In this document: one piece after another, positions 1 to 64,000 of the stretch
Layout: each line of letters begins with the position of its first letter
Numbering within the stretch: the stretch's first letter is position 1
NCBI RefSeq assembly: GCF_012516375.2
Contig: NZ_CP051204.2
Coordinates: 3,596,001 to 3,660,000, forward strand
Reading direction: 5' to 3'
DNA: 64,000 nucleotides
From: Chitinophaga oryzae
GTDB taxonomy: Bacteria; Bacteroidota; Bacteroidia; Chitinophagales; Chitinophagaceae
Notes under the pieces: generated by a model
What the model was told of the DNA's origin: nothing
Seen by the model: the letters and a program-made list of their open reading frames with translations, nothing else
The model's database searches: none
Program-made: the position numbers and the translations under genes

Positions 1-837
1 ACCACGCAATACATCGCCACCACCTTGCTGGCCAACGTAGGTAAAGTGAGCAACAAAGGGATTGAAGTGGTGCTGAATGCAGACGTGGTCAGGGGCAAAA
101 ATTTCACCTGGAGGACCACCATCAACGCTTCCCATAATACCAACAAAATCAGCTCCCTGGCCAACGATCAGTTTACCCTGAAAGACATCCCGACCGCTAT
201 CCTCGGTGGTAAAGGACAGTCGGGCAACTGGAGCCAGAAGATACTTGAAGGACAGCCTATCGGCACTTTCACGCTGTTCCACTATCTCGGTAAAGACAAA
301 GACGGTATCTCCACCTACCAGAAAGCAGATGGCACGGTGACCACTTCTCCCAGCACTGCCGACCTGATGGTGGCCGGATCTGCGCAACCGAAAATCAACT
401 ATGGATGGAGCAACACGTTCCTGTATAAAGGCTTTGACCTGACGGTCTTCATCCGCGGCGTGGCAGGCAACAAAATCCTGAACGCTACGCTGGCTGCCAT
501 TAATACGCCTACCGACGCGAAGATGACCAATATCGCCAAATTCACGCTGGGAGAGTCCTACAACGATAAAAACTCGTTCCTCATCTCTGACCGCTTCCTG
601 GAAAACGGTTCTTACCTGCGTATGGACAACCTCACGCTGGGCTACACCTTCAAAACAAAAAGCCAGTATATCCAGTCTATCCGTGTATACGGCAACGTTA
701 ACAACGTGTTCACCATTACCAGCTACCGCGGTATAGATCCGGAAATCGACCTGGGCGGCCTTACGCCGGGCATCGACGTCCGTAACTACTATCCGAAAAC
801 ACGCTCCTTCATTTTCGGTGTGAACGCTACTTTTTAA
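1..837 (+). CDS. SusC/RagA-type TonB-linked outer-membrane protein, C-terminal part (5' end outside window)
   Basis: The open frame runs in from the left edge, so only the last ~278 residues are seen. They look like the distal barrel of a SusC nutrient transporter: alternating amphipathic strands, a motif resembling N-x-G-I-E near the start, and a terminal strand ending in an aromatic residue (GVNATF), the usual outer-membrane barrel signature. SusC proteins import oligosaccharides or peptides through the outer membrane using TonB energy. The SusD partner starts 2 bases after the stop codon, so the two are certainly co-transcribed. The substrate cannot be told from this part; the glycosidase at 6 kb is on the same strand but separated by an opposing gene. 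Confidence 0.93.
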   Translation, partial: TTQYIATTLLANVGKVSNKGIEVVLNADVVRGKNFTWRTTINASHNTNKISSLANDQFTLKDIPTAILGGKGQSGNWSQKILEGQPIGTFTLFHYLGKDKDGISTYQKADGTVTTSPSTADLMVAGSAQPKINYGWSNTFLYKGFDLTVFIRGVAGNKILNATLAAINTPTDAKMTNIAKFTLGESYNDKNSFLISDRFLENGSYLRMDNLTLGYTFKTKSQYIQSIRVYGNVNNVFTITSYRGIDPEIDLGGLTPGIDVRNYYPKTRSFIFGVNATF

Positions 838-839
838 TC

Positions 840-2513
840 ATGAACGTTAAGCTACTGATGAATATGAAACTGCATAAATTACTGAATATAACCCTGGCAG
901 CGGCCATCGCCCTGTCCGGATGCCGCAAGCTGGACGTGGACGTGGAATCCCGTTACACGCCCGGTAACTTCCCGACCAACAACGCTTCCTACGCAGCAGC
1001 CATCGGTGCGGTATACGCCCAGCTGGCCAGCTCCAAATCCGGCGACGCCACCTACTTCATGAACGGCGCCGGCTTCAGCTATGGTGTAGACTACTGGATG
1101 CTGCAGGAACTGAGCACCGATGAAGCCATCATCCCCGCCCGCGACGGTAACTACGACGACGGTGGTAAATACCGCTTCCTGCACCTGCATACCTGGAGCG
1201 GCAACCTGCCTTTTGTAATCAGCTCCTGGCAATGGGGCTTTGGCGGCATCAATATCGCCAACAATGCCCTGAACCTCGCTAAAGGCCTGCCGGAAGGCGC
1301 ACAGCGGAACACCGCCGTGGCTGAACTGAAAGCGATGCGCTCCCTGTTCTACTTTTTTATGATGGACTCCTTCGGCAATATTCCCATCCTCGACGCATAT
1401 CCGGTACCTACGCTACCGGAAACGAAACCACGCAAGGAAGTCTTTGCCTTCATCGAAAGTTCGCTGAAATCTGCCCTGCCGGACCTGCCAACGAAAGTAG
1501 ACGGCTCTACCTACGGCCGCGCTACCAAATGGATGGCCTACGCGCTGCTGGAAAAAATGTACCTCAACGCGGAATACTATACCGGCACGCCCCGTTACAC
1601 CGACGCAGTGGCCATGGCCGACAGTATCCTGATCAACGCGCCCTACGCACTTGAGGCTGACTACACAGCTATCTTCAAGCCGGACAACGGCCCGCAGATC
1701 AAAGAAACCATCTTCGCCATTCCTTACGATGCCAACCTGATCCCCGGTATGCACTTTACCCGCTTCGGACTGCATCCTTTCCTGAAAGAGAAATTCGACC
1801 TGCCGGCCGCTTTCGGGCCCAGTATAGCGCTCAGCACTATCGCCGACTTCTACGCTTTCTTTAACCTGCCCAACGACGTGCGTAACAACACCTGGCTGGC
1901 AGGCGGACAGTACAATAAAGACGGCACAAAAAATATCGTCCGCACCAGCACCAAAACGCTGGATGCTTCTTCACAAGGACCGGACCAGCCGATTGACTGG
2001 TGGGTGACCATCACCCCTGAAATGAAACTCAAACCCGGCGGCGAAGGCAAACTGGACGTAGGCAACGACCTCCTCGGTCAACTGAAAGGCGTCCGCTCTA
2101 TCAAGTTCTATCCCGACAAAAACATCAACACGTCCACCCGCTTTCAGAACAACGATATGCCGGTGTTCCGCCTGGCGGACGTACTGCTGATGAAAGCAGA
2201 AGCGGTCCTCCGTGGCGCAGCGCCTACCGCCGTAAAAGGAGAGCTGCAAACGCCGGATGTACTGGTATCCAAAATCCGCACCCGCGCAGGCGCCGCACCT
2301 GCTGCCGGCATCAACCTCGATGAAATGCTGGTGGAACGCGCCCGCGAATTTGCCTGGGAAGGTTGGAGAAGAAATGACCTGATCCGCTTCGGTAAGTTTG
2401 AAGGCAAATGGGGCTTTAAACCGAAAGATAATGATGTGTTCCGCCGTATATTCCCGATCCCGGAAATAGAACTGGCGCTGAACCCCAAGCTGACCCGCAA
2501 CCCGGGGTATTAG
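840..2513 (+). CDS. SusD/RagB-family nutrient-binding outer-membrane lipoprotein
   Basis: A surface lipoprotein that caps the SusC barrel and captures substrate. The N-terminus is a lipoprotein signal peptide with lipobox ALSGC (Cys28 if the first ATG is used); ATG codons at 858 and 864 are equally plausible starts and give a more typical signal length. The body has TPR-like helices (ELKAMRSLFYFFMMDSFGNIP region) and the C-terminal motif RAREFAWEGWRRNDLIRFG, which is characteristic of SusD. At ~557 aa it has normal length. It is coupled to the SusC fragment upstream by a 2-base gap. Specificity is not readable. Confidence 0.95.
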   Translation: MNVKLLMNMKLHKLLNITLAAAIALSGCRKLDVDVESRYTPGNFPTNNASYAAAIGAVYAQLASSKSGDATYFMNGAGFSYGVDYWMLQELSTDEAIIPARDGNYDDGGKYRFLHLHTWSGNLPFVISSWQWGFGGINIANNALNLAKGLPEGAQRNTAVAELKAMRSLFYFFMMDSFGNIPILDAYPVPTLPETKPRKEVFAFIESSLKSALPDLPTKVDGSTYGRATKWMAYALLEKMYLNAEYYTGTPRYTDAVAMADSILINAPYALEADYTAIFKPDNGPQIKETIFAIPYDANLIPGMHFTRFGLHPFLKEKFDLPAAFGPSIALSTIADFYAFFNLPNDVRNNTWLAGGQYNKDGTKNIVRTSTKTLDASSQGPDQPIDWWVTITPEMKLKPGGEGKLDVGNDLLGQLKGVRSIKFYPDKNINTSTRFQNNDMPVFRLADVLLMKAEAVLRGAAPTAVKGELQTPDVLVSKIRTRAGAAPAAGINLDEMLVERAREFAWEGWRRNDLIRFGKFEGKWGFKPKDNDVFRRIFPIPEIELALNPKLTRNPGY

Positions 2514-2516
2514 TAT

Positions 2517-2659
2517 TTGGGGATTTTTTGATTTTTGATTTTGGAATTTTGGGGACTAAAAAAAGCGGATGTATCAAAATACTTCTGATACATCCGCTTT
2601 TTATTTATCTCGCTATTTAATCCCAAAATTCCAAAATCGTAAATCAAAAAATCCCTAAA
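2517..2659. repeat. Stop-anchored nested inverted repeat, arm family A (TTTTTTGATTT type)
   Basis: Between two convergent genes. The left arm (2517-2554, motif GGATTTTTTGATTT) and right arm (2622-2659) are near-complementary over about 35 bases and enclose an independent hairpin. The right arm contains the stop codon of the minus-strand AsmA-like gene (2655-2657); the left arm starts 3 bases after the SusD stop. The same architecture recurs at nine further places in this window. Confidence 0.85.
2558..2606. terminator. Bidirectional intrinsic terminator
   Basis: A perfect 16-bp stem (2561-2576 with 2586-2601) with a 9-base loop, preceded by an A-run and followed by a T-run, so it can end transcription of both convergent genes. 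It forms the core of the surrounding nested repeat. Confidence 0.85.
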
Positions 2660-5600
2660 TATTTTTCTGTTTCCCTAACCCTACCTTGTACTTATCCGGC
2701 GTGCCCGAAATGCGTATATGCATGAAACGCCCTTTTTTGCCCTTATCTATGCTCTCAATGGCGTCTACCTGGTCAGCGTCCACTTCCTCCCGCTTGCGGC
2801 CAAACAGGGCCTGGAAACCAACCTGTGTGACCATCTTCATCGGTACCCGCAGGTAGTAGTTCATCTGTAAGTTCAGCGATTGGTTACCGGATACCTCTAT
2901 ATAGCCTAGTGATGAATTGATATTCATTTTGGGAATTTCAAGCGTTCCGTTTTTAAAGGTCAGTTTGTTGCGCAGGGTGTCAAAACGCACCATCCGCAGG
3001 TTTTTATCCTTGAAGTAAGATGACATGGCCTGCATGGGGCCAAAGTCCAGCAATACCCCGTTATGGATTTCCACGTCCATCTGCGCGGCCGTTTCGCTCA
3101 GCACGGGCGTCAGGTCGGGGTGCAGCCGTACGTGGCTTTTGATATGCCCGGTGAGTTTGCCTTTCAGGTTGTTGTTGAGTACCATGTCCTGGCCAAAGTT
3201 GTCAAACTTGAGCAGCATCTTGGTCATGTCTACGCTGTCGAGCCGGATGCCGCTGCGGAAGTAGAGCTTGGCCGGATCGGAGGCGTTGAGGATGCCACGC
3301 ATCCCGATATGGCCGCCTGCCATCCGGAGGGAGATAGTGTCTACTTTGATGCGCTGGTCTTTCTGCATGTGCACATTGGCCAGCACGTCTTTCATCCAGA
3401 GGCGGTGGTAGCGTATTTTGCCGATATTGACCTGGGCGTCAAAATTGCTGAAAGGAATTTTGAAGATATTGAAGCCGGCGGCGTGGAGGCTATCGTTTTC
3501 CCGCACCGTAGTAGGCTTGGCCGGCGCTTGCGCCTGGGCCGTCTGGTCTGTAAAGTCGTAGTTCATCAGCTCGTCGATGTTCAGGTATTGTGATTTGAAG
3601 CTGAAGAAATTATTGCGCTCTTTCCCCTGGCGGTCGGGACCAGCATAGAGCTTCAGGTTCATGTCAAAATCGGTGGTGCCGATTTTACCGGTAAGCGTGT
3701 CTACCACCAGGTAACGGTTGGTGCCGTACCGTATCCTGCCTTTGATATTTTCCAGCTGAACAGGATGTTGTTTAAGTGTGCCGGATATGTTGGCGATACG
3801 GGCGTCCACGCGTTTGAACACGGTATCATAACGCATGTTGAGTTTGGCCCGCAGCCAGAGTTTGCCGGCTTCTTCGTACCAGTAGCCCTGCGGGATGAAC
3901 TTGCGGCCGCGGGGGCCAATCAGATCGTTGACGGCGATACGGTCTGACTTCAGGTCGAAGGCCAGTTCAGTACGTCCTTTTTTGATTTTATCGAACCACA
4001 ATGGGTAGTTGTTCAATCTGCCTTTAAACGCAAAACCGCTGCTGTCGATATGACCGCTGAAGTTGCGTACCAGCAGGCTGGTATCGTTGATGGTGATGTC
4101 TGCGCCAAAATCGTGCAGCGCATGAGGGTACTGTTTGAAGGCCGCGCCGAGGTTGGTCAGCCGGAAAGTGCCCCTGGGTAAGGGGTTGGGGTGCAGCAGC
4201 TCCTGTACGGATGTTTCAAAAGCGAGGCCGATGTGAAAACCGGTCATCACTTCCTGCCGCAGTATTTTATGCGTGGTGTCTGCCAGCATCAGCTCCCCGG
4301 GATGAATGGCGTTGCCGGAAGCGCGGAACGTTACGGCGATGGGTTTCTGCTGTGCATGGAAAATAGCAGGCAGGTCGCTGATGGAACCGCCCGCCTTAAT
4401 ATCGGAGCTGCCTATACGAAAAGCGATGGAGTCCAGCAGCAGGCTGCCGTTGCGCACCTGCGCATGCAGGTTCATTTTACGTACCGGCAGGGGATAGTTG
4501 GGGATACGGAACTCGAGGTTGGTGACGGTCAGCTCACTTTGTATGCCCTCTTTCAGTTTGGCCAGCTGCTGCTCCGGCAGATGGATGTCTACCAGCTCTT
4601 TAAAATTCATTTTCAGGGCGATCTGTCCCTGCAACTGTTCCAGGTCTTTGATACCGAGGAACTCGCCCACGAACTTCAGGTCCAGCTCCGAGTATACCTG
4701 CATCACAATATGCGGATCGGTGAAGTCTTTCATGACGAAATTACCCCTGAATACGCCCTGTCCGGGTTTGGCGTTGATGCCCAGCAGGTGCAGCTCCGAT
4801 GTTTTCAGCGTATGGGCGTCCCCGTTGGTATAGTACCCTTTGAAGCCCAGGGAGTCTACCTTGCGGTCGATGTTTTTATTCTGGAACCACACGTTTTCGC
4901 AGCCAAAATTCACGCGGATGGCGGGCATTTCGTTTTTGGACAGCTTTCCTTTTACGGTGCCGTCGAAGAAGATGCGGCCATCGCGGCGGTATTTTTCCAT
5001 CATGGCGGCGATATCATTGGGTACCAGTGCAAAGAGCAGGTTGAGGTCCGGACGGTCGCCTTTTACCTGCAGGTCCAGCATCGTTTCCTTGCCCATGGCG
5101 GCGGTGCCCGCCAGTGAGAGGCTGGCGTTTTCCAGCCGGACAGTGCTGGGGGCGAGGGCCAGCTGTTGTTTACTGAGGTCGTAATTGCCTTTCAGGTCCA
5201 TCGACACTTTCCGGTTACGGAATAAAGTGCTGTCGGTGCGGCTGGTGAAGTCGAACAGCATTTTACTGTCCAGCTCCAGCGCTATGCGGTCGCCCTCCAT
5301 TTTAAAGGAGGTTTTTATTTTTTCAATGTGGGATACGATCTTCCAGCCGGAAGCAGCGTCGCGGTAGGTGACGTCGATATTTTTCAGGATCACTTTTTTC
5401 AGATCGAGGCTCAGCGCTTCGGCGCTGTCGGCGGCAGCGGCTGCGGTGCTGTCGCTTTTAAAAGCATGCGCCCTGATCAGGTCTACGTCGCCATTGGCGG
5501 CACGGGCGATGTCCACTTTGCCGTTGGCCACTACGATAATGCGCACCTGGTACCGTCCCCGCAGGATATCAGGGAGGCTGAAACCAGCGTACAGTTTCTC

Positions 5601-5873
5601 TACTTCGTACAACGGCTTCCCGTCCATGCGTTTGTTGGCAAAAAAACGGACATGGTGCAGGGCGATGGACACATAGGGGAAATTACTGAAAGGGGAGATG
5701 CTGCTTTTCTCCAGTACCAGTTCACCGGCAAATTGTTTATTCAGTTCATCTACTGCCAGTTGGGTTAAGCGCTGCTGCTGACTGTACAGGATACCGCCGG
5801 CTATGCCGATCAACAGCAATAAAGCAGCCAGCGATATCAGCGCCACACGGATGATTTTTTTTCCTGCTTTCAT
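2655..5873 (-). CDS. AsmA-like large membrane-anchored protein
   Basis: About 1,072 residues from the chosen ATG at 5873 (MKAGKKIIRVALIS); an in-frame ATG 33 bases upstream would add a non-signal-like prefix. A single N-terminal membrane segment (residues ~8-29) is followed by a short periplasmic linker and a very long beta-rich region with recurring DUF3971/AsmA-like stretches (e.g. LDLKKVILKNIDVTYRD near residue 165). Such proteins are now viewed as long hydrophobic-groove bridges that move phospholipids between inner and outer membranes in diderms; that role is inferred from the family. It stands alone, convergent with the SusCD operon and divergent from the glycosidase. Confidence 0.8.
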   Translation of the reverse strand: MKAGKKIIRVALISLAALLLLIGIAGGILYSQQQRLTQLAVDELNKQFAGELVLEKSSISPFSNFPYVSIALHHVRFFANKRMDGKPLYEVEKLYAGFSLPDILRGRYQVRIIVVANGKVDIARAANGDVDLIRAHAFKSDSTAAAAADSAEALSLDLKKVILKNIDVTYRDAASGWKIVSHIEKIKTSFKMEGDRIALELDSKMLFDFTSRTDSTLFRNRKVSMDLKGNYDLSKQQLALAPSTVRLENASLSLAGTAAMGKETMLDLQVKGDRPDLNLLFALVPNDIAAMMEKYRRDGRIFFDGTVKGKLSKNEMPAIRVNFGCENVWFQNKNIDRKVDSLGFKGYYTNGDAHTLKTSELHLLGINAKPGQGVFRGNFVMKDFTDPHIVMQVYSELDLKFVGEFLGIKDLEQLQGQIALKMNFKELVDIHLPEQQLAKLKEGIQSELTVTNLEFRIPNYPLPVRKMNLHAQVRNGSLLLDSIAFRIGSSDIKAGGSISDLPAIFHAQQKPIAVTFRASGNAIHPGELMLADTTHKILRQEVMTGFHIGLAFETSVQELLHPNPLPRGTFRLTNLGAAFKQYPHALHDFGADITINDTSLLVRNFSGHIDSSGFAFKGRLNNYPLWFDKIKKGRTELAFDLKSDRIAVNDLIGPRGRKFIPQGYWYEEAGKLWLRAKLNMRYDTVFKRVDARIANISGTLKQHPVQLENIKGRIRYGTNRYLVVDTLTGKIGTTDFDMNLKLYAGPDRQGKERNNFFSFKSQYLNIDELMNYDFTDQTAQAQAPAKPTTVRENDSLHAAGFNIFKIPFSNFDAQVNIGKIRYHRLWMKDVLANVHMQKDQRIKVDTISLRMAGGHIGMRGILNASDPAKLYFRSGIRLDSVDMTKMLLKFDNFGQDMVLNNNLKGKLTGHIKSHVRLHPDLTPVLSETAAQMDVEIHNGVLLDFGPMQAMSSYFKDKNLRMVRFDTLRNKLTFKNGTLEIPKMNINSSLGYIEVSGNQSLNLQMNYYLRVPMKMVTQVGFQALFGRKREEVDADQVDAIESIDKGKKGRFMHIRISGTPDKYKVGLGKQKNI

Positions 5874-5994
5874 GTTAAAGGCCGTTCTAATGTGTAAAAA
5901 TATCAAAAAATGGCGGGTGTGCGCACCGGTGGGTGTTGGGGATGTGTTAAAGTTTTACCGGATAAATAAAGCTGCTTTATTATTTTTATCGGCT

Positions 5995-6993
5995 ATGAAA
6001 GCTGATCGCATGATGAAAAAATGTTCTGCACTGCTGGCCGCTGCTGCCCTGGCGTTGACAGTACAAGCCCAGGAAGTGAAAAAGCCGGGCCACGCCGGCA
6101 ACCCGGTATTCCCGGGATGGTATGCCGACCCGGAAGGACTGGTGTTCGGAAAAAAATACTGGATCTTCCCCACCTTTTCGGCGCCTTACGAGCAACAGGT
6201 GTTCTTCGACGCATTTTCTTCCGATGACCTTGTTCACTGGAAAAAACATCCGCATGTCCTGGATTCCGCCGCAGTTAAATGGGCGAAACGCGCTATGTGG
6301 GCGCCTGCGGTGATCAAAAAAGGGAAACAGTACTTTTTCTTTTTCGGCGCCAACGATATCCAGCACAACGGCGAGCCCGGCGGGATAGGCGTAGCCGTGG
6401 CGGATAAACCGGAAGGGCCGTACCGCGACTATCTCGGTAAACCGCTGGTGGACAGTATCGTCCATGGCGCTCAACCGATCGACCAGTACGTGTTCCATGA
6501 CAAAGACGGCGCCTACTACCTGATCTACGGCGGCTGGGGACACTGTAATATCGCCCGGCTGAAAGATGATTTCACCGGCTTCATTCCTTTTGAGGACGGG
6601 ACCGTTTTCCGGGAGATCACCCCGGAGAAATACGTGGAAGGACCTACGATGTTTATCAGGAACGGAAAATATTACTTTATGTGGTCGGAAGGCGGCTGGG
6701 GCGGGCCGGACTATAGTGTGGCCTATGCTATCGCGGACAGTCCGGCAGGACCGTTTAAGCGTATCGGTAAAATCCTGCAGCAGGACCCGGCGATAGCCAC
6801 CGGCGCAGGACACCATTCTGTGATACACAATGCAAAGCACGATCAGTGGTTCATTGTTTATCACCGCCGTCCGCTGGGTAAAAAAGGAGCCAACGAAAGG
6901 GAAACCTGTATCGACCGGATGGAGTTTAATGAAGACGGTACTATCCGGCCGGTAGTGATGACCAAAGAAGGCGTGCGGCGGCTCCGGCTCTAG
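5995..6993 (+). CDS. Secreted glycoside hydrolase, family 43-like
   Basis: A five-bladed beta-propeller glycosidase of the GH43 type (arabinanases, xylosidases, galactosidases). Visible family motifs: NPVFPGWYADPEG after the signal peptide, whose Asp is the likely catalytic base; the blade motif QYVFHDKDGAYYLIYGG; and VEGPTMF, whose Glu is the likely general acid. The signal peptide MMKKCSALLAAAALALTVQA argues for starting at 5995 or at the ATG pair 6010/6013, not at upstream codons. About 330 aa, catalytic domain only. It ends convergent with the MFS gene with a 10-base gap. The exact sugar is not predictable. Confidence 0.85.
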   Translation: MKADRMMKKCSALLAAAALALTVQAQEVKKPGHAGNPVFPGWYADPEGLVFGKKYWIFPTFSAPYEQQVFFDAFSSDDLVHWKKHPHVLDSAAVKWAKRAMWAPAVIKKGKQYFFFFGANDIQHNGEPGGIGVAVADKPEGPYRDYLGKPLVDSIVHGAQPIDQYVFHDKDGAYYLIYGGWGHCNIARLKDDFTGFIPFEDGTVFREITPEKYVEGPTMFIRNGKYYFMWSEGGWGGPDYSVAYAIADSPAGPFKRIGKILQQDPAIATGAGHHSVIHNAKHDQWFIVYHRRPLGKKGANERETCIDRMEFNEDGTIRPVVMTKEGVRRLRL

Positions 6994-7003
6994 GCCGCTG
7001 CTG

Positions 7004-8272
7004 TTATGCGCGGGCGCTGTTACGGTCGTTGGTCATCATTTTTCCGGCCGGCGGAAATATCGTCACGGCAGGCTGTGTTTTTCTGCGATGCTGTACAAAC
7101 ACGATGGTGGCCACGATGCCGGTCAGCCCTGCAATACAAACAGTTGCCCGCGGTCCTATCCACTGGGCCAGCATCCCTGTCAGCAGGCTGCCGATGGGGA
7201 TCATGCCCTGGTAGGCCATGATGTAATAACTGATAGCCCTTGCACGCATGGCTGGAATAGCGTGCGTCTGGATGTAGGTATTAATGGCAGATGTCTGTGC
7301 CATCATACCTACGCCGGAAAGCATCATGAACACCAGGGCCAGTGGCAGCCAGCCGGCATAGGCGAGGAGCACGAGGCTCAGACCAAATATCAGGCTGGCA
7401 GTGATGAGTATTTTGACGAGGTCTTTTCCGGCCTTTAACTGCGCCATATAAATAGCCGCGGCGATAGAACCCACACCGGCGGCGCTTTCAAACCAGCTGA
7501 ATGTTCTGGCGCTGCCATTGAAAATATCTTTTGCGAAAACGGGCATCAATGTATTGAAAGGCATCACCAGCAGGCTGCTGGCGGTGAGCATCAGCAGCAG
7601 GGAGGAAAGGTCCCTGTCATGTGAAATATACTGCCATCCTTCCCGCAGCTCTGCCCAGATGCTGCGTTCTGACTTCACGATCACCGGCAGGTCCATCTTC
7701 ATCATAAACAGGGAAACCAGTACCGGCACATAACTCAGGAAATTGCCGGCAAAACAGATGTCTTCCCCAAAGGTGCTCAGGACAATGCCGGCCAGCGCCG
7801 GTCCCGCAATACGGGCAAAATTGGCGACGGTGGAGTTGAGCGCTATGGCGTTGGGAAGATCTTCCTTCTGCTCCACCATTTCCATCATGAGCGACTGCCG
7901 GCAGGTAACGTCAAACGCATTGATAACGCCCTGTACGAGCGACAGGAAAATAATACCGGGGATGTTATAATAACGCAGCAGGATCATGAGCGCCAGCGCG
8001 CCTGCCTGCACCATCGAGATCACCTGCGTGATGATCATCAGGCGGTAGCGGTTATGACGGTCTATGTAACTGCCGGCGTAGGGCGACAGGAAAAGGGAGG
8101 GGATGAGGCTTACAAAGCTGACTACGCCCAGCAGCAGGGCGGAATTGGTTAACCGGTACACCAGCCAGCAAACAGCTGTTTTCTGCATCCATGTACCTAT
8201 CAGGGAAATAGATTGTCCGTAAAAGAAGAGCCGGAAGTTCCGGGATTTTAAAGAGCGAAATACATCCATCAA
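7004..8272 (-). CDS. MFS exporter, EntS/DHA3-like
   Basis: A 422-residue major facilitator with about 12 membrane segments and the N-terminal signature FRLFFYGQSISLIGTWMQ common to the EntS/enterobactin-exporter-like DHA3 group. The loop YAGSYIDRHNRYRLMI between TM2 and TM3 is the MFS motif A region (D-R-x-x-R). Members export siderophores, drugs or metabolites. It is divergent from a LysR regulator (127-bp gap), a classical regulator/target arrangement, so substrate-induced control by that regulator is the simplest inference. Substrate unknown. Confidence 0.88.
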   Translation of the reverse strand: MMDVFRSLKSRNFRLFFYGQSISLIGTWMQKTAVCWLVYRLTNSALLLGVVSFVSLIPSLFLSPYAGSYIDRHNRYRLMIITQVISMVQAGALALMILLRYYNIPGIIFLSLVQGVINAFDVTCRQSLMMEMVEQKEDLPNAIALNSTVANFARIAGPALAGIVLSTFGEDICFAGNFLSYVPVLVSLFMMKMDLPVIVKSERSIWAELREGWQYISHDRDLSSLLLMLTASSLLVMPFNTLMPVFAKDIFNGSARTFSWFESAAGVGSIAAAIYMAQLKAGKDLVKILITASLIFGLSLVLLAYAGWLPLALVFMMLSGVGMMAQTSAINTYIQTHAIPAMRARAISYYIMAYQGMIPIGSLLTGMLAQWIGPRATVCIAGLTGIVATIVFVQHRRKTQPAVTIFPPAGKMMTNDRNSARA

Positions 8273-8344
8273 AAATTTGTTTATAAAAGCGGGAATACTG
8301 ACATTCCTTTTAATAATCGATGGTGCAAATTTCGGTCACTTTGA

Positions 8345-8352
8345 TATATTTG
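8345..8352 (+). promoter_or_regulatory. -7 promoter element of the LysR gene
   Basis: TATATTTG matches the Bacteroidota consensus TAnnTTTG exactly and lies 47 bases upstream of the ATG. No clear -33 TTTG was found at the expected spacing. Confidence 0.5.
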
Positions 8353-8399
8353 TAAAATAGATTGTTTTAATGATATTGATTAGTAAAACCGATTGATCT

Positions 8400-9290
8400 A
8401 TGGAGCTTCGTCAACTGGCCTATTTTGTGAAAGCCGCGGAAACCTCGCACTTTACGGAGGCTGCAGCGGCCATGTACATCACGCAGTCGACCTTGTCGCA
8501 ACAGATCAAGGTGCTGGAAACGGAACTGGGCATGCCATTGTTTGACAGGGTCGGCAAGCATGTGCAGCTTACAGAAGCGGGGAGCGTGTTTCTCCTGCAT
8601 GCCCGGCAAATTCTGCTGGACGTGGAGAAAGGCAAACAGGCCATTGAAGATCTACAGAACCTGCTCACCGGCGATCTGCGCATCGGCGCTACGTATGCTT
8701 TTACGTCGTTGCTGCTGCCGGCGCTGAATGCTTTTCCGGGCAAATATCCCGGGCTGCGTATTTTTGTGGACTACGGTAACACGGAAGAGCTGGAGCGGAA
8801 GCTGCGTTCGTCTCAACTGGATTTTATCCTGGCATTTCACCAGCTGACGCCGGGCAAAGAGTTTGAAAGCCAGGAACTGTTTACTTCCAAGATAGTGATG
8901 GCGGTGTCGAAGAAACATCCCATGGCGCAGCTGAAAGAGATCAACCTGAAAAACCTGGACGGCATGGAGCTGATCCTGGCCTCCAAAGGTTTCAGCTCCC
9001 GCGATTTTCTCAGCGAAGTGCTGGAGAGGCATAAAGTGTATCCCGCCGTGAAAATAGAACTCAACGATGTGCATGCGCTGCTGTCGATGCTGGAAGGCGG
9101 GCATTGGGTAACGTTACTGAATGAACGGGCGCTTAACGGCTGGAAGAACCTGGTGGCGGTGCCCATTGCCGGTAAGGCCCTGCTGCGAAAGGCTTACATC
9201 CTCTGGCAGAAAGGCACTTACCGTAAAAAGGCGGCGGACCTTTTTGTGAAGGAGCTGATGAAAGGCATAGAAAAACAGAAGCAGCCGTGA
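8400..9290 (+). CDS. LysR-family transcriptional regulator
   Basis: A 296-residue LysR protein: winged helix-turn-helix at residues 1-60 (MELRQLAYFVKAAETSHFTEAA, then ITQSTLSQQIKVLE), linker helix, and a periplasmic-binding-like effector domain (residues ~90-290). It resembles the CynR/OxyR-like subgroup in size and N-terminus. The divergent MFS exporter is its likely target. Its stop codon directly abuts the stop codon of the opposing AraC-type gene, with no bases between. Confidence 0.93.
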   Translation: MELRQLAYFVKAAETSHFTEAAAAMYITQSTLSQQIKVLETELGMPLFDRVGKHVQLTEAGSVFLLHARQILLDVEKGKQAIEDLQNLLTGDLRIGATYAFTSLLLPALNAFPGKYPGLRIFVDYGNTEELERKLRSSQLDFILAFHQLTPGKEFESQELFTSKIVMAVSKKHPMAQLKEINLKNLDGMELILASKGFSSRDFLSEVLERHKVYPAVKIELNDVHALLSMLEGGHWVTLLNERALNGWKNLVAVPIAGKALLRKAYILWQKGTYRKKAADLFVKELMKGIEKQKQP

Positions 9291-10268
9291 TTACTGTGCG
9301 TCCATTACCTGTAAGGCCCCGTATTTAAAGTATTTATCAAAAGTAGTCAGGAAAGTATTGAGACTGGTGAATCCCAGCCGCTCCATAATGGTGGTTACCG
9401 GCGTATTGCGGGTACTCAGCATTTCAAAGGCCACGGCCATTTTCTCCTGCAATACCAGCTCCGGTATGGTCAGGTGGAACTCCTGTTCAAACGGGCGGCG
9501 TAACAACGCCTCTTCCACATCAAATTTCTGTTGCAGTGTTTTATAAGTCAGCGGTTCATCCAGGTGGTTCAGGATGTAGCTGAAAATTTCGTGCAGCTGT
9601 TGCCGTTTGGCGTCATTCATCATGATGGGAGGCGGAGCGATCAGCCGCCGGGTGTAATTGCCGTAGAAGTCGGCTGCATTGCGGCGGAAGAAGCTATAGG
9701 CGCTGTTGCCGATGTATTTGGCCCGCAGGATACGGTCGCGTATCAGGCGGCTCACCGGGTTGAGCATAAAGGGGGCTTTATGCAGCGGCTCTGTCACATT
9801 GGAAATGGGAATGGCTGCGAGTGAACTGAGCAGCGGAAATTCCCGTGCCAGTTCTTTCAAAGCGTAAGGTTCAATGTTGATGTGAAAGCTGAGTGGTTGT
9901 GAGGCGCCGGGCAGGGTAGGCTCTTCCGAGGCCATCACGTTGAAGAGGCTGACTTCTTTTTCCAGTTGCTGCCGGTTGTTGATGGTACCCCGCAGGTGAT
10001 CGGCATCGTCGTAAGCATGAAGGGTGATCACCTGGTACTGGGAGCAGTGGCGTACTTCCACGCCCGGCCGCATATGAATGCTGTGTACCCAGATGGAAAA
10101 TTCCCCGGCCCGGATGTTCTGGTCGAGGATAGAGCCGTCTTTGTCTTCGTGGTAGTAAAAACGCGCATACGGAATCAGTTGTCCCTGAAAAGCAGCGGGA
10201 ATGTCCTGGTGCGGCGTGAACGTCGTGTCATCTCTCTCGATGTACAGGATTTTGGTAGTTGATTTCAT
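9291..10268 (-). CDS. AraC-type helix-turn-helix regulator
   Basis: 325 residues. The C-terminal ~100 residues (YILNHLDEPLTYKTLQQKFDVEEALLRRPFEQEF and the second helix pair ending TFDKYFKYGALQVMDAQ) carry the two-HTH layout of AraC proteins; the N-terminal 200 residues are a sensor-like domain of unknown ligand. It follows the FecR gene by 23 bases in the same direction, so it is the third gene of an ECF-sigma/FecR/AraC operon. The expected downstream SusC/TonB receptor of such an operon is absent. Confidence 0.75.
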   Translation of the reverse strand: MKSTTKILYIERDDTTFTPHQDIPAAFQGQLIPYARFYYHEDKDGSILDQNIRAGEFSIWVHSIHMRPGVEVRHCSQYQVITLHAYDDADHLRGTINNRQQLEKEVSLFNVMASEEPTLPGASQPLSFHINIEPYALKELAREFPLLSSLAAIPISNVTEPLHKAPFMLNPVSRLIRDRILRAKYIGNSAYSFFRRNAADFYGNYTRRLIAPPPIMMNDAKRQQLHEIFSYILNHLDEPLTYKTLQQKFDVEEALLRRPFEQEFHLTIPELVLQEKMAVAFEMLSTRNTPVTTIMERLGFTSLNTFLTTFDKYFKYGALQVMDAQ

Positions 10269-10291
10269 GGGAAATGGTTTATGGTCAGGAC

Positions 10292-11380
10292 CTATTGAAG
10301 CTGGTGCATACTGTCTTCCGCCGGCGATGGCGCCTGAACGGGCAGCAGGATGCCGGCAGGAAGCGGTTCTCCGCCGGGGCTTGCGATGAATAGCTTATGC
10401 AGGGGCCGGGAGGTGTCTATCACTCCATGGAGACCGTAGTTGCGTAAAGCAAGGGTCTTGAGCCCGGCAAGTGTTACGCTGGAAAAGTAAAAGTTTTTTT
10501 TGCGCCAGGCATCTGCCTCCTGTTCTGTGAAGCGCCGGATGTCGAACGTACGGGCGCTGTCATTGTAAATCAGTTGCTGACCGGGCCGCAGCAGGACTTG
10601 CCGGCTGCCCGCGGTCAAACGGAGAGAGCCTTCGGTAAGGGATATACGAATATGATGAGGGGTATATGTATTCACATGGAAGCTGGTACCCAGCACCTGC
10701 ACGGTGCTGTTGGGCAGTTGCAGCACAAAAGGCTGTTGGGCGTTGGCTGCTATCCTGAAATAAGCTTCGCCTTTCAGGGAGGTTTCCCGGGTGGATTCAG
10801 TGAAGCTGAACGGGAATTTCAGCTGCGTACCTGCATTGAGCCATATTTCAGTGCCATCGGAGAGGGTTATTTTGTAGTGGCTGCGATCCGGAACGGTGAG
10901 CGTGTTGACGCCGGCCGGCAGGCCGGCGGCGGTCAGCAGCGAAAGGCTGCGGGCCTGTACAGGCAACGGCTTCTGGCGGATAGACAGCGTACCCGGAGCG
11001 TCGGTCAGCGGGTGAACGGAGCCGTCGGCCAGCGCCAGGTTGGCAACGGTCGTCGCCGGCGGCGGCGTTACGTCTGCCGCAGCACGAACACCGTAGGAAT
11101 GATAAAAATACCAGTAAACGGAAAATGCCGCCAGAAAAATACAGGCGGCGGTGCCCCATTTGAACAGGGGAGGGTGAGCCGGCGCTTCGGTAATGCTGTA
11201 GGTATTGCGCCAGCGCGCCTTTTCCTGCAGCTGCCTGCCGCTCTCAATGGTGTTCCACATTTCACGGGCTTCCGGTACCTCCTCCAGGTAAGCATCCAGC
11301 AATGCCTCATCGGCGGCGGAAATAATACCGGCTTTCTTTTCAGTCATCAGCTGAAATATGGACGTGAGATTTTTCATCAA
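10292..11380 (-). CDS. FecR-family anti-sigma factor
   Basis: About 362 residues (start at 11380 or the next ATG, 11377). The N-terminal cytoplasmic part would bind the sigma factor encoded 35 bases upstream; one membrane segment lies at about 75-95 (CIFLAAFSVYWYFY); the periplasmic FecR domain is marked by SHYKITLSDGTEIWLNAGTQ and LKGEAYFRI. The C-terminal signalling domain (from YFSSVTLAGLKTLALRNYGL) is short and degenerate compared with the usual DUF4974. In the usual system it receives a signal from a TonB-dependent transducer; none is adjacent here. Confidence 0.9.
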   Translation of the reverse strand: MMKNLTSIFQLMTEKKAGIISAADEALLDAYLEEVPEAREMWNTIESGRQLQEKARWRNTYSITEAPAHPPLFKWGTAACIFLAAFSVYWYFYHSYGVRAAADVTPPPATTVANLALADGSVHPLTDAPGTLSIRQKPLPVQARSLSLLTAAGLPAGVNTLTVPDRSHYKITLSDGTEIWLNAGTQLKFPFSFTESTRETSLKGEAYFRIAANAQQPFVLQLPNSTVQVLGTSFHVNTYTPHHIRISLTEGSLRLTAGSRQVLLRPGQQLIYNDSARTFDIRRFTEQEADAWRKKNFYFSSVTLAGLKTLALRNYGLHGVIDTSRPLHKLFIASPGGEPLPAGILLPVQAPSPAEDSMHQLQ

Positions 11381-11415
11381 TCATAATAACAGAAATAATG
11401 TCCGGACGGGGTATC

Positions 11416-11970
11416 TCAGAAGCGGATTTTTTCCAATAATTGACGAAGGGTCTTCAGGGCAGAGGCAACATGTTTTTTTACGGTTTCTTCGCTGATGTCC
11501 ATGACAGCAGCTATTTCCTTGCGGGTCTTGTGTTCCTGGTAAGCCAGCCGGAACACCTGCGATTGTTTTTGAGGCAACAGGTTGATGGCGCCCTCCAGCT
11601 GCTCACGCAGCTCATTTTTCTCCAGCCGGCTGTCAGGTGTCACATACGGCGGCTGTTGCAGCCAGGCCAACCGCTTTTTCCGGGTCTCATCCTTCGAAAT
11701 CCTGTTCAGGCAACGGTTCTTTATACTGACAAAAAGAAAGTTCTTCAACGTGGTGATAGTGCTCAGGTCTATCCGCTTATATAACGCATGCTGCCAGAAA
11801 TCAATAAAGAACTCCTGCACCAGCTCCCGGGACTCTTCCTCGTCCTGGAGTATGGTCATGGCGGTAATTAACAACCATTCACGATAAAGGTGGTAGAAGT
11901 GGTCAAATGCCTCCACACTACCGGTCTTCAGCGCGGCCAGTAATTCTATATCGTTATTATGGGCGTTCAT
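11416..11970 (-). CDS. ECF RNA polymerase sigma factor
   Basis: From the ATG at 11970 the product is about 184 aa, right for Bacteroidota FecI-like sigma factors; upstream in-frame sequence to 12081 does not look like a sigma N-terminus. Region 2 is visible around FDHFYHLYREWLLITAM and ESRELVQEFFIDFWQ, region 4 around INLLPQKQSQVFRLAYQE and KEIAAVMDISEETVKKH. It forms an operon with the FecR anti-sigma and an AraC-type regulator. Confidence 0.93.
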   Translation of the reverse strand: MNAHNNDIELLAALKTGSVEAFDHFYHLYREWLLITAMTILQDEEESRELVQEFFIDFWQHALYKRIDLSTITTLKNFLFVSIKNRCLNRISKDETRKKRLAWLQQPPYVTPDSRLEKNELREQLEGAINLLPQKQSQVFRLAYQEHKTRKEIAAVMDISEETVKKHVASALKTLRQLLEKIRF

Positions 11971-12299
11971 GCGTTGAATGTAGTTAGACCGCCGGGGGAG
12001 GGTATTAACCCCGGAAACAGCTGTTCTACGCTGGTTTTCGTCATACAGTGTAATGATTGATTGGGTGTCTGCTGCTGTCAAACATAAATTTTCAGGTATA
12101 TTCGATGCGTAATGGGCTGCCGGATTTTCCGGAAGATACTGAATTTGTTAATCAATTGTTAATCGTTCTTGGGCAACGTAAGATGCTAACCGGGTGTTAA
12201 CAGAGTTTGCAATGATTTGATTTTTAATAAGATATGAAAAAATCAATGACGCAAATGCCCCGATGGCGGGCAGAAAAAAATACCAGAATGAACAAAAAG
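11971..12299. other. Gene-free stretch upstream of the sigma gene
   Basis: About 330 bases with no convincing ORF. Two direct copies of TTGTTAATC lie at about 12144-12163 and could be a regulator site; nothing else was recognised. Confidence 0.3.
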
Positions 12300-12330
12300 A
12301 ATCCCCACCATTAAAAATGGCGGGGATGAG
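12299..12330 (-). terminator. Intrinsic terminator of the DEAD-box helicase gene
   Basis: A 10-bp stem with one mismatch (12301-12310 with 12318-12327) and loop TTAAAAA, located 20 bases past the helicase stop on the minus strand. Confidence 0.6.
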
Positions 12331-12348
12331 CGGTGTTAACCGTATGAA

Positions 12349-13680
12349 TTATTTTTTCCTGGGTTTGCGTTTTTTCGGCTTGCCGTATTTCAGCATCATT
12401 TTTTCCTTGTGACTGATTTTCTGATTGGTCTTCATATTCTTGGCGAGCTTCTGGTGGAAAGCAGGACCGGCGTCTTCACGTTTTGGGGCTTTCACCAGGG
12501 TATTACGCATAAACACTTTCGGCTTTTCGTCTTCTGTCAGCACATCGGAGATTTCCAGGTCTTCCGGTAATGGCCTCTCCGGGATACGGTAGCTCATCAG
12601 CTCTTCAATGGCGGCCAGTTGTTCGGTCTCCTGGTCTTTGGTCAGCAGAATAGCAATCCCTTTTTTATCGGCACGGCCGGTCCGCCCGATACGGTGGATG
12701 TAATTTTCCGGTACTTCCGGCGTATCGAAGTTGATCACATGGCTCACCTCCGCGATATCCAAACCGCGGGCGATGATATCGGTCGCAATCAGAAAACGGT
12801 AATGGCCCGCCTGGAACTGGTTGACCGTATTAAACCGATGATTTTGTTCTTTGTTGGAATGAATGATGCCCACCTTATCGGGGAACTTGGCCTGCAGCTG
12901 CTCATACAGATCGTCGGCCAGTTTTTTGGTGCCCGCAAAGATGAGGGTTTTGACCATGCTCTCGTCGCGGGTGATCAGCAATTCCAGCAGGTTGACCTTG
13001 GTGTTGAAGTTAGGCACCCGGTACAGCACCTGGTCAATGTTTTCCAGCGGCGTGCCCGTGGGCGCCGCTTCTATCATGGTAGGGTTGTTGAAGTGCGTTT
13101 GTATCATCGCTTCCACCTCTTCGGTGATGGTAGCGGAGAACATGAGGTTCTGGCGGCGCGGGGGCAACAGGTCCATAATATTGGTCAGCTGCATCCGGAA
13201 GCCCAGGTTCAGCATCTCGTCCACCTCATCGATGATCAGTTTTTTGACGGACTTTACTTTGAGCGCGCCGCTGAGGATAATATCGTATAGGCGTCCGGGT
13301 GTGGCCACCAGTATGTCTATTTTGTTTTGTACCGCGGCCATCTGCGGATTCATATTCACCCCGCCGTAAACGCCCATTACTTCCACACTCATGTACGTCG
13401 TCAGCTTTTTTACCGATTCCACCACCTGTACCACCAGCTCGCGGGTAGGCACCATGATGAGCACCTGCGGATGTTTCTCCTTGGTAAACTTAAACTGCCG
13501 CAGCGTGGGCAACAGGTAAGCGAAGGTTTTACCTGTACCGGTCTGGGCAATACCGCATACGTCCTGTCCGGACATGATCACGGAAAAGGCCCGTTGCTGT
13601 ATGGTGGTAGGCTTTGTAAAGCCCAGTTCGTCGAGGGCGTTGCGTAAAGGTGTGTTCAGATTTAAATCCCCAAATGTCAT
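12349..13680 (-). CDS. DEAD-box-family ATP-dependent RNA helicase (DEVD variant)
   Basis: 443 residues with the Q motif region (FTKPTTIQQRAFSVIMSGQD), Walker A AQTGTGKT, motif II DEVD in place of DEAD, motif III SAT, and motif VI HRIGRTGRADKKG. The C-terminus is strongly basic (KYGKPKKRKPRKK), probably an RNA-anchoring tail. These enzymes remodel RNA in ribosome assembly or mRNA decay. The DEVD change keeps both catalytic acidic residues, so activity is expected. Monocistronic, with a terminator downstream. Confidence 0.93.
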   Translation of the reverse strand: MTFGDLNLNTPLRNALDELGFTKPTTIQQRAFSVIMSGQDVCGIAQTGTGKTFAYLLPTLRQFKFTKEKHPQVLIMVPTRELVVQVVESVKKLTTYMSVEVMGVYGGVNMNPQMAAVQNKIDILVATPGRLYDIILSGALKVKSVKKLIIDEVDEMLNLGFRMQLTNIMDLLPPRRQNLMFSATITEEVEAMIQTHFNNPTMIEAAPTGTPLENIDQVLYRVPNFNTKVNLLELLITRDESMVKTLIFAGTKKLADDLYEQLQAKFPDKVGIIHSNKEQNHRFNTVNQFQAGHYRFLIATDIIARGLDIAEVSHVINFDTPEVPENYIHRIGRTGRADKKGIAILLTKDQETEQLAAIEELMSYRIPERPLPEDLEISDVLTEDEKPKVFMRNTLVKAPKREDAGPAFHQKLAKNMKTNQKISHKEKMMLKYGKPKKRKPRKK

Positions 13681-13799
13681 GTTTCTACAAAATATGAACG
13701 GCGAAGGTAAACAATATTTTTGGCCTGTGGCTGTAAAGGCCCATTCCGCATGAATCCTGACAGCTTTTCATTACATTTAAGCCAGCAAAAAAAAATGGT

Positions 13800-14723
13800 A
13801 TGAAGGATATACATGTACAGGCAATACGCGTGCACGCCTACGGCGGTTCTGATCAGTTGCGCCTGGAAGAGGTGCCGGTGCCGGCGCCCGGACCAGGGGA
13901 GGTGTTAATCAATATTGTAGCCAGCGGGGTCAATCCCATCGACTGGAAAACCAGGGAGGGCATGATGCAAAAACCGTTGCCCTACATTCCGGGAGTGGAA
14001 GCTGCCGGCGTGGTGGTTGCCCTCGGCGAAGGGGTGACGGACAAAAAAGTGGGAGAGGCGGTGTATGGCGCGGTAGACGGCTCTTACGCCGCCTGCGCGG
14101 TAGCGCCGGCGGAACGGCTATTCCATAAGCCCATTCACCTGTCATTTGAGGAAGCAGCAGCCTGCGGCGGCGCCAAAACCGCCTGGGGCGCACTCTTCGA
14201 CGTCGGTAAGCTGGCCAAAGGGCAGCGGGTGCTTATTCACGCCGGCGCGGGAGGAGTGGGGCACTTCGCCGTGCAACTGGCATACAATGCCGGCGCTTAT
14301 GTGATCGCTACCAGCGCCGCTGAAAATACGGACTTTGTAAAATCCCTCGGCGCTTCGGAAGTGATTGACTATACCGCCGCTCCTTTTGAAACGCAGACCG
14401 GCCCGGTGGATGTACTGCTGGACACCGTCGGCGGCGATACGCTTGACCGTTCGTATCAACTGGTGAAGCCGGGAGGTGTCCTGCTGTGCCTGGTGCAGCA
14501 ACCGTCACCCGAAAAGGCTGCCGCCGCCGGTATCCGCGCGGTATGGGCAGGCACCAAAACACTGCATGCCATGCAGGAAGTAGCTAAACTGCTGGACAAA
14601 GACCTTATCCGCCCTTCCGTCCGGAAGGTGTTCGCGCCTTTGTCCGCCGCCGCGGCAGCACAGGACTACAGCCAGCTGGGCGGCCCCGGAAGAGGTAAAA
14701 TCGTGCTGAAAATAGAGGAATAA
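13800..14723 (+). CDS. NADP-dependent oxidoreductase, quinone-reductase-like MDR family
   Basis: 307 residues of the zinc-free medium-chain dehydrogenase/reductase type: GroES-like N-terminal fold (GPGEVLINIVASGVNPIDWK), then a Rossmann NADP site at about 142-168 (VLIHAGAGGVGHFAVQLAYN). No structural zinc Cys cluster is seen, as expected for quinone oxidoreductase-like members. It stands alone; the HxlR gene faces it tail to tail. The physiological substrate is unknown. Confidence 0.9.
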   Translation: MKDIHVQAIRVHAYGGSDQLRLEEVPVPAPGPGEVLINIVASGVNPIDWKTREGMMQKPLPYIPGVEAAGVVVALGEGVTDKKVGEAVYGAVDGSYAACAVAPAERLFHKPIHLSFEEAAACGGAKTAWGALFDVGKLAKGQRVLIHAGAGGVGHFAVQLAYNAGAYVIATSAAENTDFVKSLGASEVIDYTAAPFETQTGPVDVLLDTVGGDTLDRSYQLVKPGGVLLCLVQQPSPEKAAAAGIRAVWAGTKTLHAMQEVAKLLDKDLIRPSVRKVFAPLSAAAAAQDYSQLGGPGRGKIVLKIEE

Positions 14724-14904
14724 CCCGCGTAGTAAGCCTTGGCGGTTGCGGCGATGTCTTTCGCGCAAAAATGTCCGGCGCGTCCAAATAGCGCCTTAAA
14801 AGGATGCCTGGCTTTTGCCGGGGTGGAAGTGGGGCAAAGAAGCTGCCTGCTAAGCGACAATAAACAATGAAAAATCAAATCGTCCTTTTCAAATAAAAGC
14901 AGCT

Positions 14905-14940
14905 GAACAACATCGTAGCCCGGGGCGTTAGCCCTGGGGC
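14905..14940. repeat. GC-rich palindromic intergenic repeat (REP-like), copy 1
   Basis: GAACAACATCGTAGCCCGGG followed by a spacer and CCCTGGGG. The same flank plus palindrome recurs at about 31171, 36755, 53127, 53440, 53560 and 62032. Here it overlaps the 3' end and stop codon of the HxlR gene. Confidence 0.75.
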
Positions 14941-15326
14941 TCCGATGATCCGAATATCGTTTTCCGGTGTTGCGTGCCCCATACAAACAACGCGTCAATC
15001 ACGGGGTTCAGGGTGTCGGCGTAAGGTGTCAGCGTATATTCCACGCTTACCGGCTGACTATCAAACACGCTGCGTTTGATCAGCTTATGTGCCTCCAGGT
15101 CTTTCAGCTCTTTGGACAATACTTTGGAGGTGATCTTTGGTATATTCCTCTCAATGTCGCGGAACCGTTTATGGCCGCGCGAGATAGCGATAATAATCGG
15201 CAGCTTCCATTTGCCGTTGATGACGTCCAGCGCGTCCCTCACCGGCATGATGACTCCCAGGCAATCTTTATGGTCGCCCGTCTCCATACATTTTTCCTTC
15301 ACCGTTAAAACAGGTTCCCTAATCAT
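14928..15326 (-). CDS. HxlR-family winged-helix regulator
   Basis: From the ATG at 15326 the protein is about 132 aa; the longer frame to 15494 only reads through low-complexity DNA. The HxlR signature is clear: a Cys before the domain (KDCLGVIMPVRDALDVING), then KWKLPIIIAISRGHKRFRDIERNIPKITSKVLSKEL. Cys in this position is the redox/electrophile sensor in relatives such as YodB. Its last residues PQG and stop codon are encoded inside a GC-rich palindrome. It is divergent from a DsbA-family gene, its likely target. Confidence 0.9.
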   Translation of the reverse strand: MIREPVLTVKEKCMETGDHKDCLGVIMPVRDALDVINGKWKLPIIIAISRGHKRFRDIERNIPKITSKVLSKELKDLEAHKLIKRSVFDSQPVSVEYTLTPYADTLNPVIDALFVWGTQHRKTIFGSSEPQG

Positions 15327-15440
15327 TTTGGTATTTATATATTTTGTTATTTGTTTATTTTTGGTATATGTAGTGAAATGATATTTATTGGATTGAATCG
15401 AATTGTATTTCTTTAAATGCCCGGCGCCAAGTAATAAAAT

Positions 15441-15472
15441 ACCCAAATACCCAAATGCCCAAATACCCAAAT
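15441..15472. repeat. 8-bp tandem repeat ACCCAAAT
   Basis: Four consecutive octamers, three ACCCAAAT and one GCCCAAAT, followed by three degenerate octamers to about 15496. It sits in the HxlR 5' region, upstream of its start. Confidence 0.8.
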
Positions 15473-15496
15473 GATAAAATAACCCAATGATCAAAT

Positions 15497-15538
15497 GGTT
15501 ACTTTTTGTATAGTGCTATCCTTTTGGTTACTGGTAAC
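15497..15538. promoter_or_regulatory. Candidate HxlR operator region
   Basis: GGTTACTTTTTG (about 15498-15509) and the inverted repeat GTTAC-TG-GTAAC (15527-15538) lie in the divergent promoter region just upstream of the DsbA-family -7 box. Assignment to HxlR is inference from position and symmetry. Confidence 0.4.
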
Positions 15539-15557
15539 TTTTGGAAAGCAAAAATAA

Positions 15558-15565
15558 TAACTTTG
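15558..15565 (+). promoter_or_regulatory. -7 promoter element of the DsbA-family gene
   Basis: TAACTTTG fits TAnnTTTG; it lies 22 bases before the first ATG of the gene. Confidence 0.5.
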
Positions 15566-15587
15566 CAGAAGTTTTTTTATATAAAGT

Positions 15588-16304
15588 ATGAATAGGATGA
15601 AAGTAGAAATATGGTCAGACATCATGTGCCCGTTTTGTTACATTGGCAAACGGAAATTTGAAGCGGCACTGGAGAAATTCCCTGAGAAAGATAAAATAGA
15701 AGTGGAGTGGAAGAGCTTTCAGCTCAACCCCGACCTGAAATCCATGCCCGGCACAGATGTATATGAATACCTGGCGCAGCACAAAGGCATTTCCCGGGAG
15801 CAGTCCGTACAGATGCACCGGCAGGTGGCCCGGTCTGCCAGTGAGGTGGGGCTGACCTACAACTTCGATCAGGCGGTGGTAGCGAATTCCTTTGATGCGC
15901 ACCGGTTGATACAACTGGCGAAAGTGCACAACCTGGGCGCTGCAGCGGAAGAGAAGCTCTTTATCGCTTATTTCACGGAAGGAAAAGACATCTCGGACCA
16001 TGATACCCTGATCGGCATCGGCGAAGCCATAGGGCTGGACCGTAAGCTGGTGGCAGACACGCTGGCTTCCGGTGAATTTGCGGGGGCGGTCAACCTGGAT
16101 GTGCGTGAGGCAGAGCAACTGGGCGCCCGCGGCGTTCCGTTTTTTGTGCTGGACCGTAAATACGGCGTGGCCGGCGCGCAACCGTCCGAAGCCTTTACAG
16201 AAGCCCTTACACAGGCATATGGCGAATGGCGTAAAACACAGCCGCTGACAACGCTGGACATTACCGACGGCGCCTCCTGTTCGGTAGACGGCACCTGTGA
16301 GTAA
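15588..16304 (+). CDS. DsbA-family oxidoreductase, FrnE-like
   Basis: 238 residues, no signal peptide, so cytoplasmic. The thioredoxin-fold active site CPFC is at about residues 14-17 (DIMCPFCYIGKRKFE); the inserted helical domain and the GVRGVPFF-like cis-Pro segment (LGARGVPFFVLD) match the FrnE/2-hydroxychromene-2-carboxylate isomerase-like group. Such proteins act in oxidative-stress thiol chemistry. A second ATG (15597, MKVEIWSD) is an alternative start. Divergent from the HxlR regulator, which probably controls it. Confidence 0.9.
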   Translation: MNRMKVEIWSDIMCPFCYIGKRKFEAALEKFPEKDKIEVEWKSFQLNPDLKSMPGTDVYEYLAQHKGISREQSVQMHRQVARSASEVGLTYNFDQAVVANSFDAHRLIQLAKVHNLGAAAEEKLFIAYFTEGKDISDHDTLIGIGEAIGLDRKLVADTLASGEFAGAVNLDVREAEQLGARGVPFFVLDRKYGVAGAQPSEAFTEALTQAYGEWRKTQPLTTLDITDGASCSVDGTCE

Positions 16305-16359
16305 GATCGGATAGAGATGACATTATTCTGTTAGCTTTGTTGTTCAAACTAACTGTTTT

Positions 16360-17316
16360 ATGTCGCTCCTTAAAAGGATCAACCCTTTCTCCAAACAAAA
16401 TGACGAAACCGGCTTCGGTACCAATCCCAGTGGTTACGGAGGCCGGTTTATCAACCGCGATGGCACCTTCAATATCCGCCGCGAAGGCCGCCCCTTCTGG
16501 GACCGGTTCAACGTGTACCACACACTGCTCAACCTGCCGGCGTGGAAGTTCACCTGCGTCATTCTCCTGTTTTATTTCTCTATCAATCTCCTCTACACCG
16601 GCATCTACTGGGCGCTGGGGGCTGACCAGTTTCAGGGCATTATCGGGCAAACCAGCTGGGAACGCCTGAAAGAGATTTTTTTCTTCAGCACGGAAACCTT
16701 TACCACCGTTGGCTATGGCCGGGTAAACCCCGTTGGTGACGGGGCCAATATGGTGGCGGCTATCGAGGCGATGTCGGGCTTCCTGTCCTTTGCGGTGGCC
16801 ACCGGTCTGATGTACGGCCGTTTTTCCCGGCCGCGGGCGCACCTCGTCTTCAGCGATCACGCCCTGGTTGCTCCCTACAAAGACATGACCGGCCTGATGT
16901 TCCGCTTTGCCTCGTATAAAGACAATCACACGCTCACCAATGTGGACGTGACGGTCACCATAGGGTTGCAAATTGTGGAGGACGGTACGCCGGTATATAA
17001 GTTTTATTCACTGCCGCTGGAAAGAGGAAAGATTGAAAGCCTGTCCATGAACTGGACGGTGGTACATCCTATCGATGAAAACAGCCCACTGCTGGGCTTT
17101 ACGGCCGAAGACATGCGGAATGCCGACGTGGAGATCTATGTGCTGGTAAAAGGCTTTAACGACGTATATGCCAATACGGTACTGCAGCGTACTTCCTATA
17201 CCTACGAGGAAATACAGTTTAACCGGAAATTCATCCCCATGTACCGGGAAAGCGAAAATGGGAAGACCACCATCCTGGAGTTGCACCTGCTCAATAAATC
17301 GAGGGAGATTAACTGA
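16360..17316 (+). CDS. Inward-rectifier potassium channel (KirBac type)
   Basis: 318 residues. Slide helix and TM1 at roughly 45-85, pore helix and selectivity filter TTVGYGRV at about 115-122, TM2 to about 155, then a C-terminal cytoplasmic immunoglobulin-like domain (VTVTIGLQIVEDG, LSMNWTVVHPIDENSPLLG), which is diagnostic for Kir channels over simple KcsA-like ones. The filter keeps the canonical G-Y-G. It conducts K+ in the inner membrane, gated by ligand or lipid. It stands alone; the convergent neighbour is a Na+/solute symporter. Confidence 0.95.
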   Translation: MSLLKRINPFSKQNDETGFGTNPSGYGGRFINRDGTFNIRREGRPFWDRFNVYHTLLNLPAWKFTCVILLFYFSINLLYTGIYWALGADQFQGIIGQTSWERLKEIFFFSTETFTTVGYGRVNPVGDGANMVAAIEAMSGFLSFAVATGLMYGRFSRPRAHLVFSDHALVAPYKDMTGLMFRFASYKDNHTLTNVDVTVTIGLQIVEDGTPVYKFYSLPLERGKIESLSMNWTVVHPIDENSPLLGFTAEDMRNADVEIYVLVKGFNDVYANTVLQRTSYTYEEIQFNRKFIPMYRESENGKTTILELHLLNKSREIN

Positions 17317-17465
17317 TTTAGGGATTTTTTGATTTACGATTTTTTGATTTACGATTTTTTGATTTTTCGAATTAAAAAAGACCTAAGCGATTTTTTAATC
17401 GCTTAGGTCTTTGCTTTTATCAAAAGAAATCAAAAAATCGTAAATCAAAAAATCGTAAATCCTTA
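17317..17465. repeat. Stop-anchored nested inverted repeat, arm family A
   Basis: Convergent gap. Arms carry two to three tandem copies of a 15-base motif (GATTTTTTGATTTAC) on each side. The right arm starts directly at the symporter stop codon (17463-17465); the left starts 3 bases after the Kir stop. Confidence 0.85.
17374..17416. terminator. Bidirectional intrinsic terminator
   Basis: 14-bp stem (17377-17390 with 17399-17412) with an 8-base loop, flanked by A and T runs; centre of the nested repeat. Confidence 0.85.
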
Positions 17466-18908
17466 GGTCGTTTTCCTTGAAATCATCAGCAGGCCGATAT
17501 AGGTAAAGGCGCCGTTGATGATCAGCAGCTCCAGTCCGATCTGGAACTGGTTGAACAGCAGGGACTGATAGGTATCGACCACATAGCAGAGGATAGGCGC
17601 TACCACGCAGACGATCGGCACGAGACGGTCGTTGACCGTGCGTTTGCTCAGGATGCCGAAGGCGAAGAGGCCCAGCAGCGGTCCGTAGGTGTAGGTAGCC
17701 ACCTTCAGGATCACACCGATCATGCTGGGGTTGTTGACCCACTCAAATACCATTACGAACAACAGGAAGATGAAAGCCATCAGCAGGTGGATGCGCTGGC
17801 GCACTTGTTTTTTCCGCGCTTCGTCCCAGTCGGTGCGGCGCTGTAAATCCAGGATGTCGATACAGATGGAAGAGGTGAGGGCCGTCATGGCGCCGTCGGC
17901 ACTGGGGAACAGCGCAGATATCAGCGCAATGATGAAGATCACGGAGATCACCGGCGGCATGTGGCGCAGCGCCAGTTCGGGGAACAGGGCGTCGCCGGTG
18001 GCGCTTACCTGCTGTTGCGCGCCGTAGAGGTGCAACAGGCCGCCGAGGAACAGGAACAGGCCAATCACGATCAGCATGATGAAGGCGAGCGATACCATGT
18101 TCTTCTTGGAATCACGCAGTGTCTTCACGGAAATGTTTTTCTGCATCATCTCCTGGTCAAGGCCGGTCATGGTAATGGTGATAAATGCCCCGGCCAGTAT
18201 CTGCTTGACGAAAAACAGTTTACTGTTGGGGTCAAATTCAAAGATCCGCGTTAGTCCTTTCTCCTGCATGGCGGCGATGCTCTGGCCCATGTTCATGTCC
18301 ATGGCATGCAGAATATAGAATACGCAGATGATGAGTCCCGCCAGCATACAGGTGGTCTGCAGCGTGTCGGTGTACACGATGGTTTTCACCCCGCCCTCGT
18401 AGGTATATACCAGGATCATAAAGAGAATGATCAGGGTGGTGAGCCAGAAAGGTACGCCGAAGCTGGAGAGGATCGCGTCCTGCAGGATGCGTACCACCAG
18501 GTATAGCCTGGCCGTAGCCCCCAGGGTGCGCGACAGGATAAAGAAAGAGGCGCCCGTTTTGTACGACAGCACGCCAAAGCGCGTGTTCAGATAATTGTAG
18601 ATGGAAGTCAGCTGCAGCCGGTAATACAGCGGTATCAGCACATAGGCAATGGTGATGTAGCCGATAAAGTAACCCAGCGTGATCTGGAAATAGGTAAAGG
18701 CGTCTTTGCCGACCGCTCCGGGAACACTTACGAAAGTGACACCGCTCAGTGAAGTGCCAATCATCCCGAATGCCACCAGCATCCAGTTACTGTTCCTGTT
18801 GCCGATGAAAAAGGAGTCGTTGTTAGACCCACGGCCGGTGTACCAGGCGACAATCAATAAGATAACGAAGTAAGCAATGACGAACGAAAATAATAATCCT
18901 GGCGACAT
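17463..18908 (-). CDS. Sodium:solute symporter (SSS family)
   Basis: 481 residues with about 13 membrane segments. The SSS pattern is visible: SDNSFFIGNR-like N-terminus (NNDSFFIGNRNSNWM), LSGVTFVSVPGAV, and LFPSADGAMTALTSSI, corresponding to the Na+ site region of SSS proteins. It imports a small solute with Na+. Substrate unknown; the closest type appears to be the Bacteroidota sialate/sugar-like SSS group but this is a weak guess. Divergent from a MarR-GNAT regulator. Confidence 0.9.
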   Translation of the reverse strand: MSPGLLFSFVIAYFVILLIVAWYTGRGSNNDSFFIGNRNSNWMLVAFGMIGTSLSGVTFVSVPGAVGKDAFTYFQITLGYFIGYITIAYVLIPLYYRLQLTSIYNYLNTRFGVLSYKTGASFFILSRTLGATARLYLVVRILQDAILSSFGVPFWLTTLIILFMILVYTYEGGVKTIVYTDTLQTTCMLAGLIICVFYILHAMDMNMGQSIAAMQEKGLTRIFEFDPNSKLFFVKQILAGAFITITMTGLDQEMMQKNISVKTLRDSKKNMVSLAFIMLIVIGLFLFLGGLLHLYGAQQQVSATGDALFPELALRHMPPVISVIFIIALISALFPSADGAMTALTSSICIDILDLQRRTDWDEARKKQVRQRIHLLMAFIFLLFVMVFEWVNNPSMIGVILKVATYTYGPLLGLFAFGILSKRTVNDRLVPIVCVVAPILCYVVDTYQSLLFNQFQIGLELLIINGAFTYIGLLMISRKTT

Positions 18909-19056
18909 ATATGTGTTTTAATCAAGACCGCACCGCAATATAAAGTGCTAAATCACAAATATAACATCTTACCCTATTGGGTGTATGTATACAGTAAGGG
19001 TGTTTTTTACACGATTACCGCCCCGGAAAATTATTTGCTTTAGTCAAATAAAATAG

Positions 19057-19069
19057 TTGACATTGTCAA
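19057..19069. promoter_or_regulatory. Perfect palindrome TTGACATTGTCAA, candidate MarR operator
   Basis: A 13-bp perfect inverted repeat ending one base before the -7 box of the MarR-GNAT gene; binding there would block the promoter, so autorepression is likely. The outer bases TA/TA extend the symmetry. Confidence 0.65.
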
Positions 19070-19070
19070 G

Positions 19071-19078
19071 TATTTTTG
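19071..19078 (+). promoter_or_regulatory. -7 promoter element of the MarR-GNAT gene
   Basis: TATTTTTG fits TAnnTTTG and lies 26 bases before the chosen ATG at 19105. Confidence 0.6.
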
Positions 19079-19104
19079 TAATTTTAACTGAAATAGTGAT
19101 TTAT

Positions 19105-20043
19105 ATGTCGTCTAACGATGCACTGATAGCGGATGTCCGGCACTTTAACCGCTTTTATACCGGGGTAGTTGGCCTGCTGGACCAGCATATCCTCGATAGC
19201 AAATTTTCACTTTCTGAAGTGAGGGTGCTGTACGAGATCGGGGACCAGGAGAAATGTACCGCGGGCCAGTTGATCAATACCATGAAGATAGACGGGGGAT
19301 ACCTGAGCCGTATCCTTAAGAAGTTTGAAACAGCCGGGTTGATCACCCGGCACCAGTCACCCTCCGACGGGCGGACTTTTTTCCTGCAGCTGACAGCTAA
19401 AGGCCGTAAACTGATGGCCGGCCTCAATGAAAGGTCTTCCGATCATATCCGGCAGATACTGGAGCCACTGGAAGAAGTTCAGCGCCTGCAGGTGACCGGC
19501 GCCATGAAAACGATCGAAACGGTATTGTCGGGCGCTGCGCCTGCGGCGACTACTTCGGATATCCATTTCCGTTATGACCTGCAACCGGGCGATATCGGTT
19601 ACCTGATATACCTGCACGGAGAACTGTATGCCAAAGAATGTGGCTATAACTTTGAGTTTGAATCCTATGTGTGTAAGACCTTCCAGGATTTCCTGTCCAC
19701 CTACAACGCCAACAAAGACAGGGTGTTCCTGGCCATTGCAGACAACAGGATCGTTGGAGCGGTAGCGATACTGGGCTCGTCCCGCTACCTCGCCCAGCTG
19801 CGCTGGTTCATTGTACATCCTGATTACAGGGGACGCGGACTGGGCAAACGCCTGTTCGCCGAAGCCATCGCTTTCTGCCGGGAGAAAAATTATCAGAATG
19901 TTTACCTGATGACGACCAGCCTGCAGTCAACCGCCATCGATATCTACAAAAAGGCAGGCTTCCGTAAAACAGGGGAGAAGTTCCTGCAACTGTGGGGGCA
20001 GCAACAGTATGAACAGCGGTATGATATGGACCTGACGCAGTGA
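19105..20043 (+). CDS. MarR-type HTH fused to a GNAT acetyltransferase
   Basis: About 312 residues from the ATG at 19105; an upstream frame start at 19057 would overlap operator and promoter and is rejected. Residues ~1-150 are a MarR winged helix (FSLSEVRVLYEI, GYLSRILKKFETAGLITRHQSPSDGRTFFLQLT). Residues ~150-312 are a GNAT domain with the acetyl-CoA loop VHPDYRGRGLGKRLFAEA. Such fusions are widespread; the acetyl substrate is not known. Probably autoregulated through the palindrome at 19057. Confidence 0.93.
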   Translation: MSSNDALIADVRHFNRFYTGVVGLLDQHILDSKFSLSEVRVLYEIGDQEKCTAGQLINTMKIDGGYLSRILKKFETAGLITRHQSPSDGRTFFLQLTAKGRKLMAGLNERSSDHIRQILEPLEEVQRLQVTGAMKTIETVLSGAAPAATTSDIHFRYDLQPGDIGYLIYLHGELYAKECGYNFEFESYVCKTFQDFLSTYNANKDRVFLAIADNRIVGAVAILGSSRYLAQLRWFIVHPDYRGRGLGKRLFAEAIAFCREKNYQNVYLMTTSLQSTAIDIYKKAGFRKTGEKFLQLWGQQQYEQRYDMDLTQ

Positions 20044-20322
20044 TTTTGGGATTTAGGGATTTTTTGATTTACGGATTTTGGGATTTTGCGGAATGATTGC
20101 TCCGTAAATCCTGAAATCCGTAAATCAGGGACTGTTTGATTCCCTGAAATCTCAAAATCTCAAAATCCCTAAATCAAAAAATCCGTAAATCAGGGACTGT
20201 TTGATTCCCTGAAATCTCAAAATCTCAAAATCCGTAAATCAAAAAATCCGTAAATCAGGGACTGTTTGATTCCCTGAAATCTCAAAATCTCAAAATCCCT
20301 AAATCAAAAAATCCGTAAATCA
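20044..20322. repeat. Stop-anchored inverted-repeat element with internal 65-bp tandem repeats
   Basis: Arm family A again, between convergent genes. A hairpin motif CAGGGACTG..CAGT-free core, CAGGGACTGTTTGATTCCC, occurs at 20126, 20191 and 20256, exactly 65 bases apart, so the right arm has been amplified about threefold. The DinB stop codon (20320-20322) lies within the arm. Confidence 0.85.
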
Positions 20323-20778
20323 AAGATATTTGCGTAGCAGTACAATCTGCCCCAGATGATAGGCGTCGTGCTCTGCGAGGCCCTGCAGGTAATAAATCGC
20401 CTTTTTATCTGTTCCCGGGAAGGTGTCGAACAGTTCCGCTTCCGGGAACTTCCGGATGGTAGCTGCTATCTGGTCGAAAGAATGTTCCAGCCGGTGGATG
20501 GTAGCCTGCCAGTTTTCTTCTCCGTGGTTTTCCGGCATATAAAAATCCGGGAGGTCTCCGTCTTTTTCGGGCGGCTCGTTATGCATGTACCGTTCTACCC
20601 GCTGGTGCCAGAAGATAACATGGTTCACGATCTGCCAGATATTATTGGAGCCGTTCAGGCTTTTGGCAGCCTGACGCGCATCGATGCGGGAAAGATGTTC
20701 CCTGAAAGTTACGTCCAGCCAGGGCTTCCCATTATATAGCGCTTCAATGGAAGAAGCGAGGTGTTCTGTAAGCTGCAT
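20320..20778 (-). CDS. DinB/YfiT-like four-helix-bundle metalloprotein
   Basis: 152 residues. Three His at the expected metal positions of the DinB family are visible: WQIVNHVIFWHQRV in the second helix and AEHDAYHLGQIVLLRKYL at the C-terminus. The family includes bacillithiol or mycothiol transferases and many uncharacterised proteins induced by damage; the substrate here is unknown. Divergent from the carboxyltransferase gene. Confidence 0.85.
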   Translation of the reverse strand: MQLTEHLASSIEALYNGKPWLDVTFREHLSRIDARQAAKSLNGSNNIWQIVNHVIFWHQRVERYMHNEPPEKDGDLPDFYMPENHGEENWQATIHRLEHSFDQIAATIRKFPEAELFDTFPGTDKKAIYYLQGLAEHDAYHLGQIVLLRKYL

Positions 20779-20830
20779 AATTCGTAATTTAACTTATTTG
20801 TCGGTATTTTTAAAGTAAAACCCAAACGTT

Positions 20831-22468
20831 ATGAACCAAGTGGATCTGGAAACGAACAAGAACGAAGATGCCATGAGACTGGCCATCAGCACCATGAAAC
20901 AACGCCTCGGCGTGATAGAGCAGGGCGGCGGAAAAAAAAGCCTGGAAAAAGTACGCCAGCGGGGCAAACTGACGGCCAGGGAACGTATTCAATACCTGAT
21001 AGACAAAGACACTCCTTTTACCGAAATCGGCGCCTTTGCTGCTTATGAAATGTACGCCGAATATGGCGGTTGCCCTGCCGCCGGCACGGTAGGCGGCATA
21101 GGCTATGTAAGCGGCCGCCAGTGCATGATCGTGGCCAACGACATGACAGTAAAAGCCGGCGCCTGGTTTCCCATGACGGGCAAAAAGAACCTGCGCCTGC
21201 AGGAAATAGCCATGGAAAATCATCTCCCGGTCATCTACCTGGTAGACAGCGCCGGCGTATTCCTGCCCATGCAGGACGAAATATTCCCGGATAAGGAACA
21301 CTTCGGCCGCATTTTCCGTAACAATGCCCGCATGAGCGCTATGGGCATTACCCAGATCGCCGCTGTAATGGGCAGCTGCGTGGCAGGGGGGGCCTACCTC
21401 CCCATCATGAGCGATGAAGTGCTGATGGTGGAAGGCAACGGCTCTATCTTTCTCGCCGGCCCTTACCTCGTAAAAGCCGCTATCGGGGAAGACGTAGATG
21501 CGGAGACGTTAGGCGGCGCCGTTACCCACACAGAAATTTCAGGTATCGCGGACTATAAATTCAAAACGGATGAAGAATGCCTCGACCAGATAAAAAGGAT
21601 CGTCAGCAAAATAGGGCAGGGGCCCACTGCAGGCTTTGACCGCATAACGCCGGCAGCGCCCGGACTGCCGGAAGCAGAGCTGCACAGCATACTGCCGGCC
21701 GATAGCTCCCGCCCCTACGATATGCTCGATATCATCCACCGCCTGGTGGATAATTCCGCTTTCGACCAGTACAAACAGGACTATGGTAAAAGCATCCTTT
21801 GCGGTTACGCCCGCATCGACGGCTGGGCCGTAGGTATCGTGGCCAATCAGCGTAAAATCGTAAAAAGCCGTAAAGGAGAAATGCAGATGGGCGGCGTTAT
21901 CTACAACGACAGCGCCGATAAAGCAGCCCGCTTTATCATGAACTGCAACCAGAAAAAAATTCCATTGGTATTCCTGCAGGACGTGACCGGCTTTATGGTG
22001 GGCAGCCGCAGCGAACACGCCGGCATCATTAAAGACGGCGCCAAACTGGTCAACGCCGTATCCAATTCCGTCGTGCCCAAAATCACCATCATCATCGGTA
22101 ACTCCTATGGCGCAGGCAACTACGCCATGTGTGGCAAAGCCTATGATCCCCGCTTTATCTATGCATGGCCCTCCGCTAAAATAGCGGTAATGGGCGGTGA
22201 ACAGGCGGCTAAAACACTGCTGCAGATCCAGGTGGCTTCCCTCAAAGCCAAAGGCCAGGAAATCACTCCGGAAGATGAAGCACGCCTGCTGAAAGAAATT
22301 ACTGATAAATACAATAGCCAGACCACCCCTTATTATGCCGCTGCCCGCCTTTGGGTAGATGATATCATTGATCCCGCCGATACCCGGCGGCATATTTCCG
22401 AGAGCATCAAAGCCGCTAACAATGCACCGGTTGAACAGGCATTCAACGTAGGTGTGTTCCAGGTATAA
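20831..22468 (+). CDS. Acyl-CoA carboxylase, carboxyltransferase (beta) subunit
   Basis: 545 residues, the normal length of propionyl-/methylcrotonyl-CoA carboxylase beta subunits. It transfers CO2 from carboxybiotin to an acyl-CoA. Both crotonase-like halves are visible: ERIQYLIDKDTPFTEIG and GVFLPMQDEIFPDKEHFGRIF in the N half, QDVTGFMVGSRSEHAGIIKDGAKL and SYGAGNYAMCGKAYDPRF in the C half. The latter motifs resemble methylcrotonyl/geranyl-CoA carboxylases more than propionyl. No biotin carboxylase subunit is in the window, so it must be encoded elsewhere. Confidence 0.9.
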   Translation: MNQVDLETNKNEDAMRLAISTMKQRLGVIEQGGGKKSLEKVRQRGKLTARERIQYLIDKDTPFTEIGAFAAYEMYAEYGGCPAAGTVGGIGYVSGRQCMIVANDMTVKAGAWFPMTGKKNLRLQEIAMENHLPVIYLVDSAGVFLPMQDEIFPDKEHFGRIFRNNARMSAMGITQIAAVMGSCVAGGAYLPIMSDEVLMVEGNGSIFLAGPYLVKAAIGEDVDAETLGGAVTHTEISGIADYKFKTDEECLDQIKRIVSKIGQGPTAGFDRITPAAPGLPEAELHSILPADSSRPYDMLDIIHRLVDNSAFDQYKQDYGKSILCGYARIDGWAVGIVANQRKIVKSRKGEMQMGGVIYNDSADKAARFIMNCNQKKIPLVFLQDVTGFMVGSRSEHAGIIKDGAKLVNAVSNSVVPKITIIIGNSYGAGNYAMCGKAYDPRFIYAWPSAKIAVMGGEQAAKTLLQIQVASLKAKGQEITPEDEARLLKEITDKYNSQTTPYYAAARLWVDDIIDPADTRRHISESIKAANNAPVEQAFNVGVFQV

Positions 22469-22570
22469 AAAGCAGATTTTTTGATTTTCGATTTTTTGAT
22501 TTTGATATTTTGTCAGGTAGTACGACTTCATCTTCCCAAAATTCCAAAATCAAAAAATCGAAAATCCGAA
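22469..22570. repeat. Stop-anchored inverted repeat, arm family A
   Basis: Starts 6 bases past the carboxyltransferase stop; left arm with GATTTTTTGATTTTCG, right arm ending before the RNase HI promoter. Here the neighbours are co-directional. Confidence 0.7.
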
Positions 22571-22578
22571 AATGACAA

Positions 22579-22586
22579 TATATTTG
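22579..22586 (+). promoter_or_regulatory. -7 element of rnhA, predicting a leaderless mRNA
   Basis: TATATTTG fits TAnnTTTG exactly. Its final G is 7 bases before the ATG at 22593, the same distance as between the RNase P RNA -7 box and its inferred 5' end. Confidence 0.6.
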
Positions 22587-22592
22587 CGCGCT

Positions 22593-23051
22593 ATGGCAGA
22601 ATTGCAGATATATACGGATGGCGCTTCCCGCGGCAATCCCGGGCCCGGAGGTTACGGCGTGGTACTATTATGGGGCAGCATGCGCAAAGAAATGTCGCAG
22701 GGGTACCGTAAAACCACCAACAACCGGATGGAGCTGCTGGCGGTCATCACCGCACTGGAAGCGCTGAAGAGAGACGGACTGGAAATGACCATTTTCACCG
22801 ACAGTAAATATGTGGTGGACAGCATTGAGAAAGGATGGATATGGAGCTGGGTAAAAACCGGTTTTAAAGACAAAAAAAACAAAGACCTGTGGATGCGCTT
22901 TATTCCGCTCTACAGAAAACATAAAGTGAAAATGCAGTGGGTGAAAGGCCATGCCAGCAACCCGCTGAACAACCGTTGCGATGAACTGGCCACACAGGCC
23001 GCTGACAGCGGCAACTGGCTGGTAGACCAGGGCTTCGAAAACGGAAATTGA
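22593..23051 (+). CDS. rnhA: Ribonuclease HI
   Basis: 152 residues from the ATG at 22593 (MAELQIYTDGASRGNPG). It cleaves the RNA strand of RNA-DNA hybrids. The DEDD catalytic set is visible: Asp in YTDGASRGN, Glu in NNRMELLAVITALEAL, Asp in FTDSKYVVDSI and Asp in NNRCDELATQAA. An in-frame ATG at 22572 is upstream of the predicted transcription start and is rejected. The transporter gene follows after 56 bases. Confidence 0.95.
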   Translation: MAELQIYTDGASRGNPGPGGYGVVLLWGSMRKEMSQGYRKTTNNRMELLAVITALEALKRDGLEMTIFTDSKYVVDSIEKGWIWSWVKTGFKDKKNKDLWMRFIPLYRKHKVKMQWVKGHASNPLNNRCDELATQAADSGNWLVDQGFENGN

Positions 23052-23107
23052 CCATCGCCGAACCAACAGGCTGCCCGGATTGTAATATAAACGGAAAAAC
23101 TTCGTTT

Positions 23108-24823
23108 ATGCTTACCTGGCTGATAGAAACCCTTCAGAAATACCCGGAAATCGCTGTCATGTTAACCCTGCTCATTGGTTTTCTCCTGGGCAAAGTACGT
23201 ATCAGGGGGTTTACGCTTGGTACCGTGACCGGCGTACTGCTGGTAGGTATCGTTATCGGTGGCATACATATCCAGATACCGGGTGCGGCCAAATCCATTT
23301 TTTTCCTGCTGTTCCTGTTCTGTACCGGTTACAGCATCGGCCCGCAGTTTTTTCAGGGACTTAAAAAAGATGGTCTGCCAATAGCGGCTTTCTCTTTTAT
23401 CGTTTGCTGCAGCAGCCTCTTCTTCTGCTGGGCTATTGCTTCTGTCCTGCAGTTTGATACAGGCACTACCGCCGGGCTGATGTCCGGCGCCAATACCTGT
23501 TCCGCTATTATCGGCGTTGCTTCCAATACTATCAATGAACTGGACATCAGTATGGCGGACAAAGAAAGGCTGGTCAACCAGATACCGGTAGCCTATGCGG
23601 TGACCTATATCTTCGGGACCGCCGGCACCAGCTGGTTTCTGTCGGTCATCGGCCCGTGGTTCATGTCTGGCAGCAGGGAGAAACTGATAGAAGAAACCCG
23701 TAAACTGGAAGCAACGCTCACAGACGCCAATGCGGAAGATGACGGCGATATAAAAAATGCCTATGATCATGTGGCTTTCCGCGCCTACCTCGTCAATAAT
23801 GAACTGGTAGGGGACGAGGGGAAATCTGTAGCAGAGCTGGAGGCATTTTTCCGGCGTAAGAAAAGAGTGTTGTATGTGCTGCGCGTCAGGAGGGAAGGGG
23901 AGATGATGGAGACCCCGCAGGATTTTGTGGTCCGTCAGGGAGATATTATAGCTGTCGGCGGGCAGCGGTCTGCTGCCATCGCCTCAGGCGATATGCTGGG
24001 CAAGGAAGTCGCCGATGCCGACCTGCTGACATTTCCGGTACAGGCCATCAATGTAGTGATCAGTAAAAATACCGCCATCAATAAACCTATTAAGTTGCTG
24101 GTGCGGCAGCCGCAGCTGCATGGTATCAGCGTCCGCAAAATTACACGCGCCGGTATCGAGATACCGCTGGAAGCCAATACCATCGTACAAAAAGGCGATG
24201 TGGCTGAATTGGTGGGCATACAGGAAGAACTGGACCTTGCGGTGCCTATACTAGGGTTTAAAGAACGGACAGGCGTGGAAACGGACATCCCTTACCTGGC
24301 AGGTGGTATTGCACTGGGCGCCCTGGTGGGCGTGATGAGCGTACGGTTCGGTAATGTGCCGGTAGAACTGAGCACCAGCGGCGGCGCGTTGCTGGCCGGC
24401 CTCTTCTTCGGCTGGTTGCGCAGCGTGAATCCCCGTTTCGGATATATACCGCCTGCATCGCAGTGGGTGCTTACGAAACTGGGGCTGCATGTGTTTATTG
24501 CCATCGTGGGGCTGACCGCCAGCGAAGGATTTTTACAGGGACTGAAGCAGGAAGGCCTGACGCTGTTCCTCGCAGGCCTGGTGTTGAGCCTGTTGCCCAT
24601 GGTGGTAGCGCTGTTCCTCTCCAAATATGTTTTCAAATTCCATCCGGCCATCGGCCTGGGAGCCTGTGCCGGTGCGCATGACGAATCAGCGCCGCTACTG
24701 GCCGTACAGGACGCGCTAAACAGCAAGGTGCCGGCGTTGGGGTATACGGTCGCTTACGCCGTAGCTAATATCACGCTAACGACTTCCGGTGTCATCATTG
24801 TACTGCTGATGCATAAAGGGTAA
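23108..24823 (+). CDS. AspT/YidE-YbjL-type transporter with two RCK_C domains
   Basis: About 571 residues from the ATG at 23108 (MLTWLIETLQKYPE). Two homologous membrane blocks (residues ~10-190 and ~390-570) flank a central cytoplasmic pair of TrkA_C/RCK_C domains (VLRVRREGEMMETPQDFVVRQGDIIAVGG; GIEIPLEANTIVQKGDVAELVG). This is the layout of the aspartate:alanine exchanger family. The duplicated AspT signature is seen as TAGLMSGANTCSAIIG and GLGACAGAHDESAPLLA. Substrate likely a dicarboxylic amino acid or similar, by family only. Confidence 0.88.
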   Translation: MLTWLIETLQKYPEIAVMLTLLIGFLLGKVRIRGFTLGTVTGVLLVGIVIGGIHIQIPGAAKSIFFLLFLFCTGYSIGPQFFQGLKKDGLPIAAFSFIVCCSSLFFCWAIASVLQFDTGTTAGLMSGANTCSAIIGVASNTINELDISMADKERLVNQIPVAYAVTYIFGTAGTSWFLSVIGPWFMSGSREKLIEETRKLEATLTDANAEDDGDIKNAYDHVAFRAYLVNNELVGDEGKSVAELEAFFRRKKRVLYVLRVRREGEMMETPQDFVVRQGDIIAVGGQRSAAIASGDMLGKEVADADLLTFPVQAINVVISKNTAINKPIKLLVRQPQLHGISVRKITRAGIEIPLEANTIVQKGDVAELVGIQEELDLAVPILGFKERTGVETDIPYLAGGIALGALVGVMSVRFGNVPVELSTSGGALLAGLFFGWLRSVNPRFGYIPPASQWVLTKLGLHVFIAIVGLTASEGFLQGLKQEGLTLFLAGLVLSLLPMVVALFLSKYVFKFHPAIGLGACAGAHDESAPLLAVQDALNSKVPALGYTVAYAVANITLTTSGVIIVLLMHKG

Positions 24824-25047
24824 GATGAGTATATGATAGGCGTTTCAAATCGGCCCGAGTGCAAAAAATTCAAAGCGCTCCGTAAAAACAAAGCATGATA
24901 AGCCCGCTGAAAATCCAACATGATAAGCCCATCGGGCACCTGGCGGCCGGCAACCGCACTGATGGCCACAGAACTCCCCCTGCGGCGGTTTAGCAGCGTT
25001 CCGCTCATCACAGTTTTCCGTCACTGTTCAACTTTTTTAACAATTCT

Positions 25048-25079
25048 TTTGTTGTTTACGTACAAACACCCTAGCTTTG
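25048..25079 (+). promoter_or_regulatory. Strong Bacteroidota promoter of the leader ORF and SusCD operon
   Basis: -33 element TTTG at 25048-25051, 20-base spacer, -7 element TAGCTTTG at 25072-25079; both fit the phylum consensus. Predicted start of transcription about 25086, 25 bases before the leader ORF. The 224 bases from 24824 to the -33 box hold nothing recognised. Confidence 0.75.
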
Positions 25080-25110
25080 CGTCCCATTAGTCTATAGGAT
25101 TAGTAGAATA

Positions 25111-25209
25111 ATGAAAGGTCAGATTATGAAACAACAAAGGAAACCAATAATGGAAATGAAGAACCAGCCGGATCAACGCATCAACCAAAGTTGTTGTTGC
25201 TGTAGTTAA
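25111..25209 (+). CDS. Short leader peptide ending in four cysteines
   Basis: A 32-codon ORF (MKGQIMKQQRKPI, then a basic/polar stretch, then QSCCCCS-stop). Consecutive Cys codons TGT TGT TGC TGT occupy 25192-25203. It starts 25 bases after the predicted transcription start and ends 185 bases before the SusC start. Runs of one rare amino-acid codon in a short ORF at the head of an operon are the hallmark of translation-coupled attenuation, suggesting the SusCD operon senses charged tRNA-Cys or sulfur status. Bases 25195-25205 can pair with 25253-25263 (11 pairs, two G-U). I do not recognise it as a named family. Confidence 0.6.
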   Translation: MKGQIMKQQRKPIMEMKNQPDQRINQSCCCCS

Positions 25210-25394
25210 TATCATATCGCTATCTGCACAACAGGTCTTCCGAGATAAAAATTTGCAGCAACATCTCTGCTTTTTGGAAGGCAGCTGTCACAGTACACAC
25301 AATACAAGGAGGCTAAGCTGGTGTTATCTGCGCTGATGCAGGTACCGGCCTGTTATTGCCTTTATTCGTTCTCTAAACCAATCAACATAGATCT

Positions 25395-28300
25395 ATGTTA
25401 CAACGATTGCTGATTCTCCTACTGCTGCTGGGCCCACTGGCGGCGTTTTCACAGGTACGTACCGTTACGGGTACCGTGCTGTCGGCCAAAGACAAGGAGC
25501 CGCTGCCCGGCGCCACCATCGTCATTAAAGGAACGACGAAAGGTGTGCTGACAGGGCCTGACGGTTCTTTCCGGCTGGAAGTGACAGATCCTGCCGCTAC
25601 TACACTGGTCATTAGTTACGTAGGCATGACCTCACAGGAAGTGCCTGTCAGTACCGCACCCATCACCGTCACCCTGCAATCTGCCGGGAAAGATATTGAC
25701 GAGATCGTGGTGATCGCTTATGGTACCACCAAAAAAAGCTCTTATACCGGTTCGGTATCACAAATAAAGGGGACTGAACTGGAGAACCGCCAGGTGTCCA
25801 GCGTTACCAAAGCCCTCCAGGGCCTCGCTCCCGGCGTACAAAGCGCTTCCCAGAGCGGCCAGCCCGGCTCTGACGCCACCATCCGCATCCGTGGCGTTGG
25901 TTCCATCAACGCCTCTGCAGACCCGCTCTATGTAGTGGACGGAGTGCCTTACGGCGGAAACCTGAGCGCTATCAACCCCTATGACATCGAATCCATCAGC
26001 GTGCTGAAAGACGCTGCCTCTGCAGCTTTATACGGTTCCCGCGGCGCCAACGGCGTGATCATCATCACCACCAAAAAAGGAAAAGCGAAAGGCAGTAATA
26101 TAGACGTTCGCGTTAGTCAGGGCTTCTCTAAAAGAGCGGTGAAAGATTATGACAGGATGTCTACCGATCAATATTTCCCGATGTTCTGGCGTGCACTGTT
26201 CAATGAAAATCTGAATAGTCAGGACTCCATTGCTGCCGCCAGAAACGCGAGCCGCGACCTGGTAGGGGAACTGGGCATCAACCCCTACGGCAGCGCGTTC
26301 CCCGAGCCGGTAGGCACCGACGGTAAACTGGTGGCAGGAGCTAAAGCACTGTGGAATGACGACTGGAACAAAGCCATGCAACGCACCGGTCACCGCACGG
26401 AAGCCAACGTAGCCATCAGCGGAGCAACCGATAAAACCCGCTACCTGATCTCCGGTGGTTACCTCGATGATCAGGGCATCTACCTCGGTTCCGGTTTTAA
26501 ACGCTACACCGTTCGCTCCAACGTGGACATAGACGCCCGCAAATGGCTGAAAGTAGGCCTGAACCTCAGCGCCGCTCACTCCGATCAGCAAGCGCCTCCC
26601 TCAGAAGACAGCCGCAGCGATAACTATATCAACTACGGCCGCCTCATGGGGCCCATGTATCCGGTGTATCAGCGCGATCTCAATACCGGCGCTTATCTCC
26701 TCGATGCAAAAGGCAACAAAATATTCGATTACGGCGATTATCGTCCCGACCCGGCCAACCCACGCACCAACCTGGTGCAGACTTCCGGTATCGACAAACA
26801 CAATGTGCTTCGCGACGACGTATCCGGCCGTTTCTTCGCGGAAGCTACGCTCTACAAAGGGCTGAAGTTCAAAACCAGCTACAATGCGGACTACTCCAAT
26901 CGTGTAGGCCACGACTATACGAACCCCACCCTCGGCTTCGACGCCGAAGTAGGCGGTACCGTATCTAAAGCCAACTACCGCACTTTCAGCTGGACTTTCA
27001 ACAACCTCCTGACCTACGAAAACACCTTCAACGAAAAACATCACCTCAACGTGTTGCTCGGTCAGGAAGCCTATAAATTCAAATACACCTTTCTTTCAGG
27101 GTCCAAATCCGGCTTCTCCGTACCCGGTGTGGACGAACCCGCTGACGCCGCGCTGATCGGAAGCTTCGACGGCTACTCCGATAGCTACCGGCAAAGTTCC
27201 TTCCTCGGAAGAGCAGAATATGACTACGCCGGTAAATACTTCTTCTCCACATCGCTGCGCCGCGACGGGTCTTCCCGCTTCGCACCGGACCGCCGCTGGG
27301 GTACTTTCTGGTCAGTAGGCGGTTCCTGGAAACTGACAGAAGAAACTTTCCTGAAAAGCAGCTCCTGGCTCAACCTCCTGACGCTGCGCGCCAGCTACGG
27401 CGGACAAGGTAACGACAACCTGGGTACCGACCGTTACTATAACTACCTGCCGCTGTATTCTGTTAACAGCAACCTCGGACTGGGGGGTACTTTCCGTGAA
27501 TACCTGTTCAACGACAGGCTGAAATGGGAAACTAACCTCAACCTCAACATCGGGGTAGACTGGTCCATGTTCGACAACCGCTTCGGCGGCAGCGCGGAGT
27601 TCTTCGTCCGTAAATCACAGGACCTGCTGTACTCCAGGCCCAAAGCACCTTCTACCGGTTACGCTTCTGTAGACGAGAACGTAGGCGCACTGAAAAATAC
27701 CGGCATAGACCTCAACCTGCATGGTACGCCTATACGAACAAAAGATTTCAGCTGGACCATCGATCTCAACATGACGCACTATCGCAATAAGATCACCAGC
27801 CTGCCGCAGCAGGAGATCATCAGTGGTACCAAAAAGCTCATGGTGGGTAAATCTATCTATGATTTCTACCTGCGTCAATGGGCCGGCGTAAACCCGAATA
27901 CCGGTGAAGCGCAGTGGAAATACACCAATCCGGACGGAAGCATCAAGGATACTACCAACTACAGCAAAGCCTCCCTGTATTATTCCGGTTCATCGCTGCC
28001 GGACCTGTATGGTGGCCTGACCAACACTTTCACCTATAAAAACTTCTCCTTGTCTTTCCTGATCGTGTACAGCATCGGTGGTAAAGTGCTCGACAATGAC
28101 TACACGTTCCTGATGGGACTGGGTGGCTCTGCCGGCCGTGCATGGTCTACCGAAGTGCTCGACGCCTGGACACCCACCAACCGCAACACGGACGTGCCGC
28201 AGGTAAGTACCGTAGCGCCCAGCTGGACGGCCGCTTCTACGCGCTTCCTGTACGACGCTACCTATGCCAGACTGAAAAGCCTGAACCTTAGCTACTCATT

Positions 28301-28481
28301 GCCGAAATCGCTGATGGAAAGGGCGCACCTGAATAACATCACGGTGTATGTGACAGGGGAAAATCTATTCACTTTGTATAACCACAAGGGTATGGACCCT
28401 GAGCAGACCGTTGGCGGTACTACCTACTATCGTTATCCGGCCGTGAAATCTTTATCCGCCGGTATTAATCTGAGCTTCTAA
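25395..28481 (+). CDS. SusC/RagA-family TonB-dependent outer-membrane transporter
   Basis: 1,028 residues, normal for the family. Signal peptide (MLQRLLILLLLLGPLAAFSQ), then a carboxypeptidase-regulatory-like domain (TVTGTVLSAKDKEPLPGATI, residues ~25-95), a TonB box region (DEIVVIAYGT), the plug (SVSQIKGTELENRQV to GSRGANGVIIITTKKGK, ~110-230) and a 22-strand barrel ending in GINLSF. It imports a nutrient bound by the SusD encoded 10 bases downstream. The preceding Cys-rich leader ORF hints at a sulfur-related substrate or control, which is inference. No polysaccharide-degrading enzyme is adjacent. Confidence 0.96.
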   Translation: MLQRLLILLLLLGPLAAFSQVRTVTGTVLSAKDKEPLPGATIVIKGTTKGVLTGPDGSFRLEVTDPAATTLVISYVGMTSQEVPVSTAPITVTLQSAGKDIDEIVVIAYGTTKKSSYTGSVSQIKGTELENRQVSSVTKALQGLAPGVQSASQSGQPGSDATIRIRGVGSINASADPLYVVDGVPYGGNLSAINPYDIESISVLKDAASAALYGSRGANGVIIITTKKGKAKGSNIDVRVSQGFSKRAVKDYDRMSTDQYFPMFWRALFNENLNSQDSIAAARNASRDLVGELGINPYGSAFPEPVGTDGKLVAGAKALWNDDWNKAMQRTGHRTEANVAISGATDKTRYLISGGYLDDQGIYLGSGFKRYTVRSNVDIDARKWLKVGLNLSAAHSDQQAPPSEDSRSDNYINYGRLMGPMYPVYQRDLNTGAYLLDAKGNKIFDYGDYRPDPANPRTNLVQTSGIDKHNVLRDDVSGRFFAEATLYKGLKFKTSYNADYSNRVGHDYTNPTLGFDAEVGGTVSKANYRTFSWTFNNLLTYENTFNEKHHLNVLLGQEAYKFKYTFLSGSKSGFSVPGVDEPADAALIGSFDGYSDSYRQSSFLGRAEYDYAGKYFFSTSLRRDGSSRFAPDRRWGTFWSVGGSWKLTEETFLKSSSWLNLLTLRASYGGQGNDNLGTDRYYNYLPLYSVNSNLGLGGTFREYLFNDRLKWETNLNLNIGVDWSMFDNRFGGSAEFFVRKSQDLLYSRPKAPSTGYASVDENVGALKNTGIDLNLHGTPIRTKDFSWTIDLNMTHYRNKITSLPQQEIISGTKKLMVGKSIYDFYLRQWAGVNPNTGEAQWKYTNPDGSIKDTTNYSKASLYYSGSSLPDLYGGLTNTFTYKNFSLSFLIVYSIGGKVLDNDYTFLMGLGGSAGRAWSTEVLDAWTPTNRNTDVPQVSTVAPSWTAASTRFLYDATYARLKSLNLSYSLPKSLMERAHLNNITVYVTGENLFTLYNHKGMDPEQTVGGTTYYRYPAVKSLSAGINLSF

Positions 28482-28491
28482 AAACTGTGTC

Positions 28492-29994
28492 ATGAAAAAG
28501 AACAGACTATTATTCATCGCTATATTCGCCGCAGTTGCTTTCGTTGCCTGCAATAAGGATTTCCTGGACACGCGGCCTACCAATGCCGTGCCCGACGACC
28601 AGGTGTTTAACTCCGTGGACAACGCCGAAACCGCGCTGACTGGGATCTGGGCCTATATGTATGAGACCTATTTCACCTTCGCCGTACCAGGCCTCAAATC
28701 GCTGGACCTTACCAGCGATGCGATGGGCAGCGATGTGGCCCTCACCACTTCGTATGGTTTCAGGGACTCCTATACGTTCATCGAAATGGTGGACAATACC
28801 AAAAACAGGGTGAGCGCTTACTGGACCATCCTGTACAAGACCATCGATAACTGCAATAACTTCCTGTCTAAAATAGATAATGTGCCCGGCGACGAAGCGA
28901 AGCGCAAGCTGCTGAAAGGTCAGGCGTCCGCTTTAAGAGGTTTCTGCTACCTGACACTGGCGGAGTTCTATTCCTTTGGCGTTACTACCGATCCTAACGG
29001 AAAATCAGCGCCTATCTATACAGAGCCGGCCAATCCGTCCACGCCGGGTAAGGCCAGGTCTACCGTAGCACAGGTATATCAGCAGGCGATCGCCGATCTG
29101 CAGGCCGCCCTGCCTTTACTGGCGGACTATGAGCGCGACGATACCCGGAAATTTAAAATCGATACCAGGGTCACTAACGGACTGCTGGCAAGGGCTTATC
29201 TCTACAGCAATCAGCCGGCCAAAGCGATCGATCCTGCCGTGGCTGCGCGTAACGGTTACACGCTGATGTCCGGCGACGATTATAACAAAGGCTTCAACGA
29301 CGCCGGTAATGTGGAGTGGATCTGGGCCCAGCCGCAGACGCCCACGCAGAACGTGGCGGCTTCCACCTTCACTTTCCTCGATGTGTCCACACCGGTATCT
29401 TACTATAAAAGTTTCAAGGCCGATCCCTGGTTCCAGGGCTATTTTGACAGCACCGACGTACGTTTCCGCCTGTTCCAGTGGAGCACCAGCGGTCCCGGCG
29501 CTTTGCTGTACAAAAAATTCCGCTTCCGTGATCCGGGTGGAATGGTGTCTGATGTAGTACTGATGCGTGCTGCGGAAATGTACCTGATTGAAGCTGAAGC
29601 ATACGCCAGCACCAACAATACCGCGAAAGCTGCTGAAGTGCTGAATGTGCTCAGAAGCGCCCGTAACTCCCACCTCTACAACGCCGCTGCAGGAGGTTCT
29701 ATAAAAGACACCATCCTGCTGGAAAGAAGAAAAGAACTATGGGGCGAAGGTTTCTCGCTGGTAGACATTATTCGTACAGGCGGTACCGTAGTAAGGAAAC
29801 CGTTTAAAGCCGTTAACGGTACAGACAGTATCATTAAGGTGCCGCAGCCGGATGGTTCCGTTGTCTCCGTTCGCGGGGTAGGGCATCGTACCGTTAAACT
29901 GCCGGACGGATCTGCTTTTGTGAAAAACAGCCCTTACTATCTGTTTGCCATTCCGCTCAGTGAGTTGCAGAACAATCCGAATCTGAATAACTAG
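28492..29994 (+). CDS. SusD/RagB-family nutrient-binding lipoprotein
   Basis: 500 residues. Lipoprotein signal MKKNRLLFIAIFAAVAFVAC with Cys20. SusD-like features: DFLDTRPTNAVPDDQVFNS after the signal, ASALRGFCYLTLAEFYSFGV in the TPR-like core and ERRKELWGEGFSLVDIIRTG near the C-terminus. It is the partner of the SusC just upstream, translationally linked by a 10-base gap, and the last gene before a terminator. Confidence 0.95.
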   Translation: MKKNRLLFIAIFAAVAFVACNKDFLDTRPTNAVPDDQVFNSVDNAETALTGIWAYMYETYFTFAVPGLKSLDLTSDAMGSDVALTTSYGFRDSYTFIEMVDNTKNRVSAYWTILYKTIDNCNNFLSKIDNVPGDEAKRKLLKGQASALRGFCYLTLAEFYSFGVTTDPNGKSAPIYTEPANPSTPGKARSTVAQVYQQAIADLQAALPLLADYERDDTRKFKIDTRVTNGLLARAYLYSNQPAKAIDPAVAARNGYTLMSGDDYNKGFNDAGNVEWIWAQPQTPTQNVAASTFTFLDVSTPVSYYKSFKADPWFQGYFDSTDVRFRLFQWSTSGPGALLYKKFRFRDPGGMVSDVVLMRAAEMYLIEAEAYASTNNTAKAAEVLNVLRSARNSHLYNAAAGGSIKDTILLERRKELWGEGFSLVDIIRTGGTVVRKPFKAVNGTDSIIKVPQPDGSVVSVRGVGHRTVKLPDGSAFVKNSPYYLFAIPLSELQNNPNLNN

Positions 29995-30013
29995 TTTTTA
30001 CCCTTCATACATC

Positions 30014-30046
30014 AAGGCCTTTGGAATTTTTTCCGAAGGCTTTTTT
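30014..30046 (+). terminator. Intrinsic terminator of the SusCD operon
   Basis: Stem 30017-30026 with 30031-30040 (one mismatch), followed by six T. Confidence 0.75.
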
Positions 30047-30053
30047 ATGCCTG

Positions 30054-30620
30054 TCAGTAAATAAAAGGAAGGATGCGGCGGGTGTGCTGCATATAATCGG
30101 TGTATTCGCTGCCGAACTCTTCGGTCAGTACTTTTTCTTCAATGTCCATGCGGTGAATGAACGCAGCCAGCACCGGGATAAAAGCAATGGCCAGTCCCAG
30201 CCAGTTATTGAGCGACAGGCCGAAGCCCAGGAAAGACAACAGGGACCCGGCGTAGGACGGATGGCGGAGAATACTGTAGATGCCCTCTTTTTTGATGCGG
30301 TGGTCTTTACGGATGGTGACAGCCACGGTAAACAACCTGCCCAGCGAGGCGATGGCATAAAACCGCAGGACCATGCCTGCGAGGATCACCGATAACCCGG
30401 TGTAGTTCATGAGGCTGCCCTGCTGCAGTATGGGGAACTGTGTACGGTACGACAGGTACACGGCCACATTAACGCTGATCAGGATCACGATCCAGATATA
30501 AGCCAGGCTGCCTTTGTCTTTGTTCTTTTTGTCCTCCGGCGCCTTGCCGCGCAGTATACGGTTGAGTAATATTTCTGAAAGGAACCATGCCATGTAGATG
30601 ATAGTCGATAACGTATTCAT
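30054..30620 (-). CDS. Isoprenylcysteine carboxylmethyltransferase-like membrane protein
   Basis: 188 residues with about five membrane segments. The ICMT/PEMT signature is clear near the C-terminus: KKEGIYSILRHPSYAGSLLSFLG. Bacterial members are SAM-dependent methyltransferases of uncertain substrate (lipids or small amphiphiles), since bacteria do not usually prenylate Cys. Convergent with SusD, divergent from thioredoxin. Confidence 0.8.
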   Translation of the reverse strand: MNTLSTIIYMAWFLSEILLNRILRGKAPEDKKNKDKGSLAYIWIVILISVNVAVYLSYRTQFPILQQGSLMNYTGLSVILAGMVLRFYAIASLGRLFTVAVTIRKDHRIKKEGIYSILRHPSYAGSLLSFLGFGLSLNNWLGLAIAFIPVLAAFIHRMDIEEKVLTEEFGSEYTDYMQHTRRILPFIY

Positions 30621-30766
30621 TGGACGAAGGGATTGAGATTACAGATATCCCTAATATATGAAATGTTTTCAACTTCAGCTGTTGTTTCCCGTCGTGTGCT
30701 TCCCAACTCGTCCATTATCAAGTCTTTAAAAAAGATTATTTTGCAAAGAGATTAAATCAGTGCGCT

Positions 30767-31063
30767 ATGGAAAATTTGCAGACCATCCTTCAATCAGGCA
30801 CACCGGTGCTGATCGACTGTTTTGCCACCTGGTGCGGCCCCTGTAAGATGATGCCGCCCATACTGAAAGAGGTGAAAGACAAGTTTGGAGACAAGATCCG
30901 GATCATTAAGATCGATATCGATAAAAATCAGCAGCTGGCGGCCCAATGGCAGATCAGCAGCGTCCCTACCATGTTGCTGTTTAAAAACGGGCAGCTGGCC
31001 TGGCGCCAGAGTGGGGTAGTGCCGGCGCATCAATTGATACCGGTATTAACGCCCATGCTGTAA
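30767..31063 (+). CDS. Thioredoxin
   Basis: 98 residues, a minimal thioredoxin with the canonical active site ATWCGPCKMMPP at about 21-32 and the cis-Pro segment SSVPTMLLFKNG. No signal peptide, so a cytoplasmic disulfide reductase. Monocistronic with its own terminator. Main versus accessory thioredoxin cannot be told from sequence. Confidence 0.93.
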   Translation: MENLQTILQSGTPVLIDCFATWCGPCKMMPPILKEVKDKFGDKIRIIKIDIDKNQQLAAQWQISSVPTMLLFKNGQLAWRQSGVVPAHQLIPVLTPML

Positions 31064-31086
31064 TCGCCAACATAAAGAGATTAAAC

Positions 31087-31129
31087 AAGACCGCCCTTTG
31101 ATATCATTATCAAAGGGCGGTCTTTCTGT
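31087..31129 (+). terminator. Intrinsic terminator of the thioredoxin gene
   Basis: Perfect 17-bp stem (31087-31103 with 31108-31124), 4-base loop, short T-run. Confidence 0.85.
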
Positions 31130-31170
31130 ATATTGATAGCGGTTGTATGCTGCCTTGTCCTCAAAAGTGT

Positions 31171-31192
31171 CGCCCGGGGCTTTAGTCCCGGG
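31171..31192. repeat. GC-rich palindromic intergenic repeat, copy 2
   Basis: CCCGGGGC-TTTA-GTCCCGGG, ending 6 bases before the stop codon of the following minus-strand gene. No ACAAC flank in this copy. Confidence 0.65.
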
Positions 31193-31197
31193 AAGGA

Positions 31198-32364
31198 TTA
31201 GTCTATATAAGCATAATAATCCCGCAAATCTTTTTCCAGCTGGTTATAGATAGGCCGGGTAAACTCCATGAAAAGGTCCTGTGGTGGCGGTGGTGGCAGG
31301 TCCCGTCCTCCGATGATCGCGAGGTCTGCCTCGCTCAGGGCGCGGGAATCGCCGGTATAGGTGGCAAACTGGTTGAACCAGGTATAGCTGCCGGGTATGC
31401 GGTCAGAGCGGAGTATCCTGCCGTTATGGATGTCGGCGATCTGGTAGTCCAGCAGGCCTCTGGATTCCACCGTTGTTTTGGTCGTAACAATGGTGGCGCG
31501 CACGGTGGTGTAGGTATTGATGGTTTTACCGGTGGTATCCCTGGTGGTACCGGTGACGATTTCTTTGGACACCTCGCGCCGGGCGCGGTCTACATACGTC
31601 TGGCCCACCATAAAGTCCAGGAAGCGCAGGGCGATGTACTGGTCGGGCCGCAGGTTTTCGTTCCTGGCGGTACGTTCGTCATAGAACACGACGAAACGGT
31701 TGACGTTACGCTGCTGGAGGGAGCGAACGAGGTAGTCCCGGAACTGGTCGGCGCTGAACTGGAAGTAAGGGGAGCGGACGTCCACTTCGCTCACCACCAC
31801 ATATACCACGCCGGCCTGGAAAGCGTCGTCTTTGCGTTCCTGGGCGTCGCGATAGTTGGGGATCAGTTTGAGCGCTGCACCGAATTCATCGTATGCTTTA
31901 CGGGCGCTGGCCTTGTCTCCGCGTTGCATAAGGGCGATGCCCCTGTCGTAGCGTGTTTCGGCAGCGTTTTCCAGGGCGCCGGTGATAGCATCGCTGTAAT
32001 CTTTAGGGGTGACGATCTTCAGGGCGGCAGGGGAGCTGTGAATGGCCTCGTATAGCCGTTGCATGGTCCGGTATTCGTTGCGTATCGGTTCCCATTTAAG
32101 CTGATTGTTGGAGCGGAGCAGGTTGTTGACGCGGTCTTCATGCATCTTCTGTGCCTGGCGGTAGGCTTCAGGCAACAGTTGAAGCGCGGTGGCGTCCTGG
32201 GGTTTGCGCTGGAGTTTTTTGACGAAAGCGGTGACGGCGTTATCATACTTGCCTTTGTTGTAGAGCTTTTCGCCCGAGCGGCAGCTCCATAACAGTATGC
32301 AGGCCAACAGGCACAGCGTTCCCCTTATGCCGGCAGAACGGATAGGTAGACTGATCGTGTTCAA
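31198..32364 (-). CDS. TPR-containing lipoprotein of unknown function
   Basis: 388 residues. The N-terminus carries a lipoprotein signal with lipobox LLWSC (Cys ~28). The mature start (SGEKLYNKGKYDNAVTAFVKKLQRKPQDATA) is TPR-like, and another TPR-like stretch follows at about 140-175 (RGIALMQRGDKASARKAYDEF). The remaining part is beta-rich and not recognised. Located at the end of the fbaA-accD-smpB gene series, 39 bases after smpB. Likely outer-membrane associated; no function is assigned. Confidence 0.8.
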   Translation of the reverse strand: MNTISLPIRSAGIRGTLCLLACILLWSCRSGEKLYNKGKYDNAVTAFVKKLQRKPQDATALQLLPEAYRQAQKMHEDRVNNLLRSNNQLKWEPIRNEYRTMQRLYEAIHSSPAALKIVTPKDYSDAITGALENAAETRYDRGIALMQRGDKASARKAYDEFGAALKLIPNYRDAQERKDDAFQAGVVYVVVSEVDVRSPYFQFSADQFRDYLVRSLQQRNVNRFVVFYDERTARNENLRPDQYIALRFLDFMVGQTYVDRARREVSKEIVTGTTRDTTGKTINTYTTVRATIVTTKTTVESRGLLDYQIADIHNGRILRSDRIPGSYTWFNQFATYTGDSRALSEADLAIIGGRDLPPPPPQDLFMEFTRPIYNQLEKDLRDYYAYID

Positions 32365-32402
32365 GGGACAGGATTTAAGGAGTAAGGTAGCTTGCGGCGT
32401 GG

Positions 32403-32840
32403 TTATTTGATCTGGCGGCGTAATTCCCTGTCAGACTCCCGTTGTTTGATAGACTCCCGTTTGTCGTACAGTTTTTTACCCTTGCCCACACCTATTTCCA
32501 TTTTGGCAAGACTTTTATCCGTAATGAATATACGAAGCGGAACAATGGTATAGCCACGTTCCTTGATTTTGTTCTCTATTTTTTTTAATTCCCGTTTTGT
32601 CAACAGCAATTTTCTTTCGCGCAGGGGATCGTGGTTGGCGCTGGTGCCGTGAGAATATTCGGCGATGTGCAGGCTTTTAACAAACAATTCTCCCTTCGAG
32701 AAATAACAAAAGGAGTCATTAAAGCTGACCCGGCTGGCACGGATAGACTTAATCTCTGTTCCTGTCAATACCATTCCCGCAATAAATTTTTCCTCTATTG
32801 CGTACTCAAAATATGCTGATCTGTTCTTTAATTCGGCCAT
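32403..32840 (-). CDS. smpB: SsrA-binding protein SmpB
   Basis: 145 residues, slightly shorter than most. Brings tmRNA to stalled ribosomes. Conserved features: NRSAYFEYAIEEKFIAGMVLTGTEIKSIR at the N-terminus, GELFVKSLHIAEYSHG, and the basic C-terminal tail KKLYDKRESIKQRESDRELRRQIK that enters the decoding centre. The tmRNA gene is not in the window. Confidence 0.97.
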   Translation of the reverse strand: MAELKNRSAYFEYAIEEKFIAGMVLTGTEIKSIRASRVSFNDSFCYFSKGELFVKSLHIAEYSHGTSANHDPLRERKLLLTKRELKKIENKIKERGYTIVPLRIFITDKSLAKMEIGVGKGKKLYDKRESIKQRESDRELRRQIK

Positions 32841-32842
32841 GG

Positions 32843-32946
32843 GGTGAAAATTTTGGGATTTACGATTTTTTGATTTTGTGATTTAACCTGACCAGGTGGT
32901 CCTCAAAATTCCAAAATCAAAAAATCGCAAATCCCAAAATGAATAT
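32843..32946. repeat. Stop-anchored inverted repeat, arm family A
   Basis: Arms 32847-32884 and about 32900-32941 with centre hairpin ACCTG-AC-CAGGT. The right arm ends 6 bases from the accD stop codon (32947-32949); the left edge abuts the smpB start. Confidence 0.8.
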
Positions 32947-33795
32947 CTAGTTTTTGAAGAGACTGAGCAGGTTGGCCAGTCTTGTTTTTAATTCTTTCCG
33001 GTCCATGATGAAGTCCAGGAAGCCGTGTTCCAACAGGAACTCAGCGCTCTGGAAGCCAGCAGGGAGGTCTTTTTTGATGGTTTCCTTGATGATCCTCGGA
33101 CCGGCAAAGCCGATCAGCGCACCGGGTTCAGCGATGTTCACGTCGCCCAGCATAGCGAAGGAGGCGGTCACACCACCGGTGGTAGGATCTGTCATCAGGG
33201 AGATAAAGGGCAGTCTTGCGTTGGCGAGCTGGGTCAGTTTGGCCGATGTTTTGGCCATCTGCATCAGGGAGAAAGCACTTTCCATCATACGGGCGCCGCC
33301 GGATTTGGAGATGATCATCAACGGCATTTTGTGCACGATGCAGTAGTCGATGGAACGGGCGATTTTTTCACCTACCACGGAGCCCATGGAACCGCCGATG
33401 AAGTTGAAGTCCATACAGGCCACTACCAGGCCTAATCCGTTTACCTTACCGGTGCCAACTGTCATGGCATCTTTCAGGCCTGATTTCTTTTGTGCGTCTT
33501 TCAGCCTGTCGGAGTAAGGCTTGAGATCTTTAAAGCCCAGGAAATCGGTCGGGTAAATATTGGAAAACAGTTCCTCGAACTGATTGTCGTCGAAAATAAT
33601 CTCAAAATACTCCCTGGAGTTGATACGGTTGTGATAGTTACATTTGTCACACACGTAGTAGTGCTCCTTCAGATCCTTAACAGTGGTGGTTTTCTTACAG
33701 TTAGGACACTTGTGCCACAACCCGTCCGGTGCTTCCTTCTTCTCACTGGTGGAGGTGGAGATGCCTTGTTTAATTCGCTTAAACCAGCTTGACAT
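32947..33795 (-). CDS. accD: Acetyl-CoA carboxylase carboxyltransferase subunit beta
   Basis: 282 residues. Transfers CO2 to acetyl-CoA in the first step of fatty-acid synthesis, as a heterotetramer with AccA. The zinc ribbon is visible at residues ~25-55 (WHKCPNCKK ... YYVCDKCNYH), followed by the crotonase fold (KSGGARMMESAFSLMQMAKTSAKL; FAGPRIIKETIKKDLPAGFQ). The alpha subunit is not nearby. Confidence 0.96.
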   Translation of the reverse strand: MSSWFKRIKQGISTSTSEKKEAPDGLWHKCPNCKKTTTVKDLKEHYYVCDKCNYHNRINSREYFEIIFDDNQFEELFSNIYPTDFLGFKDLKPYSDRLKDAQKKSGLKDAMTVGTGKVNGLGLVVACMDFNFIGGSMGSVVGEKIARSIDYCIVHKMPLMIISKSGGARMMESAFSLMQMAKTSAKLTQLANARLPFISLMTDPTTGGVTASFAMLGDVNIAEPGALIGFAGPRIIKETIKKDLPAGFQSAEFLLEHGFLDFIMDRKELKTRLANLLSLFKN

Positions 33796-33824
33796 ATTTT
33801 ACTATTAGATTAGAAAATAGTGGT

Positions 33825-33854
33825 GCAAGATACGAATTAAAGCATAAAACCAAA
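33825..33854 (-). promoter_or_regulatory. Candidate accD promoter
   Basis: On the minus strand: TTTG (33851-33854), 18-base spacer, TATCTTGC (33825-33832), one base off TAnnTTTG. About 29 bases before the start codon. Confidence 0.4.
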
Positions 33855-33914
33855 CAGTTGTTCCGAATCTCCCCCCGGAAACGGGATAAATTATTTTATT
33901 TTAACCACTAATAA

Positions 33915-33967
33915 TGAAGCGGAAACAAAAGCGATTATTTTACTATAAGTCGCTTTGTTTCCGCTTC
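33915..33967 (-). terminator. Intrinsic terminator downstream of fbaA
   Basis: Long hairpin with GAAGCGGAAACAAA paired to TTTGTTTCCGCTTC around an AT-rich loop, 66 bases past the fbaA stop. Confidence 0.7.
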
Positions 33968-34032
33968 GGGCGGTAATACTGAGCTATCAGTCCGGCGAAA
34001 CGCTGCAGGGCAGCGTCTGCCGGGAACCGGTA

Positions 34033-35097
34033 TTAGTTTCTGTTGATGCAGTTCAGGTCGCGGAACGCCTCTTCCAGGCGTTTTACAAAGGTATCTTCAC
34101 CTTTGCGCAGCCATACGCGCGGATCGTAGTATTTTTTGTTAGGCTTGTCTGCGCCTTCGGGGTTGCCCAGCTGGCCCTGCAGATAGTCTTTTTTCGCTTC
34201 GTAGTAGTCGTGTACGCCTTCCCAGAATGCCCATTGCATATCGGTGTCAATGTTCATTTTGATAACGCCGTAGCCCAGGGCTTCGGCGATCTGGTGTTTC
34301 GGAGAGCCGCTGCCGCCGTGGAATACGTAGTATACCGGTTTAGCTTTGGTGCCGAATTTCTGTTGAATAAATTCCTGGCTGTTCTGCAGGATAACAGGGC
34401 GCAGTTCCACGTTGCCCGGGCTGTAAACGCCGTGTACGTTACCGAATGCAGCGGCAACAGTGAAGCGGCTGCCTACTTTGGACAGTACTTCGTAAGCGTA
34501 AGCCACGTCTTCCGGTTGGGTGTAAAGCTTGGAGTTGTCCACGCCGGAATTGTCCACGCCGTCTTCTTCACCACCGGTCACGCCCAGCTCGATTTCGATG
34601 GACATGCCCAGCTTGTTCATGCGCTCAAAGTATTTATGGGAGATCTCGATATTTTCCTGGATAGGTTCTTCGGAGAGGTCCAGCATGTGGGAGCTGTACA
34701 GCGGTTGACCGGTCTGTTTGAAAAACGCTTCACCCGCGTCCAGCAGGCCGTCAATCCAGGGCAGCCATTTTTTGGCAGCATGGTCGGTATGGAGGACCAC
34801 CGGAACACCATAATATTTCGCTACTTCATGTACGTGTTTGGCACCGGAGATACCACCGGCGATGTTGGCCTGCAGCTTGTCGTTCGGCATACCTTTACCA
34901 GCGTAAAACTGTGCGCCGCCATTGGAAAACTGTATAATGACCGGTGAATTTACTTTGGCAGCTGTTTCCAGTACCGCATTAACCGAGTTGGTTCCCACTA
35001 CGTTCACGGCAGGCATAGCAAATCCGTTGTCTTTGGCATCGTTATACAGCGCATCCAGCTCTTCGCCGAATAATACGCCAGCTCTGTATTTTCCCAT
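34033..35097 (-). CDS. fbaA: Class II fructose-bisphosphate aldolase
   Basis: 354 residues, the long class IIA form. Cleaves fructose-1,6-bisphosphate in glycolysis using Zn2+. Zinc and catalytic residues are in VPVVLHTDHAAKKW, ELGVTGGEEDGVDNS, YYVFHGGSGSPKHQI and VIKMNIDTDMQWAFWEG. Monocistronic, with a -7 box upstream and a terminator downstream. Confidence 0.97.
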   Translation of the reverse strand: MGKYRAGVLFGEELDALYNDAKDNGFAMPAVNVVGTNSVNAVLETAAKVNSPVIIQFSNGGAQFYAGKGMPNDKLQANIAGGISGAKHVHEVAKYYGVPVVLHTDHAAKKWLPWIDGLLDAGEAFFKQTGQPLYSSHMLDLSEEPIQENIEISHKYFERMNKLGMSIEIELGVTGGEEDGVDNSGVDNSKLYTQPEDVAYAYEVLSKVGSRFTVAAAFGNVHGVYSPGNVELRPVILQNSQEFIQQKFGTKAKPVYYVFHGGSGSPKHQIAEALGYGVIKMNIDTDMQWAFWEGVHDYYEAKKDYLQGQLGNPEGADKPNKKYYDPRVWLRKGEDTFVKRLEEAFRDLNCINRN

Positions 35098-35128
35098 ACT
35101 TTAAAATGTATTTGTTTTTTTAGGAAAG

Positions 35129-35136
35129 CAAATATA
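35129..35136 (-). promoter_or_regulatory. -7 element of fbaA
   Basis: TATATTTG on the minus strand, exact consensus, 31 bases before the ATG. Confidence 0.55.
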
Positions 35137-35232
35137 CACAGTAAAAAATAAGTTTTATAGTGAAATGTATTTTTATCTCCGCTGAAAAATACAGGCGGAA
35201 AAACGTATTTTAACCACTTATTCGTTATAGCC

Positions 35233-36048
35233 ATGCGTAACATACTCAGCGCCGCACTACTGCTGCTTTCCTTTAAAACACTCTTCGCCGGTACGTTTGA
35301 TCGGAATGCAAACGATTCCGCCAACTACTTTTCTTCTTTTGACGGGACCCGTATCCATTACACGGATAAAGGAACCGGTCAGCCGGTCATCCTCGTGCAC
35401 GGCTTCATGGGCAGCGGCGATTCATGGTCTTCCACACCCCTGTACGACTCCCTGCTGCAACGCGGATTCCGCGTTATCACCCCGGACCTGCGCGGCAACG
35501 GCGCTTCCGGCCATCCGCACGACAGCCTCGCCTACATGCAGGACGCAGAAGCCCGCGATATCATCGGCCTCGCCGCGCACCTGCAGCTGTCAGCCTACAG
35601 GGTGGTAGGCTACTCCCGCGGATCTATCATCACCGCACGCCTGCTGGTACTGGACCCAAAGGTAAGCTGCGCCGTACTCGGCGGCATCGGCACAGGGTTC
35701 ACCGACCCGGCATGGCCCCGCCGACTGAAATTCTACGATGCCCTCTCCGGTAAAGATGTACCGGAATTGGCTGCCATGGTCAAAAACGTACAGGCGAAAG
35801 GGTTAGATCAGCGGGCGCTGGCACTGATGCAGTGGGGCCAGCCGGCCACCACACCTGCGGAATTGGCAGATGTGCAGCAGCCGGTACTGGTGATCGGAGG
35901 TGATAAAGATGAAGACAACGATACGGGCGGCTCCCTCGCCGCCATGATGCCCCGCGGAATGCACGGCACCGTTGCCGGCGATCATAACAGCGTGCTACGC
36001 TCACCCCACTTCGCCGGATGGGCACTGGACTTCCTCTTAAAACACTAA
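35233..36048 (+). CDS. Secreted alpha/beta-hydrolase
   Basis: 271 residues with a signal peptide (MRNILSAALLLLSFKTLFAG). Alpha/beta-hydrolase fold: oxyanion segment VILVHGFMGSGDSW, nucleophile elbow VVGYSRGSIITARLL (G-x-S-x-G with Ser), Asp near GGDKDEDND and His in GDHNSVLRSP at the end. Likely a periplasmic esterase; the substrate is unknown. Divergent from fbaA. Confidence 0.88.
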   Translation: MRNILSAALLLLSFKTLFAGTFDRNANDSANYFSSFDGTRIHYTDKGTGQPVILVHGFMGSGDSWSSTPLYDSLLQRGFRVITPDLRGNGASGHPHDSLAYMQDAEARDIIGLAAHLQLSAYRVVGYSRGSIITARLLVLDPKVSCAVLGGIGTGFTDPAWPRRLKFYDALSGKDVPELAAMVKNVQAKGLDQRALALMQWGQPATTPAELADVQQPVLVIGGDKDEDNDTGGSLAAMMPRGMHGTVAGDHNSVLRSPHFAGWALDFLLKH

Positions 36049-36167
36049 ATCAATTACGGATTACGAATTACGAATTACGAATGGAGGGCTTTCTTTTGGA
36101 AAGGTTATTAAGTAACCGCTCTATAAGGAAGCCCTCCATTCGTAATTCGTAATTTGTAATTCGTAAT
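36049..36167. repeat. Stop-anchored nested inverted repeat, arm family C (AATTACG)
   Basis: Arms of tandem 7-mers (AATTACG) on each side, closing on an inner stem GGAGGGCTT/AAGCCCTCC. The right arm continues into the Rieske stop codon (36168-36170); the left starts 4 bases after the hydrolase stop. Convergent gap. Confidence 0.85.
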
Positions 36168-36611
36168 TCACGTAACGGTGAGGGTATTCCCGCTTACGGT
36201 GATAGTATACGCTGTCAGCGGCGCGGTAGCGGGACCGGTGTTAACAGCGCCGCTGGTCGAATACCGGCTGCCATGGCCGCAGGGCGCGTTACACTCAATC
36301 AGCTTCGTCGTATTGTTAAAAGTGGCGACAGTACACCCCTGGTGGGTGCAGGTGCTGGACAGCGCGGCAAAATCCGCTGCCGTTTTGCCTGTGCCGGTAC
36401 GGATAAGGATAACCCCGTTGGCGATTTTAAAGTCGCCGGGATTGGGCAAATCACTGCCCAGGTTGACCGACAGCTTCGCATTCGGGCCGCCCGGCGTCGG
36501 GTCCGGTGAGGAGTCATAACCGCCCCCGCCCTTGCTGCAGGCCGCTAGTCCGCCTACGCAGGCCAGCGCGAGCGTCATCCCGATGTTGGATACAAAATCC
36601 CTTCTTTCCAT
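36168..36611 (-). CDS. Rieske-type [2Fe-2S] lipoprotein with atypical second ligand box
   Basis: 147 residues. The N-terminus has a twin-arginine (MERRDFVSNIG) and a lipobox (GLAAC), suggesting a Tat-exported lipoprotein, as folded Fe-S proteins need. Box I CTHQGC is canonical. Box II reads CNAPCGHGSRY instead of the usual C-P-C-H-G-S, so the Cys-x2-His spacing of the second ligand pair is not kept. The family carries electrons; whether this one still binds a normal cluster is uncertain. No cytochrome partner is adjacent. Confidence 0.8.
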   Translation of the reverse strand: MERRDFVSNIGMTLALACVGGLAACSKGGGGYDSSPDPTPGGPNAKLSVNLGSDLPNPGDFKIANGVILIRTGTGKTAADFAALSSTCTHQGCTVATFNNTTKLIECNAPCGHGSRYSTSGAVNTGPATAPLTAYTITVSGNTLTVT

Positions 36612-36754
36612 AAAAAGTGTTTTGTGAATAAAGTGACAGATACACTTGTTACGGAAAAGAAACAGGAAGGGTTGCTCATAAAAAAAGAAGGACGAAAAAA
36701 AGCCACTATACAGCAGCTATTCCGCCCAAAAAACATAGCATCAAAAGAACCCGC

Positions 36755-36890
36755 AGAACAACGTAACCCGGGGTGTCATCCCTGGGAGGAGAACAACGTA
36801 ACCCAGGGCGTCATCCCTGGGAGGAGAACAGCGTAACCCAGGGCGTCAGCCCTGGGAGATACGGGCCATCATCCCTGGGAGATACGGGGC
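36755..36890. repeat. Cluster of four GC-rich palindromic repeats, copy group 3
   Basis: Units of the type GAACAACGTAACCCRGGGYG followed by TCATCCCTGGGAG, repeated in tandem. The last half-unit encodes the end of the minus-strand BtuF-like gene. Bases 36612-36754 between this and the Rieske start hold nothing else recognised. Confidence 0.75.
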
Positions 36891-37654
36891 AGCAACGCTT
36901 CAATATACGCCGGCGACTCCAGCAGCCGGCTGCCATACCAGGAAAACAACTCGCCGTCTACCAGCAGCACCTGCGCTTCCGGGAGAATAGCCTGTATTTC
37001 ATGCATATGTTTTTCTTTAAAAGGGTAGGGCTCCGAAGACAACAGTACCAGCCTGCAACCGCTGGCTGCCAGCTGCTCTTCGTCAATCGCCGGATAACGC
37101 GGAATGTCTGCGAACACATTCTGTAAACCACAACGCAGCAGCATCTGGTGGATAAACGTATCACCGCCGGCTGCCATCCACGGATCGCGCCAGATAAAAT
37201 AGGCGGTGGGAACAGGGGCGGAGAGGGGCTGTAAGGCCGCGAAACGTTGCTGGATCGTACCGGCCAGTTGCGCTGCCTCCGCCGTTTTCCGCGTAATGGC
37301 GCCAACGCCGGTGATCATTTCGCAGGCATCTTCCAGTGTGCGGATATTACTGACCCACACCGGATAATGTTCCATCAGTGCTTTCACATCTTCCGCAGTA
37401 TTTTCTTCTTTGTTGGCGATAATCAGGTCCGGCGCCAGCTCCCGGATCACGTCCATACGTACGTTCTTGGTGCCGCCAACACGTGTTTTGCTGCGGAACC
37501 ACGCTTCCGGATGTATACAGAATTTGGTGATGCCTACCACTTCCTCGTGAAGCCCGAGGGTATATAAAAGTTCAGTCTGCGAAGGCACCAGCGAAACAAT
37601 CCGCTTGGGCGCCTCCGGCAGATGAATGGTACGGTTCAATTGGTCGCGGAACAT
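36869..37654 (-). CDS. BtuF-like helical-backbone metal-receptor protein, no signal peptide
   Basis: 261 residues of the periplasmic-binding-protein type used by B12/siderophore ABC importers: PKRIVSLVPSQTELLYTLGL, VGGTKNVRMDVIRELAPDLIIANKEEN, YFIWRDPWMAAGGDTFIHQML. It lacks any signal peptide and no permease or ATPase is near, so it is unlikely to be a normal ABC substrate-binding protein. It starts 4 bases after the cystathionine beta-synthase stop, so it shares its mRNA. Its last residues (SQG) and stop fall in a GC-rich palindrome. Confidence 0.8.
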   Translation of the reverse strand: MFRDQLNRTIHLPEAPKRIVSLVPSQTELLYTLGLHEEVVGITKFCIHPEAWFRSKTRVGGTKNVRMDVIRELAPDLIIANKEENTAEDVKALMEHYPVWVSNIRTLEDACEMITGVGAITRKTAEAAQLAGTIQQRFAALQPLSAPVPTAYFIWRDPWMAAGGDTFIHQMLLRCGLQNVFADIPRYPAIDEEQLAASGCRLVLLSSEPYPFKEKHMHEIQAILPEAQVLLVDGELFSWYGSRLLESPAYIEALLPRISQG

Positions 37655-37658
37655 AGTA

Positions 37659-39017
37659 CTAGCGGCCTAATGCCTGGATAATGTCGTATTTGGTCACAAT
37701 ATGATGATCGCCGCTTTCGTCTTTGGTCATCACGGCGCCGTTTTCGCGGTTGATGTAAACAGACAGTTTTTCTATCGGCGTTTCCTGGCTCACCATCGGG
37801 AAAGGAGCGTGCATCACTTCCTGTACAGTGGCGTCTTTCAGGTGCGGGTTGTCAATCAGTTTGTTGAACAGGCCACTTTCTGAAACGGCGCCGATGATGT
37901 CGCTGCCTTTGGTGACAGGGATATGTTCGATATCGAATTTGCGCATTTTGGCAATGGCTTCGCTTACTTTCTCATCTGCGTCAATGGTGACCAGCGGCAT
38001 GTTGCGGCGGGCGCCTACGATGTCCTTAACGGTTTTTACGTCGAGGAAACCGCGTTCCATCATCCATTGGTCATTGTATACTTTGCCTACATACCGGCTG
38101 CCGTGGTCGTGGAAAATCACTACCACCACATCGTCCGGCTTCAGCGTGTCTTTGAGCTGCATCAGTCCCGCTACGGCAGATCCGGCGGAATAACCCACGA
38201 AGATGCCTTCTTCTTTGGTGATGCGGCGGGCCATCACGGCGCCGTCTTTGTCGGTCACCTTGGTGAAGGCGTCGATCACGCTCATATCGTAGTTCTGCGG
38301 TACAAAGTCTTCGCCGATACCTTCGGTGATATAAGGATATACTTCACTCATATCGATTTCTCCCGTCTCGAAATATTTTTTGAGCAGGGAGCCGTAGCTG
38401 TCGATCGCCCACACTTTGATATTGGGATTTTTCTCTTTCAGGAACTTGCCGGTGCCTGTGATGGTGCCGCCGGTGCCGGTGGCTACGATCAGGTGGGTCA
38501 CCTTGCCGTCTGTCTGTTCCCATATTTCAGGGCCGGTCTGCTCGTAGTGGGCGTCGCGGTTAGCGAGGTTGTCATATTGGTTGACGTAAAACGAGTTTGG
38601 TATTTCGGTAGCCAGTCTTTTGGATACGGAGTAGTAGGAGCGCGGATCTTCGGGTTCCACGTTGGTCGGGCATACGATCACTTCTGCGCCTACGGCTTTG
38701 AGGATATCTACTTTTTCCTTGGACTGTTTATCGGTAGTGGTGAAGATGCATTTGTAGCCTTTGATAACGGCGGCGAGGGCAAGGCCCATACCGGTATTGC
38801 CGGAGGTGCCTTCGATGATGGTGCCGCCGGGTTTAAGCAGGCCTTTCTGTTCGGCCACTTCCACCATTTTGATGGCCATGCGGTCTTTAATGGAGTTGCC
38901 CGGATTGAAAAATTCCACTTTGGCGAACACGGGACAAGGGAGGGAAGCGGTTACTCGGTTCAGTTTTACCAGCGGGGTATGTCCTATCGTTTCGAGAATG
39001 TTTGCTGCATATTTCAT
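37659..39017 (-). CDS. Cystathionine beta-synthase (PLP domain plus CBS pair)
   Basis: 452 residues. Residues ~1-310 are a PLP-dependent fold-type II domain: NPGNSIKDRMAIKM (Lys Schiff base), EGTSGNTGMGLALAA, GTGGTITGTGKFL phosphate loop, and EEGIFVGYSAGSAVAGL. Residues ~330-452 are two CBS motifs (MPLVTIDADEKVSEAIAKM; VMHAPFPMVSQETPIEKL), a regulatory module. Catalyses homocysteine plus serine to cystathionine, or acts as cysteine synthase. Eight-gene-independent, paired only with the BtuF-like gene. Confidence 0.93.
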   Translation of the reverse strand: MKYAANILETIGHTPLVKLNRVTASLPCPVFAKVEFFNPGNSIKDRMAIKMVEVAEQKGLLKPGGTIIEGTSGNTGMGLALAAVIKGYKCIFTTTDKQSKEKVDILKAVGAEVIVCPTNVEPEDPRSYYSVSKRLATEIPNSFYVNQYDNLANRDAHYEQTGPEIWEQTDGKVTHLIVATGTGGTITGTGKFLKEKNPNIKVWAIDSYGSLLKKYFETGEIDMSEVYPYITEGIGEDFVPQNYDMSVIDAFTKVTDKDGAVMARRITKEEGIFVGYSAGSAVAGLMQLKDTLKPDDVVVVIFHDHGSRYVGKVYNDQWMMERGFLDVKTVKDIVGARRNMPLVTIDADEKVSEAIAKMRKFDIEHIPVTKGSDIIGAVSESGLFNKLIDNPHLKDATVQEVMHAPFPMVSQETPIEKLSVYINRENGAVMTKDESGDHHIVTKYDIIQALGR

Positions 39018-39308
39018 AAAAATAACGAGGTTGTGTACAGTTGTAAATTACGAATTAAGCCTAAACAAACAGGTTACCGCCGTTAATTTGCCGTAACGGG
39101 GTTTAACCGGCAGCGGCCAGAACACCCCGATTTCTTTTTGTTTTTCTGATAATGATTTAGGTAGATGAATTTTATTTAATAATAACCGTAAAATGATGGA
39201 AAATGTCCAAGATTTAAAAAATGTTAAAATCCGGCGCTTTACTGCCGTCCTGCTGCCGCCAGCAGCCCTCCTTCATAATTCGTAATTCGTAAATCGTAAT
39301 TCCTCTGT
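39018..39308. other. Divergent intergenic region with single family-C repeat arms
   Basis: About 290 bases between cystathionine beta-synthase and bioD. TAAATTACGAATTA near 39044 and ATAATTCGTAATTCGTAAAT near 39276 are opposed family-C arms about 215 bases apart. No ORF or other structure recognised. Confidence 0.4.
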
Positions 39309-39316
39309 TATATTTG
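39309..39316 (+). promoter_or_regulatory. -7 element of bioD, predicting a leaderless mRNA
   Basis: TATATTTG, exact consensus; TTCG at 39286-39289 gives a 19-base spacer for a weak -33. The ATG is 7 bases past the final G, i.e. at the expected transcription start. Confidence 0.6.
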
Positions 39317-39322
39317 CCGTAG

Positions 39323-39964
39323 ATGAATCGAATATTTATAACCGGTATCGGTACCGGTGTAGGGAAAACCATCGTATCCGCCTGTGTGACCACGGCCCTG
39401 GAAGCTGACTACTGGAAGCCTGTACAGTCCGGGTCTGAAGAGGGTACTGACACGCAGACGGTCAGGGCCCTGGTGCCGGAAGGCGTCACTATCTGCCATC
39501 CGGAAGCTTATGTATTGAAGGAGCCGGCCTCGCCTCACCTGGCCGCCCGCATGGAGCAGGTCACCATCAACACCGCTGAGATTGTAAGACAGGCCGCAGC
39601 ACTGCAGCCGGCCCACCGGGCACTGGTGATAGAAGGCGCCGGCGGATTGCTGGTACCGCTGACAGACGACGTTCTGACGCTGGACCTGGTCCGCGACCTG
39701 GGCGCCGGCGTGATCATCGCGGCGCAGAACTATCTCGGCAGCATCAACCACAGCCTGCTCACCGCCCGCGTGCTGCAACATGCAGGCGTGCCCGTTATGG
39801 GCTGGATCTTCGGAGGCGATTACCATACCAATGAAGACAATGTGGTGCGACTGAGCGGCTATCCCCGCATTGGCCGTATTCCGCAGGCGACGGAAGTCAA
39901 TATGGCATTCGTACAGCAACAGGCACAACTTTTGTCAGCTCCCCTAAAGGCGTTACTGGCATGA
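39323..39964 (+). CDS. bioD: Dethiobiotin synthase
   Basis: 213 residues. ATP-dependent carboxylation and ring closure of diaminopelargonate in biotin synthesis. Walker A-like loop GIGTGVGKTIVSA at about 6-18; KPVQSGSEEGTDTQ with the substrate-binding Lys; VIEGAGGLLVPL. No other bio gene is in the window. The stop overlaps the next start (ATGA at 39961), so it leads an operon with the folate, lpxK and rnr genes. Confidence 0.95.
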   Translation: MNRIFITGIGTGVGKTIVSACVTTALEADYWKPVQSGSEEGTDTQTVRALVPEGVTICHPEAYVLKEPASPHLAARMEQVTINTAEIVRQAAALQPAHRALVIEGAGGLLVPLTDDVLTLDLVRDLGAGVIIAAQNYLGSINHSLLTARVLQHAGVPVMGWIFGGDYHTNEDNVVRLSGYPRIGRIPQATEVNMAFVQQQAQLLSAPLKALLA

Positions 39965-40548
39965 TCACCAAAAAGGATATACGAAAACACTTCCTCGAAC
40001 AGCGCCTGAACCTCCCGGACGCCACGGCGGCAGACCTGAACGAACGGCTGCTGGCCAACGCCCGCCAGCTCGATTTTCAGGGAGTGCGCTATCTGCATCT
40101 TTTCCTTCCCATCTCGGAAAAAAAAGAAGTCGATACCTGGCCATTGGCCCGATGGCTGCGGCTACAACATCCGGACATCCAGCTGGTGCTGTCAAAGGCC
40201 GATATGAAAACCGGCGACATGTACCACTACGCCTGGCATACCCATACGGTACTGGTGAAGAACCGCTTCGGCATCCCGGAGCCGGAAAACGGTGAACCCG
40301 TGCAGCCGGAAACCATAGACCTGGTACTGGTGCCGTTGCTGGCTTTCGACCGGCAGGGCCAGCGGGTAGGCTACGGCAAAGGGATGTATGACCGCTTTCT
40401 GCAGCAATGCCGCCCGGACGTGCGTACGGTTGGCCTGTCGCTGTTTGGCCCTATCGACGGCATCAGCGACGCGGACAGCTGGGATGTGCCCCTGCAGACC
40501 GTGGTAACGCCCGACGTTATTTATCAGTTTAATTTTAAACAACCCTGA
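39961..40548 (+). CDS. 5-formyltetrahydrofolate cyclo-ligase
   Basis: 195 residues. Converts 5-formyl-THF to 5,10-methenyl-THF with ATP. Family motif VPLLAFDRQGQRVGYGKGMYDRFL is complete; the N-terminal KKDIRKHFLEQR matches the family start. Overlaps bioD by 4 bases and is 2 bases from lpxK. Confidence 0.95.
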   Translation: MITKKDIRKHFLEQRLNLPDATAADLNERLLANARQLDFQGVRYLHLFLPISEKKEVDTWPLARWLRLQHPDIQLVLSKADMKTGDMYHYAWHTHTVLVKNRFGIPEPENGEPVQPETIDLVLVPLLAFDRQGQRVGYGKGMYDRFLQQCRPDVRTVGLSLFGPIDGISDADSWDVPLQTVVTPDVIYQFNFKQP

Positions 40549-40550
40549 CA

Positions 40551-41630
40551 GTGCTGAAACTACTGAGTTATCTTAAAATACTGTTATATCCTTTCTCCCT
40601 GCTCTATGGCCTTGTGATGTGGGTCCGCAACCGCTTCTATGATAAGGGTGTGCTCACCGCCGTGGAGTTCGATCTCCCGGTAATTGCCTGCGGCAACCTG
40701 TCGGTAGGGGGTACAGGAAAAACGCCGCATGTGGAATACCTGATCCGCCTGCTGAAAGACCAGTTCCGGACAGCCACCCTGAGCCGGGGCTACAACCGCC
40801 GTACCAGCGGCTACCTGCTGGCCGACGAACACAGCACCGCCGCCGACATCGGCGATGAGCCCATGCAGTTCCACACGAAATACCCGGACATCAAAGTATG
40901 CGTAGGGGAAGAGCGGATGCTGGCCATCCCGCAGCTGCTGGGCGAAGAACCGGACACACAGGTGATCCTGCTGGACGATGCTTTCCAGCACCGGTCTGTG
41001 AAACCCGGCATGAACATCCTGATCACCGAATACAACCGGCTGTTCACCCGCGATCACGTCGTCCCCTTCGGCCGCCTCCGGGAGGGCAGAAGCGGCTACC
41101 AGCGCGCCAATTGCATCATCGTGTCCAAATGTCCGCCGGACATGAGCCTGGCTGAAAAGGCCGCGCTGGAAAAAGAAATCAATCCGCTGCCCGGCCAGCG
41201 ATTGTTTTTTACTACCTTGCAATACGGCGCATTATTTGATATGACAACCCGTCAGCCCGTGAATGTTCCTGCATCAGCATCGGTATTGCTCGCCTGCGGC
41301 ATTGCCCGCCCGGAACCGCTGCTGGAGAAGCTGCAGCAGCAGTTTCAACAGGTTTACCTGCTGGCGTTTCCTGATCATTACTACTATTCGGAAAAAGATA
41401 TTGCTAAAATAAAAAAGGAAAGAGATGACCTGCCAGGAACCCAAAAGATGGTCATCACCACGGAGAAAGATGCCGTAAGGCTGCATCTCCTGCAAAAAGA
41501 ACTGGCAGAACAAAACCTGCAAATAGCTGTTATGCCAGTGGAAATTTCGTTCCTCTTCGGAGAAGCGGAATCATTTAATAACTTTATTTTTGACTACGTG
41601 GCCCGGCAATTGCCCGCCTTTGGTCAATAA
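40551..41630 (+). CDS. lpxK: Tetraacyldisaccharide 4'-kinase
   Basis: 359 residues starting with GTG (no closer ATG keeps the conserved N-terminus). Phosphorylates the lipid A precursor at the inner membrane. One N-terminal membrane segment (YLKILLYPFSLLYGLVMWV), P-loop GNLSVGGTGKTPHVEYL at about 48-64, and LLDDAFQHRSVKPGMNILIT are diagnostic. Translationally close to the folate enzyme and followed by rnr after 11 bases. Confidence 0.96.
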   Translation: MLKLLSYLKILLYPFSLLYGLVMWVRNRFYDKGVLTAVEFDLPVIACGNLSVGGTGKTPHVEYLIRLLKDQFRTATLSRGYNRRTSGYLLADEHSTAADIGDEPMQFHTKYPDIKVCVGEERMLAIPQLLGEEPDTQVILLDDAFQHRSVKPGMNILITEYNRLFTRDHVVPFGRLREGRSGYQRANCIIVSKCPPDMSLAEKAALEKEINPLPGQRLFFTTLQYGALFDMTTRQPVNVPASASVLLACGIARPEPLLEKLQQQFQQVYLLAFPDHYYYSEKDIAKIKKERDDLPGTQKMVITTEKDAVRLHLLQKELAEQNLQIAVMPVEISFLFGEAESFNNFIFDYVARQLPAFGQ

Positions 41631-41641
41631 GACAACCAAAC

Positions 41642-44557
41642 ATGAGTAAGAAAAAGAAAGATAAGAAAAACCCCGGCCAGAAGAAAACCTTCAGAGGTGT
41701 CGTGGAACTGACAAGGTCAGGAATGGCCTTCGTGATCGTACCGGGTCTCGCCAGAGACATCATGGTAAAACAGAAAAACCTGCATACCGCCCTCGATAAG
41801 GATGAAGTCCTGGTAGACGTGATCAAACACGCCAGAGGCGACGGCCGCCAGGAAGGCATTATCACGGATATCCTTAAACGAAATAAAACAGAATTTACCG
41901 GCACCCTGCAGGTGAGCAAAAGCTTCGGCTTCCTGATCACGGAAAAAGGGATGTTCATGCCGGATATCTATATCCCCGCCAACTCGCTGAACGGCGGTAA
42001 ATCCGGCGACAAGGCCGTGGTGAAAGTAGTGGCCTGGGGCGAGAAAACCCGCAAACCGGTCGGCGAAGTCATCGAGATACTCGATGCCAGCGATACCAAC
42101 GACCTGGCCATGAAGGAAATCCTCATTGAAGCTGGCTTCCCGCTCAGCTTCCCTGCCGAGGTGATGACCGAACTGGCGGAACTGAAAGAGGAGATAACGG
42201 AAACGGAAGTACGGAAACGTAAAGACTGCCGCAATATCCTCACCTTCACCATAGACCCCGTCGATGCCAAAGACTTTGACGACGCCATCTCCATCCGGCC
42301 GCTGAAAAACGGCCTCTATGAGATCGGGGTGCACATCGCCGATGTGAGCCACTACGTAGTGCCGGGCACCGAACTGGACAAGGAAGCCGACAGGCGCGCC
42401 ACCTCCGTGTACCTGCCCGACCGCGTGCTGCCCATGCTCCCGGAGAAAATCTCCAACGAACTGTGCTCCCTGCGCCCGCATGAAGATAAACTGACCTTCT
42501 CCGCCATCTTCCAGATGAACGAAAAAGGGGAGGTGAAGCACCATTGGATCGGACGGACCATCATCCATTCCGACCACCGCTTTACCTATGAGGACGCCCA
42601 GGAAGTGATCGAGACCAAAGAAGGGCCTTACCAGGAGGAAATCCTCCTGCTCAATAAAATTGCCCAGACGCTGCGCCAGGAAAGGTTTGCACATGGCGCT
42701 ATTAACTTCTCCTCCCAGGAGGTCCGCTTCAGGCTGGATGAAAAAGGCAAGCCTATCGGCATTGTGATCAAGGAAAGCAAGGAAGCGCACCAGCTGATCG
42801 AAGAGTTTATGCTGCTGGCCAACAGGACCGTGGCGACCTACGTGTCTAAAATAAAAGTCAACAAACAACCCGTGCCTTTCCCTTACCGGGTGCATGATAC
42901 GCCGGACCCCGATAAACTCAAGGTGTTTGCGGCTTTCGCAGGCAAATTCGGTTATAAGTTCGATGTCAGCACACCGGAGAGCATCGCCCGTTCTTTTAAC
43001 AAAATGCTGCAGCTCGTACAGGGTAAACCTGAACAGCATGTACTGGAAACGCTGGGCATCCGTACCATGGCCAAAGCCATCTATACCGTAGAAAACGTAG
43101 GCCACTATGGCCTCGGTTTTGAAGACTACTGTCACTTTACCTCCCCGATACGCCGTTACCCCGACGTGCTCGTGCATCGCGTAGTAGCCGAATGCCTGGC
43201 AGGCGATATCCACCCGGACAAACAGATGGAGAAGAAGTGCAAGCATGATTCCGAAATGGAGCGTAAAGCCATGGAAGCGGAAAGAGCGGCCAACAAATAC
43301 AAGCAGGTAGAATACATGCAGCAGTACATCGGTCACACTTTCGAAGGTGTGATCAGCGGCGTGGCGCATTTTGGTTTCTGGGTAGAAACCGTGGATACCA
43401 AGTGCGAAGGGCTGGTTAGCATCCATAACCTCAACCGCAAGGAAGAGTTTGTGTTCAACGAAGCGGAATATGCTTTGGTAGGACAGGCCAGTGGCCGCCG
43501 TTTCCGCATCGGTGAGAAAGTAAGCATCCGTGTGGTGGCTGCCAACCTCGCCAAACGCCAGCTGGATTATGAGCTGGACAGCGAGCTGGCTACCGATGCC
43601 GGCCGCACATTCCGGCCGGGCCAGCGTGACGAGCGCAGGGAAGGCCGCCGCGACCGCAAAAAGAAAAAACAAAAACACGGTCAGCAACCATGGCAGCCAC
43701 GGGAAAAACAACCGTTTAAGCCGCAGCCTGTTGCTCCGGCAGCACCGGCCGTTTCCCTGGAAATACCGCCGGAACCGGTGGTCGACCAGGTTATTCCGGA
43801 AACACATGTGGTCGATGTCACCCCACTGCCGTCATCCTCTGTAACTTCCACTTCCACTTCGCCGGCGCCGACGGAAGCGCCTGTGAAGAAAAAGAAAACA
43901 GCGAAAAAAGAGACAACCGGAAAAGCCGCCCCGGCGGCTGCAAGCCCGGCGCCGGCACCAGCGGCCGCAGCTCCGGAAACAGCTCCTGCGTCTCCCGAAA
44001 AAATCAAAACAAGCAAGGGCAAAAAAACGAAAGAAGCCCCTGTGCAGCCCGCAGCGCAACCTGCGCCGGTAGCTGAGAAGAAAACAGCCGCGGTGAAAAC
44101 GGCGGCCGCGAAATCTTCTGCTAAAACAGCCGCTAAAAAGCCCGCTGCCAAAGCAGCGGCGCCCAAAGCTGCCGCTAAGAAGGCGGTGAAGAAAGAAGCC
44201 GCGAAACCAGCGCCGGCAGTGAAAACGAAGACTGCCGAAGCCGCTGCTAAAAAGGCTGCAGTATCTAAAGCACCGGCCGCCAAAAAGGCCGCTGCACCTA
44301 AGGCTGCCGCTAAAAAGGCTGCGACGACTGCGAAAAAAGCGGCTGCTAAAAAGGCGACGGTGGCCCCTGCAAAAAAAGCGGCTGTGAAAGCCCCGGCAAA
44401 AAAAGCAACGACCAAAGCCCCGGCCAAAAAAGCTGCGGTGACCAGGACGCCTGCAAAGAAAGCTGCTGCTACCGCTAAAACGCCGGCGAAGAAAGCCGCC
44501 GCCAAAAAGGCAACGCCGAAAAAAGCCGCTGCCGCTAAAAAGAAAACAAAGAAGTAA
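41642..44557 (+). CDS. rnr: Ribonuclease R with a ~290-residue Lys/Ala/Pro-rich tail
   Basis: 971 residues; the usual enzyme in the phylum is about 700. Cold-shock domains lie at ~20-160; the RNB catalytic domain (~195-540) keeps the acidic motif DPVDAKDFDDAISI at about 204-217; the S1 domain is at ~560-645 (GHTFEGVISGVAHFGFWVE). From ~650 a basic segment (RRDRKKKKQKHG) leads to a low-complexity tail, first Pro-rich (680-745), then dominated by AKKAA/APKAA-type units to the end, like histone H1 or HU tails. 3'-5' exoribonuclease that digests structured RNA. The frame is intact throughout. Confidence 0.95.
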   Translation: MSKKKKDKKNPGQKKTFRGVVELTRSGMAFVIVPGLARDIMVKQKNLHTALDKDEVLVDVIKHARGDGRQEGIITDILKRNKTEFTGTLQVSKSFGFLITEKGMFMPDIYIPANSLNGGKSGDKAVVKVVAWGEKTRKPVGEVIEILDASDTNDLAMKEILIEAGFPLSFPAEVMTELAELKEEITETEVRKRKDCRNILTFTIDPVDAKDFDDAISIRPLKNGLYEIGVHIADVSHYVVPGTELDKEADRRATSVYLPDRVLPMLPEKISNELCSLRPHEDKLTFSAIFQMNEKGEVKHHWIGRTIIHSDHRFTYEDAQEVIETKEGPYQEEILLLNKIAQTLRQERFAHGAINFSSQEVRFRLDEKGKPIGIVIKESKEAHQLIEEFMLLANRTVATYVSKIKVNKQPVPFPYRVHDTPDPDKLKVFAAFAGKFGYKFDVSTPESIARSFNKMLQLVQGKPEQHVLETLGIRTMAKAIYTVENVGHYGLGFEDYCHFTSPIRRYPDVLVHRVVAECLAGDIHPDKQMEKKCKHDSEMERKAMEAERAANKYKQVEYMQQYIGHTFEGVISGVAHFGFWVETVDTKCEGLVSIHNLNRKEEFVFNEAEYALVGQASGRRFRIGEKVSIRVVAANLAKRQLDYELDSELATDAGRTFRPGQRDERREGRRDRKKKKQKHGQQPWQPREKQPFKPQPVAPAAPAVSLEIPPEPVVDQVIPETHVVDVTPLPSSSVTSTSTSPAPTEAPVKKKKTAKKETTGKAAPAAASPAPAPAAAAPETAPASPEKIKTSKGKKTKEAPVQPAAQPAPVAEKKTAAVKTAAAKSSAKTAAKKPAAKAAAPKAAAKKAVKKEAAKPAPAVKTKTAEAAAKKAAVSKAPAAKKAAAPKAAAKKAATTAKKAAAKKATVAPAKKAAVKAPAKKATTKAPAKKAAVTRTPAKKAAATAKTPAKKAAAKKATPKKAAAAKKKTKK

Positions 44558-44582
44558 ATACTAAAATCACGGTCTATTTGAC

Positions 44583-45554
44583 ATGCATTCATTTAAAGAG
44601 TTAATAGCGCAGTTCAGCCAGCAGTTTGATCAATGGCATTTTCCGGAAGAACCCAAACGTTTGTACAATGCAGCGTCCCATATTTTGCAGATCGGCGGAA
44701 AACGTATCCGCCCCGTGCTTTGCCTGATGGGCAACGAACTGTTTGACGAGCTGCATCAGGATGCCTTTCAGGTAGGCAATGCGGTAGAATTGTTCCATAA
44801 CTTTACACTCATCCATGACGATATCATGGACAAAGCGCCCATCCGGCGCGGACACCAGACAGTACATACCGTTTACGGCGATCCGGCCGCTATCCTGGCC
44901 GGCGATGTAATGCTGATCAACGTGTACGAAATGCTCAATAAGGTGCAGTCCAGATACAAACAACGTATCATCACCGTGTTTAATAAGGCGGCCATCGAAG
45001 TATGCGAAGGGCAGCAGATAGACATGGATTTTGAACAGATGGAGCCTGAGCAGGTGCAGTACGACGACTATGTGCGAATGATCGGCCTCAAAACCTCCGT
45101 ATTGCTGGCAGCCAGCCTGCAGCTGGGCGCTATCATCGGCGGCGGCAGCGAAGGTAACCAGGAACATATGTACGCTTTCGGAAAAAATATCGGCATCGCT
45201 TTCCAGATACAGGACGACTTCCTCGACGCCTTCGGAGACCCCGACAAATTCGGCAAACAACAGGGCGGCGATATCCTGGTCAACAAAAAGACATTCCTCC
45301 TGCTGAAAGCTTTTGAGCTTTGCAACGCCGCACAGAAAGCCGAACTGAAAAAACTGATGGACACCCATCCCGACGATAAGGTGGCCAGGGTGCTCGATCT
45401 GTTCCGCAGCTGTAAAGTGGATGCATGGGCTGAAAAAGAAAAAGAACGTTTTCAGCAACAGGCCTTTGCGCACCTCGAAGACATCGCGGTGCTGTCGGCC
45501 CGTAAAAAACCGCTGATGGAGCTGGCAGACTTCCTCTTAAACCGCCAGCAATAA
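44583..45554 (+). CDS. Polyprenyl diphosphate synthase (octaprenyl-type)
   Basis: 323 residues, trans-isoprenyl diphosphate synthase. First Asp-rich motif DDIMDKAPIRRG at about 79 and second DDFLDAFGDPDKFGKQ at about 209 are intact; GGKRIRPVLCLMG is the N-terminal substrate loop. Likely makes the side chain of menaquinone; the chain length is not predictable reliably. Follows rnr by 25 bases. Confidence 0.93.
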   Translation: MHSFKELIAQFSQQFDQWHFPEEPKRLYNAASHILQIGGKRIRPVLCLMGNELFDELHQDAFQVGNAVELFHNFTLIHDDIMDKAPIRRGHQTVHTVYGDPAAILAGDVMLINVYEMLNKVQSRYKQRIITVFNKAAIEVCEGQQIDMDFEQMEPEQVQYDDYVRMIGLKTSVLLAASLQLGAIIGGGSEGNQEHMYAFGKNIGIAFQIQDDFLDAFGDPDKFGKQQGGDILVNKKTFLLLKAFELCNAAQKAELKKLMDTHPDDKVARVLDLFRSCKVDAWAEKEKERFQQQAFAHLEDIAVLSARKKPLMELADFLLNRQQ

Positions 45555-45592
45555 TTTTTGTATTTAAAATCGCATTATATTCGCGTCTTTCT

Positions 45593-45682
45593 CAGGACCG
45601 GAGGGAGGAAAAATGAATAAATAATTAAATAGTTAAATGATTATTTTTCATATATTCATTTTTCCCGGCCACCGGTCCTGGG
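45593..45682 (+). terminator. Long stem-loop past the polyprenyl synthase gene
   Basis: CAGGACCGG (45593) pairs with CCGGTCCTG (45672-45680), and an inner GGAAAAATGAATA pairs with TATTCATTTTTCC; a nested stem of about 22 paired bases. Probably a terminator or processing signal; no clean T-run follows until 45688. Confidence 0.5.
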
Positions 45683-45730
45683 CAAGATTTTTTTATTAAA
45701 AGACTACCTTAAAACGTAATTCCGTCGCCA

Positions 45731-47362
45731 ATGTCTAACTCGCTGTTTAGAAAGAAGTCCCTGTCCACAATCATGAAAGATGCCAATGAAGGAATGACTG
45801 ACAGCCTTGAAACAGGAGTGGGCATGCATAAAGTGTTGAAGGTGAAAGACCTGACAGCGATGGGGATTGCAGCGGTCATTGGTGCGGGGATCTTTTCTAC
45901 GATTGGTGAAGCGTCTTTTCACGGCGGCCCGGGCGTGTCCCTGCTGTTTGTGATCACCGCCATCACCTGCGGCTTTTCCGCCCTCTGTTATGCAGAATTT
46001 GCTTCCCGCGTACCGGTATCCGGTAGCGCTTATACTTACTCCTATGTAACTTTCGGTGAACTGGCAGCCTGGGTAATAGGCTGGGCGCTGATCCTGGAGT
46101 ATGCGATCGGCAACATCGCCGTGGCTATTTCCTGGAGCGGGTATTTTAACAATCTCCTGAGCGGACTTGGTATCTCGTTGCCCGACTGGCTTTCGAGTAA
46201 CTATGACAGCGCTTCTCAGGCTACCATAGAAGCGGCGCCGCATATTTTCGGTATCCCTTTTATTGTGAACCTCCCTGCTTTTATTATTGTTGTGCTGATC
46301 ACCTACCTGGCCTATGTGGGTATCCGGGAAAGTAAGCGCAGCGCTAATTTCATGGTGGGGCTGAAGATACTGGTGATCCTGTTTGTGATAGTCCTGGGCT
46401 TCTTTTATGTAAACCCGTCCAACTGGAGTCCTTTTATGCCGAATGGTTTTTCCGGTGTGTTAAAGGGGGTGTCTGCCGTGTTTTTCGCCTATATCGGTTT
46501 TGATGCGGTGAGCACTACGGCGGAAGAATGTGCCAATCCACAGCGGGACCTGCCGAAGGGCATGATTTATTCGCTTATTATCTGTACCGTGCTGTACGTG
46601 CTGATTTCCTTCGTGCTGACCGGCATGGTGCCTTTTTACAAGCTGAAGGTAGACGACCCGCTGGCTTTTGTGTTCAACGAAGTGAACCTGCCGGGCATCA
46701 GTTATATTATTTCTGTGAGCGCCGTGGTGGCTACCACCAGCGTATTGCTGGTGTTCCAGATCGGCCAGCCCCGTATCTGGATGAGCATGAGCCGCGACGG
46801 GCTGCTGCCTAAAAAATTCGCCAAAATCCATCCCCGGTTTAAAACGCCTTCCTTTGCCACTATCATCACGGGCGTTATTGTAGGCGTACCCGCATTGTTC
46901 CTGAACCTGACCATCGTAACGGACCTCACCAGTATTGGGACGCTGTTTGCCTTTATCCTGGTATGCGGCGGGGTGCTGATGCTGCCGCCACAGGAGAAAA
47001 CCAACGATAAACGTTTCCGGTTGCCCTATATCAACGGGCAGTACATCGTGCCGGCACTGGTGATACTGCTGCTGGTGCTTTTCCGCGGCGAAATTGGCCG
47101 CAGGATGTCATTAGAAGGGGGCTGGGAGGTATGGAAGCACAATATTCCCTTCTTCTTTTTTGTTATCGTGACCATAGTGATCACCTTCTTTTCGGTGATG
47201 CGTAAGTTGTCGCTCATCCCTGTCCTGGGGCTGCTCAGCTGTTTTTACCTGATGACCGAGATCGCACTGAAAAACTGGATCGTATTCAGCATCTGGCTGG
47301 TCATTGGCCTCAGCATTTATTTCCTTTACAGTTATCGCCACAGTAAGCTCCGTCAGGCCTGA
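45731..47362 (+). CDS. APC-superfamily amino-acid permease
   Basis: 543 residues, about 14 membrane segments, cationic-amino-acid-transporter-like. Conserved start MGIAAVIGAGIFSTIGEA (helix-1 G-[AS]-G-I-F unwinding motif), then GVSAVFFAYIGFDAVSTTAEE (helix 6) and a C-terminal extension of two helices typical of CAT-type carriers. Imports or exchanges amino acids. Stands alone. Confidence 0.92.
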   Translation: MSNSLFRKKSLSTIMKDANEGMTDSLETGVGMHKVLKVKDLTAMGIAAVIGAGIFSTIGEASFHGGPGVSLLFVITAITCGFSALCYAEFASRVPVSGSAYTYSYVTFGELAAWVIGWALILEYAIGNIAVAISWSGYFNNLLSGLGISLPDWLSSNYDSASQATIEAAPHIFGIPFIVNLPAFIIVVLITYLAYVGIRESKRSANFMVGLKILVILFVIVLGFFYVNPSNWSPFMPNGFSGVLKGVSAVFFAYIGFDAVSTTAEECANPQRDLPKGMIYSLIICTVLYVLISFVLTGMVPFYKLKVDDPLAFVFNEVNLPGISYIISVSAVVATTSVLLVFQIGQPRIWMSMSRDGLLPKKFAKIHPRFKTPSFATIITGVIVGVPALFLNLTIVTDLTSIGTLFAFILVCGGVLMLPPQEKTNDKRFRLPYINGQYIVPALVILLLVLFRGEIGRRMSLEGGWEVWKHNIPFFFFVIVTIVITFFSVMRKLSLIPVLGLLSCFYLMTEIALKNWIVFSIWLVIGLSIYFLYSYRHSKLRQA

Positions 47363-47411
47363 TACGGGTTATTTTTCGTAACTTAATAGTGAGTTCTTTA
47401 AAATTTATTTT

Positions 47412-47879
47412 ATGAACACGCTACAAAGAGTTGTACGATGGGGTGATGCACATCACCCGGTATGGTTGAGCGTTGTACGGATGGCGCTGGGCCTTTTCCT
47501 GATGTCGGTGGGCGTACTGTTTGTGATGAACAGGGATGCGCTGAACACGATGATCGCTGAAAGCCCTGCGCTGGTTACCGCCGCCTTCTTCATTGCACAC
47601 TACATTGTATTTGTGCATATCGTAGGCGGATTGTTCATAGCCATGGGCCTGGAAACCAGGTTTGCCGCGCTGCTCAATATCCCGATTCTGCTGGGGGCGT
47701 TGTTGTTCGTGCATTCACGGACAGGATTGTTCCAGGTGTATCCGGTGCTGAGCCTGTCTGCGCTGGTGCTGGTGCTGCTGATCGTTTTTGCGATAACCGG
47801 CAGCGGACGCATCTCGGTAGACGAGTTTATGCGGAGGCATCCTGAGAAGAAGCGCAAGCATACCTACATCGATTTCTGA
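47412..47879 (+). CDS. DoxX-like small membrane protein
   Basis: 155 residues, four membrane segments (LSVVRMALGLFLMSVGVLFV; FFIAHYIVFVHIVGGLFIAMGL; FAALLNIPILLGALLF; VLSLSALVLVLLIVFAI) and a cationic C-terminus. The H-[IV]-x-GG region on helix 2 and the four-helix layout fit the DoxX/quinol-oxidase-subunit family. Function uncertain. Confidence 0.7.
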   Translation: MNTLQRVVRWGDAHHPVWLSVVRMALGLFLMSVGVLFVMNRDALNTMIAESPALVTAAFFIAHYIVFVHIVGGLFIAMGLETRFAALLNIPILLGALLFVHSRTGLFQVYPVLSLSALVLVLLIVFAITGSGRISVDEFMRRHPEKKRKHTYIDF

Positions 47880-47998
47880 GCCGGCTTCTCCATACAGGCG
47901 TACCTGTGAGTATCACCATTTTAATGGCGCAGGAGAGCTACGGCCCTCCCCAAATCAAATCTTCCCGCTTCTTCCTCTCTTTTTCCCCGCCAAAACTC

Positions 47999-48006
47999 TA
48001 TTTTTG
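47999..48006 (+). promoter_or_regulatory. -7 element of the Smr-domain gene
   Basis: TATTTTTG, fits TAnnTTTG, 20 bases before the ATG at 48026; supports that start over the frame opening at 47906. Confidence 0.5.
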
Positions 48007-48025
48007 TGTCCAGAAGAATGCAAAT

Positions 48026-49081
48026 ATGAAATATCAAACTGGAGACAAGATATTACTGTTGAGCTCTAAAGAAGAAGGTACAGTAGTAGACATTGTCAAT
48101 GACAATATGGTGATGATAGAGGTGAAAGGCACTACTTTCCCGGTATACCTTGATCAGATAGACTTTCCCTATTTCCATCGTTTTACCCAGCAGAAACTGG
48201 TGAAGGAGAAGCCTAAACAGATTCCGGGCGATGAGATCAGGGTAGACAGAAAAAAATACGAAGTCTTTAAGACAGACAAGGGCATGTTCCTGTCCGTACT
48301 GCCTGTATATCAATTTGACGGCTATGATGAAACGGTGAAGCTGATGAAGTTCCATCTGTTCAACGATACGCCGCATGCCATGCGCTTTTATTTCCAGATA
48401 TGGCTCAACAACCAGATGGACCTGGAGATAAAGAACGAGATACAGCCGTACAACCATTTTTACCTGGCAGACCTGATGTTTGAATCGCTGAACGACAATC
48501 CCCGTTTTGAGTTCACTTTTTTCCTGAAGGAACCGCAGCCCAAGCTGGCCACGTCTGTAAAGAAAACATGGAAGATAAAGCCCAAACAGATGTTCACCCA
48601 GCTGGAGGAGCTGCGTACCAAAGCAGAAGCTACGCTGACGTATCCGCTGTTTGACAGGTTCCCGGATAAAGAGCCTGAACCGCCGGCGCCGGCCGAATCG
48701 GCCAATCCGAAGAAAGCCAAACCGGTGACCGCCATCGGGTCGGGCAATTTTGCCAGCCTGCTGAGCAAGATCCAGCTGCAGCCGGAGACTACGCTGGAGC
48801 CGAAGCATGAGGTGGACCTGCATATTGAGGCACTGGAAAAAAACTGGAAGGGGATGAGCAATATTGCTATCCTGGCCGTGCAGCTCAATGCTTTTCAGCG
48901 TTACCTGGACCTGGCCATCAGCCATCACCAGCACAGCCTGGTGGTGATCCATGGGGTAGGGAAGGGCAAGCTGAAAGACGAGATCCACCAGATCCTGCGC
49001 CAGACGCCGGAGGTAGCCAATTTCGTCAACCAGTACCACGCCAAATACGGCTACGGGGCTACAGAGATTACGTTCCGGTAA
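48026..49081 (+). CDS. Smr-domain protein with N-terminal DUF2027 region
   Basis: About 351 residues from the ATG at 48026 (MKYQTGDKILLLSSKEEG). The N-terminal ~65 residues form a small barrel (GDKILLLSSKEEGTVVDIV), the middle (~90-200) a beta-rich DUF2027-like domain, and the C-terminal ~85 an Smr domain (HEVDLHIEALEKNW, VVIHGVGKGKLKDEI). Smr domains are nucleic-acid endonucleases known from MutS2 and ribosome-collision factors. The D-L-H and H-G-x-G-x-G motifs are intact. Located directly upstream of RNase P RNA. Confidence 0.85.
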   Translation: MKYQTGDKILLLSSKEEGTVVDIVNDNMVMIEVKGTTFPVYLDQIDFPYFHRFTQQKLVKEKPKQIPGDEIRVDRKKYEVFKTDKGMFLSVLPVYQFDGYDETVKLMKFHLFNDTPHAMRFYFQIWLNNQMDLEIKNEIQPYNHFYLADLMFESLNDNPRFEFTFFLKEPQPKLATSVKKTWKIKPKQMFTQLEELRTKAEATLTYPLFDRFPDKEPEPPAPAESANPKKAKPVTAIGSGNFASLLSKIQLQPETTLEPKHEVDLHIEALEKNWKGMSNIAILAVQLNAFQRYLDLAISHHQHSLVVIHGVGKGKLKDEIHQILRQTPEVANFVNQYHAKYGYGATEITFR

Positions 49082-49172
49082 TGCCGGCTAAAAATAAGAT
49101 GATCGCTATTTGCCTGTAAAAATGTTTACAGGCAAATTTTTTATAGACAAAAATAGTTATAGGTAAATAATT

Positions 49173-49180
49173 TACCTTTG
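49173..49180 (+). promoter_or_regulatory. -7 promoter element of RNase P RNA
   Basis: TACCTTTG, exact TAnnTTTG; the first base of the P1 helix (49187) is 7 bases past the final G. Confidence 0.65.
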
Positions 49181-49186
49181 CGCTCC

Positions 49187-49553
49187 AACTACAAACCGTG
49201 CTATCGTTCCTCAGCTTGTCTGCAGGGAAGGAAAGTCCGGACAGCGCAGAGCAACACACCACCTAACGGGTGGGCTCCGGCTTGCCGGAGACAGAGAGTG
49301 CCACAGAAAATAACCACCCTGCTTCGGCGGGGTAAGGGTGAAAATGTGGGGTAAGAGCCCACGGTACAGGCAGGTAACTGTTTGTGCGGGTAAACCTTGT
49401 GTGCTGAAATGCCATGTATACGGACGCTTGAGGGCTGCTCGTCCGATTGTCCGAGGGTAGGCAGATACAGGGGGCGCGCGAGCGTCACCGCAGATAAATG
49501 ATAGCAACCCTGGCTTGCCAGGGGACAGAATCCGGCTTACAGGTTTGTAGTTT
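49187..49553 (+). ncRNA. rnpB: RNase P RNA, bacterial type A
   Basis: Catalytic RNA that matures tRNA 5' ends. The 5' end (AACTACAAACC, 49187) pairs with the 3' end (GGTTTGTAGTT) to form P1. Core landmarks in order: GGAAGGAAAGTCCGGAC (49225 region), GTAAGAGCCCAC (49350 region) and ACAGAATCCGGCTTACAGG near the 3' end. A long T-rich run (49551 on) acts as the terminator. About 365 nt, as expected. Confidence 0.95.
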
Positions 49554-49631
49554 TTTTCTTTTTCTTTTTCCCCTGCTTTGATATTACGATAAAACCTCCT
49601 ATCTTCTCACCCTTATTTAATCCTGTTTTTT

Positions 49632-50045
49632 ATGACCTTAAGAGACGAACGTAACTGGGGCACTTTCATTCACCTCGGTGGCATCGTGGGCTCTGCGATA
49701 TTCAGGCCTGCCGGCAATATCATTCTGGTGCTGGTATTATGGTTGATCAAGCGCAACGAATCCCGTTTTGTGGATGACCAGGGCAAGGAAGCCATTAATT
49801 TCCAGATCACCATCAGCCTTGTCAGTGTGCTGATATCCATACTGGGCGGTATTTTCAACGGCCTGTGGTCATTTGGCAACTGGGTAGCCGGCGGCAACAT
49901 GTTCTACGGCAGCTGGAGCTGGAGCTGGGGCGGACTGCATGGCCTGCTATGGGTGGTAAACCTGATTTTCAGCATTATTGCCGCCGTAAAGGCCAATGAA
50001 GGGGTGTCCTACAAATACCCGCTGTCGCTGAGACTGGTTAAATGA
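49632..50045 (+). CDS. DUF4870 membrane protein
   Basis: 137 residues, about four membrane segments. DUF4870 pattern: RNWGTFIHLGGIVG, RNESRFVDDQGKEAINFQITI, and a C-terminal IIAAVKANEGVSYKYPLSLRLVK. Function unknown; widely conserved in the phylum. Stands alone after rnpB. Confidence 0.85.
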   Translation: MTLRDERNWGTFIHLGGIVGSAIFRPAGNIILVLVLWLIKRNESRFVDDQGKEAINFQITISLVSVLISILGGIFNGLWSFGNWVAGGNMFYGSWSWSWGGLHGLLWVVNLIFSIIAAVKANEGVSYKYPLSLRLVK

Positions 50046-50227
50046 TCTCGCAAAGTTGATAAGTGAGCAAAGTGCGCAAAGAATCACTTAAGCGAGCGAA
50101 GAAAATAAAGAACCATATTGAATGAGCTAAGAAAAACAAAGGGGCGAAGATTAACATTAATCTTCGCCCCTTTGTTTTTCTTATATGTTTTCTTTGCGCA
50201 CTTTGCTCACTTATCAACTTTGCGAGA
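50046..50227. repeat. Stop-anchored nested inverted repeat, arm family B (GCAAAG)
   Basis: Perfect 38-base arms (50046-50083 with 50190-50227), starting with zero bases after the DUF4870 stop (TGA, 50043-50045) and ending with zero bases before the subtilase stop codon (50228-50230). A second perfect 27-bp stem (50128-50154 with 50157-50183, 2-base loop) lies inside. Confidence 0.92.
50128..50183. terminator. Bidirectional intrinsic terminator
   Basis: 27-bp perfect inverted repeat with A-rich start and T-rich end, core of the family-B nested element. Confidence 0.8.
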
Positions 50228-51925
50228 CTAGTTTTTCTTCACCGGTCTCATCTTCGCTTTATGTTGTTTTTTCTTCACGTTTTCGCCTTTGATGGTAGCT
50301 GCCAGTTTCAAGGCTTCGTAGGTATTCACGACACCGCCGCTGATAGAGAGGTCGGTGAAGTCAATTTTTTCGTCCTGTGAGCCGGGTTTGTTGACTTCTT
50401 TGTTGCCATCGGGGAGCGGCGTAGCGCTCTTTTCGAGGATGTATTTCAGCTGGCGTGCGCTCAGCTCAGGGTAGTAGGAGAGCACGAGGGCTGCAACGCC
50501 GGTTACTACGGGTGCTGCCATGCTGGTGCCGCTGGCGCTGCCATATTTATTGCCGCCGGGGATGGTAGAATAGATCTGTACGCCGGGGGCGAAGAGGTCT
50601 ACATTTTTTTTGCCGTAGTTGGAGAAGCTGGCCACTTTATCGGGTGCCATTCCGTGACTGGAGGCGCCTACGGTGATGTAGTTGTCAGCACGGGGGCTGC
50701 CGTCAGCAAAGTCAGGGTTCGGGTAGTTGGGCACGGAATCGTTGTTGGCGCCGTCGTTGCCGGCCGCATGTACCAGCAGTACGCCTTTCTTCTGTGCGTA
50801 TTTAACCGCTTCGTCCACCCATTCTTTGTGCGGGGAGTAGGGTTTGCCGAAGCTCATATTGATGATCTGGGCGCCGTTGTCTACCGCATAGCGGATAGCG
50901 AGGGCCACGTCTTTATCTCTTTCGTCGCCGTCCGGTACCGCTTTTACCGCCATGATGCGGACATTGTCGGCCACGCCGTTGATACCTACGCCGTTGTTGC
51001 GCATAGCGCCGATGATACCACTTACGTGCGTGCCGTGGAAGCCGAATTTGCCCATCACGTCATTGTTGCCGTAGTTGGTGTCGGTGATATCGTCGTATTT
51101 ATCGCCTACGATTTGTTCGCGGTTTTGATTCGGCGGTACTTCGGTAGACTCCGCTTTCCTTTTCAGTTCACCCATATAGCCTTCGAATTCCATTTTGAAT
51201 TCACCGAAGGGCAGGGGTTCGTCGCCGGTGCTTTTCAGCAGGCGGGTCATGAAGTTACGTGCCAGCAGTACGTCCTGGTTGGTCGTCTGGATACTGTCGA
51301 GCTGGGCAACGGTAAAATCGTCCTTATTCAGGTACGTCTTCAGGATGTTTTCACATTTGTTGACGTTCTCCTGTAGTTTGGCCATTGTTTTATACTGAAG
51401 CTTGGTCTGGGAGCTGGGCTTTTCTATCTTTTGTTTCAGGCTCTGCCAGGTGGTGTATTCTTTGGAATCTTTGCCCAGTGTGGAATCCGGGTCGCCGTAT
51501 TTGTTTTTGTAGCGGTAATATTCGCGGGTGGCTTCGTCGGAGTCTTCTTTCAGGCTGCCGCCGTCTTTGGCGCCGAGGAAGTTCCAGCCATGAATATCGT
51601 CGATATAGCCGTTTCCGTCGTCGTCTTTGCCGTTGCCGGGGATTTCACGCGGATTGGTCCACAGGATGCCTTTCAGGTCTTCATGAAGGGTGTCAATACC
51701 GGAATCAATCACAGCTACGATCACCGGGGTGCTTTTTTTCCCTTTCAGGATTTCTTTGTAGGCTTTTTCGGTATTAGTGCCGTAAACACTGTCGGTCTCG
51801 TAGTTCAGCAACTGCCAGTTTTTGGGCACCGGGGTTTTACTCTGGGCACTGGATTTCGTTGTAAAAGCAGCCGTCGTCAATGCAACACATGCCAGGACTG
51901 CAACCTCTCGACTAAACAATTTCAT
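50228..51925 (-). CDS. Secreted S8-family serine protease (subtilase)
   Basis: 565 residues with a signal peptide (FSREVAVLACVALTTAAFT). Catalytic triad in standard context: Asp in PVIVAVIDSGIDTLHEDL, His in GFHGTHVSGIIGAM, Ser in SGTSMAAPVVTGVAAL; oxyanion Asn in VHAAGNDG. Between the Asp and His motifs is an insertion of about 190 residues (Lys/Gln-rich helices) not found in simple subtilisins. Periplasmic or secreted; a basic C-terminus (KKKQHKAKMRPVKKN) lacks the usual sorting domain. Confidence 0.94.
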   Translation of the reverse strand: MKLFSREVAVLACVALTTAAFTTKSSAQSKTPVPKNWQLLNYETDSVYGTNTEKAYKEILKGKKSTPVIVAVIDSGIDTLHEDLKGILWTNPREIPGNGKDDDGNGYIDDIHGWNFLGAKDGGSLKEDSDEATREYYRYKNKYGDPDSTLGKDSKEYTTWQSLKQKIEKPSSQTKLQYKTMAKLQENVNKCENILKTYLNKDDFTVAQLDSIQTTNQDVLLARNFMTRLLKSTGDEPLPFGEFKMEFEGYMGELKRKAESTEVPPNQNREQIVGDKYDDITDTNYGNNDVMGKFGFHGTHVSGIIGAMRNNGVGINGVADNVRIMAVKAVPDGDERDKDVALAIRYAVDNGAQIINMSFGKPYSPHKEWVDEAVKYAQKKGVLLVHAAGNDGANNDSVPNYPNPDFADGSPRADNYITVGASSHGMAPDKVASFSNYGKKNVDLFAPGVQIYSTIPGGNKYGSASGTSMAAPVVTGVAALVLSYYPELSARQLKYILEKSATPLPDGNKEVNKPGSQDEKIDFTDLSISGGVVNTYEALKLAATIKGENVKKKQHKAKMRPVKKN

Positions 51926-52240
51926 GTTCTATAATTAATAATTAAAATATCATGATGGGAATAAAGGTATGGAAAATGAGTAAGAACGAGCAGATTTTAA
52001 TGATAAACGCACCATTTGTTGGTTAATTGGGAGAAAATCATATAGATAGCCATTCTTATCTGGTTTTGATAGCTGAACAGTCCTGTTATCCACCCATCAC
52101 AATACTGCTGTTATATTGCGGGGAAAGCCTACCTTTACGCTGGTTCCTTTCTTTTCCTCTATAACGTTCTCTTCCCCAACAGATGCACCTTTCAGGGAAA
52201 TTCCCTGTATTGCTTTCGTTTTGTATTGCCTCATCATTAA
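51926..52240. other. Gene-free stretch upstream of the subtilase
   Basis: About 315 bases. TACCTTTA at 52130-52137 resembles a -7 box facing the broken gene downstream; nothing else recognised. Confidence 0.3.
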
Positions 52241-52781
52241 AACCGATTGTTACGTTGAAAACTGCTATTCCAGCCACCCTGTAGGCTACCGCTGCAGCGG
52301 TTTATGCTACCGGCCCTGGAAAAGTGACGACCGTTATTTTTGTGAATGCAGCGGAGGAAGAAGCGACCCCATCGGCTGGCCTGAGTGAGGAGGGGCAGGA
52401 CCAGACCCGGTTGTTTACCAAGGTACTCCGGCATATTGATGTGACGGCTATTTATATCCTTTACATGAACAAGGCCATGCAGACCGCTGCACCTTTATCG
52501 GAGCTGCGGCAATTGCACCCGGTTTATACTGGGTAACGAAAGATGAAGAGACCCGGGACTGTGTGCTGGACTGCATTGTAAAGCAAAACAAGGGCAAAAC
52601 CATTGTTATTTGCGGTAATCCGGAAAATATTCCGGCCATGGCAAGAACACTTGGCGTGAAGGCAAAATCGGTCAAAGCGCTCTATGACAAAGGATCTGGC
52701 CGGTTTTTGATCGTGGAGGTCCACGGAAATAATAATGCCGTAGCACAAAAGTTGAATATGAATATTCAAAAAAAAGTCTAA
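52240..52781 (+). pseudogene. Broken histidine phosphatase (phosphoglycerate-mutase-like)
   Basis: Three joined pieces read as a PGM-superfamily protein: a secretion-signal-like stretch ending at an in-frame TAG (52282); TTVIFVNAAEEEATP with GLSEEGQDQT and AMQTAAPLSEL in one frame to 52536; then, one frame over from about 52521, WVTKDEETRDCVLDC and KTIVICGNPENIPAMARTLG to 52781. Intact relatives have RHAEK in the first motif and GHS[NT]TIPA in the second; here the Arg-His is replaced by Asn-Ala and the second His by Asn, so it is both frame-broken and missing both catalytic His. Normal length for the family would be about 175 aa. Confidence 0.7.
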
Positions 52782-52860
52782 TATTTATAGTCGGAAGAAT
52801 ATTTGATGGCTTCCCGCTATCGGATATTTTTCTCATAAGCATGGTTTCCGTTTAACGAAA

Positions 52861-52888
52861 AGCGGGGTTCTCTAACCTCGCTACTATT
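52861..52888 (+). terminator. Hairpin after the pseudogene
   Basis: AGCGGGGTT-CTCT-AACCTCGCT (one mismatch), followed by ACTATTTTT. Confidence 0.6.
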
Positions 52889-52889
52889 T

Positions 52890-53125
52890 TTAAAACTTTG
52901 AAACCAGCGGCTGTAAACGTCGATGTATGTAGAGGAAGACCTGTAAGACAGGCTGTATTTTATCAACCGCTTTTAAAATCTGATCAGGGAGGAGCACATC
53001 CTGACATGAAAGTTAAAAGCTCCGGGGCACAGCCTCGGAGCTGCAAAAGGCGAAAGATTAACCACCAATTTGCAAGTAAGTATTTTATTATAGCAGAGGC
53101 GCTTTAACAGGCGCCTCTTTTTTTC
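52890..53125 (+). other. Palindrome cluster, possible structured ncRNA with terminator
   Basis: Several hairpins in series: CCTGT-AAG-ACAGG (~52939), TCAGG..CCTGA (~52983-53005) and AGCTCCG..CGGAGCT (~53018-53042), then an intrinsic terminator AGAGGCGC..GCGCCTCT with seven T (53095-53125). The overlapping 69-codon frame has no protein-like features. Either a cluster of palindromic intergenic repeats or a transcribed RNA. Confidence 0.45.
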
Positions 53126-53126
53126 C

Positions 53127-53216
53127 CCAGGGCTTACGCCTTCAGGGCATACACTCTCAGGGCATACACCCTCAGGGCTTACATCCCCAGGGCTTACGCC
53201 CTGGGTTACGATGTTG
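53127..53216. repeat. GC-rich palindromic repeats, group 4
   Basis: Five degenerate half-units of the type CAGGGCTTACGCC, ending in a complete palindrome CCCAGGGC-TTAC-GCCCTGGG and the inverted ACAAC flank. Confidence 0.7.
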
Positions 53217-53590
53217 TTCAGGTTTTTTCTCATCCAACCTGTTATTTATGCATGGCAGGTCTGCGTACATCCATAACAAATCCATTCTTTAGAAGAAATT
53301 GAACAACATTGTTGCCCCGGGTGTGAGCCCGGGGGTAGGTTATTCAGGTTTTTTCTCATCCAACCTGTTATTTATGCATGGCAGGTCTGCGTACATCCAT
53401 AACAAATCCATTCTTTAGAAGAAATTGAACAACATTGTTGCCCCGGGTGTGAGCCCGGGGGTAGGTTATTCAGGTTTTTTCTCATCCAACCTGTTATTTA
53501 TGCATGGCAGGTCTGCGTACATCCATAACAAATCCATTCTTTAAAAGAAATTGAACAACATTGTAGCCCCGGGCGTGAGCCCGGGGACAC
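53217..53590. repeat. 126-bp tandem direct repeat, three copies
   Basis: Copies start at 53217, 53343 and 53469, exactly 126 bases apart and nearly identical. Each ends in the GC-rich palindrome with its ACAAC flank (for example GAACAACATTGT followed by CCCCGGG..CCCGGGG). The third copy differs by a few bases. Confidence 0.92.
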
Positions 53591-53602
53591 CATATGCAAA
53601 CA

Positions 53603-53635
53603 AAAAGGGCGCATCCGTTCCGGTGCGCCCTTTTG
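53603..53635 (-). terminator. Intrinsic terminator of the lysine-catabolic operon
   Basis: Stem AAAAGGGCGCA with TGCGCCCTTTT around a 10-base loop, 18 bases past the aldehyde dehydrogenase stop. Confidence 0.8.
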
Positions 53636-53652
53636 TTATTTGTCGCTGTTGG

Positions 53653-55182
53653 TTACAGGTCGAATTTAATGCCCTGGGCCAGCGGCAGTTTATCGGAGTA
53701 GTTGATGGTGTTGGTCTGGCGGCGCATGTATGCTTTCCAGGCATCGGAGCCGCTTTCCCTGCCGCCACCGGTTTCTTTTTCACCGCCGAAGGCGCCGCCT
53801 ATTTCTGCACCGGAAGTACCGATGTTGACATTGGCGATGCCGCAGTCTGAGCCGGCGGCAGACAGAAACTGTTCTGCTTCGCGGAGGTTCAGCGTCATGA
53901 TAGCAGAGGAGAGGCCCTGGGGCACGTCGTTCTGCATGGCGATGGCTTCGGTGAGGGTCTGGTATTTCATCACATAGAGGATGGGGGCGAAGGTTTCGTG
54001 CTGTACGATGGCGTAGGTGTTTTCTACGGCAGCGATACAGGGTTTCACATAACAGCCGGATTCGTATCCTGCGCCTTCCAGGACGCCGCCTTCCACGAGG
54101 AAGGTGCCGCCTTGTTCTTTTATCTGTGCAATAGTGCTCAGGTAGGCGTTGACAGCGTCTTTATCGATCAGCGGGCCTACGTGGTTTTTCTCATCCAGCG
54201 GGTTACCGATGCGGAGCTGTGCATAGGCTTTTACCAGTTTAGCGGTAAAGGCATCGTACACGCTTTCGTGGATGATGAGACGGCGGGTGGAGGTGCAGCG
54301 CTGGCCGGCGGTGCCTACCGCGCCAAATACGGCGCCGATGAGGGTCATGTCCAGGTCGGCGTCTTTGGATACGATGATGGCATTGTTACCGCCCAGTTCC
54401 AGCAGGGAGCGGCCCAGGCGCGCTCCTACGGCGGCGCCTACGCTTTTGCCCATGCGGGTGGAGCCGGTCGCGGATACCAGCGGAATACGATGATCGTTAG
54501 CCATCCATTCGCCTGTTTCGCGGCCGCCGGTCACCAGGCAGCAAACGCCCTCCGGTACATTATTGGCCGCGAATACGGTCTCGACTATACGTTGACATGC
54601 CAGGGCGGTCACGGGTGTTTTTTCAGAAGGCTTCCAAATACACACGTTGCCGCAAACCCATGCCAGCATGGAGTTCCAGCTCCATACGGCCACCGGGAAG
54701 TTAAAGGCGGAAATAATAGCGGTAATGCCCAGCGGGTGCCATTGTTCATACATACGGTGGCCGGGGCGTTCTGAGTGCATGCTCAGGCCATAGAGCTGGC
54801 GGGAGAGACCTACGGCGAAATCACAGATATCGATCATTTCCTGTACTTCGCCATAACCTTCCTGCAGGCTTTTACCCATTTCATAGGAAACGAGGCGGCC
54901 CAGCTGTTCTTTATGGGCACGCAGGGCTTCGCCGATCTGGCGCACGATCTCTCCTCTTCTGGGAGCAGGCCACTGGCGCCACGCTTTGAAGGCTTCCTGT
55001 GCTACGGCAATCACAGTGTCATAGTTGCTACGGTCGGCACTCCTCACGGTGGCAATCGTCTTGTTGTCTACCGGCGATACGGACACAATGTCTTCTCCGC
55101 CGGCTTCCAGCCAGTGTTTACCGGTGCTGACGCCGCTCTGCCGCGCGCTGATGCCAAAAGCTTTTAAAATATCATCTGCCAT
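53653..55182 (-). CDS. Aldehyde dehydrogenase, likely alpha-aminoadipic semialdehyde dehydrogenase
   Basis: 509 residues, antiquitin-type ALDH7 features: GGNNAIIVSKDADLD, catalytic Cys in GTAGQRCTSTRRLI, and Glu in LLELGGNN. The characteristic N-terminal antiquitin pattern YFNPATGE is replaced but the overall length and TAGQRC context fit. Would oxidise L-aminoadipate semialdehyde to 2-aminoadipate with NAD. Last gene of a three-gene minus-strand operon with the saccharopine-dehydrogenase-like and DUF1338 genes. Confidence 0.88.
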   Translation of the reverse strand: MADDILKAFGISARQSGVSTGKHWLEAGGEDIVSVSPVDNKTIATVRSADRSNYDTVIAVAQEAFKAWRQWPAPRRGEIVRQIGEALRAHKEQLGRLVSYEMGKSLQEGYGEVQEMIDICDFAVGLSRQLYGLSMHSERPGHRMYEQWHPLGITAIISAFNFPVAVWSWNSMLAWVCGNVCIWKPSEKTPVTALACQRIVETVFAANNVPEGVCCLVTGGRETGEWMANDHRIPLVSATGSTRMGKSVGAAVGARLGRSLLELGGNNAIIVSKDADLDMTLIGAVFGAVGTAGQRCTSTRRLIIHESVYDAFTAKLVKAYAQLRIGNPLDEKNHVGPLIDKDAVNAYLSTIAQIKEQGGTFLVEGGVLEGAGYESGCYVKPCIAAVENTYAIVQHETFAPILYVMKYQTLTEAIAMQNDVPQGLSSAIMTLNLREAEQFLSAAGSDCGIANVNIGTSGAEIGGAFGGEKETGGGRESGSDAWKAYMRRQTNTINYSDKLPLAQGIKFDL

Positions 55183-55205
55183 GGTGGATATATTATCAAC
55201 TAAAA

Positions 55206-56096
55206 TTAGGAACTTTTTTTCGTTTGGGTGGAGTACGTGCTTTCAAAGATCTTGTCGGCATTACCAGCTTCGAAGCCTTCCCGGCGGTGCTCACGACGGA
55301 TTTCGCCTGCCGGAAGGTCTGCAAATGCCGGCAGCACTTTCCTTTCTGCAAATTCCACATAGGAACCGGCGATTTTGGTGGTCTCGCCGCCGGCAAAAGA
55401 AGCCGGTATCATGCCTGCTACGGTAGAGCTTTGCAGCAGGTTGCCATCCGGACTGGTTTTGATTTTGCCGCCGGCATCGTTGAGGATAAAACCGTTTTGT
55501 TCGAGGAACTGGTTGAACTCCGCGATGGTATTGTATCCTGCGGGCAGGTTGTGCACGCTCACCGTAAAATGGTTCAGGTAATAGCGGTTGTAAATCACCC
55601 AGGCAGCGTATTCGCTTTCAGCAGCCAGCGTCTGAAAATCCGCCAGGGTAGGCGTGCGCCAGAGTCCACTGTGCAGGAAGGTGTCCACTGCCTTGCTGTC
55701 GTCCAGGTCGAGGAGAGTTACCGGGTCTGTCTTCACTTCATTGGTGTAACTGGTGATGATGTCCTGTGCCTGCCGGCTCAGGTCTTTCACCCGCAGCTCA
55801 CTGATAAAGATGCGCGGATACTTCGGTAATGGCGGGGCATACCACCATGCGTCCAGCTTCTTGGACGCGAAATAGTAATGGTCCATTTTCGTATAGCCGT
55901 AGTGGAGAAAAATTTTCTCCAGCGACTGTACGCCGAGTTGCGGCACCCCCATGGTACGGAAGGCGATATGATCGTTTTCGATATCTTCCGCTTTCCCGAT
56001 TAATCCATTACGGACCATGGCAGCGATGACTGCTGACACGTCCGGGACCCGCTCCTGGTAACGGCTCATCAGGCCGTTTAATACTTCTTGTAACAT
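55206..56096 (-). CDS. DUF1338 enzyme, 2-oxoadipate dioxygenase/decarboxylase-like (HglS/YdcJ family)
   Basis: 296 residues. Known members convert 2-oxoadipate to 2-hydroxyglutarate with O2 and Fe(II), in lysine catabolism. The expected residues are visible: H-x3-R in NDHIAFRTMG (about residues 45-51), a second His in YYLNHFTVSVHN, and Glu in SYVEFAERK near 260. Shorter than the ~460-aa Pseudomonas enzyme, as is usual in this phylum. It lies between the genes for the lysine-side dehydrogenases. Confidence 0.85.
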   Translation of the reverse strand: MLQEVLNGLMSRYQERVPDVSAVIAAMVRNGLIGKAEDIENDHIAFRTMGVPQLGVQSLEKIFLHYGYTKMDHYYFASKKLDAWWYAPPLPKYPRIFISELRVKDLSRQAQDIITSYTNEVKTDPVTLLDLDDSKAVDTFLHSGLWRTPTLADFQTLAAESEYAAWVIYNRYYLNHFTVSVHNLPAGYNTIAEFNQFLEQNGFILNDAGGKIKTSPDGNLLQSSTVAGMIPASFAGGETTKIAGSYVEFAERKVLPAFADLPAGEIRREHRREGFEAGNADKIFESTYSTQTKKSS

Positions 56097-56138
56097 GGCT
56101 TTTGTTTGAGCTTCCTGCGGCCAGCCTGTGGCTGACTG

Positions 56139-57209
56139 CTAATTATAATACTGAGCAAACCTGTTGCTGATCAGGTCTTTGAAAATCACGTCTTCCTGTT
56201 TAACAAATCCATTGCCCGGCAGCAGGCCTTTGGCGTGGAGGTCTATCACTGCGCAGGCTGCACCGGCGGTGGTCAGCTGGATGGCAGTGAAATCTTTGCC
56301 GCCTACTTCCTGGTTGTAAATCTTACGGGAGTAGGAGCGTTGTACGGATCGGCCGTTGACGGTACCGGACACGGAAACGAATACCAGTACCACGTCCTGC
56401 GGGGTGAAAGGTATGCTATCTTCCATAATATCCTTCAGTACGTCGCGTTTTTTATTGAGTTTCAGCTCATTGAGTAATATCTTCATCAGCTGGCAGTGTC
56501 CAGGATACCTTACTGTTTTATAGTCGAGGTTGTATACTTTGCCATCCAGTATTTCCGCGAGGGCAGAGAGGCCGCCGGAAGTGTTGAAGGCTTCGTATTC
56601 TATGCCGTCGAGCGCAAAGCGTTCGTAGCCTTCGAGCGGCATTACTTCCTTGCGTTCGCCTTCGTAGATGGCGTCGCAGGGGTTGCAGTATTCATTGATC
56701 AGACCATCGGTGCTCCAGGTGAGGTTGTACATCAGGCTGTTGGTCGGGAACTGAGGCAGGGCGCCTACACGCAGCTTCACGGAGTCGAGCGTATCGAACT
56801 GTTTGGCGATGTCATAAGCGGCGATGCTGATGAAGCCCGGCGCCAGTCCGCATTGCGGCATAAAGCTCACTTCCGCGTTCTGTGCAATTTCGCGGATAGC
56901 GTTGGTGGTGGCCACGTCTTCGGTCAGGTCGAAGTAGTGGGTTTTAGCTTTGGCGGCAGCCGCAGCGATTTTTACGTTCAAAAAGAAAGGGCAGGCGCTC
57001 AGTACCATGTCCTGCTCCGTGAGGGCGGTTTCCAGGGCAGCGGCATCGTTAACGTCCAGCTTTGCTTTACGGATGTTGCCGTCAGTACATTTGTCCAGCA
57101 ATGCCTGGTTGGCGTCGGCCAGGGTCACCTGGTAGTCGCCTGACTGTTGTAACAGGAATGCTGCTGTTTCGCCGATCTTGCCGGCGCCGATGATCATTAC
57201 ACGTTTCAT
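56139..57209 (-). CDS. Saccharopine-dehydrogenase-family oxidoreductase (lysine 6-dehydrogenase-like)
   Basis: 356 residues. N-terminal Rossmann motif VMIIGAGKIGETAAFLLQQSG; QCGLAPGFISIAAYDIAKQF and NTSGGLSALAEIL in the catalytic part, as in saccharopine reductases and lysine 6-dehydrogenase. Length fits lysine 6-dehydrogenase or the NAD(P)-saccharopine dehydrogenase of short type. First gene of the operon; would feed aminoadipate semialdehyde to the following dehydrogenase. The aminotransferase for 2-aminoadipate is not in the window. Confidence 0.85.
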   Translation of the reverse strand: MKRVMIIGAGKIGETAAFLLQQSGDYQVTLADANQALLDKCTDGNIRKAKLDVNDAAALETALTEQDMVLSACPFFLNVKIAAAAAKAKTHYFDLTEDVATTNAIREIAQNAEVSFMPQCGLAPGFISIAAYDIAKQFDTLDSVKLRVGALPQFPTNSLMYNLTWSTDGLINEYCNPCDAIYEGERKEVMPLEGYERFALDGIEYEAFNTSGGLSALAEILDGKVYNLDYKTVRYPGHCQLMKILLNELKLNKKRDVLKDIMEDSIPFTPQDVVLVFVSVSGTVNGRSVQRSYSRKIYNQEVGGKDFTAIQLTTAGAACAVIDLHAKGLLPGNGFVKQEDVIFKDLISNRFAQYYN

Positions 57210-57563
57210 AATCTATTGGAATTATTAATTATACGCAGATACTGGCTGAAACGTACGCACAGTATGCCCGCTCTTATACAAGAGGACAACACCTGGTAAA
57301 ATTTACCAAGTTTGCAGGGCATAATCCGGCATTATATAAAATAAATACCGGTACGGCCGTTACAGCACAACAGAAACTCCCGACAGGGAGATGCCTAAAA
57401 AATATGTTCAGGGAAAAATATTACCTGCCTTTCCAACTCATGGCACATGGGAGCAGGTGCTCCGCAGATAGGAGAGAAGAGAGAGTTGTATGTTTAACAG
57501 GTAATTCATTGATGATAATGAAAGAGCTAATATAGGGAAAATTTTCTTTCCCGCAAAGGGAAG
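57210..57563. other. Gene-free stretch upstream of the lysine operon
   Basis: About 350 bases. No recognised promoter match or ORF; it must hold the operon promoter. Confidence 0.3.
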
Positions 57564-57730
57564 TTCTCGCAAAGCACGCAAAGGAGCAAAGAACGCAAAG
57601 ATTTTTTTAAGTTTAAATAAGAAAGCAAAGGAGCGAAGATCAATTCGATTTGATCTCCGCTCCTTTGCTTTCTCTGCTCGCTTATATTATATTCTTTGCG
57701 TTCTTTGCTCCTTTGCGTGCTTTGCGAGAA
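57564..57730. repeat. Stop-anchored nested inverted repeat, arm family B
   Basis: Perfect 38-base arms (57564-57601 with 57693-57730), sequence family TCTCGCAAAG. Inner near-perfect 23-bp stem (57621-57643 with 57651-57673). The element ends 15 bases from the panB stop codon; upstream neighbour is a start, not a stop, so it belongs to panB. Confidence 0.9.
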
Positions 57731-57745
57731 ACTCCTTGGCAAGCG

Positions 57746-58561
57746 CTAATATTGTTCGTTGTCGTTCGGAAAATCCTTTGTTTTCACATCTTTGATGTAA
57801 GCCTGCGTGGCGCCATAGATCTCGGTATAGAGGTCCAGGTAGCGGCGGAGGAAACGGGGCTTAAATTCTTTGTTGATGCCCAGCATGTCGTGCATTACCA
57901 GCACCTGGCCGTCCACGTATTTACCGGCGCCGATACCGATAATGGGTATGTGTACCGCTTCGGCCACTTCTTTGGCAAGGGTGGCGGGAATCTTCTCCAG
58001 TACGATGGCAAAGCAACCGGCTTCCTGCAGCAGTTTGGCGTCGGCGATGAGTTTTTTCGCTTCGGCTTCTTCTGTAGCGCGTACGGCGTAGGTTCCGAAT
58101 TTATAGATGGACTGCGGTGTGAGGCCCAGGTGGCCCATCACTGGCACGCCGGCAGAAATAATTCTTTTCACGGACTCGATGATCTCTTCGCCGCCTTCTA
58201 TTTTGATGCCATGGGCGCCGGTTTCCTTCATGATGCGGATGGCGGAGCTCAGGGCCTCTTTGGAATTGCCCTGGTAGGAGCCAAAAGGCAGGTCTACCAC
58301 CACAAAGCAGCGTTTGATGGCGCGTATCACGGATGATGCGTGGTAGATCATCTGATCGAGCGTAATAGGCAGCGTTGTTTCATGGCCAGCCATCACGTTG
58401 GAGGCGGAGTCGCCTACCAGGATGATGTCTATTCCGGCATCGTCAAATATTTTGGCCATGGAGAAATCATAGGCTGTAAGCATGGAGATCTTCTCTCCGT
58501 CGACTTTCATCTTCTGTAAAACATGCGTGGTAATGCGCTTTGCTTCCTTATGCACAGACAT
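57746..58561 (-). CDS. panB: 3-methyl-2-oxobutanoate hydroxymethyltransferase
   Basis: 271 residues. First step of pantothenate synthesis (ketopantoate from ketoisovalerate and methylene-THF). Motifs: [28 protein letters not shown] with metal Asp residues, [20 protein letters not shown] at the C-terminal part. panD and panC lie 5 kb away on the same strand. Confidence 0.97.
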
Positions 58562-58638
58562 AGCAGTGTTGTTTTATATCAATAATTCCTCAAAGGTTAT
58601 GATATAAAAAGAAAAAAGGAAAATTATTTTATGTGTGG

Positions 58639-59538
58639 TCACTGAAAACCGTTCGCCGGGATGGCAATTTCCCGGTAGAGCGCCTGTATCAGCCCGTCGG
58701 CCAGCCCGATCTTAGGGACATAGATCTCTTCGGCGCCGGCCCAGCGCATCACGTTGATGTATATCTGAAGCGCCGGTACGATCACGTCAGCACGGTCTTC
58801 CCGCAGGTTGTACAGGTGGATGCGCTCTTCCACGGAGAAAGCGCTGAATTCCTTGTAATAGTCTTTCAGGGTGTCGAGTGAGAGCGGTTTGCCTTCCTTG
58901 CGTTTGGAGAGCGAAAATATTTTATTGATGTTGCCGCCGGACCCGATAGCTGTTACCGGCCCGATGGTCCTGAGCTGTTGTTTGAGAAAATCCTTCAGTT
59001 GTTGCCAGGCGCTGTCCGGTACCTGCTGGTGCAGCAGGCGAATGGTACCGATATTGAATGATTCCTTGAAAATGAGGCGTGTGCCGCTGAAGAGCGTGAG
59101 CTCGGTACTGCCGCCGCCCACGTCGATGTAGAGATATGATTTTGTTTTGTCGAGGTGTTCGGCGATATGGTTTTCGTAAATATAAGAAGCCTCTTCCTGC
59201 CCGGAGATAATATGTATGTCAATACCGGTCTGCGTTCTGACCTCCTGCAGGATCTCAGCGCCGTTGGCGGCGTCGCGCATGGCAGAGGTAGCGCATGCTT
59301 TCAGGTATTTCACTTCATAAACATCCAGCAGCAGTTTGTAGGCCTTGATAGTGTCTATCAGGTGAGACGTCCTTTTTTCTGAGATAGAGCCATGGTCAAA
59401 GACATCGAAACCGAGCCGCAGCGGTACTCTTACCAGGTTCACTTTGGTAAAGTCCATCGTTCCCGCACTGTTGGGGGATGCTTCGGAGATCAGCAACCGG
59501 GCGGCATTGGAACCAATATCAATCGCAGCTAACTTCAT
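58639..59538 (-). CDS. Ppx/GppA-family phosphatase (exopolyphosphatase-like)
   Basis: 299 residues, the short single-domain-pair form common in the phylum. Start motif AAIDIGSNAARLLI (ASKHA phosphate 1), DVGGGSTELTLFSG, and GPVTAIGSGGNINKIF. Degrades polyphosphate or pppGpp. Lies directly downstream of ppk1 on the same strand (147-base gap with a repeat element), so synthesis and breakdown of polyphosphate are side by side. Confidence 0.9.
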   Translation of the reverse strand: MKLAAIDIGSNAARLLISEASPNSAGTMDFTKVNLVRVPLRLGFDVFDHGSISEKRTSHLIDTIKAYKLLLDVYEVKYLKACATSAMRDAANGAEILQEVRTQTGIDIHIISGQEEASYIYENHIAEHLDKTKSYLYIDVGGGSTELTLFSGTRLIFKESFNIGTIRLLHQQVPDSAWQQLKDFLKQQLRTIGPVTAIGSGGNINKIFSLSKRKEGKPLSLDTLKDYYKEFSAFSVEERIHLYNLREDRADVIVPALQIYINVMRWAGAEEIYVPKIGLADGLIQALYREIAIPANGFQ

Positions 59539-59579
59539 TAATTATTCCTCTGTTTTGAGGTACAAAAATAACACTTTTC

Positions 59580-59687
59580 ATTTAGGGATTTCCTGATTTT
59601 CGATTTACAAATTTGAGATTCGACGAAATAGCTGTTTAGCCAGGTCATAAATCCCTAAATCGAAAATCAGAAAATTCCTAAATTTTA
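59580..59687. repeat. Stop-anchored inverted repeat, arm family A
   Basis: Left arm 59580-59614, right arm about 59650-59687 which contains the ppk1 stop codon (59685-59687, TAA). Loop of about 35 bases, no strong inner hairpin. Confidence 0.75.
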
Positions 59688-61874
59688 TTTGTACTGCTTT
59701 TCGTGCAGGTATTTATAGATCTCTATCTGGGTGCGGATTTTTTTATCGCCTTCTTTTTTATACTGGTTGGTCTGGTCGTTGTCCAGTATACGGGCTTTTA
59801 CGTTGCCGCTGAGCTGGATGTCCATGATATCCGCCAGCTCTTTACGTATATGCGGGTCCGTTATAGGCACGGCTGCTTCCACGCGGTGGTCGAGGTTACG
59901 CACCATCCAGTCACAGGAGGCGATGTATACTTTTTCGCTGCCGCCGTGATGGAAGATAAACACGCGGGCGTGTTCAAGGTATTCGTCTACAATGCTGACG
60001 GCGGTAATATCTTTTTTCCACTTTTTATTTTCCGTGTAGGCGCAGCAGATGCCGCGTATCACCATCTTGATGTCTACGCCGGCTTTGGCCGCTTCGTAGA
60101 GTTTACCGATGAGGATGGAATCGGAGAGGGAGTTCATCTTCAGCACGATGCCGGCTTTCTTTTTGTTTTTGGCGTTCTTGATTTCACGGTCGATCAGGCG
60201 CATGTAGGTGTCGCGCATATTCAGCGGACTTACCGGCAGTGTTTTGCAGCCTTCGAGTATTTTAATATCGTGACGGGGGCTCTCCAGGTAGGAGAATACC
60301 CGGTTGATGTCTGCGATCACGGAGCGGTTGGCCGTGAGCAGGCAATGGTCGCCGTATACCTGTGCGGTCCTTTCGTTGAGGTTACCGGTACTGACAAAGC
60401 CGCACTGTACGGTTTTGGTGCCGATGCGTTTTTTGATCACGCACAGTTTGGCGTGTACTTTCATATCCGGAATACCGAGGAACACTTTTACTCCTTCATC
60501 TTCGAGGCGTGCTTTCCAGTCGAGGTTGGCCGCTTCATCGAAGCGGGCGCGCAGTTCCAGTACCACGGTCACATGTTTGCCGTTGCGGGCGGCGTTTACC
60601 AGGGCATTCACAATTTTGGAATTACGGGCAAGCCTGTACGCAGTGATCTTGATGGAAGACACATTCGGATCGATGGCTGCTTCCCGCAGCAGGTCGATAA
60701 TGGTATCGAAAGAGTGATAGGGGAAGTGCAGCATCACATCCTGCCGTTGAATCACGTGCATCACGCTGGGGGCATCGGCGAACAGTGGATGGATAAAGGT
60801 TTTGCGATGGGTATGCGGCGGGAAGATAGATTCGGGGAAATCCATAAAGTCTTTGAAATTATGGATGCGGGCGCCGGGAATGAGGTTGTCTTTACCGGAG
60901 AGGCCCATCCTGCGGATCAGGTATTCGAGCAGCAGGGGGTCGATGTCCTTGTCGTACACAAAGCGTACGGGTTTGCCTTTGCGGCGGTCTTTCAGGCCTT
61001 TCTCGATCTGGTGGATCAGGCTGTCCGATATGTCGTTGTCGATGTCCAGTTCCGCATCGCGGGTCACCTTGATGATATGCGAAGAGAACTTATCGTAACC
61101 GAAGTAGGAGAAGATGTGCGGGAGACAGAAGCGGATCAGGTCTTCCAGCAGGATGATGTCATGCTCGCCTGGTTTGGAGGGGAGGATGATAAAGCGGGGC
61201 AGCACGTTGGAAGGTATTTCTATCAGCGCGAATTTCTGTCTGACGGAGTTGTCCTGCCTGGCCAGTACCACGCCCAGGTAGATGGACTTGTCCCGCAGGA
61301 TAGGAAACTGCTGGATGCTTTCAATCATCAGCGGGATGATATTGGTGCGCACCTGTTCATTGAAATAGTTGAGCACAAATTTCTGTTGTTCCCGGTTCAG
61401 ATGTTTTTCCGTCCGCAGGAAAATATGCATTGTTTCCAGTTCATTCGCGATGTCTTTCCAGATGCGGTCGAACTCCCGTTGCTGGTCTATCACGATGGCC
61501 TGTATATCGTCCAGTATTTTACCCGGGTTTTCTTCCAGGTGCATTTTATGGACTTTGTTGATAGACATCATGCGTTTGAGCGTGGCTACCCTGACGCGGA
61601 AAAATTCGTCGAGGTTATTGGAGAAGATGCCGAGGAAGCGGATACGTTCTCTCAGGGGCACGCTGGTATCTGCTGCTTCCTGCAATACTCTTGCGTTGAA
61701 GGCGAGCCAGCTGACATCCCGGGGGATCAGTTTTTTGGCGGGGAGCGCCGGTGCTTTGGGGGCCGGGGTCTTTTTGGCGGGTGCTTTTTTAGCCGTATTT
61801 TTTTTGGCGGTATTTTTCTTTGATACTATAGTTGGTGTCATAAATTCCAGATTCTCCGTATGTGGCATCGTCAT
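59685..61874 (-). CDS. ppk1: Polyphosphate kinase 1 with a Lys/Ala/Pro-rich N-terminal extension
   Basis: 729 residues; ATG at 61841 is an alternative giving ~718. Makes inorganic polyphosphate from ATP. Residues ~19-47 are a low-complexity basic extension (KKNTAKKNTAKKAPAKKTP). Conserved body starts at RDVSWLAFNARVL. The autophosphorylated His is in DMKVHAKLCVIKKRIG, the second phospholipase-D-like domain has ELRARFDEAANLDW and GFVSTGNLNERTA. ppx follows. Confidence 0.95.
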   Translation of the reverse strand: MTMPHTENLEFMTPTIVSKKNTAKKNTAKKAPAKKTPAPKAPALPAKKLIPRDVSWLAFNARVLQEAADTSVPLRERIRFLGIFSNNLDEFFRVRVATLKRMMSINKVHKMHLEENPGKILDDIQAIVIDQQREFDRIWKDIANELETMHIFLRTEKHLNREQQKFVLNYFNEQVRTNIIPLMIESIQQFPILRDKSIYLGVVLARQDNSVRQKFALIEIPSNVLPRFIILPSKPGEHDIILLEDLIRFCLPHIFSYFGYDKFSSHIIKVTRDAELDIDNDISDSLIHQIEKGLKDRRKGKPVRFVYDKDIDPLLLEYLIRRMGLSGKDNLIPGARIHNFKDFMDFPESIFPPHTHRKTFIHPLFADAPSVMHVIQRQDVMLHFPYHSFDTIIDLLREAAIDPNVSSIKITAYRLARNSKIVNALVNAARNGKHVTVVLELRARFDEAANLDWKARLEDEGVKVFLGIPDMKVHAKLCVIKKRIGTKTVQCGFVSTGNLNERTAQVYGDHCLLTANRSVIADINRVFSYLESPRHDIKILEGCKTLPVSPLNMRDTYMRLIDREIKNAKNKKKAGIVLKMNSLSDSILIGKLYEAAKAGVDIKMVIRGICCAYTENKKWKKDITAVSIVDEYLEHARVFIFHHGGSEKVYIASCDWMVRNLDHRVEAAVPITDPHIRKELADIMDIQLSGNVKARILDNDQTNQYKKEGDKKIRTQIEIYKYLHEKQYK

Positions 61875-62031
61875 ACAAACAAGTTTACATTCAAAAAATT
61901 CACGTTGTTTAATCCACGATAATACAGCTTTCGCGGATCTGATGCCATTAAATTAAAGTTAAGAAAAACCGGGCAATCCGGCGCGGCGGGGCAAAAGTTA
62001 ATCATTCGTCTGGCCGGCATTCAACGGGGGC

Positions 62032-62052
62032 GCCCCGGGGGCTAAAGCCCTG
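62032..62052. repeat. GC-rich palindromic intergenic repeat, copy 5
   Basis: GCGCCCCGGGGGCTAAAGCC-type palindrome in the gap between ppk1 and the flippase-like gene. Confidence 0.55.
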
Positions 62053-62121
62053 TGAACCGTAGGAAGGGGATAACGCCTATGCTTATACGCGCAGGTGTTA
62101 AAGTATTGCTAAAAGCGTGGA

Positions 62122-63144
62122 TCAGGACCGGGCCGGCGCGGCGGATTGTTTTTTGTTGAGGATGGGCAGGGCCACGAGGCTGAGGAATCCCACCAGGACC
62201 ACGAGCAGTGTTTGTACTACCCAGATGATCCAGCCGAAGGCGTAGCCGATCACATAGGCGATGCCATAGAGTTCGAGGGCTTTCTGTACCAGCGCCTGGT
62301 AGGCGCCGATGCCGCCGGGGGTGACGATCATGCCGATGCTGCCGATCATGAGTACGGCGAGGGCGGCGCTGATGCCCAGGTGGGACGTTTCCTGCAGGCA
62401 GTAGAAGCCGATGTACACCTGGGAGAGGTAGCAGCCCCATATCAGAATGCTCTGGAGGATAAACGACCATTTATTCTCCATTTTGCCGATTGATAAGATG
62501 CCTTCCATTACGCCTTTGGCCAGCGCTTTGATGGTGATGGCCGCTTTGGAGCGGGCAAACCGGCGCAGGAGCCAGAGGAGGGCGAGGATGGCGGCAATCA
62601 GCGCTGCCACCAGCAGCAGGAGCTGTGTGCCGTTGGCATTGGCGATTTTACGGGCGATGGGCAGGTAGATGTCATGATGGACGTAGGCGCCCAGTACATC
62701 TATCTGTGTAAGGATGGTGACGGCGATGAGCAGCAGGAGGCACAGCATGTCGACGGCTCTTTCCGCGATCATGGTGCCGACGAGTTTGTCGGCCGGTATT
62801 TTTTCGTATTGTGCCAGGATGCCGCAGCGGGTTACTTCTCCCAGCCGGGGAACGGCCAGGTTGGCGAGGTATCCGACCATAACGGCAAAGAAGGTGTTGA
62901 GGGTGGAGGGCTGGTGCCCCAGCGGCTTCATGAGCAGCTTCCAGCGGGTGGCGCGCAGCCAGTGGCTGACGAGGCCCATGATCACGGCAGGGATGGCCAG
63001 CCAGTAGTTGGCCTTCCGCAGGGCGGCGTTGATCTGGTCCCATTGTTCCGGTGTGAGGTCTTTGGTGACCAGCCATATCAGGAGTACCCCGATGCCGAAA
63101 AAGCATATAAACTTAATGACGTTCTTAAGCGTTTTGGGCATCAT
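62122..63144 (-). CDS. Lysylphosphatidylglycerol synthase transmembrane-region (UPF0104) protein
   Basis: 340 residues, about eight membrane segments, LPG-synthase-type flippase domain without the catalytic aminoacyl-transferase half. Start MMPKTLKNVIKFICFFGIGVLLIWLV; PRLGEVTRCGILAQYEK and TPGGIGAYQALVQKALELYGI are family motifs. Probably a lipid flippase; not a full MprF. Placed right after panD (44 bases), a common order in Bacteroidota. Confidence 0.88.
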   Translation of the reverse strand: MMPKTLKNVIKFICFFGIGVLLIWLVTKDLTPEQWDQINAALRKANYWLAIPAVIMGLVSHWLRATRWKLLMKPLGHQPSTLNTFFAVMVGYLANLAVPRLGEVTRCGILAQYEKIPADKLVGTMIAERAVDMLCLLLLIAVTILTQIDVLGAYVHHDIYLPIARKIANANGTQLLLLVAALIAAILALLWLLRRFARSKAAITIKALAKGVMEGILSIGKMENKWSFILQSILIWGCYLSQVYIGFYCLQETSHLGISAALAVLMIGSIGMIVTPGGIGAYQALVQKALELYGIAYVIGYAFGWIIWVVQTLLVVLVGFLSLVALPILNKKQSAAPARS

Positions 63145-63188
63145 CCAAAGTGGTTTTAGGGTGTTAGCGATATGTTAAGGCGAAGGGT

Positions 63189-63533
63189 TTACAATTTGTT
63201 CCCTTCTTTGGGGAAGATGGCAATAGGCGTATATTTCTTCGCTTCTTCAAAGTCCATGGTGGCATAGGAAATAATAATCACAACATCACCGGGAGCTACG
63301 AGACGGGCGGCGGGGCCATTCATGCAGATTACGCCGGAGCCTCTTTTGCCTTTGATCACATACGTTTCCAGTCTTTCACCGTTGTTAACGTTCAGGACCT
63401 GTACTTTTTCGTATTCGATCAGGCCGGCGGCATCCATCAGGTCTTCATCTATCGTAATACTTCCGACATACTGCAGGTTCGCTTCTGTGACTACCGCGCG
63501 GTGGATCTTACACTTTAATATTTCTATTTGCAT
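63189..63533 (-). CDS. panD: Aspartate 1-decarboxylase
   Basis: 114 residues, pyruvoyl enzyme making beta-alanine for pantothenate. Starts [38 protein letters not shown]; the self-cleavage Gly24-Ser25 (YVGS) that makes the pyruvoyl group is present. [27 protein letters not shown] is the second signature. Confidence 0.97.
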
Positions 63534-63570
63534 GATTATTCTGAACTATAATTGCTAAATCAGCAGTCCG

Positions 63571-63601
63571 CAAAGCTAGGGAAAAAAAGTATTCCGGCAA
63601 A
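63571..63601 (-). promoter_or_regulatory. panD promoter
   Basis: Minus strand: TTTG (63598-63601), 19-base spacer, TAGCTTTG (63571-63578); exact fit. Predicted start about 31 bases before the ATG. The -33 box sits at the edge of a family-B repeat arm. Confidence 0.65.
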
Positions 63602-63766
63602 GAGGTCACGCAAAGGCGCTAAGCAGCAAAGACGCTAAGAAATTAACAAGAAAACAAAGAAAGCAAAGAAGGGGGAGAGCAAATATTCCTCTCTCCCTTC
63701 TTTGCTTTCCTATTTAAAAACTTTAAAAATCTTTGCAGGCTTTGCTGCTTTGCGCCTCTGCGTGAA
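63596..63766. repeat. Stop-anchored nested inverted repeat, arm family B
   Basis: Imperfect GCAAAG-type arms (about 63596-63645 and 63725-63766) around a strong inner stem (GAAAGCAAAGAAGG with CCTTCTTTGCTTTC, 63658-63709). The right arm ends directly before the panC stop codon. Confidence 0.8.
63658..63709 (-). terminator. Intrinsic terminator after panC
   Basis: Long stem with GGGAGAG/CTCTCCC core and A/T-rich flanks inside the family-B element. Confidence 0.65.
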
Positions 63767-64000
63767 CTAGATCGCGCCCTGCAGGATCATATTATCGATC
63801 AAACGGACACCGTCTATCCAGGCGGCCACAGCGGCGATTACGGTATGGTCGCCCGGTGGTTCGTCCATATGGGTAAGGTGACCGTCTTTCAGCAGCAGGA
63901 TGTCGACATATTCCGGTTCGAAGCCTTGTGTTTTCAGGTCGTCGAAGGCTTCGCGGGCAGCTTCGAGGAGGAAGAGGCCTTTGCCGAATTCGTCGCGGAG
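63767..64000 (-). CDS. panC: Pantothenate synthetase, C-terminal part (5' end outside window)
   Basis: The last ~77 codons, read from the right edge to the TAG at 63767. Translation contains FEPEYVDILLLKDGH, VIAAVAAWIDGVRLIDNM and ends ILQGAI; the A-x-x-x-x-G-x-x-R-L-I-D-N sequence is the conserved PanC C-terminus. Joins pantoate and beta-alanine. Upstream of panD on the same strand. Confidence 0.93.
   Translation of the reverse strand, partial: LRDEFGKGLFLLEAAREAFDDLKTQGFEPEYVDILLLKDGHLTHMDEPPGDHTVIAAVAAWIDGVRLIDNMILQGAI

Follow-up and report, generated by a model that had tools for sequence, protein, structure and literature searches.

Tandem arrays of short degenerate words have been described in Xanthomonas, as (GGGANTN)n, and in Nostoc, as GGGGA(C/T)T, in both cases with a 7 nt unit (PMC4692102). 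In the available part of that report, these heptamer repeats are frequently paired in inverted, convergent orientation (one strain has 70 such cases, comprising 186 repeats), adjoin or overlap stop codons, are rare between divergent genes and use one G-rich, quadruplex-capable vocabulary; for 90% of them, the neighbouring genes are the same in two species (PMC4692102). The REPs, among them GTAG- and CGTC-tagged forms, are described together with RAYT transposases and with GT pairing in their stems (PMC3733652, from the accessible text). Intergenic direct repeats of the word TAACTGA occur in Beggiatoaceae, Cyanobacteria and Bacteroidetes, with no known mechanism according to the excerpted source (PMC4679880). 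Finally, quasipalindrome correction by template switching evens out the arms of inverted repeats until they are identical and can invert the spacer, as the available portions of PMC8604942 describe it (on the same subject, PMC7202029).

How do the ten inverted repeats found at stop codons in the window (the whole 64-kb stretch of Chitinophaga oryzae DNA analysed here) compare? They are palindromic DNA that exchanges fast and sits at terminators, with affinities to REPs and to the heptamer repeats of Xanthomonas and Nostoc. Like the latter, they consist of tandem short words arranged as inverted pairs at stops, although three of the vocabularies found here have 8 nt words; unlike the heptamers as far as the source portrays them, they use several vocabularies in one genome, exchange them at orthologous gaps and replace terminators, and their constant parts (GATTT, ATTT, GCAAAG and AATTACG) contain, by reading, no counterpart of the Xanthomonas/Nostoc G-runs. 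With REPs, BIMEs and REPINs they have in common that they are small, high-copy intergenic palindromes near coding regions that can provide a stop codon (PMC3733652, accessible text), whereas the window elements carry no GTAG/CGTC tag, their arms are tandem words, their stems show no GT excess and no linked RAYT was found. The TAACTGA repeats are likewise word arrays common to distant phyla; however, those heptamers are direct repeats and, in the main genome treated in the excerpt, mostly lie beside start codons. Quasipalindrome correction is described as a local mutation process; the portions at hand connect it neither with the replacement of terminators nor with word arrays common to several loci.

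MITEs are short, dispersed elements with inverted terminal repeats and no genes. The elements studied here are likewise short, dispersed and gene-free with inverted ends, but differ in their variable arms, in the lack of a target-duplication excess (GCAAAG family) and in favouring replacement over insertion in the clearest cases. The tests made here for REP hallmarks (tag, RAYT and G-T enrichment) and for MITE target duplications came out negative.

The palindromes of the window

Palindromes were defined by arms of at least 24 nt, 85% complementarity and a span of at most about 450 nt. Eleven passed in the window, namely the ten repeats of the original prediction, each at the position first noted, and a CCCAGGGC repeat at 53186-53586. 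Dinucleotide shuffles of the whole window (n=10) gave 0 palindromes each; per-gap shuffles (n=10) gave 1 each, always the last repeat, which lies past the last called gene and hence stayed unshuffled. An Rfam scan of the window returned RNase P only. The ten elements are as follows (coordinates in the window; no strand is assigned to any of them).

E1, 2514..2661: GATTT-word palindrome between convergent stops; DNA fold z -13.8
E2, 17323..17461: GATTTACG-word palindrome with a bidirectional terminator hairpin inside, convergent gap; z -14.5
E3, 20044..20324: GATTT-word palindrome, convergent gap
E4, 22470..22580: GATTT and ATTTNNNN words mixed, codirectional gap, stop side; z -6.6
E5, 32850..32941: GATTT-word palindrome, codirectional gap
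E6, 36049..36170: AATTACG-word palindrome with a GAGGGC...GCCCTC core, convergent gap; z -14.0
E7, 50046..50227: GCAAAG-word palindrome occupying the entire gap from stop to stop
E8, 57564..57730: GCAAAG-word palindrome, codirectional gap, stop side
E9, 59580..59683: GATTT-word palindrome, codirectional gap, its end one base short of the ppk stop
E10, 63603..63769: GCAAAG-word palindrome extending into the minus-strand stop codon at 63767-63769

Each element is built of a core, often a terminator hairpin, between two mirror-image word arrays. The arms (26-56 nt, varying by finder) are arrays of 7-8 nt words, with autocorrelation at lag 7 and 8, and match at 35 of 35 positions in E2 and 38 of 38 in E7. 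The three vocabularies named at the outset are better counted as four, GATTTNNN, ATTTNNNN, GCAAAGNN and AATTACG, three of them with an 8 nt word and two, GATTTNNN and ATTTNNNN, on a common ATTT octamer frame and mixed in the element at 22470. The separate strong hairpin described as usual is present in many elements, including E1 (bidirectional terminator, at about 2558-2602), E7 (50128-50183) and E10 (63659-63709), but is weak at 22470 and, by reading only, at 32850. Intrinsic-terminator features, i.e. a GC-rich stem and a T-run, are recognizable by reading in several cores (E1, E2) and not in the arms.

According to our gene calls, five of the ten elements, rather than the six claimed, lie in tail-to-tail gaps (2514, 17323, 20044, 36049 and 50046), and the other five in codirectional ones. 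The distances to stop codons mostly agree with those first given: 0 and 0 nt at 50046-50227, 0 nt to the left stop of E1, and an overlapped stop at 2655 (the right stop of E1), at 20320 and at 63767-63769, where a minus-strand open frame of 77 codons ends; the arm placed inside a stop near 59685, however, ends at 59683. E5 lies 6 nt from the stop codon of a gene for an acetyl-CoA carboxylase subunit, and the outer arm ends of E6 are 117 nt apart. In E3 the right arm is repeated in tandem, with three units of about 65 nt each, and this tandem expansion, at 20044-20324, is the one observation in line with the suggestion of a repeat growing at 3' ends.

Anchoring at stop codons

Among the stretches compared, 72 of 75 palindromes in codirectional gaps lie closer to the stop than to the start; a distance of at most 15 nt separates 56 from the stop and 6 from the start, and 123 divergent gaps hold only 3 palindromes. 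The elements are thus tied to stops and not to starts, as originally proposed, and the comparison then set as decisive, arms at stops versus arms at starts, gave enrichment at stops in these stretches. Stop-side ends within 5 nt numbered 21 in the own genome (16.6 expected) and 25 in near relatives (20.2 expected), both inside the range of 2000 random placements, and 22 in far relatives (8.4 expected, placement maximum 15). Since random placement within an element's own gap is blunt where gaps are short, it is the codirectional comparison that carries the claim of anchoring. In the 80 listed records with GCAAAG elements, with genes taken as longest ORFs, 3 of 8 codirectional elements from Chitinophaga and 13 of 24 from other taxa are closer to the stop. 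The stop codon beside GCAAAG elements is TAG in 8 of 13 cases (few, and including orthologous copies) against a background of 303 in 1637, and stop-codon usage beside elements varies with the vocabulary, again on small counts that include orthologous copies.

Exchange of elements and terminators between relatives

Between related species, the sequence that follows the stop is exchanged, either a terminator for an element or words for other words. At six of the nine window gaps compared (those of E1 to E9), a relative carries other words. The E1 gap has ATTTNNNN arms in G043, G044 and G038, and in G011, where the genes are separated by 2.8 kb more, a plain terminator; the E2 gap has ATTTNNNN arms in G038 and a different repeat in G029; and the E3 gap has an AATTACG-word element in G044. 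ATTTNNNN words occupy the E4 gap in all five near relatives, the E5 gap in G043 and G038, and, on the same frame, the E9 gap in G029, G043 and G038. At E6, G044 has a CCCAGGGC repeat instead and G043 mixed remains, while G043 and G044 carry a plain terminator at E7 and another terminator at E8, the core of which is inverted relative to the closest relative, G029. Orthologous gaps hence differ by gain, loss and change of vocabulary in the stretches compared, and not merely by slow divergence, the outcome named beforehand as fatal to the original prediction.

Some elements occupy the position of the relatives' plain terminator, which is then absent rather than displaced. When both orthologous gaps are empty, the shorter aligns nearly completely (medians 0.97-1.00); at gaps 9, 45 and 139, by contrast, the filled gap contains nothing alignable to the empty one, terminator included, while gap 211 retains its upstream part and has lost the terminator. 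The outgroup G011 has a homologous terminator at gap 211 and a plain terminator of other sequence at gap 139. Genomes with about 94% identity in their coding DNA already differ by such losses of old terminators. Elements can also arrive without loss, for at gap 233 the terminator persists next to an element and at gap 99 most of the flank is retained. Over all automatic gain/loss comparisons, median coverage of the empty gap was 0.61 (n=7), 0.60 (n=24) and 0.73 (n=22), values that stay this high partly because some cases are degenerate orthologous elements.

At two gaps, perhaps three, the same terminator seems to have been replaced by one family separately in two lineages. The own cores at gaps 45 and 139 resemble other own elements more than the G038 element of the same gap, which speaks for separate arrival in the own genome and in G038. 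At gap 9, the likeness of the own to the G038 core (0.63) is about as high as copies from different gaps can reach (own 211 versus G038 gap 9, 0.66), so that descent and separate arrival look alike there; for gaps 9 and 45, arms of the own genome and G038 are 91% identical. Each of the 7 AATTACG sites of G038 has its counterpart in the own genome, for which shared descent could be an alternative cause.

Arm matching and rival explanations

What keeps the arms alike? Between the own and G029 arms, 30 of 101 changed pairs are pair-preserving double changes (1.9 expected), and outside the genus 159 of 204 variable positions are mirrored (shuffled maximum 141). Such covariation, together with the position behind stops, strong folds, terminator-like cores and interchange with terminators, would suit RNA 3'-end structures, terminators or stabilisers, whose arms are matched by selection on RNA pairing, as the original prediction had allowed. 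The mismatches point elsewhere. On the sense strand, arm mismatches are GT 87 : AC 94 (43 : 46 in word elements alone), as against GT 46 : AC 6 in terminator stems from similar gaps of the same genomes, and because the arms lack this G-U bias, their reading as selected RNA structure is unsupported. The arms also lie nearer the stop (median 10 nt) than terminator stems do (median 30 nt). The RNA-structure reading of the arms, already weakened by these data, is quite improbable; judged from the sequences, DNA-level copying between arms fits covariation without a G-U bias better. One clear core inversion, that of E8, was seen among 22 orientable pairs.

It is possible, though doubtful, that the elements are REP- or MITE-like and moved in trans by a transposase that prefers terminators, a redundant old terminator beside the palindrome being soon deleted. 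Dispersed families with family-specific cores, gaps filled in one relative and empty in another, the burst of one family in a single lineage (282 exact AATTACG matches in the own genome versus 48 in the closest relative), the fact that five of ten own AATTACG elements span exactly 117 nt, and the retained terminator at gap 233 would all be expected. Against it, old terminators are gone even at about 94% coding identity, and words differ between copies yet match within a copy, a match that a fixed transposase end does not need. Nor do 80 GCAAAG-word loci show an excess of target duplications (k = 3 to 9) over shuffled flanks, or the mismatches the G-T enrichment of REP stems. A GTAG/CGTC tag at the palindrome foot begins none of the ten window elements; three GCAAAG elements outside the window (L208, L167 and L217) do start with GTAG. 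No RAYT flanked by the same repeat was found, and a RAYT was rejected as the mover, the sole Y1_Tnp match in the genome lying in a 3.3 kb locus with a CCCAGGGC repeat and none of the six word patterns searched. A search that retained just the best among overlapping repeats showed no inverted arms 450-5000 nt apart, as in an autonomous relative, in about 460 kb of the own genome and in 80 kb of each of two relatives. A retron or other reverse transcriptase was likewise rejected as the driver: the only gene that matches RVT_1 encodes a type XIII retron RT and, like other genes, has an AATTACG element behind it. The Y1_Tnp, RVT_1 and distant-arm searches yielded no enzyme or intermediate for movement. 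The original idea of a mobile element aimed at terminators fits terminator replacement and the AATTACG burst.

Least probable is that homologous recombination in the genes on either side brought in entire gap alleles from other species. The states at gaps 9, 45 and 139 are discordant with the tree and the own and G038 cores at gap 9 are fairly alike, as import would predict, but the flanking coding sequence is closest to G029, with no clear G038-shared run up to the stop, and the elements that own and G038 carry in gaps 45 and 139 are less alike than copies inside the own genome. At four gaps of discordant pattern, 84 sites are shared between own and G029 versus 48 with G038, compared with 3451 versus 1234 elsewhere, so there may be a weak introgression signal at these four. 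The right flank of gap 45 is shifted by indels, and differences there are inflated. Introgression was not visible in the flanking sequence at the gaps examined.

A tentative model and its implications

Our preferred explanation, which we hold tentatively and at somewhat less than even confidence, is that several families of fast-exchanging palindromic DNA occupy the terminator position, their arms being matched by template switching and their copies made by stalled synthesis. One arm would be kept identical to the other by being copied from it during DNA synthesis. Synthesis might also stall or break at the terminator hairpin and be finished on another palindrome as template, aided by microhomology around the stop codon, producing a new copy. 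Selection on the coding sequence would confine the replacement to what follows the stop, and the exchange would be tolerated if the core takes over termination. Besides stop anchoring, terminator exchange and arm covariation without wobble bias, the inverted E8 core, the lack of a target-duplication excess and the AATTACG burst count in favour of this model; the cases of arrival without loss and the rarity of clear core inversions count against it.

Template switching leaves both the word structure and the recurrence of words in distant phyla unexplained. In records whose titles name about a dozen phyla, GCAAAG-word arms enclose cores that are for the most part unrelated. The inverted AATTACG pattern was present in 1 of 296 genomes sampled from the phylum, the window's own, and AATTACG-type arms recur at a Nostoc locus (L176). 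Among the matches listed in the open-access literature, there was no paper on these palindromes and no published origin of such word repeats. A broader proposal, that a DNA-copying process without a transposase lets palindromes of short words capture terminators, overwrites these from stop to stop and keeps the arms identical, with the same words in many phyla, is in our estimate unlikely as a whole; under it, bacterial terminators would be in part a mobile, exchangeable portion of the genome.

What, then, is the significance of these palindromes? The comparison of GT and AC mismatches is a cheap means, in any genome, of separating RNA-selected hairpins from DNA-made palindromes. Terminators are usually taken as fixed, locally evolving signals; the gene ends described here look less fixed, some terminators having been exchanged wholesale between species with about 88-94% common coding DNA. 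If the explanation holds, the elements would offer a natural system for measuring how palindromes form, how templates are switched and how terminators turn over; it may also account for the word-like repeats that occur in records whose titles name many phyla.

Structure of the palindromes and their position at stop codons

All ten inverted repeats that the original prediction had described in the window, which is part of one 8.36 Mb contig, were found where it had placed them (E1 to E10, each a core framed by mirror-image arrays of 7-8 nt words). When arms had to be 24 nt or longer and at least 85% complementary, 11 inverted repeats were recovered, namely the ten and one CCCAGGGC array, against none in each of ten dinucleotide shuffles of the window; a further 400 kb of the genome holding the window (the home genome) contained 26. 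The four elements folded as single strands (E1, E2, E4 and E6) were 6.6-14.5 SD above shuffles in stability. That the arms are words in tandem is directly visible, and their autocorrelation peaks at lags 7 (z 12.2) and 8 (z 8.0) in 37 home-genome arms; 42 arms from five near relatives peak at lag 8 (z 18.1), and 39 arms from twenty farther relatives at lag 7 (z 9.3).

Word vocabularies of the arms in the home genome
A (GATTT words): GATTTNNN
D: ATTTNNNN
B (GCAAAG words): GCAAAGNN
C (AATTACG words): AATTACG

Farther relatives use other vocabularies, e.g. AAAAAGCTAAAAGC, ATGATTATCCTGATGAG and ATGTGCGGATGTGCAA. As judged by reading, the core is GAGGGC...GCCCTC in many C elements, a GCAAAGGAGCGAAGATC hairpin in the B elements of Chitinophaga, and often a bidirectional terminator in A elements. 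Because A and D have an ATTT octamer frame in common and are mixed in E4, a change from A to D may be word replacement within one superfamily. The right arm of E3 (window 20044-20324) occurs three times in tandem at a spacing of 65 nt; word matches at intervals of about 72 nt suggest that the outgroup, G011, has a similar array (C26:470893-471216), and in the relative G043 about 16 ATTACGA units form a one-sided array (C3:541432-541542), with no facing arm among the matches listed.

Position is equally plain from a pooled set comprising 63,374 bases from the start of the window, 400 kb of home-genome sequence, 80 kb per genome for five near relatives and 20 kb per genome for 20 far ones, with gene calls made within this analysis. 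Convergent gaps (n = 102) held 43 palindromes, codirectional gaps (n = 466) 75 and divergent gaps (n = 123) 3; one more lay outside gaps. The stop side was the closer one in 72 of the 75 codirectional cases (56 lay within 15 nt of the stop versus 6 within 15 nt of the start), as it was in 147 of 161 in a bigger, overlapping set with looser arms. In the alignments read for E1-E9, the words start inside the stop codon or directly behind it, and the C-terminal codons of the adjoining genes are mostly those of the relatives.

Turnover and replacement of terminators

When E1-E9 were compared with five near relatives, six of the nine gaps (E1, E2, E3, E4, E5 and E9) had another vocabulary in at least one relative; the change was A-to-D in five, and the E3 gap holds AATTACG in G044. 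The E7 and E8 gaps contain plain terminators in G043 and G044. Non-divergent orthologous gaps of the window plus 400 kb were also classified automatically, and part of the gain/loss calls proved, when the sequences were read, to be degenerate orthologous elements.

Automatic classification of orthologous gaps
Home genome and G029 (its closest relative): 24 same vocabulary, 3 switched, 10 gain/loss, 142 without element
Home genome and G043: 9 same vocabulary, 5 switched, 24 gain/loss, 136 without element
G029 and G043: 8 same vocabulary, 3 switched, 23 gain/loss, 131 without element

Between two element-free gaps, nearly the whole of the shorter one can be aligned to the longer (medians 1.00, 0.97 and 0.98; n = 118, 110 and 108 comparisons); for all automatic gain/loss comparisons, degenerate cases included, the medians are 0.61 (n = 7), 0.60 (n = 24) and 0.73 (n = 22). 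Exchange is seen directly in the clearest gaps. At gaps 9, 45 and 139 the home genome has an AATTACG element, and nothing of the relatives' gap is alignable with the home gap (G029 and G043 for the first two; G043 for gap 139, where G029 fell below the length cut); at gap 211 the terminator is lost while 0.61 of the gap is retained. By reading, G029, G043 and G044 have mutually homologous terminators at these four gaps. In G011, where gaps 45, 139 and 211 were sought, a homologous terminator is present at 211 and a plain hairpin with another sequence at 139, whereas gap 45 could not be recovered; the terminator is therefore most simply the ancestral state. The main rival to exchange is that a transposase acting in trans inserted the elements and the then redundant terminator was lost afterwards. 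Two gaps run counter to replacement: gap 233 has a B element next to a retained terminator, and at gap 99 the flank is mostly retained.

Did the same replacement happen more than once? The relative G038 also has AATTACG elements at gaps 9, 45 and 139, although the tree groups the home genome with G029, versus G038, G043 and G044 (median coding identity 0.937 for home-G029, 0.885 for home-G038 and 0.923 for G038-G043), and no clear import was found in the coding DNA flanking these gaps. Core comparison strengthened the parallel case at two gaps and weakened it at one. Home elements resemble other home elements (0.56 at gap 45, 0.58 at gap 139) more than their G038 counterparts (0.34 and 0.33), a pattern that favours separate arrival or else within-genome homogenisation. 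At gap 9 the home-G038 score is 0.63, yet the home element of gap 211 reaches 0.66 with that of G038 at gap 9, so that separate arrival and descent are both compatible with it. All seven G038 AATTACG sites are also sites in the home genome (0.47 expected, 135 complete gaps); preferred terminators would explain this, and an older shared history is possible.

Spread across genomes

Exact AATTACG array matches number 282 in the home genome, 48 in G029, 44 in G038, 170 in G044 and 17 in G043. Of 60 genomes belonging to the genus, 25 have the exact array and 9 the GATTTACG word pair; among 296 genomes sampled from the phylum, only the window's own has the AATTACG palindrome pattern. The GCAAAG palindrome pattern matched at least 119 stretches of GTDB species genomes, of which 80 were used, 29 titled Chitinophaga. 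Among the matches listed, the titles of the other 51 were assigned to Pseudomonadota, Myxococcota, Desulfobacterota, Acidobacteriota, Verrucomicrobiota, Chlamydiota, Planctomycetota, Cyanobacteria, Chloroflexota, BRC1, other Bacteroidota and one Methanosarcinales archaeon; since many records are MAGs, single titles may be misbinned. Among these listed matches, the 49 non-Chitinophaga cores of 40 nt or more are alike in 7 of 1176 pairs, arm positions that the pattern does not fix are mirrored arm-to-arm at 159 of 204 (shuffled maximum 141), exceeding the likeness between loci, and target duplications show no excess. Palindromes of CACAGAG/CACGGAG/CTCTGTG words (L195:4036-4213, L153:3115-3176 and L185:7511-7669; titled Chromatiales, Gammaproteobacteria and Chlamydiae) are possibly further vocabularies with the same layout.

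Coevolution of the arms and comparison with known systems

The arms coevolve at the DNA level. In 27 inverted repeats of all kinds orthologous between the home genome and G029 (arms of at least 20 nt, 802 pairs), 101 pairs had changed. In 30 of them both sides had changed and still paired (1.9 expected), in 5 both had changed and no longer paired, and in 66 the change was on one side. Five further genome pairs gave 12-26 kept double changes versus 1.5-4.3 expected. Selection of the arms for RNA pairing should leave more G-U than A-C mismatches on the sense strand; no such excess is seen in the arms of 161 codirectional palindromes (87 GT, 94 AC, 123 other), either in the 77 with word vocabulary (43 GT, 46 AC) or in the remaining 84 (44 GT, 48 AC). 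As a positive control, 120 stems of terminators from codirectional gaps gave 46 GT, 6 AC and 30 other, orthologous copies being counted repeatedly in both sets. That the arms are selected for their RNA structure is thus disfavoured. According to PMC8604942, template switching between inverted-repeat arms leads to arm homogenisation and spacer inversion; one of 22 orientable pairs has an inverted core, that of E8 between the home genome and G029 (3 undecided, 93 unlike, 78 too different in length).

Among the open-access papers listed by literature searches, none was on these elements. The closest anatomy is that of the heptameric repeats described from Xanthomonas and Nostoc (PMC4692102), degenerate 7 nt words in inverted pairs adjoining stops, which differ in their single G-rich vocabulary and conserved positions. 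REPs can supply stop codons and have GT pairs within their stems (PMC3733652); the arms studied here lack such a GT excess. A separate repeat family and an RNA gene also lie in the window:

53185-53586: CCCAGGGC...GCCCTGGG hairpins, tandem array of about 126 nt units
49188-49555: RNase P RNA, bacterial class A

A copy of the CCCAGGGC...GCCCTGGG family (L062:1976-2179) sits about 130 nt behind the home genome's only Y1-type transposase match, and the two may for this reason be a true REP/RAYT pair. At another locus, a type XIII retron reverse transcriptase (L063:814-2541) has an AATTACG element immediately 3' of its stop.

For the stop-adjacent palindromes themselves, we favour a model in which terminator hairpins are sites of non-allelic copying that brings about the exchange, with microhomology at the stop; template switching would keep the arms identical, and the core would carry out termination.
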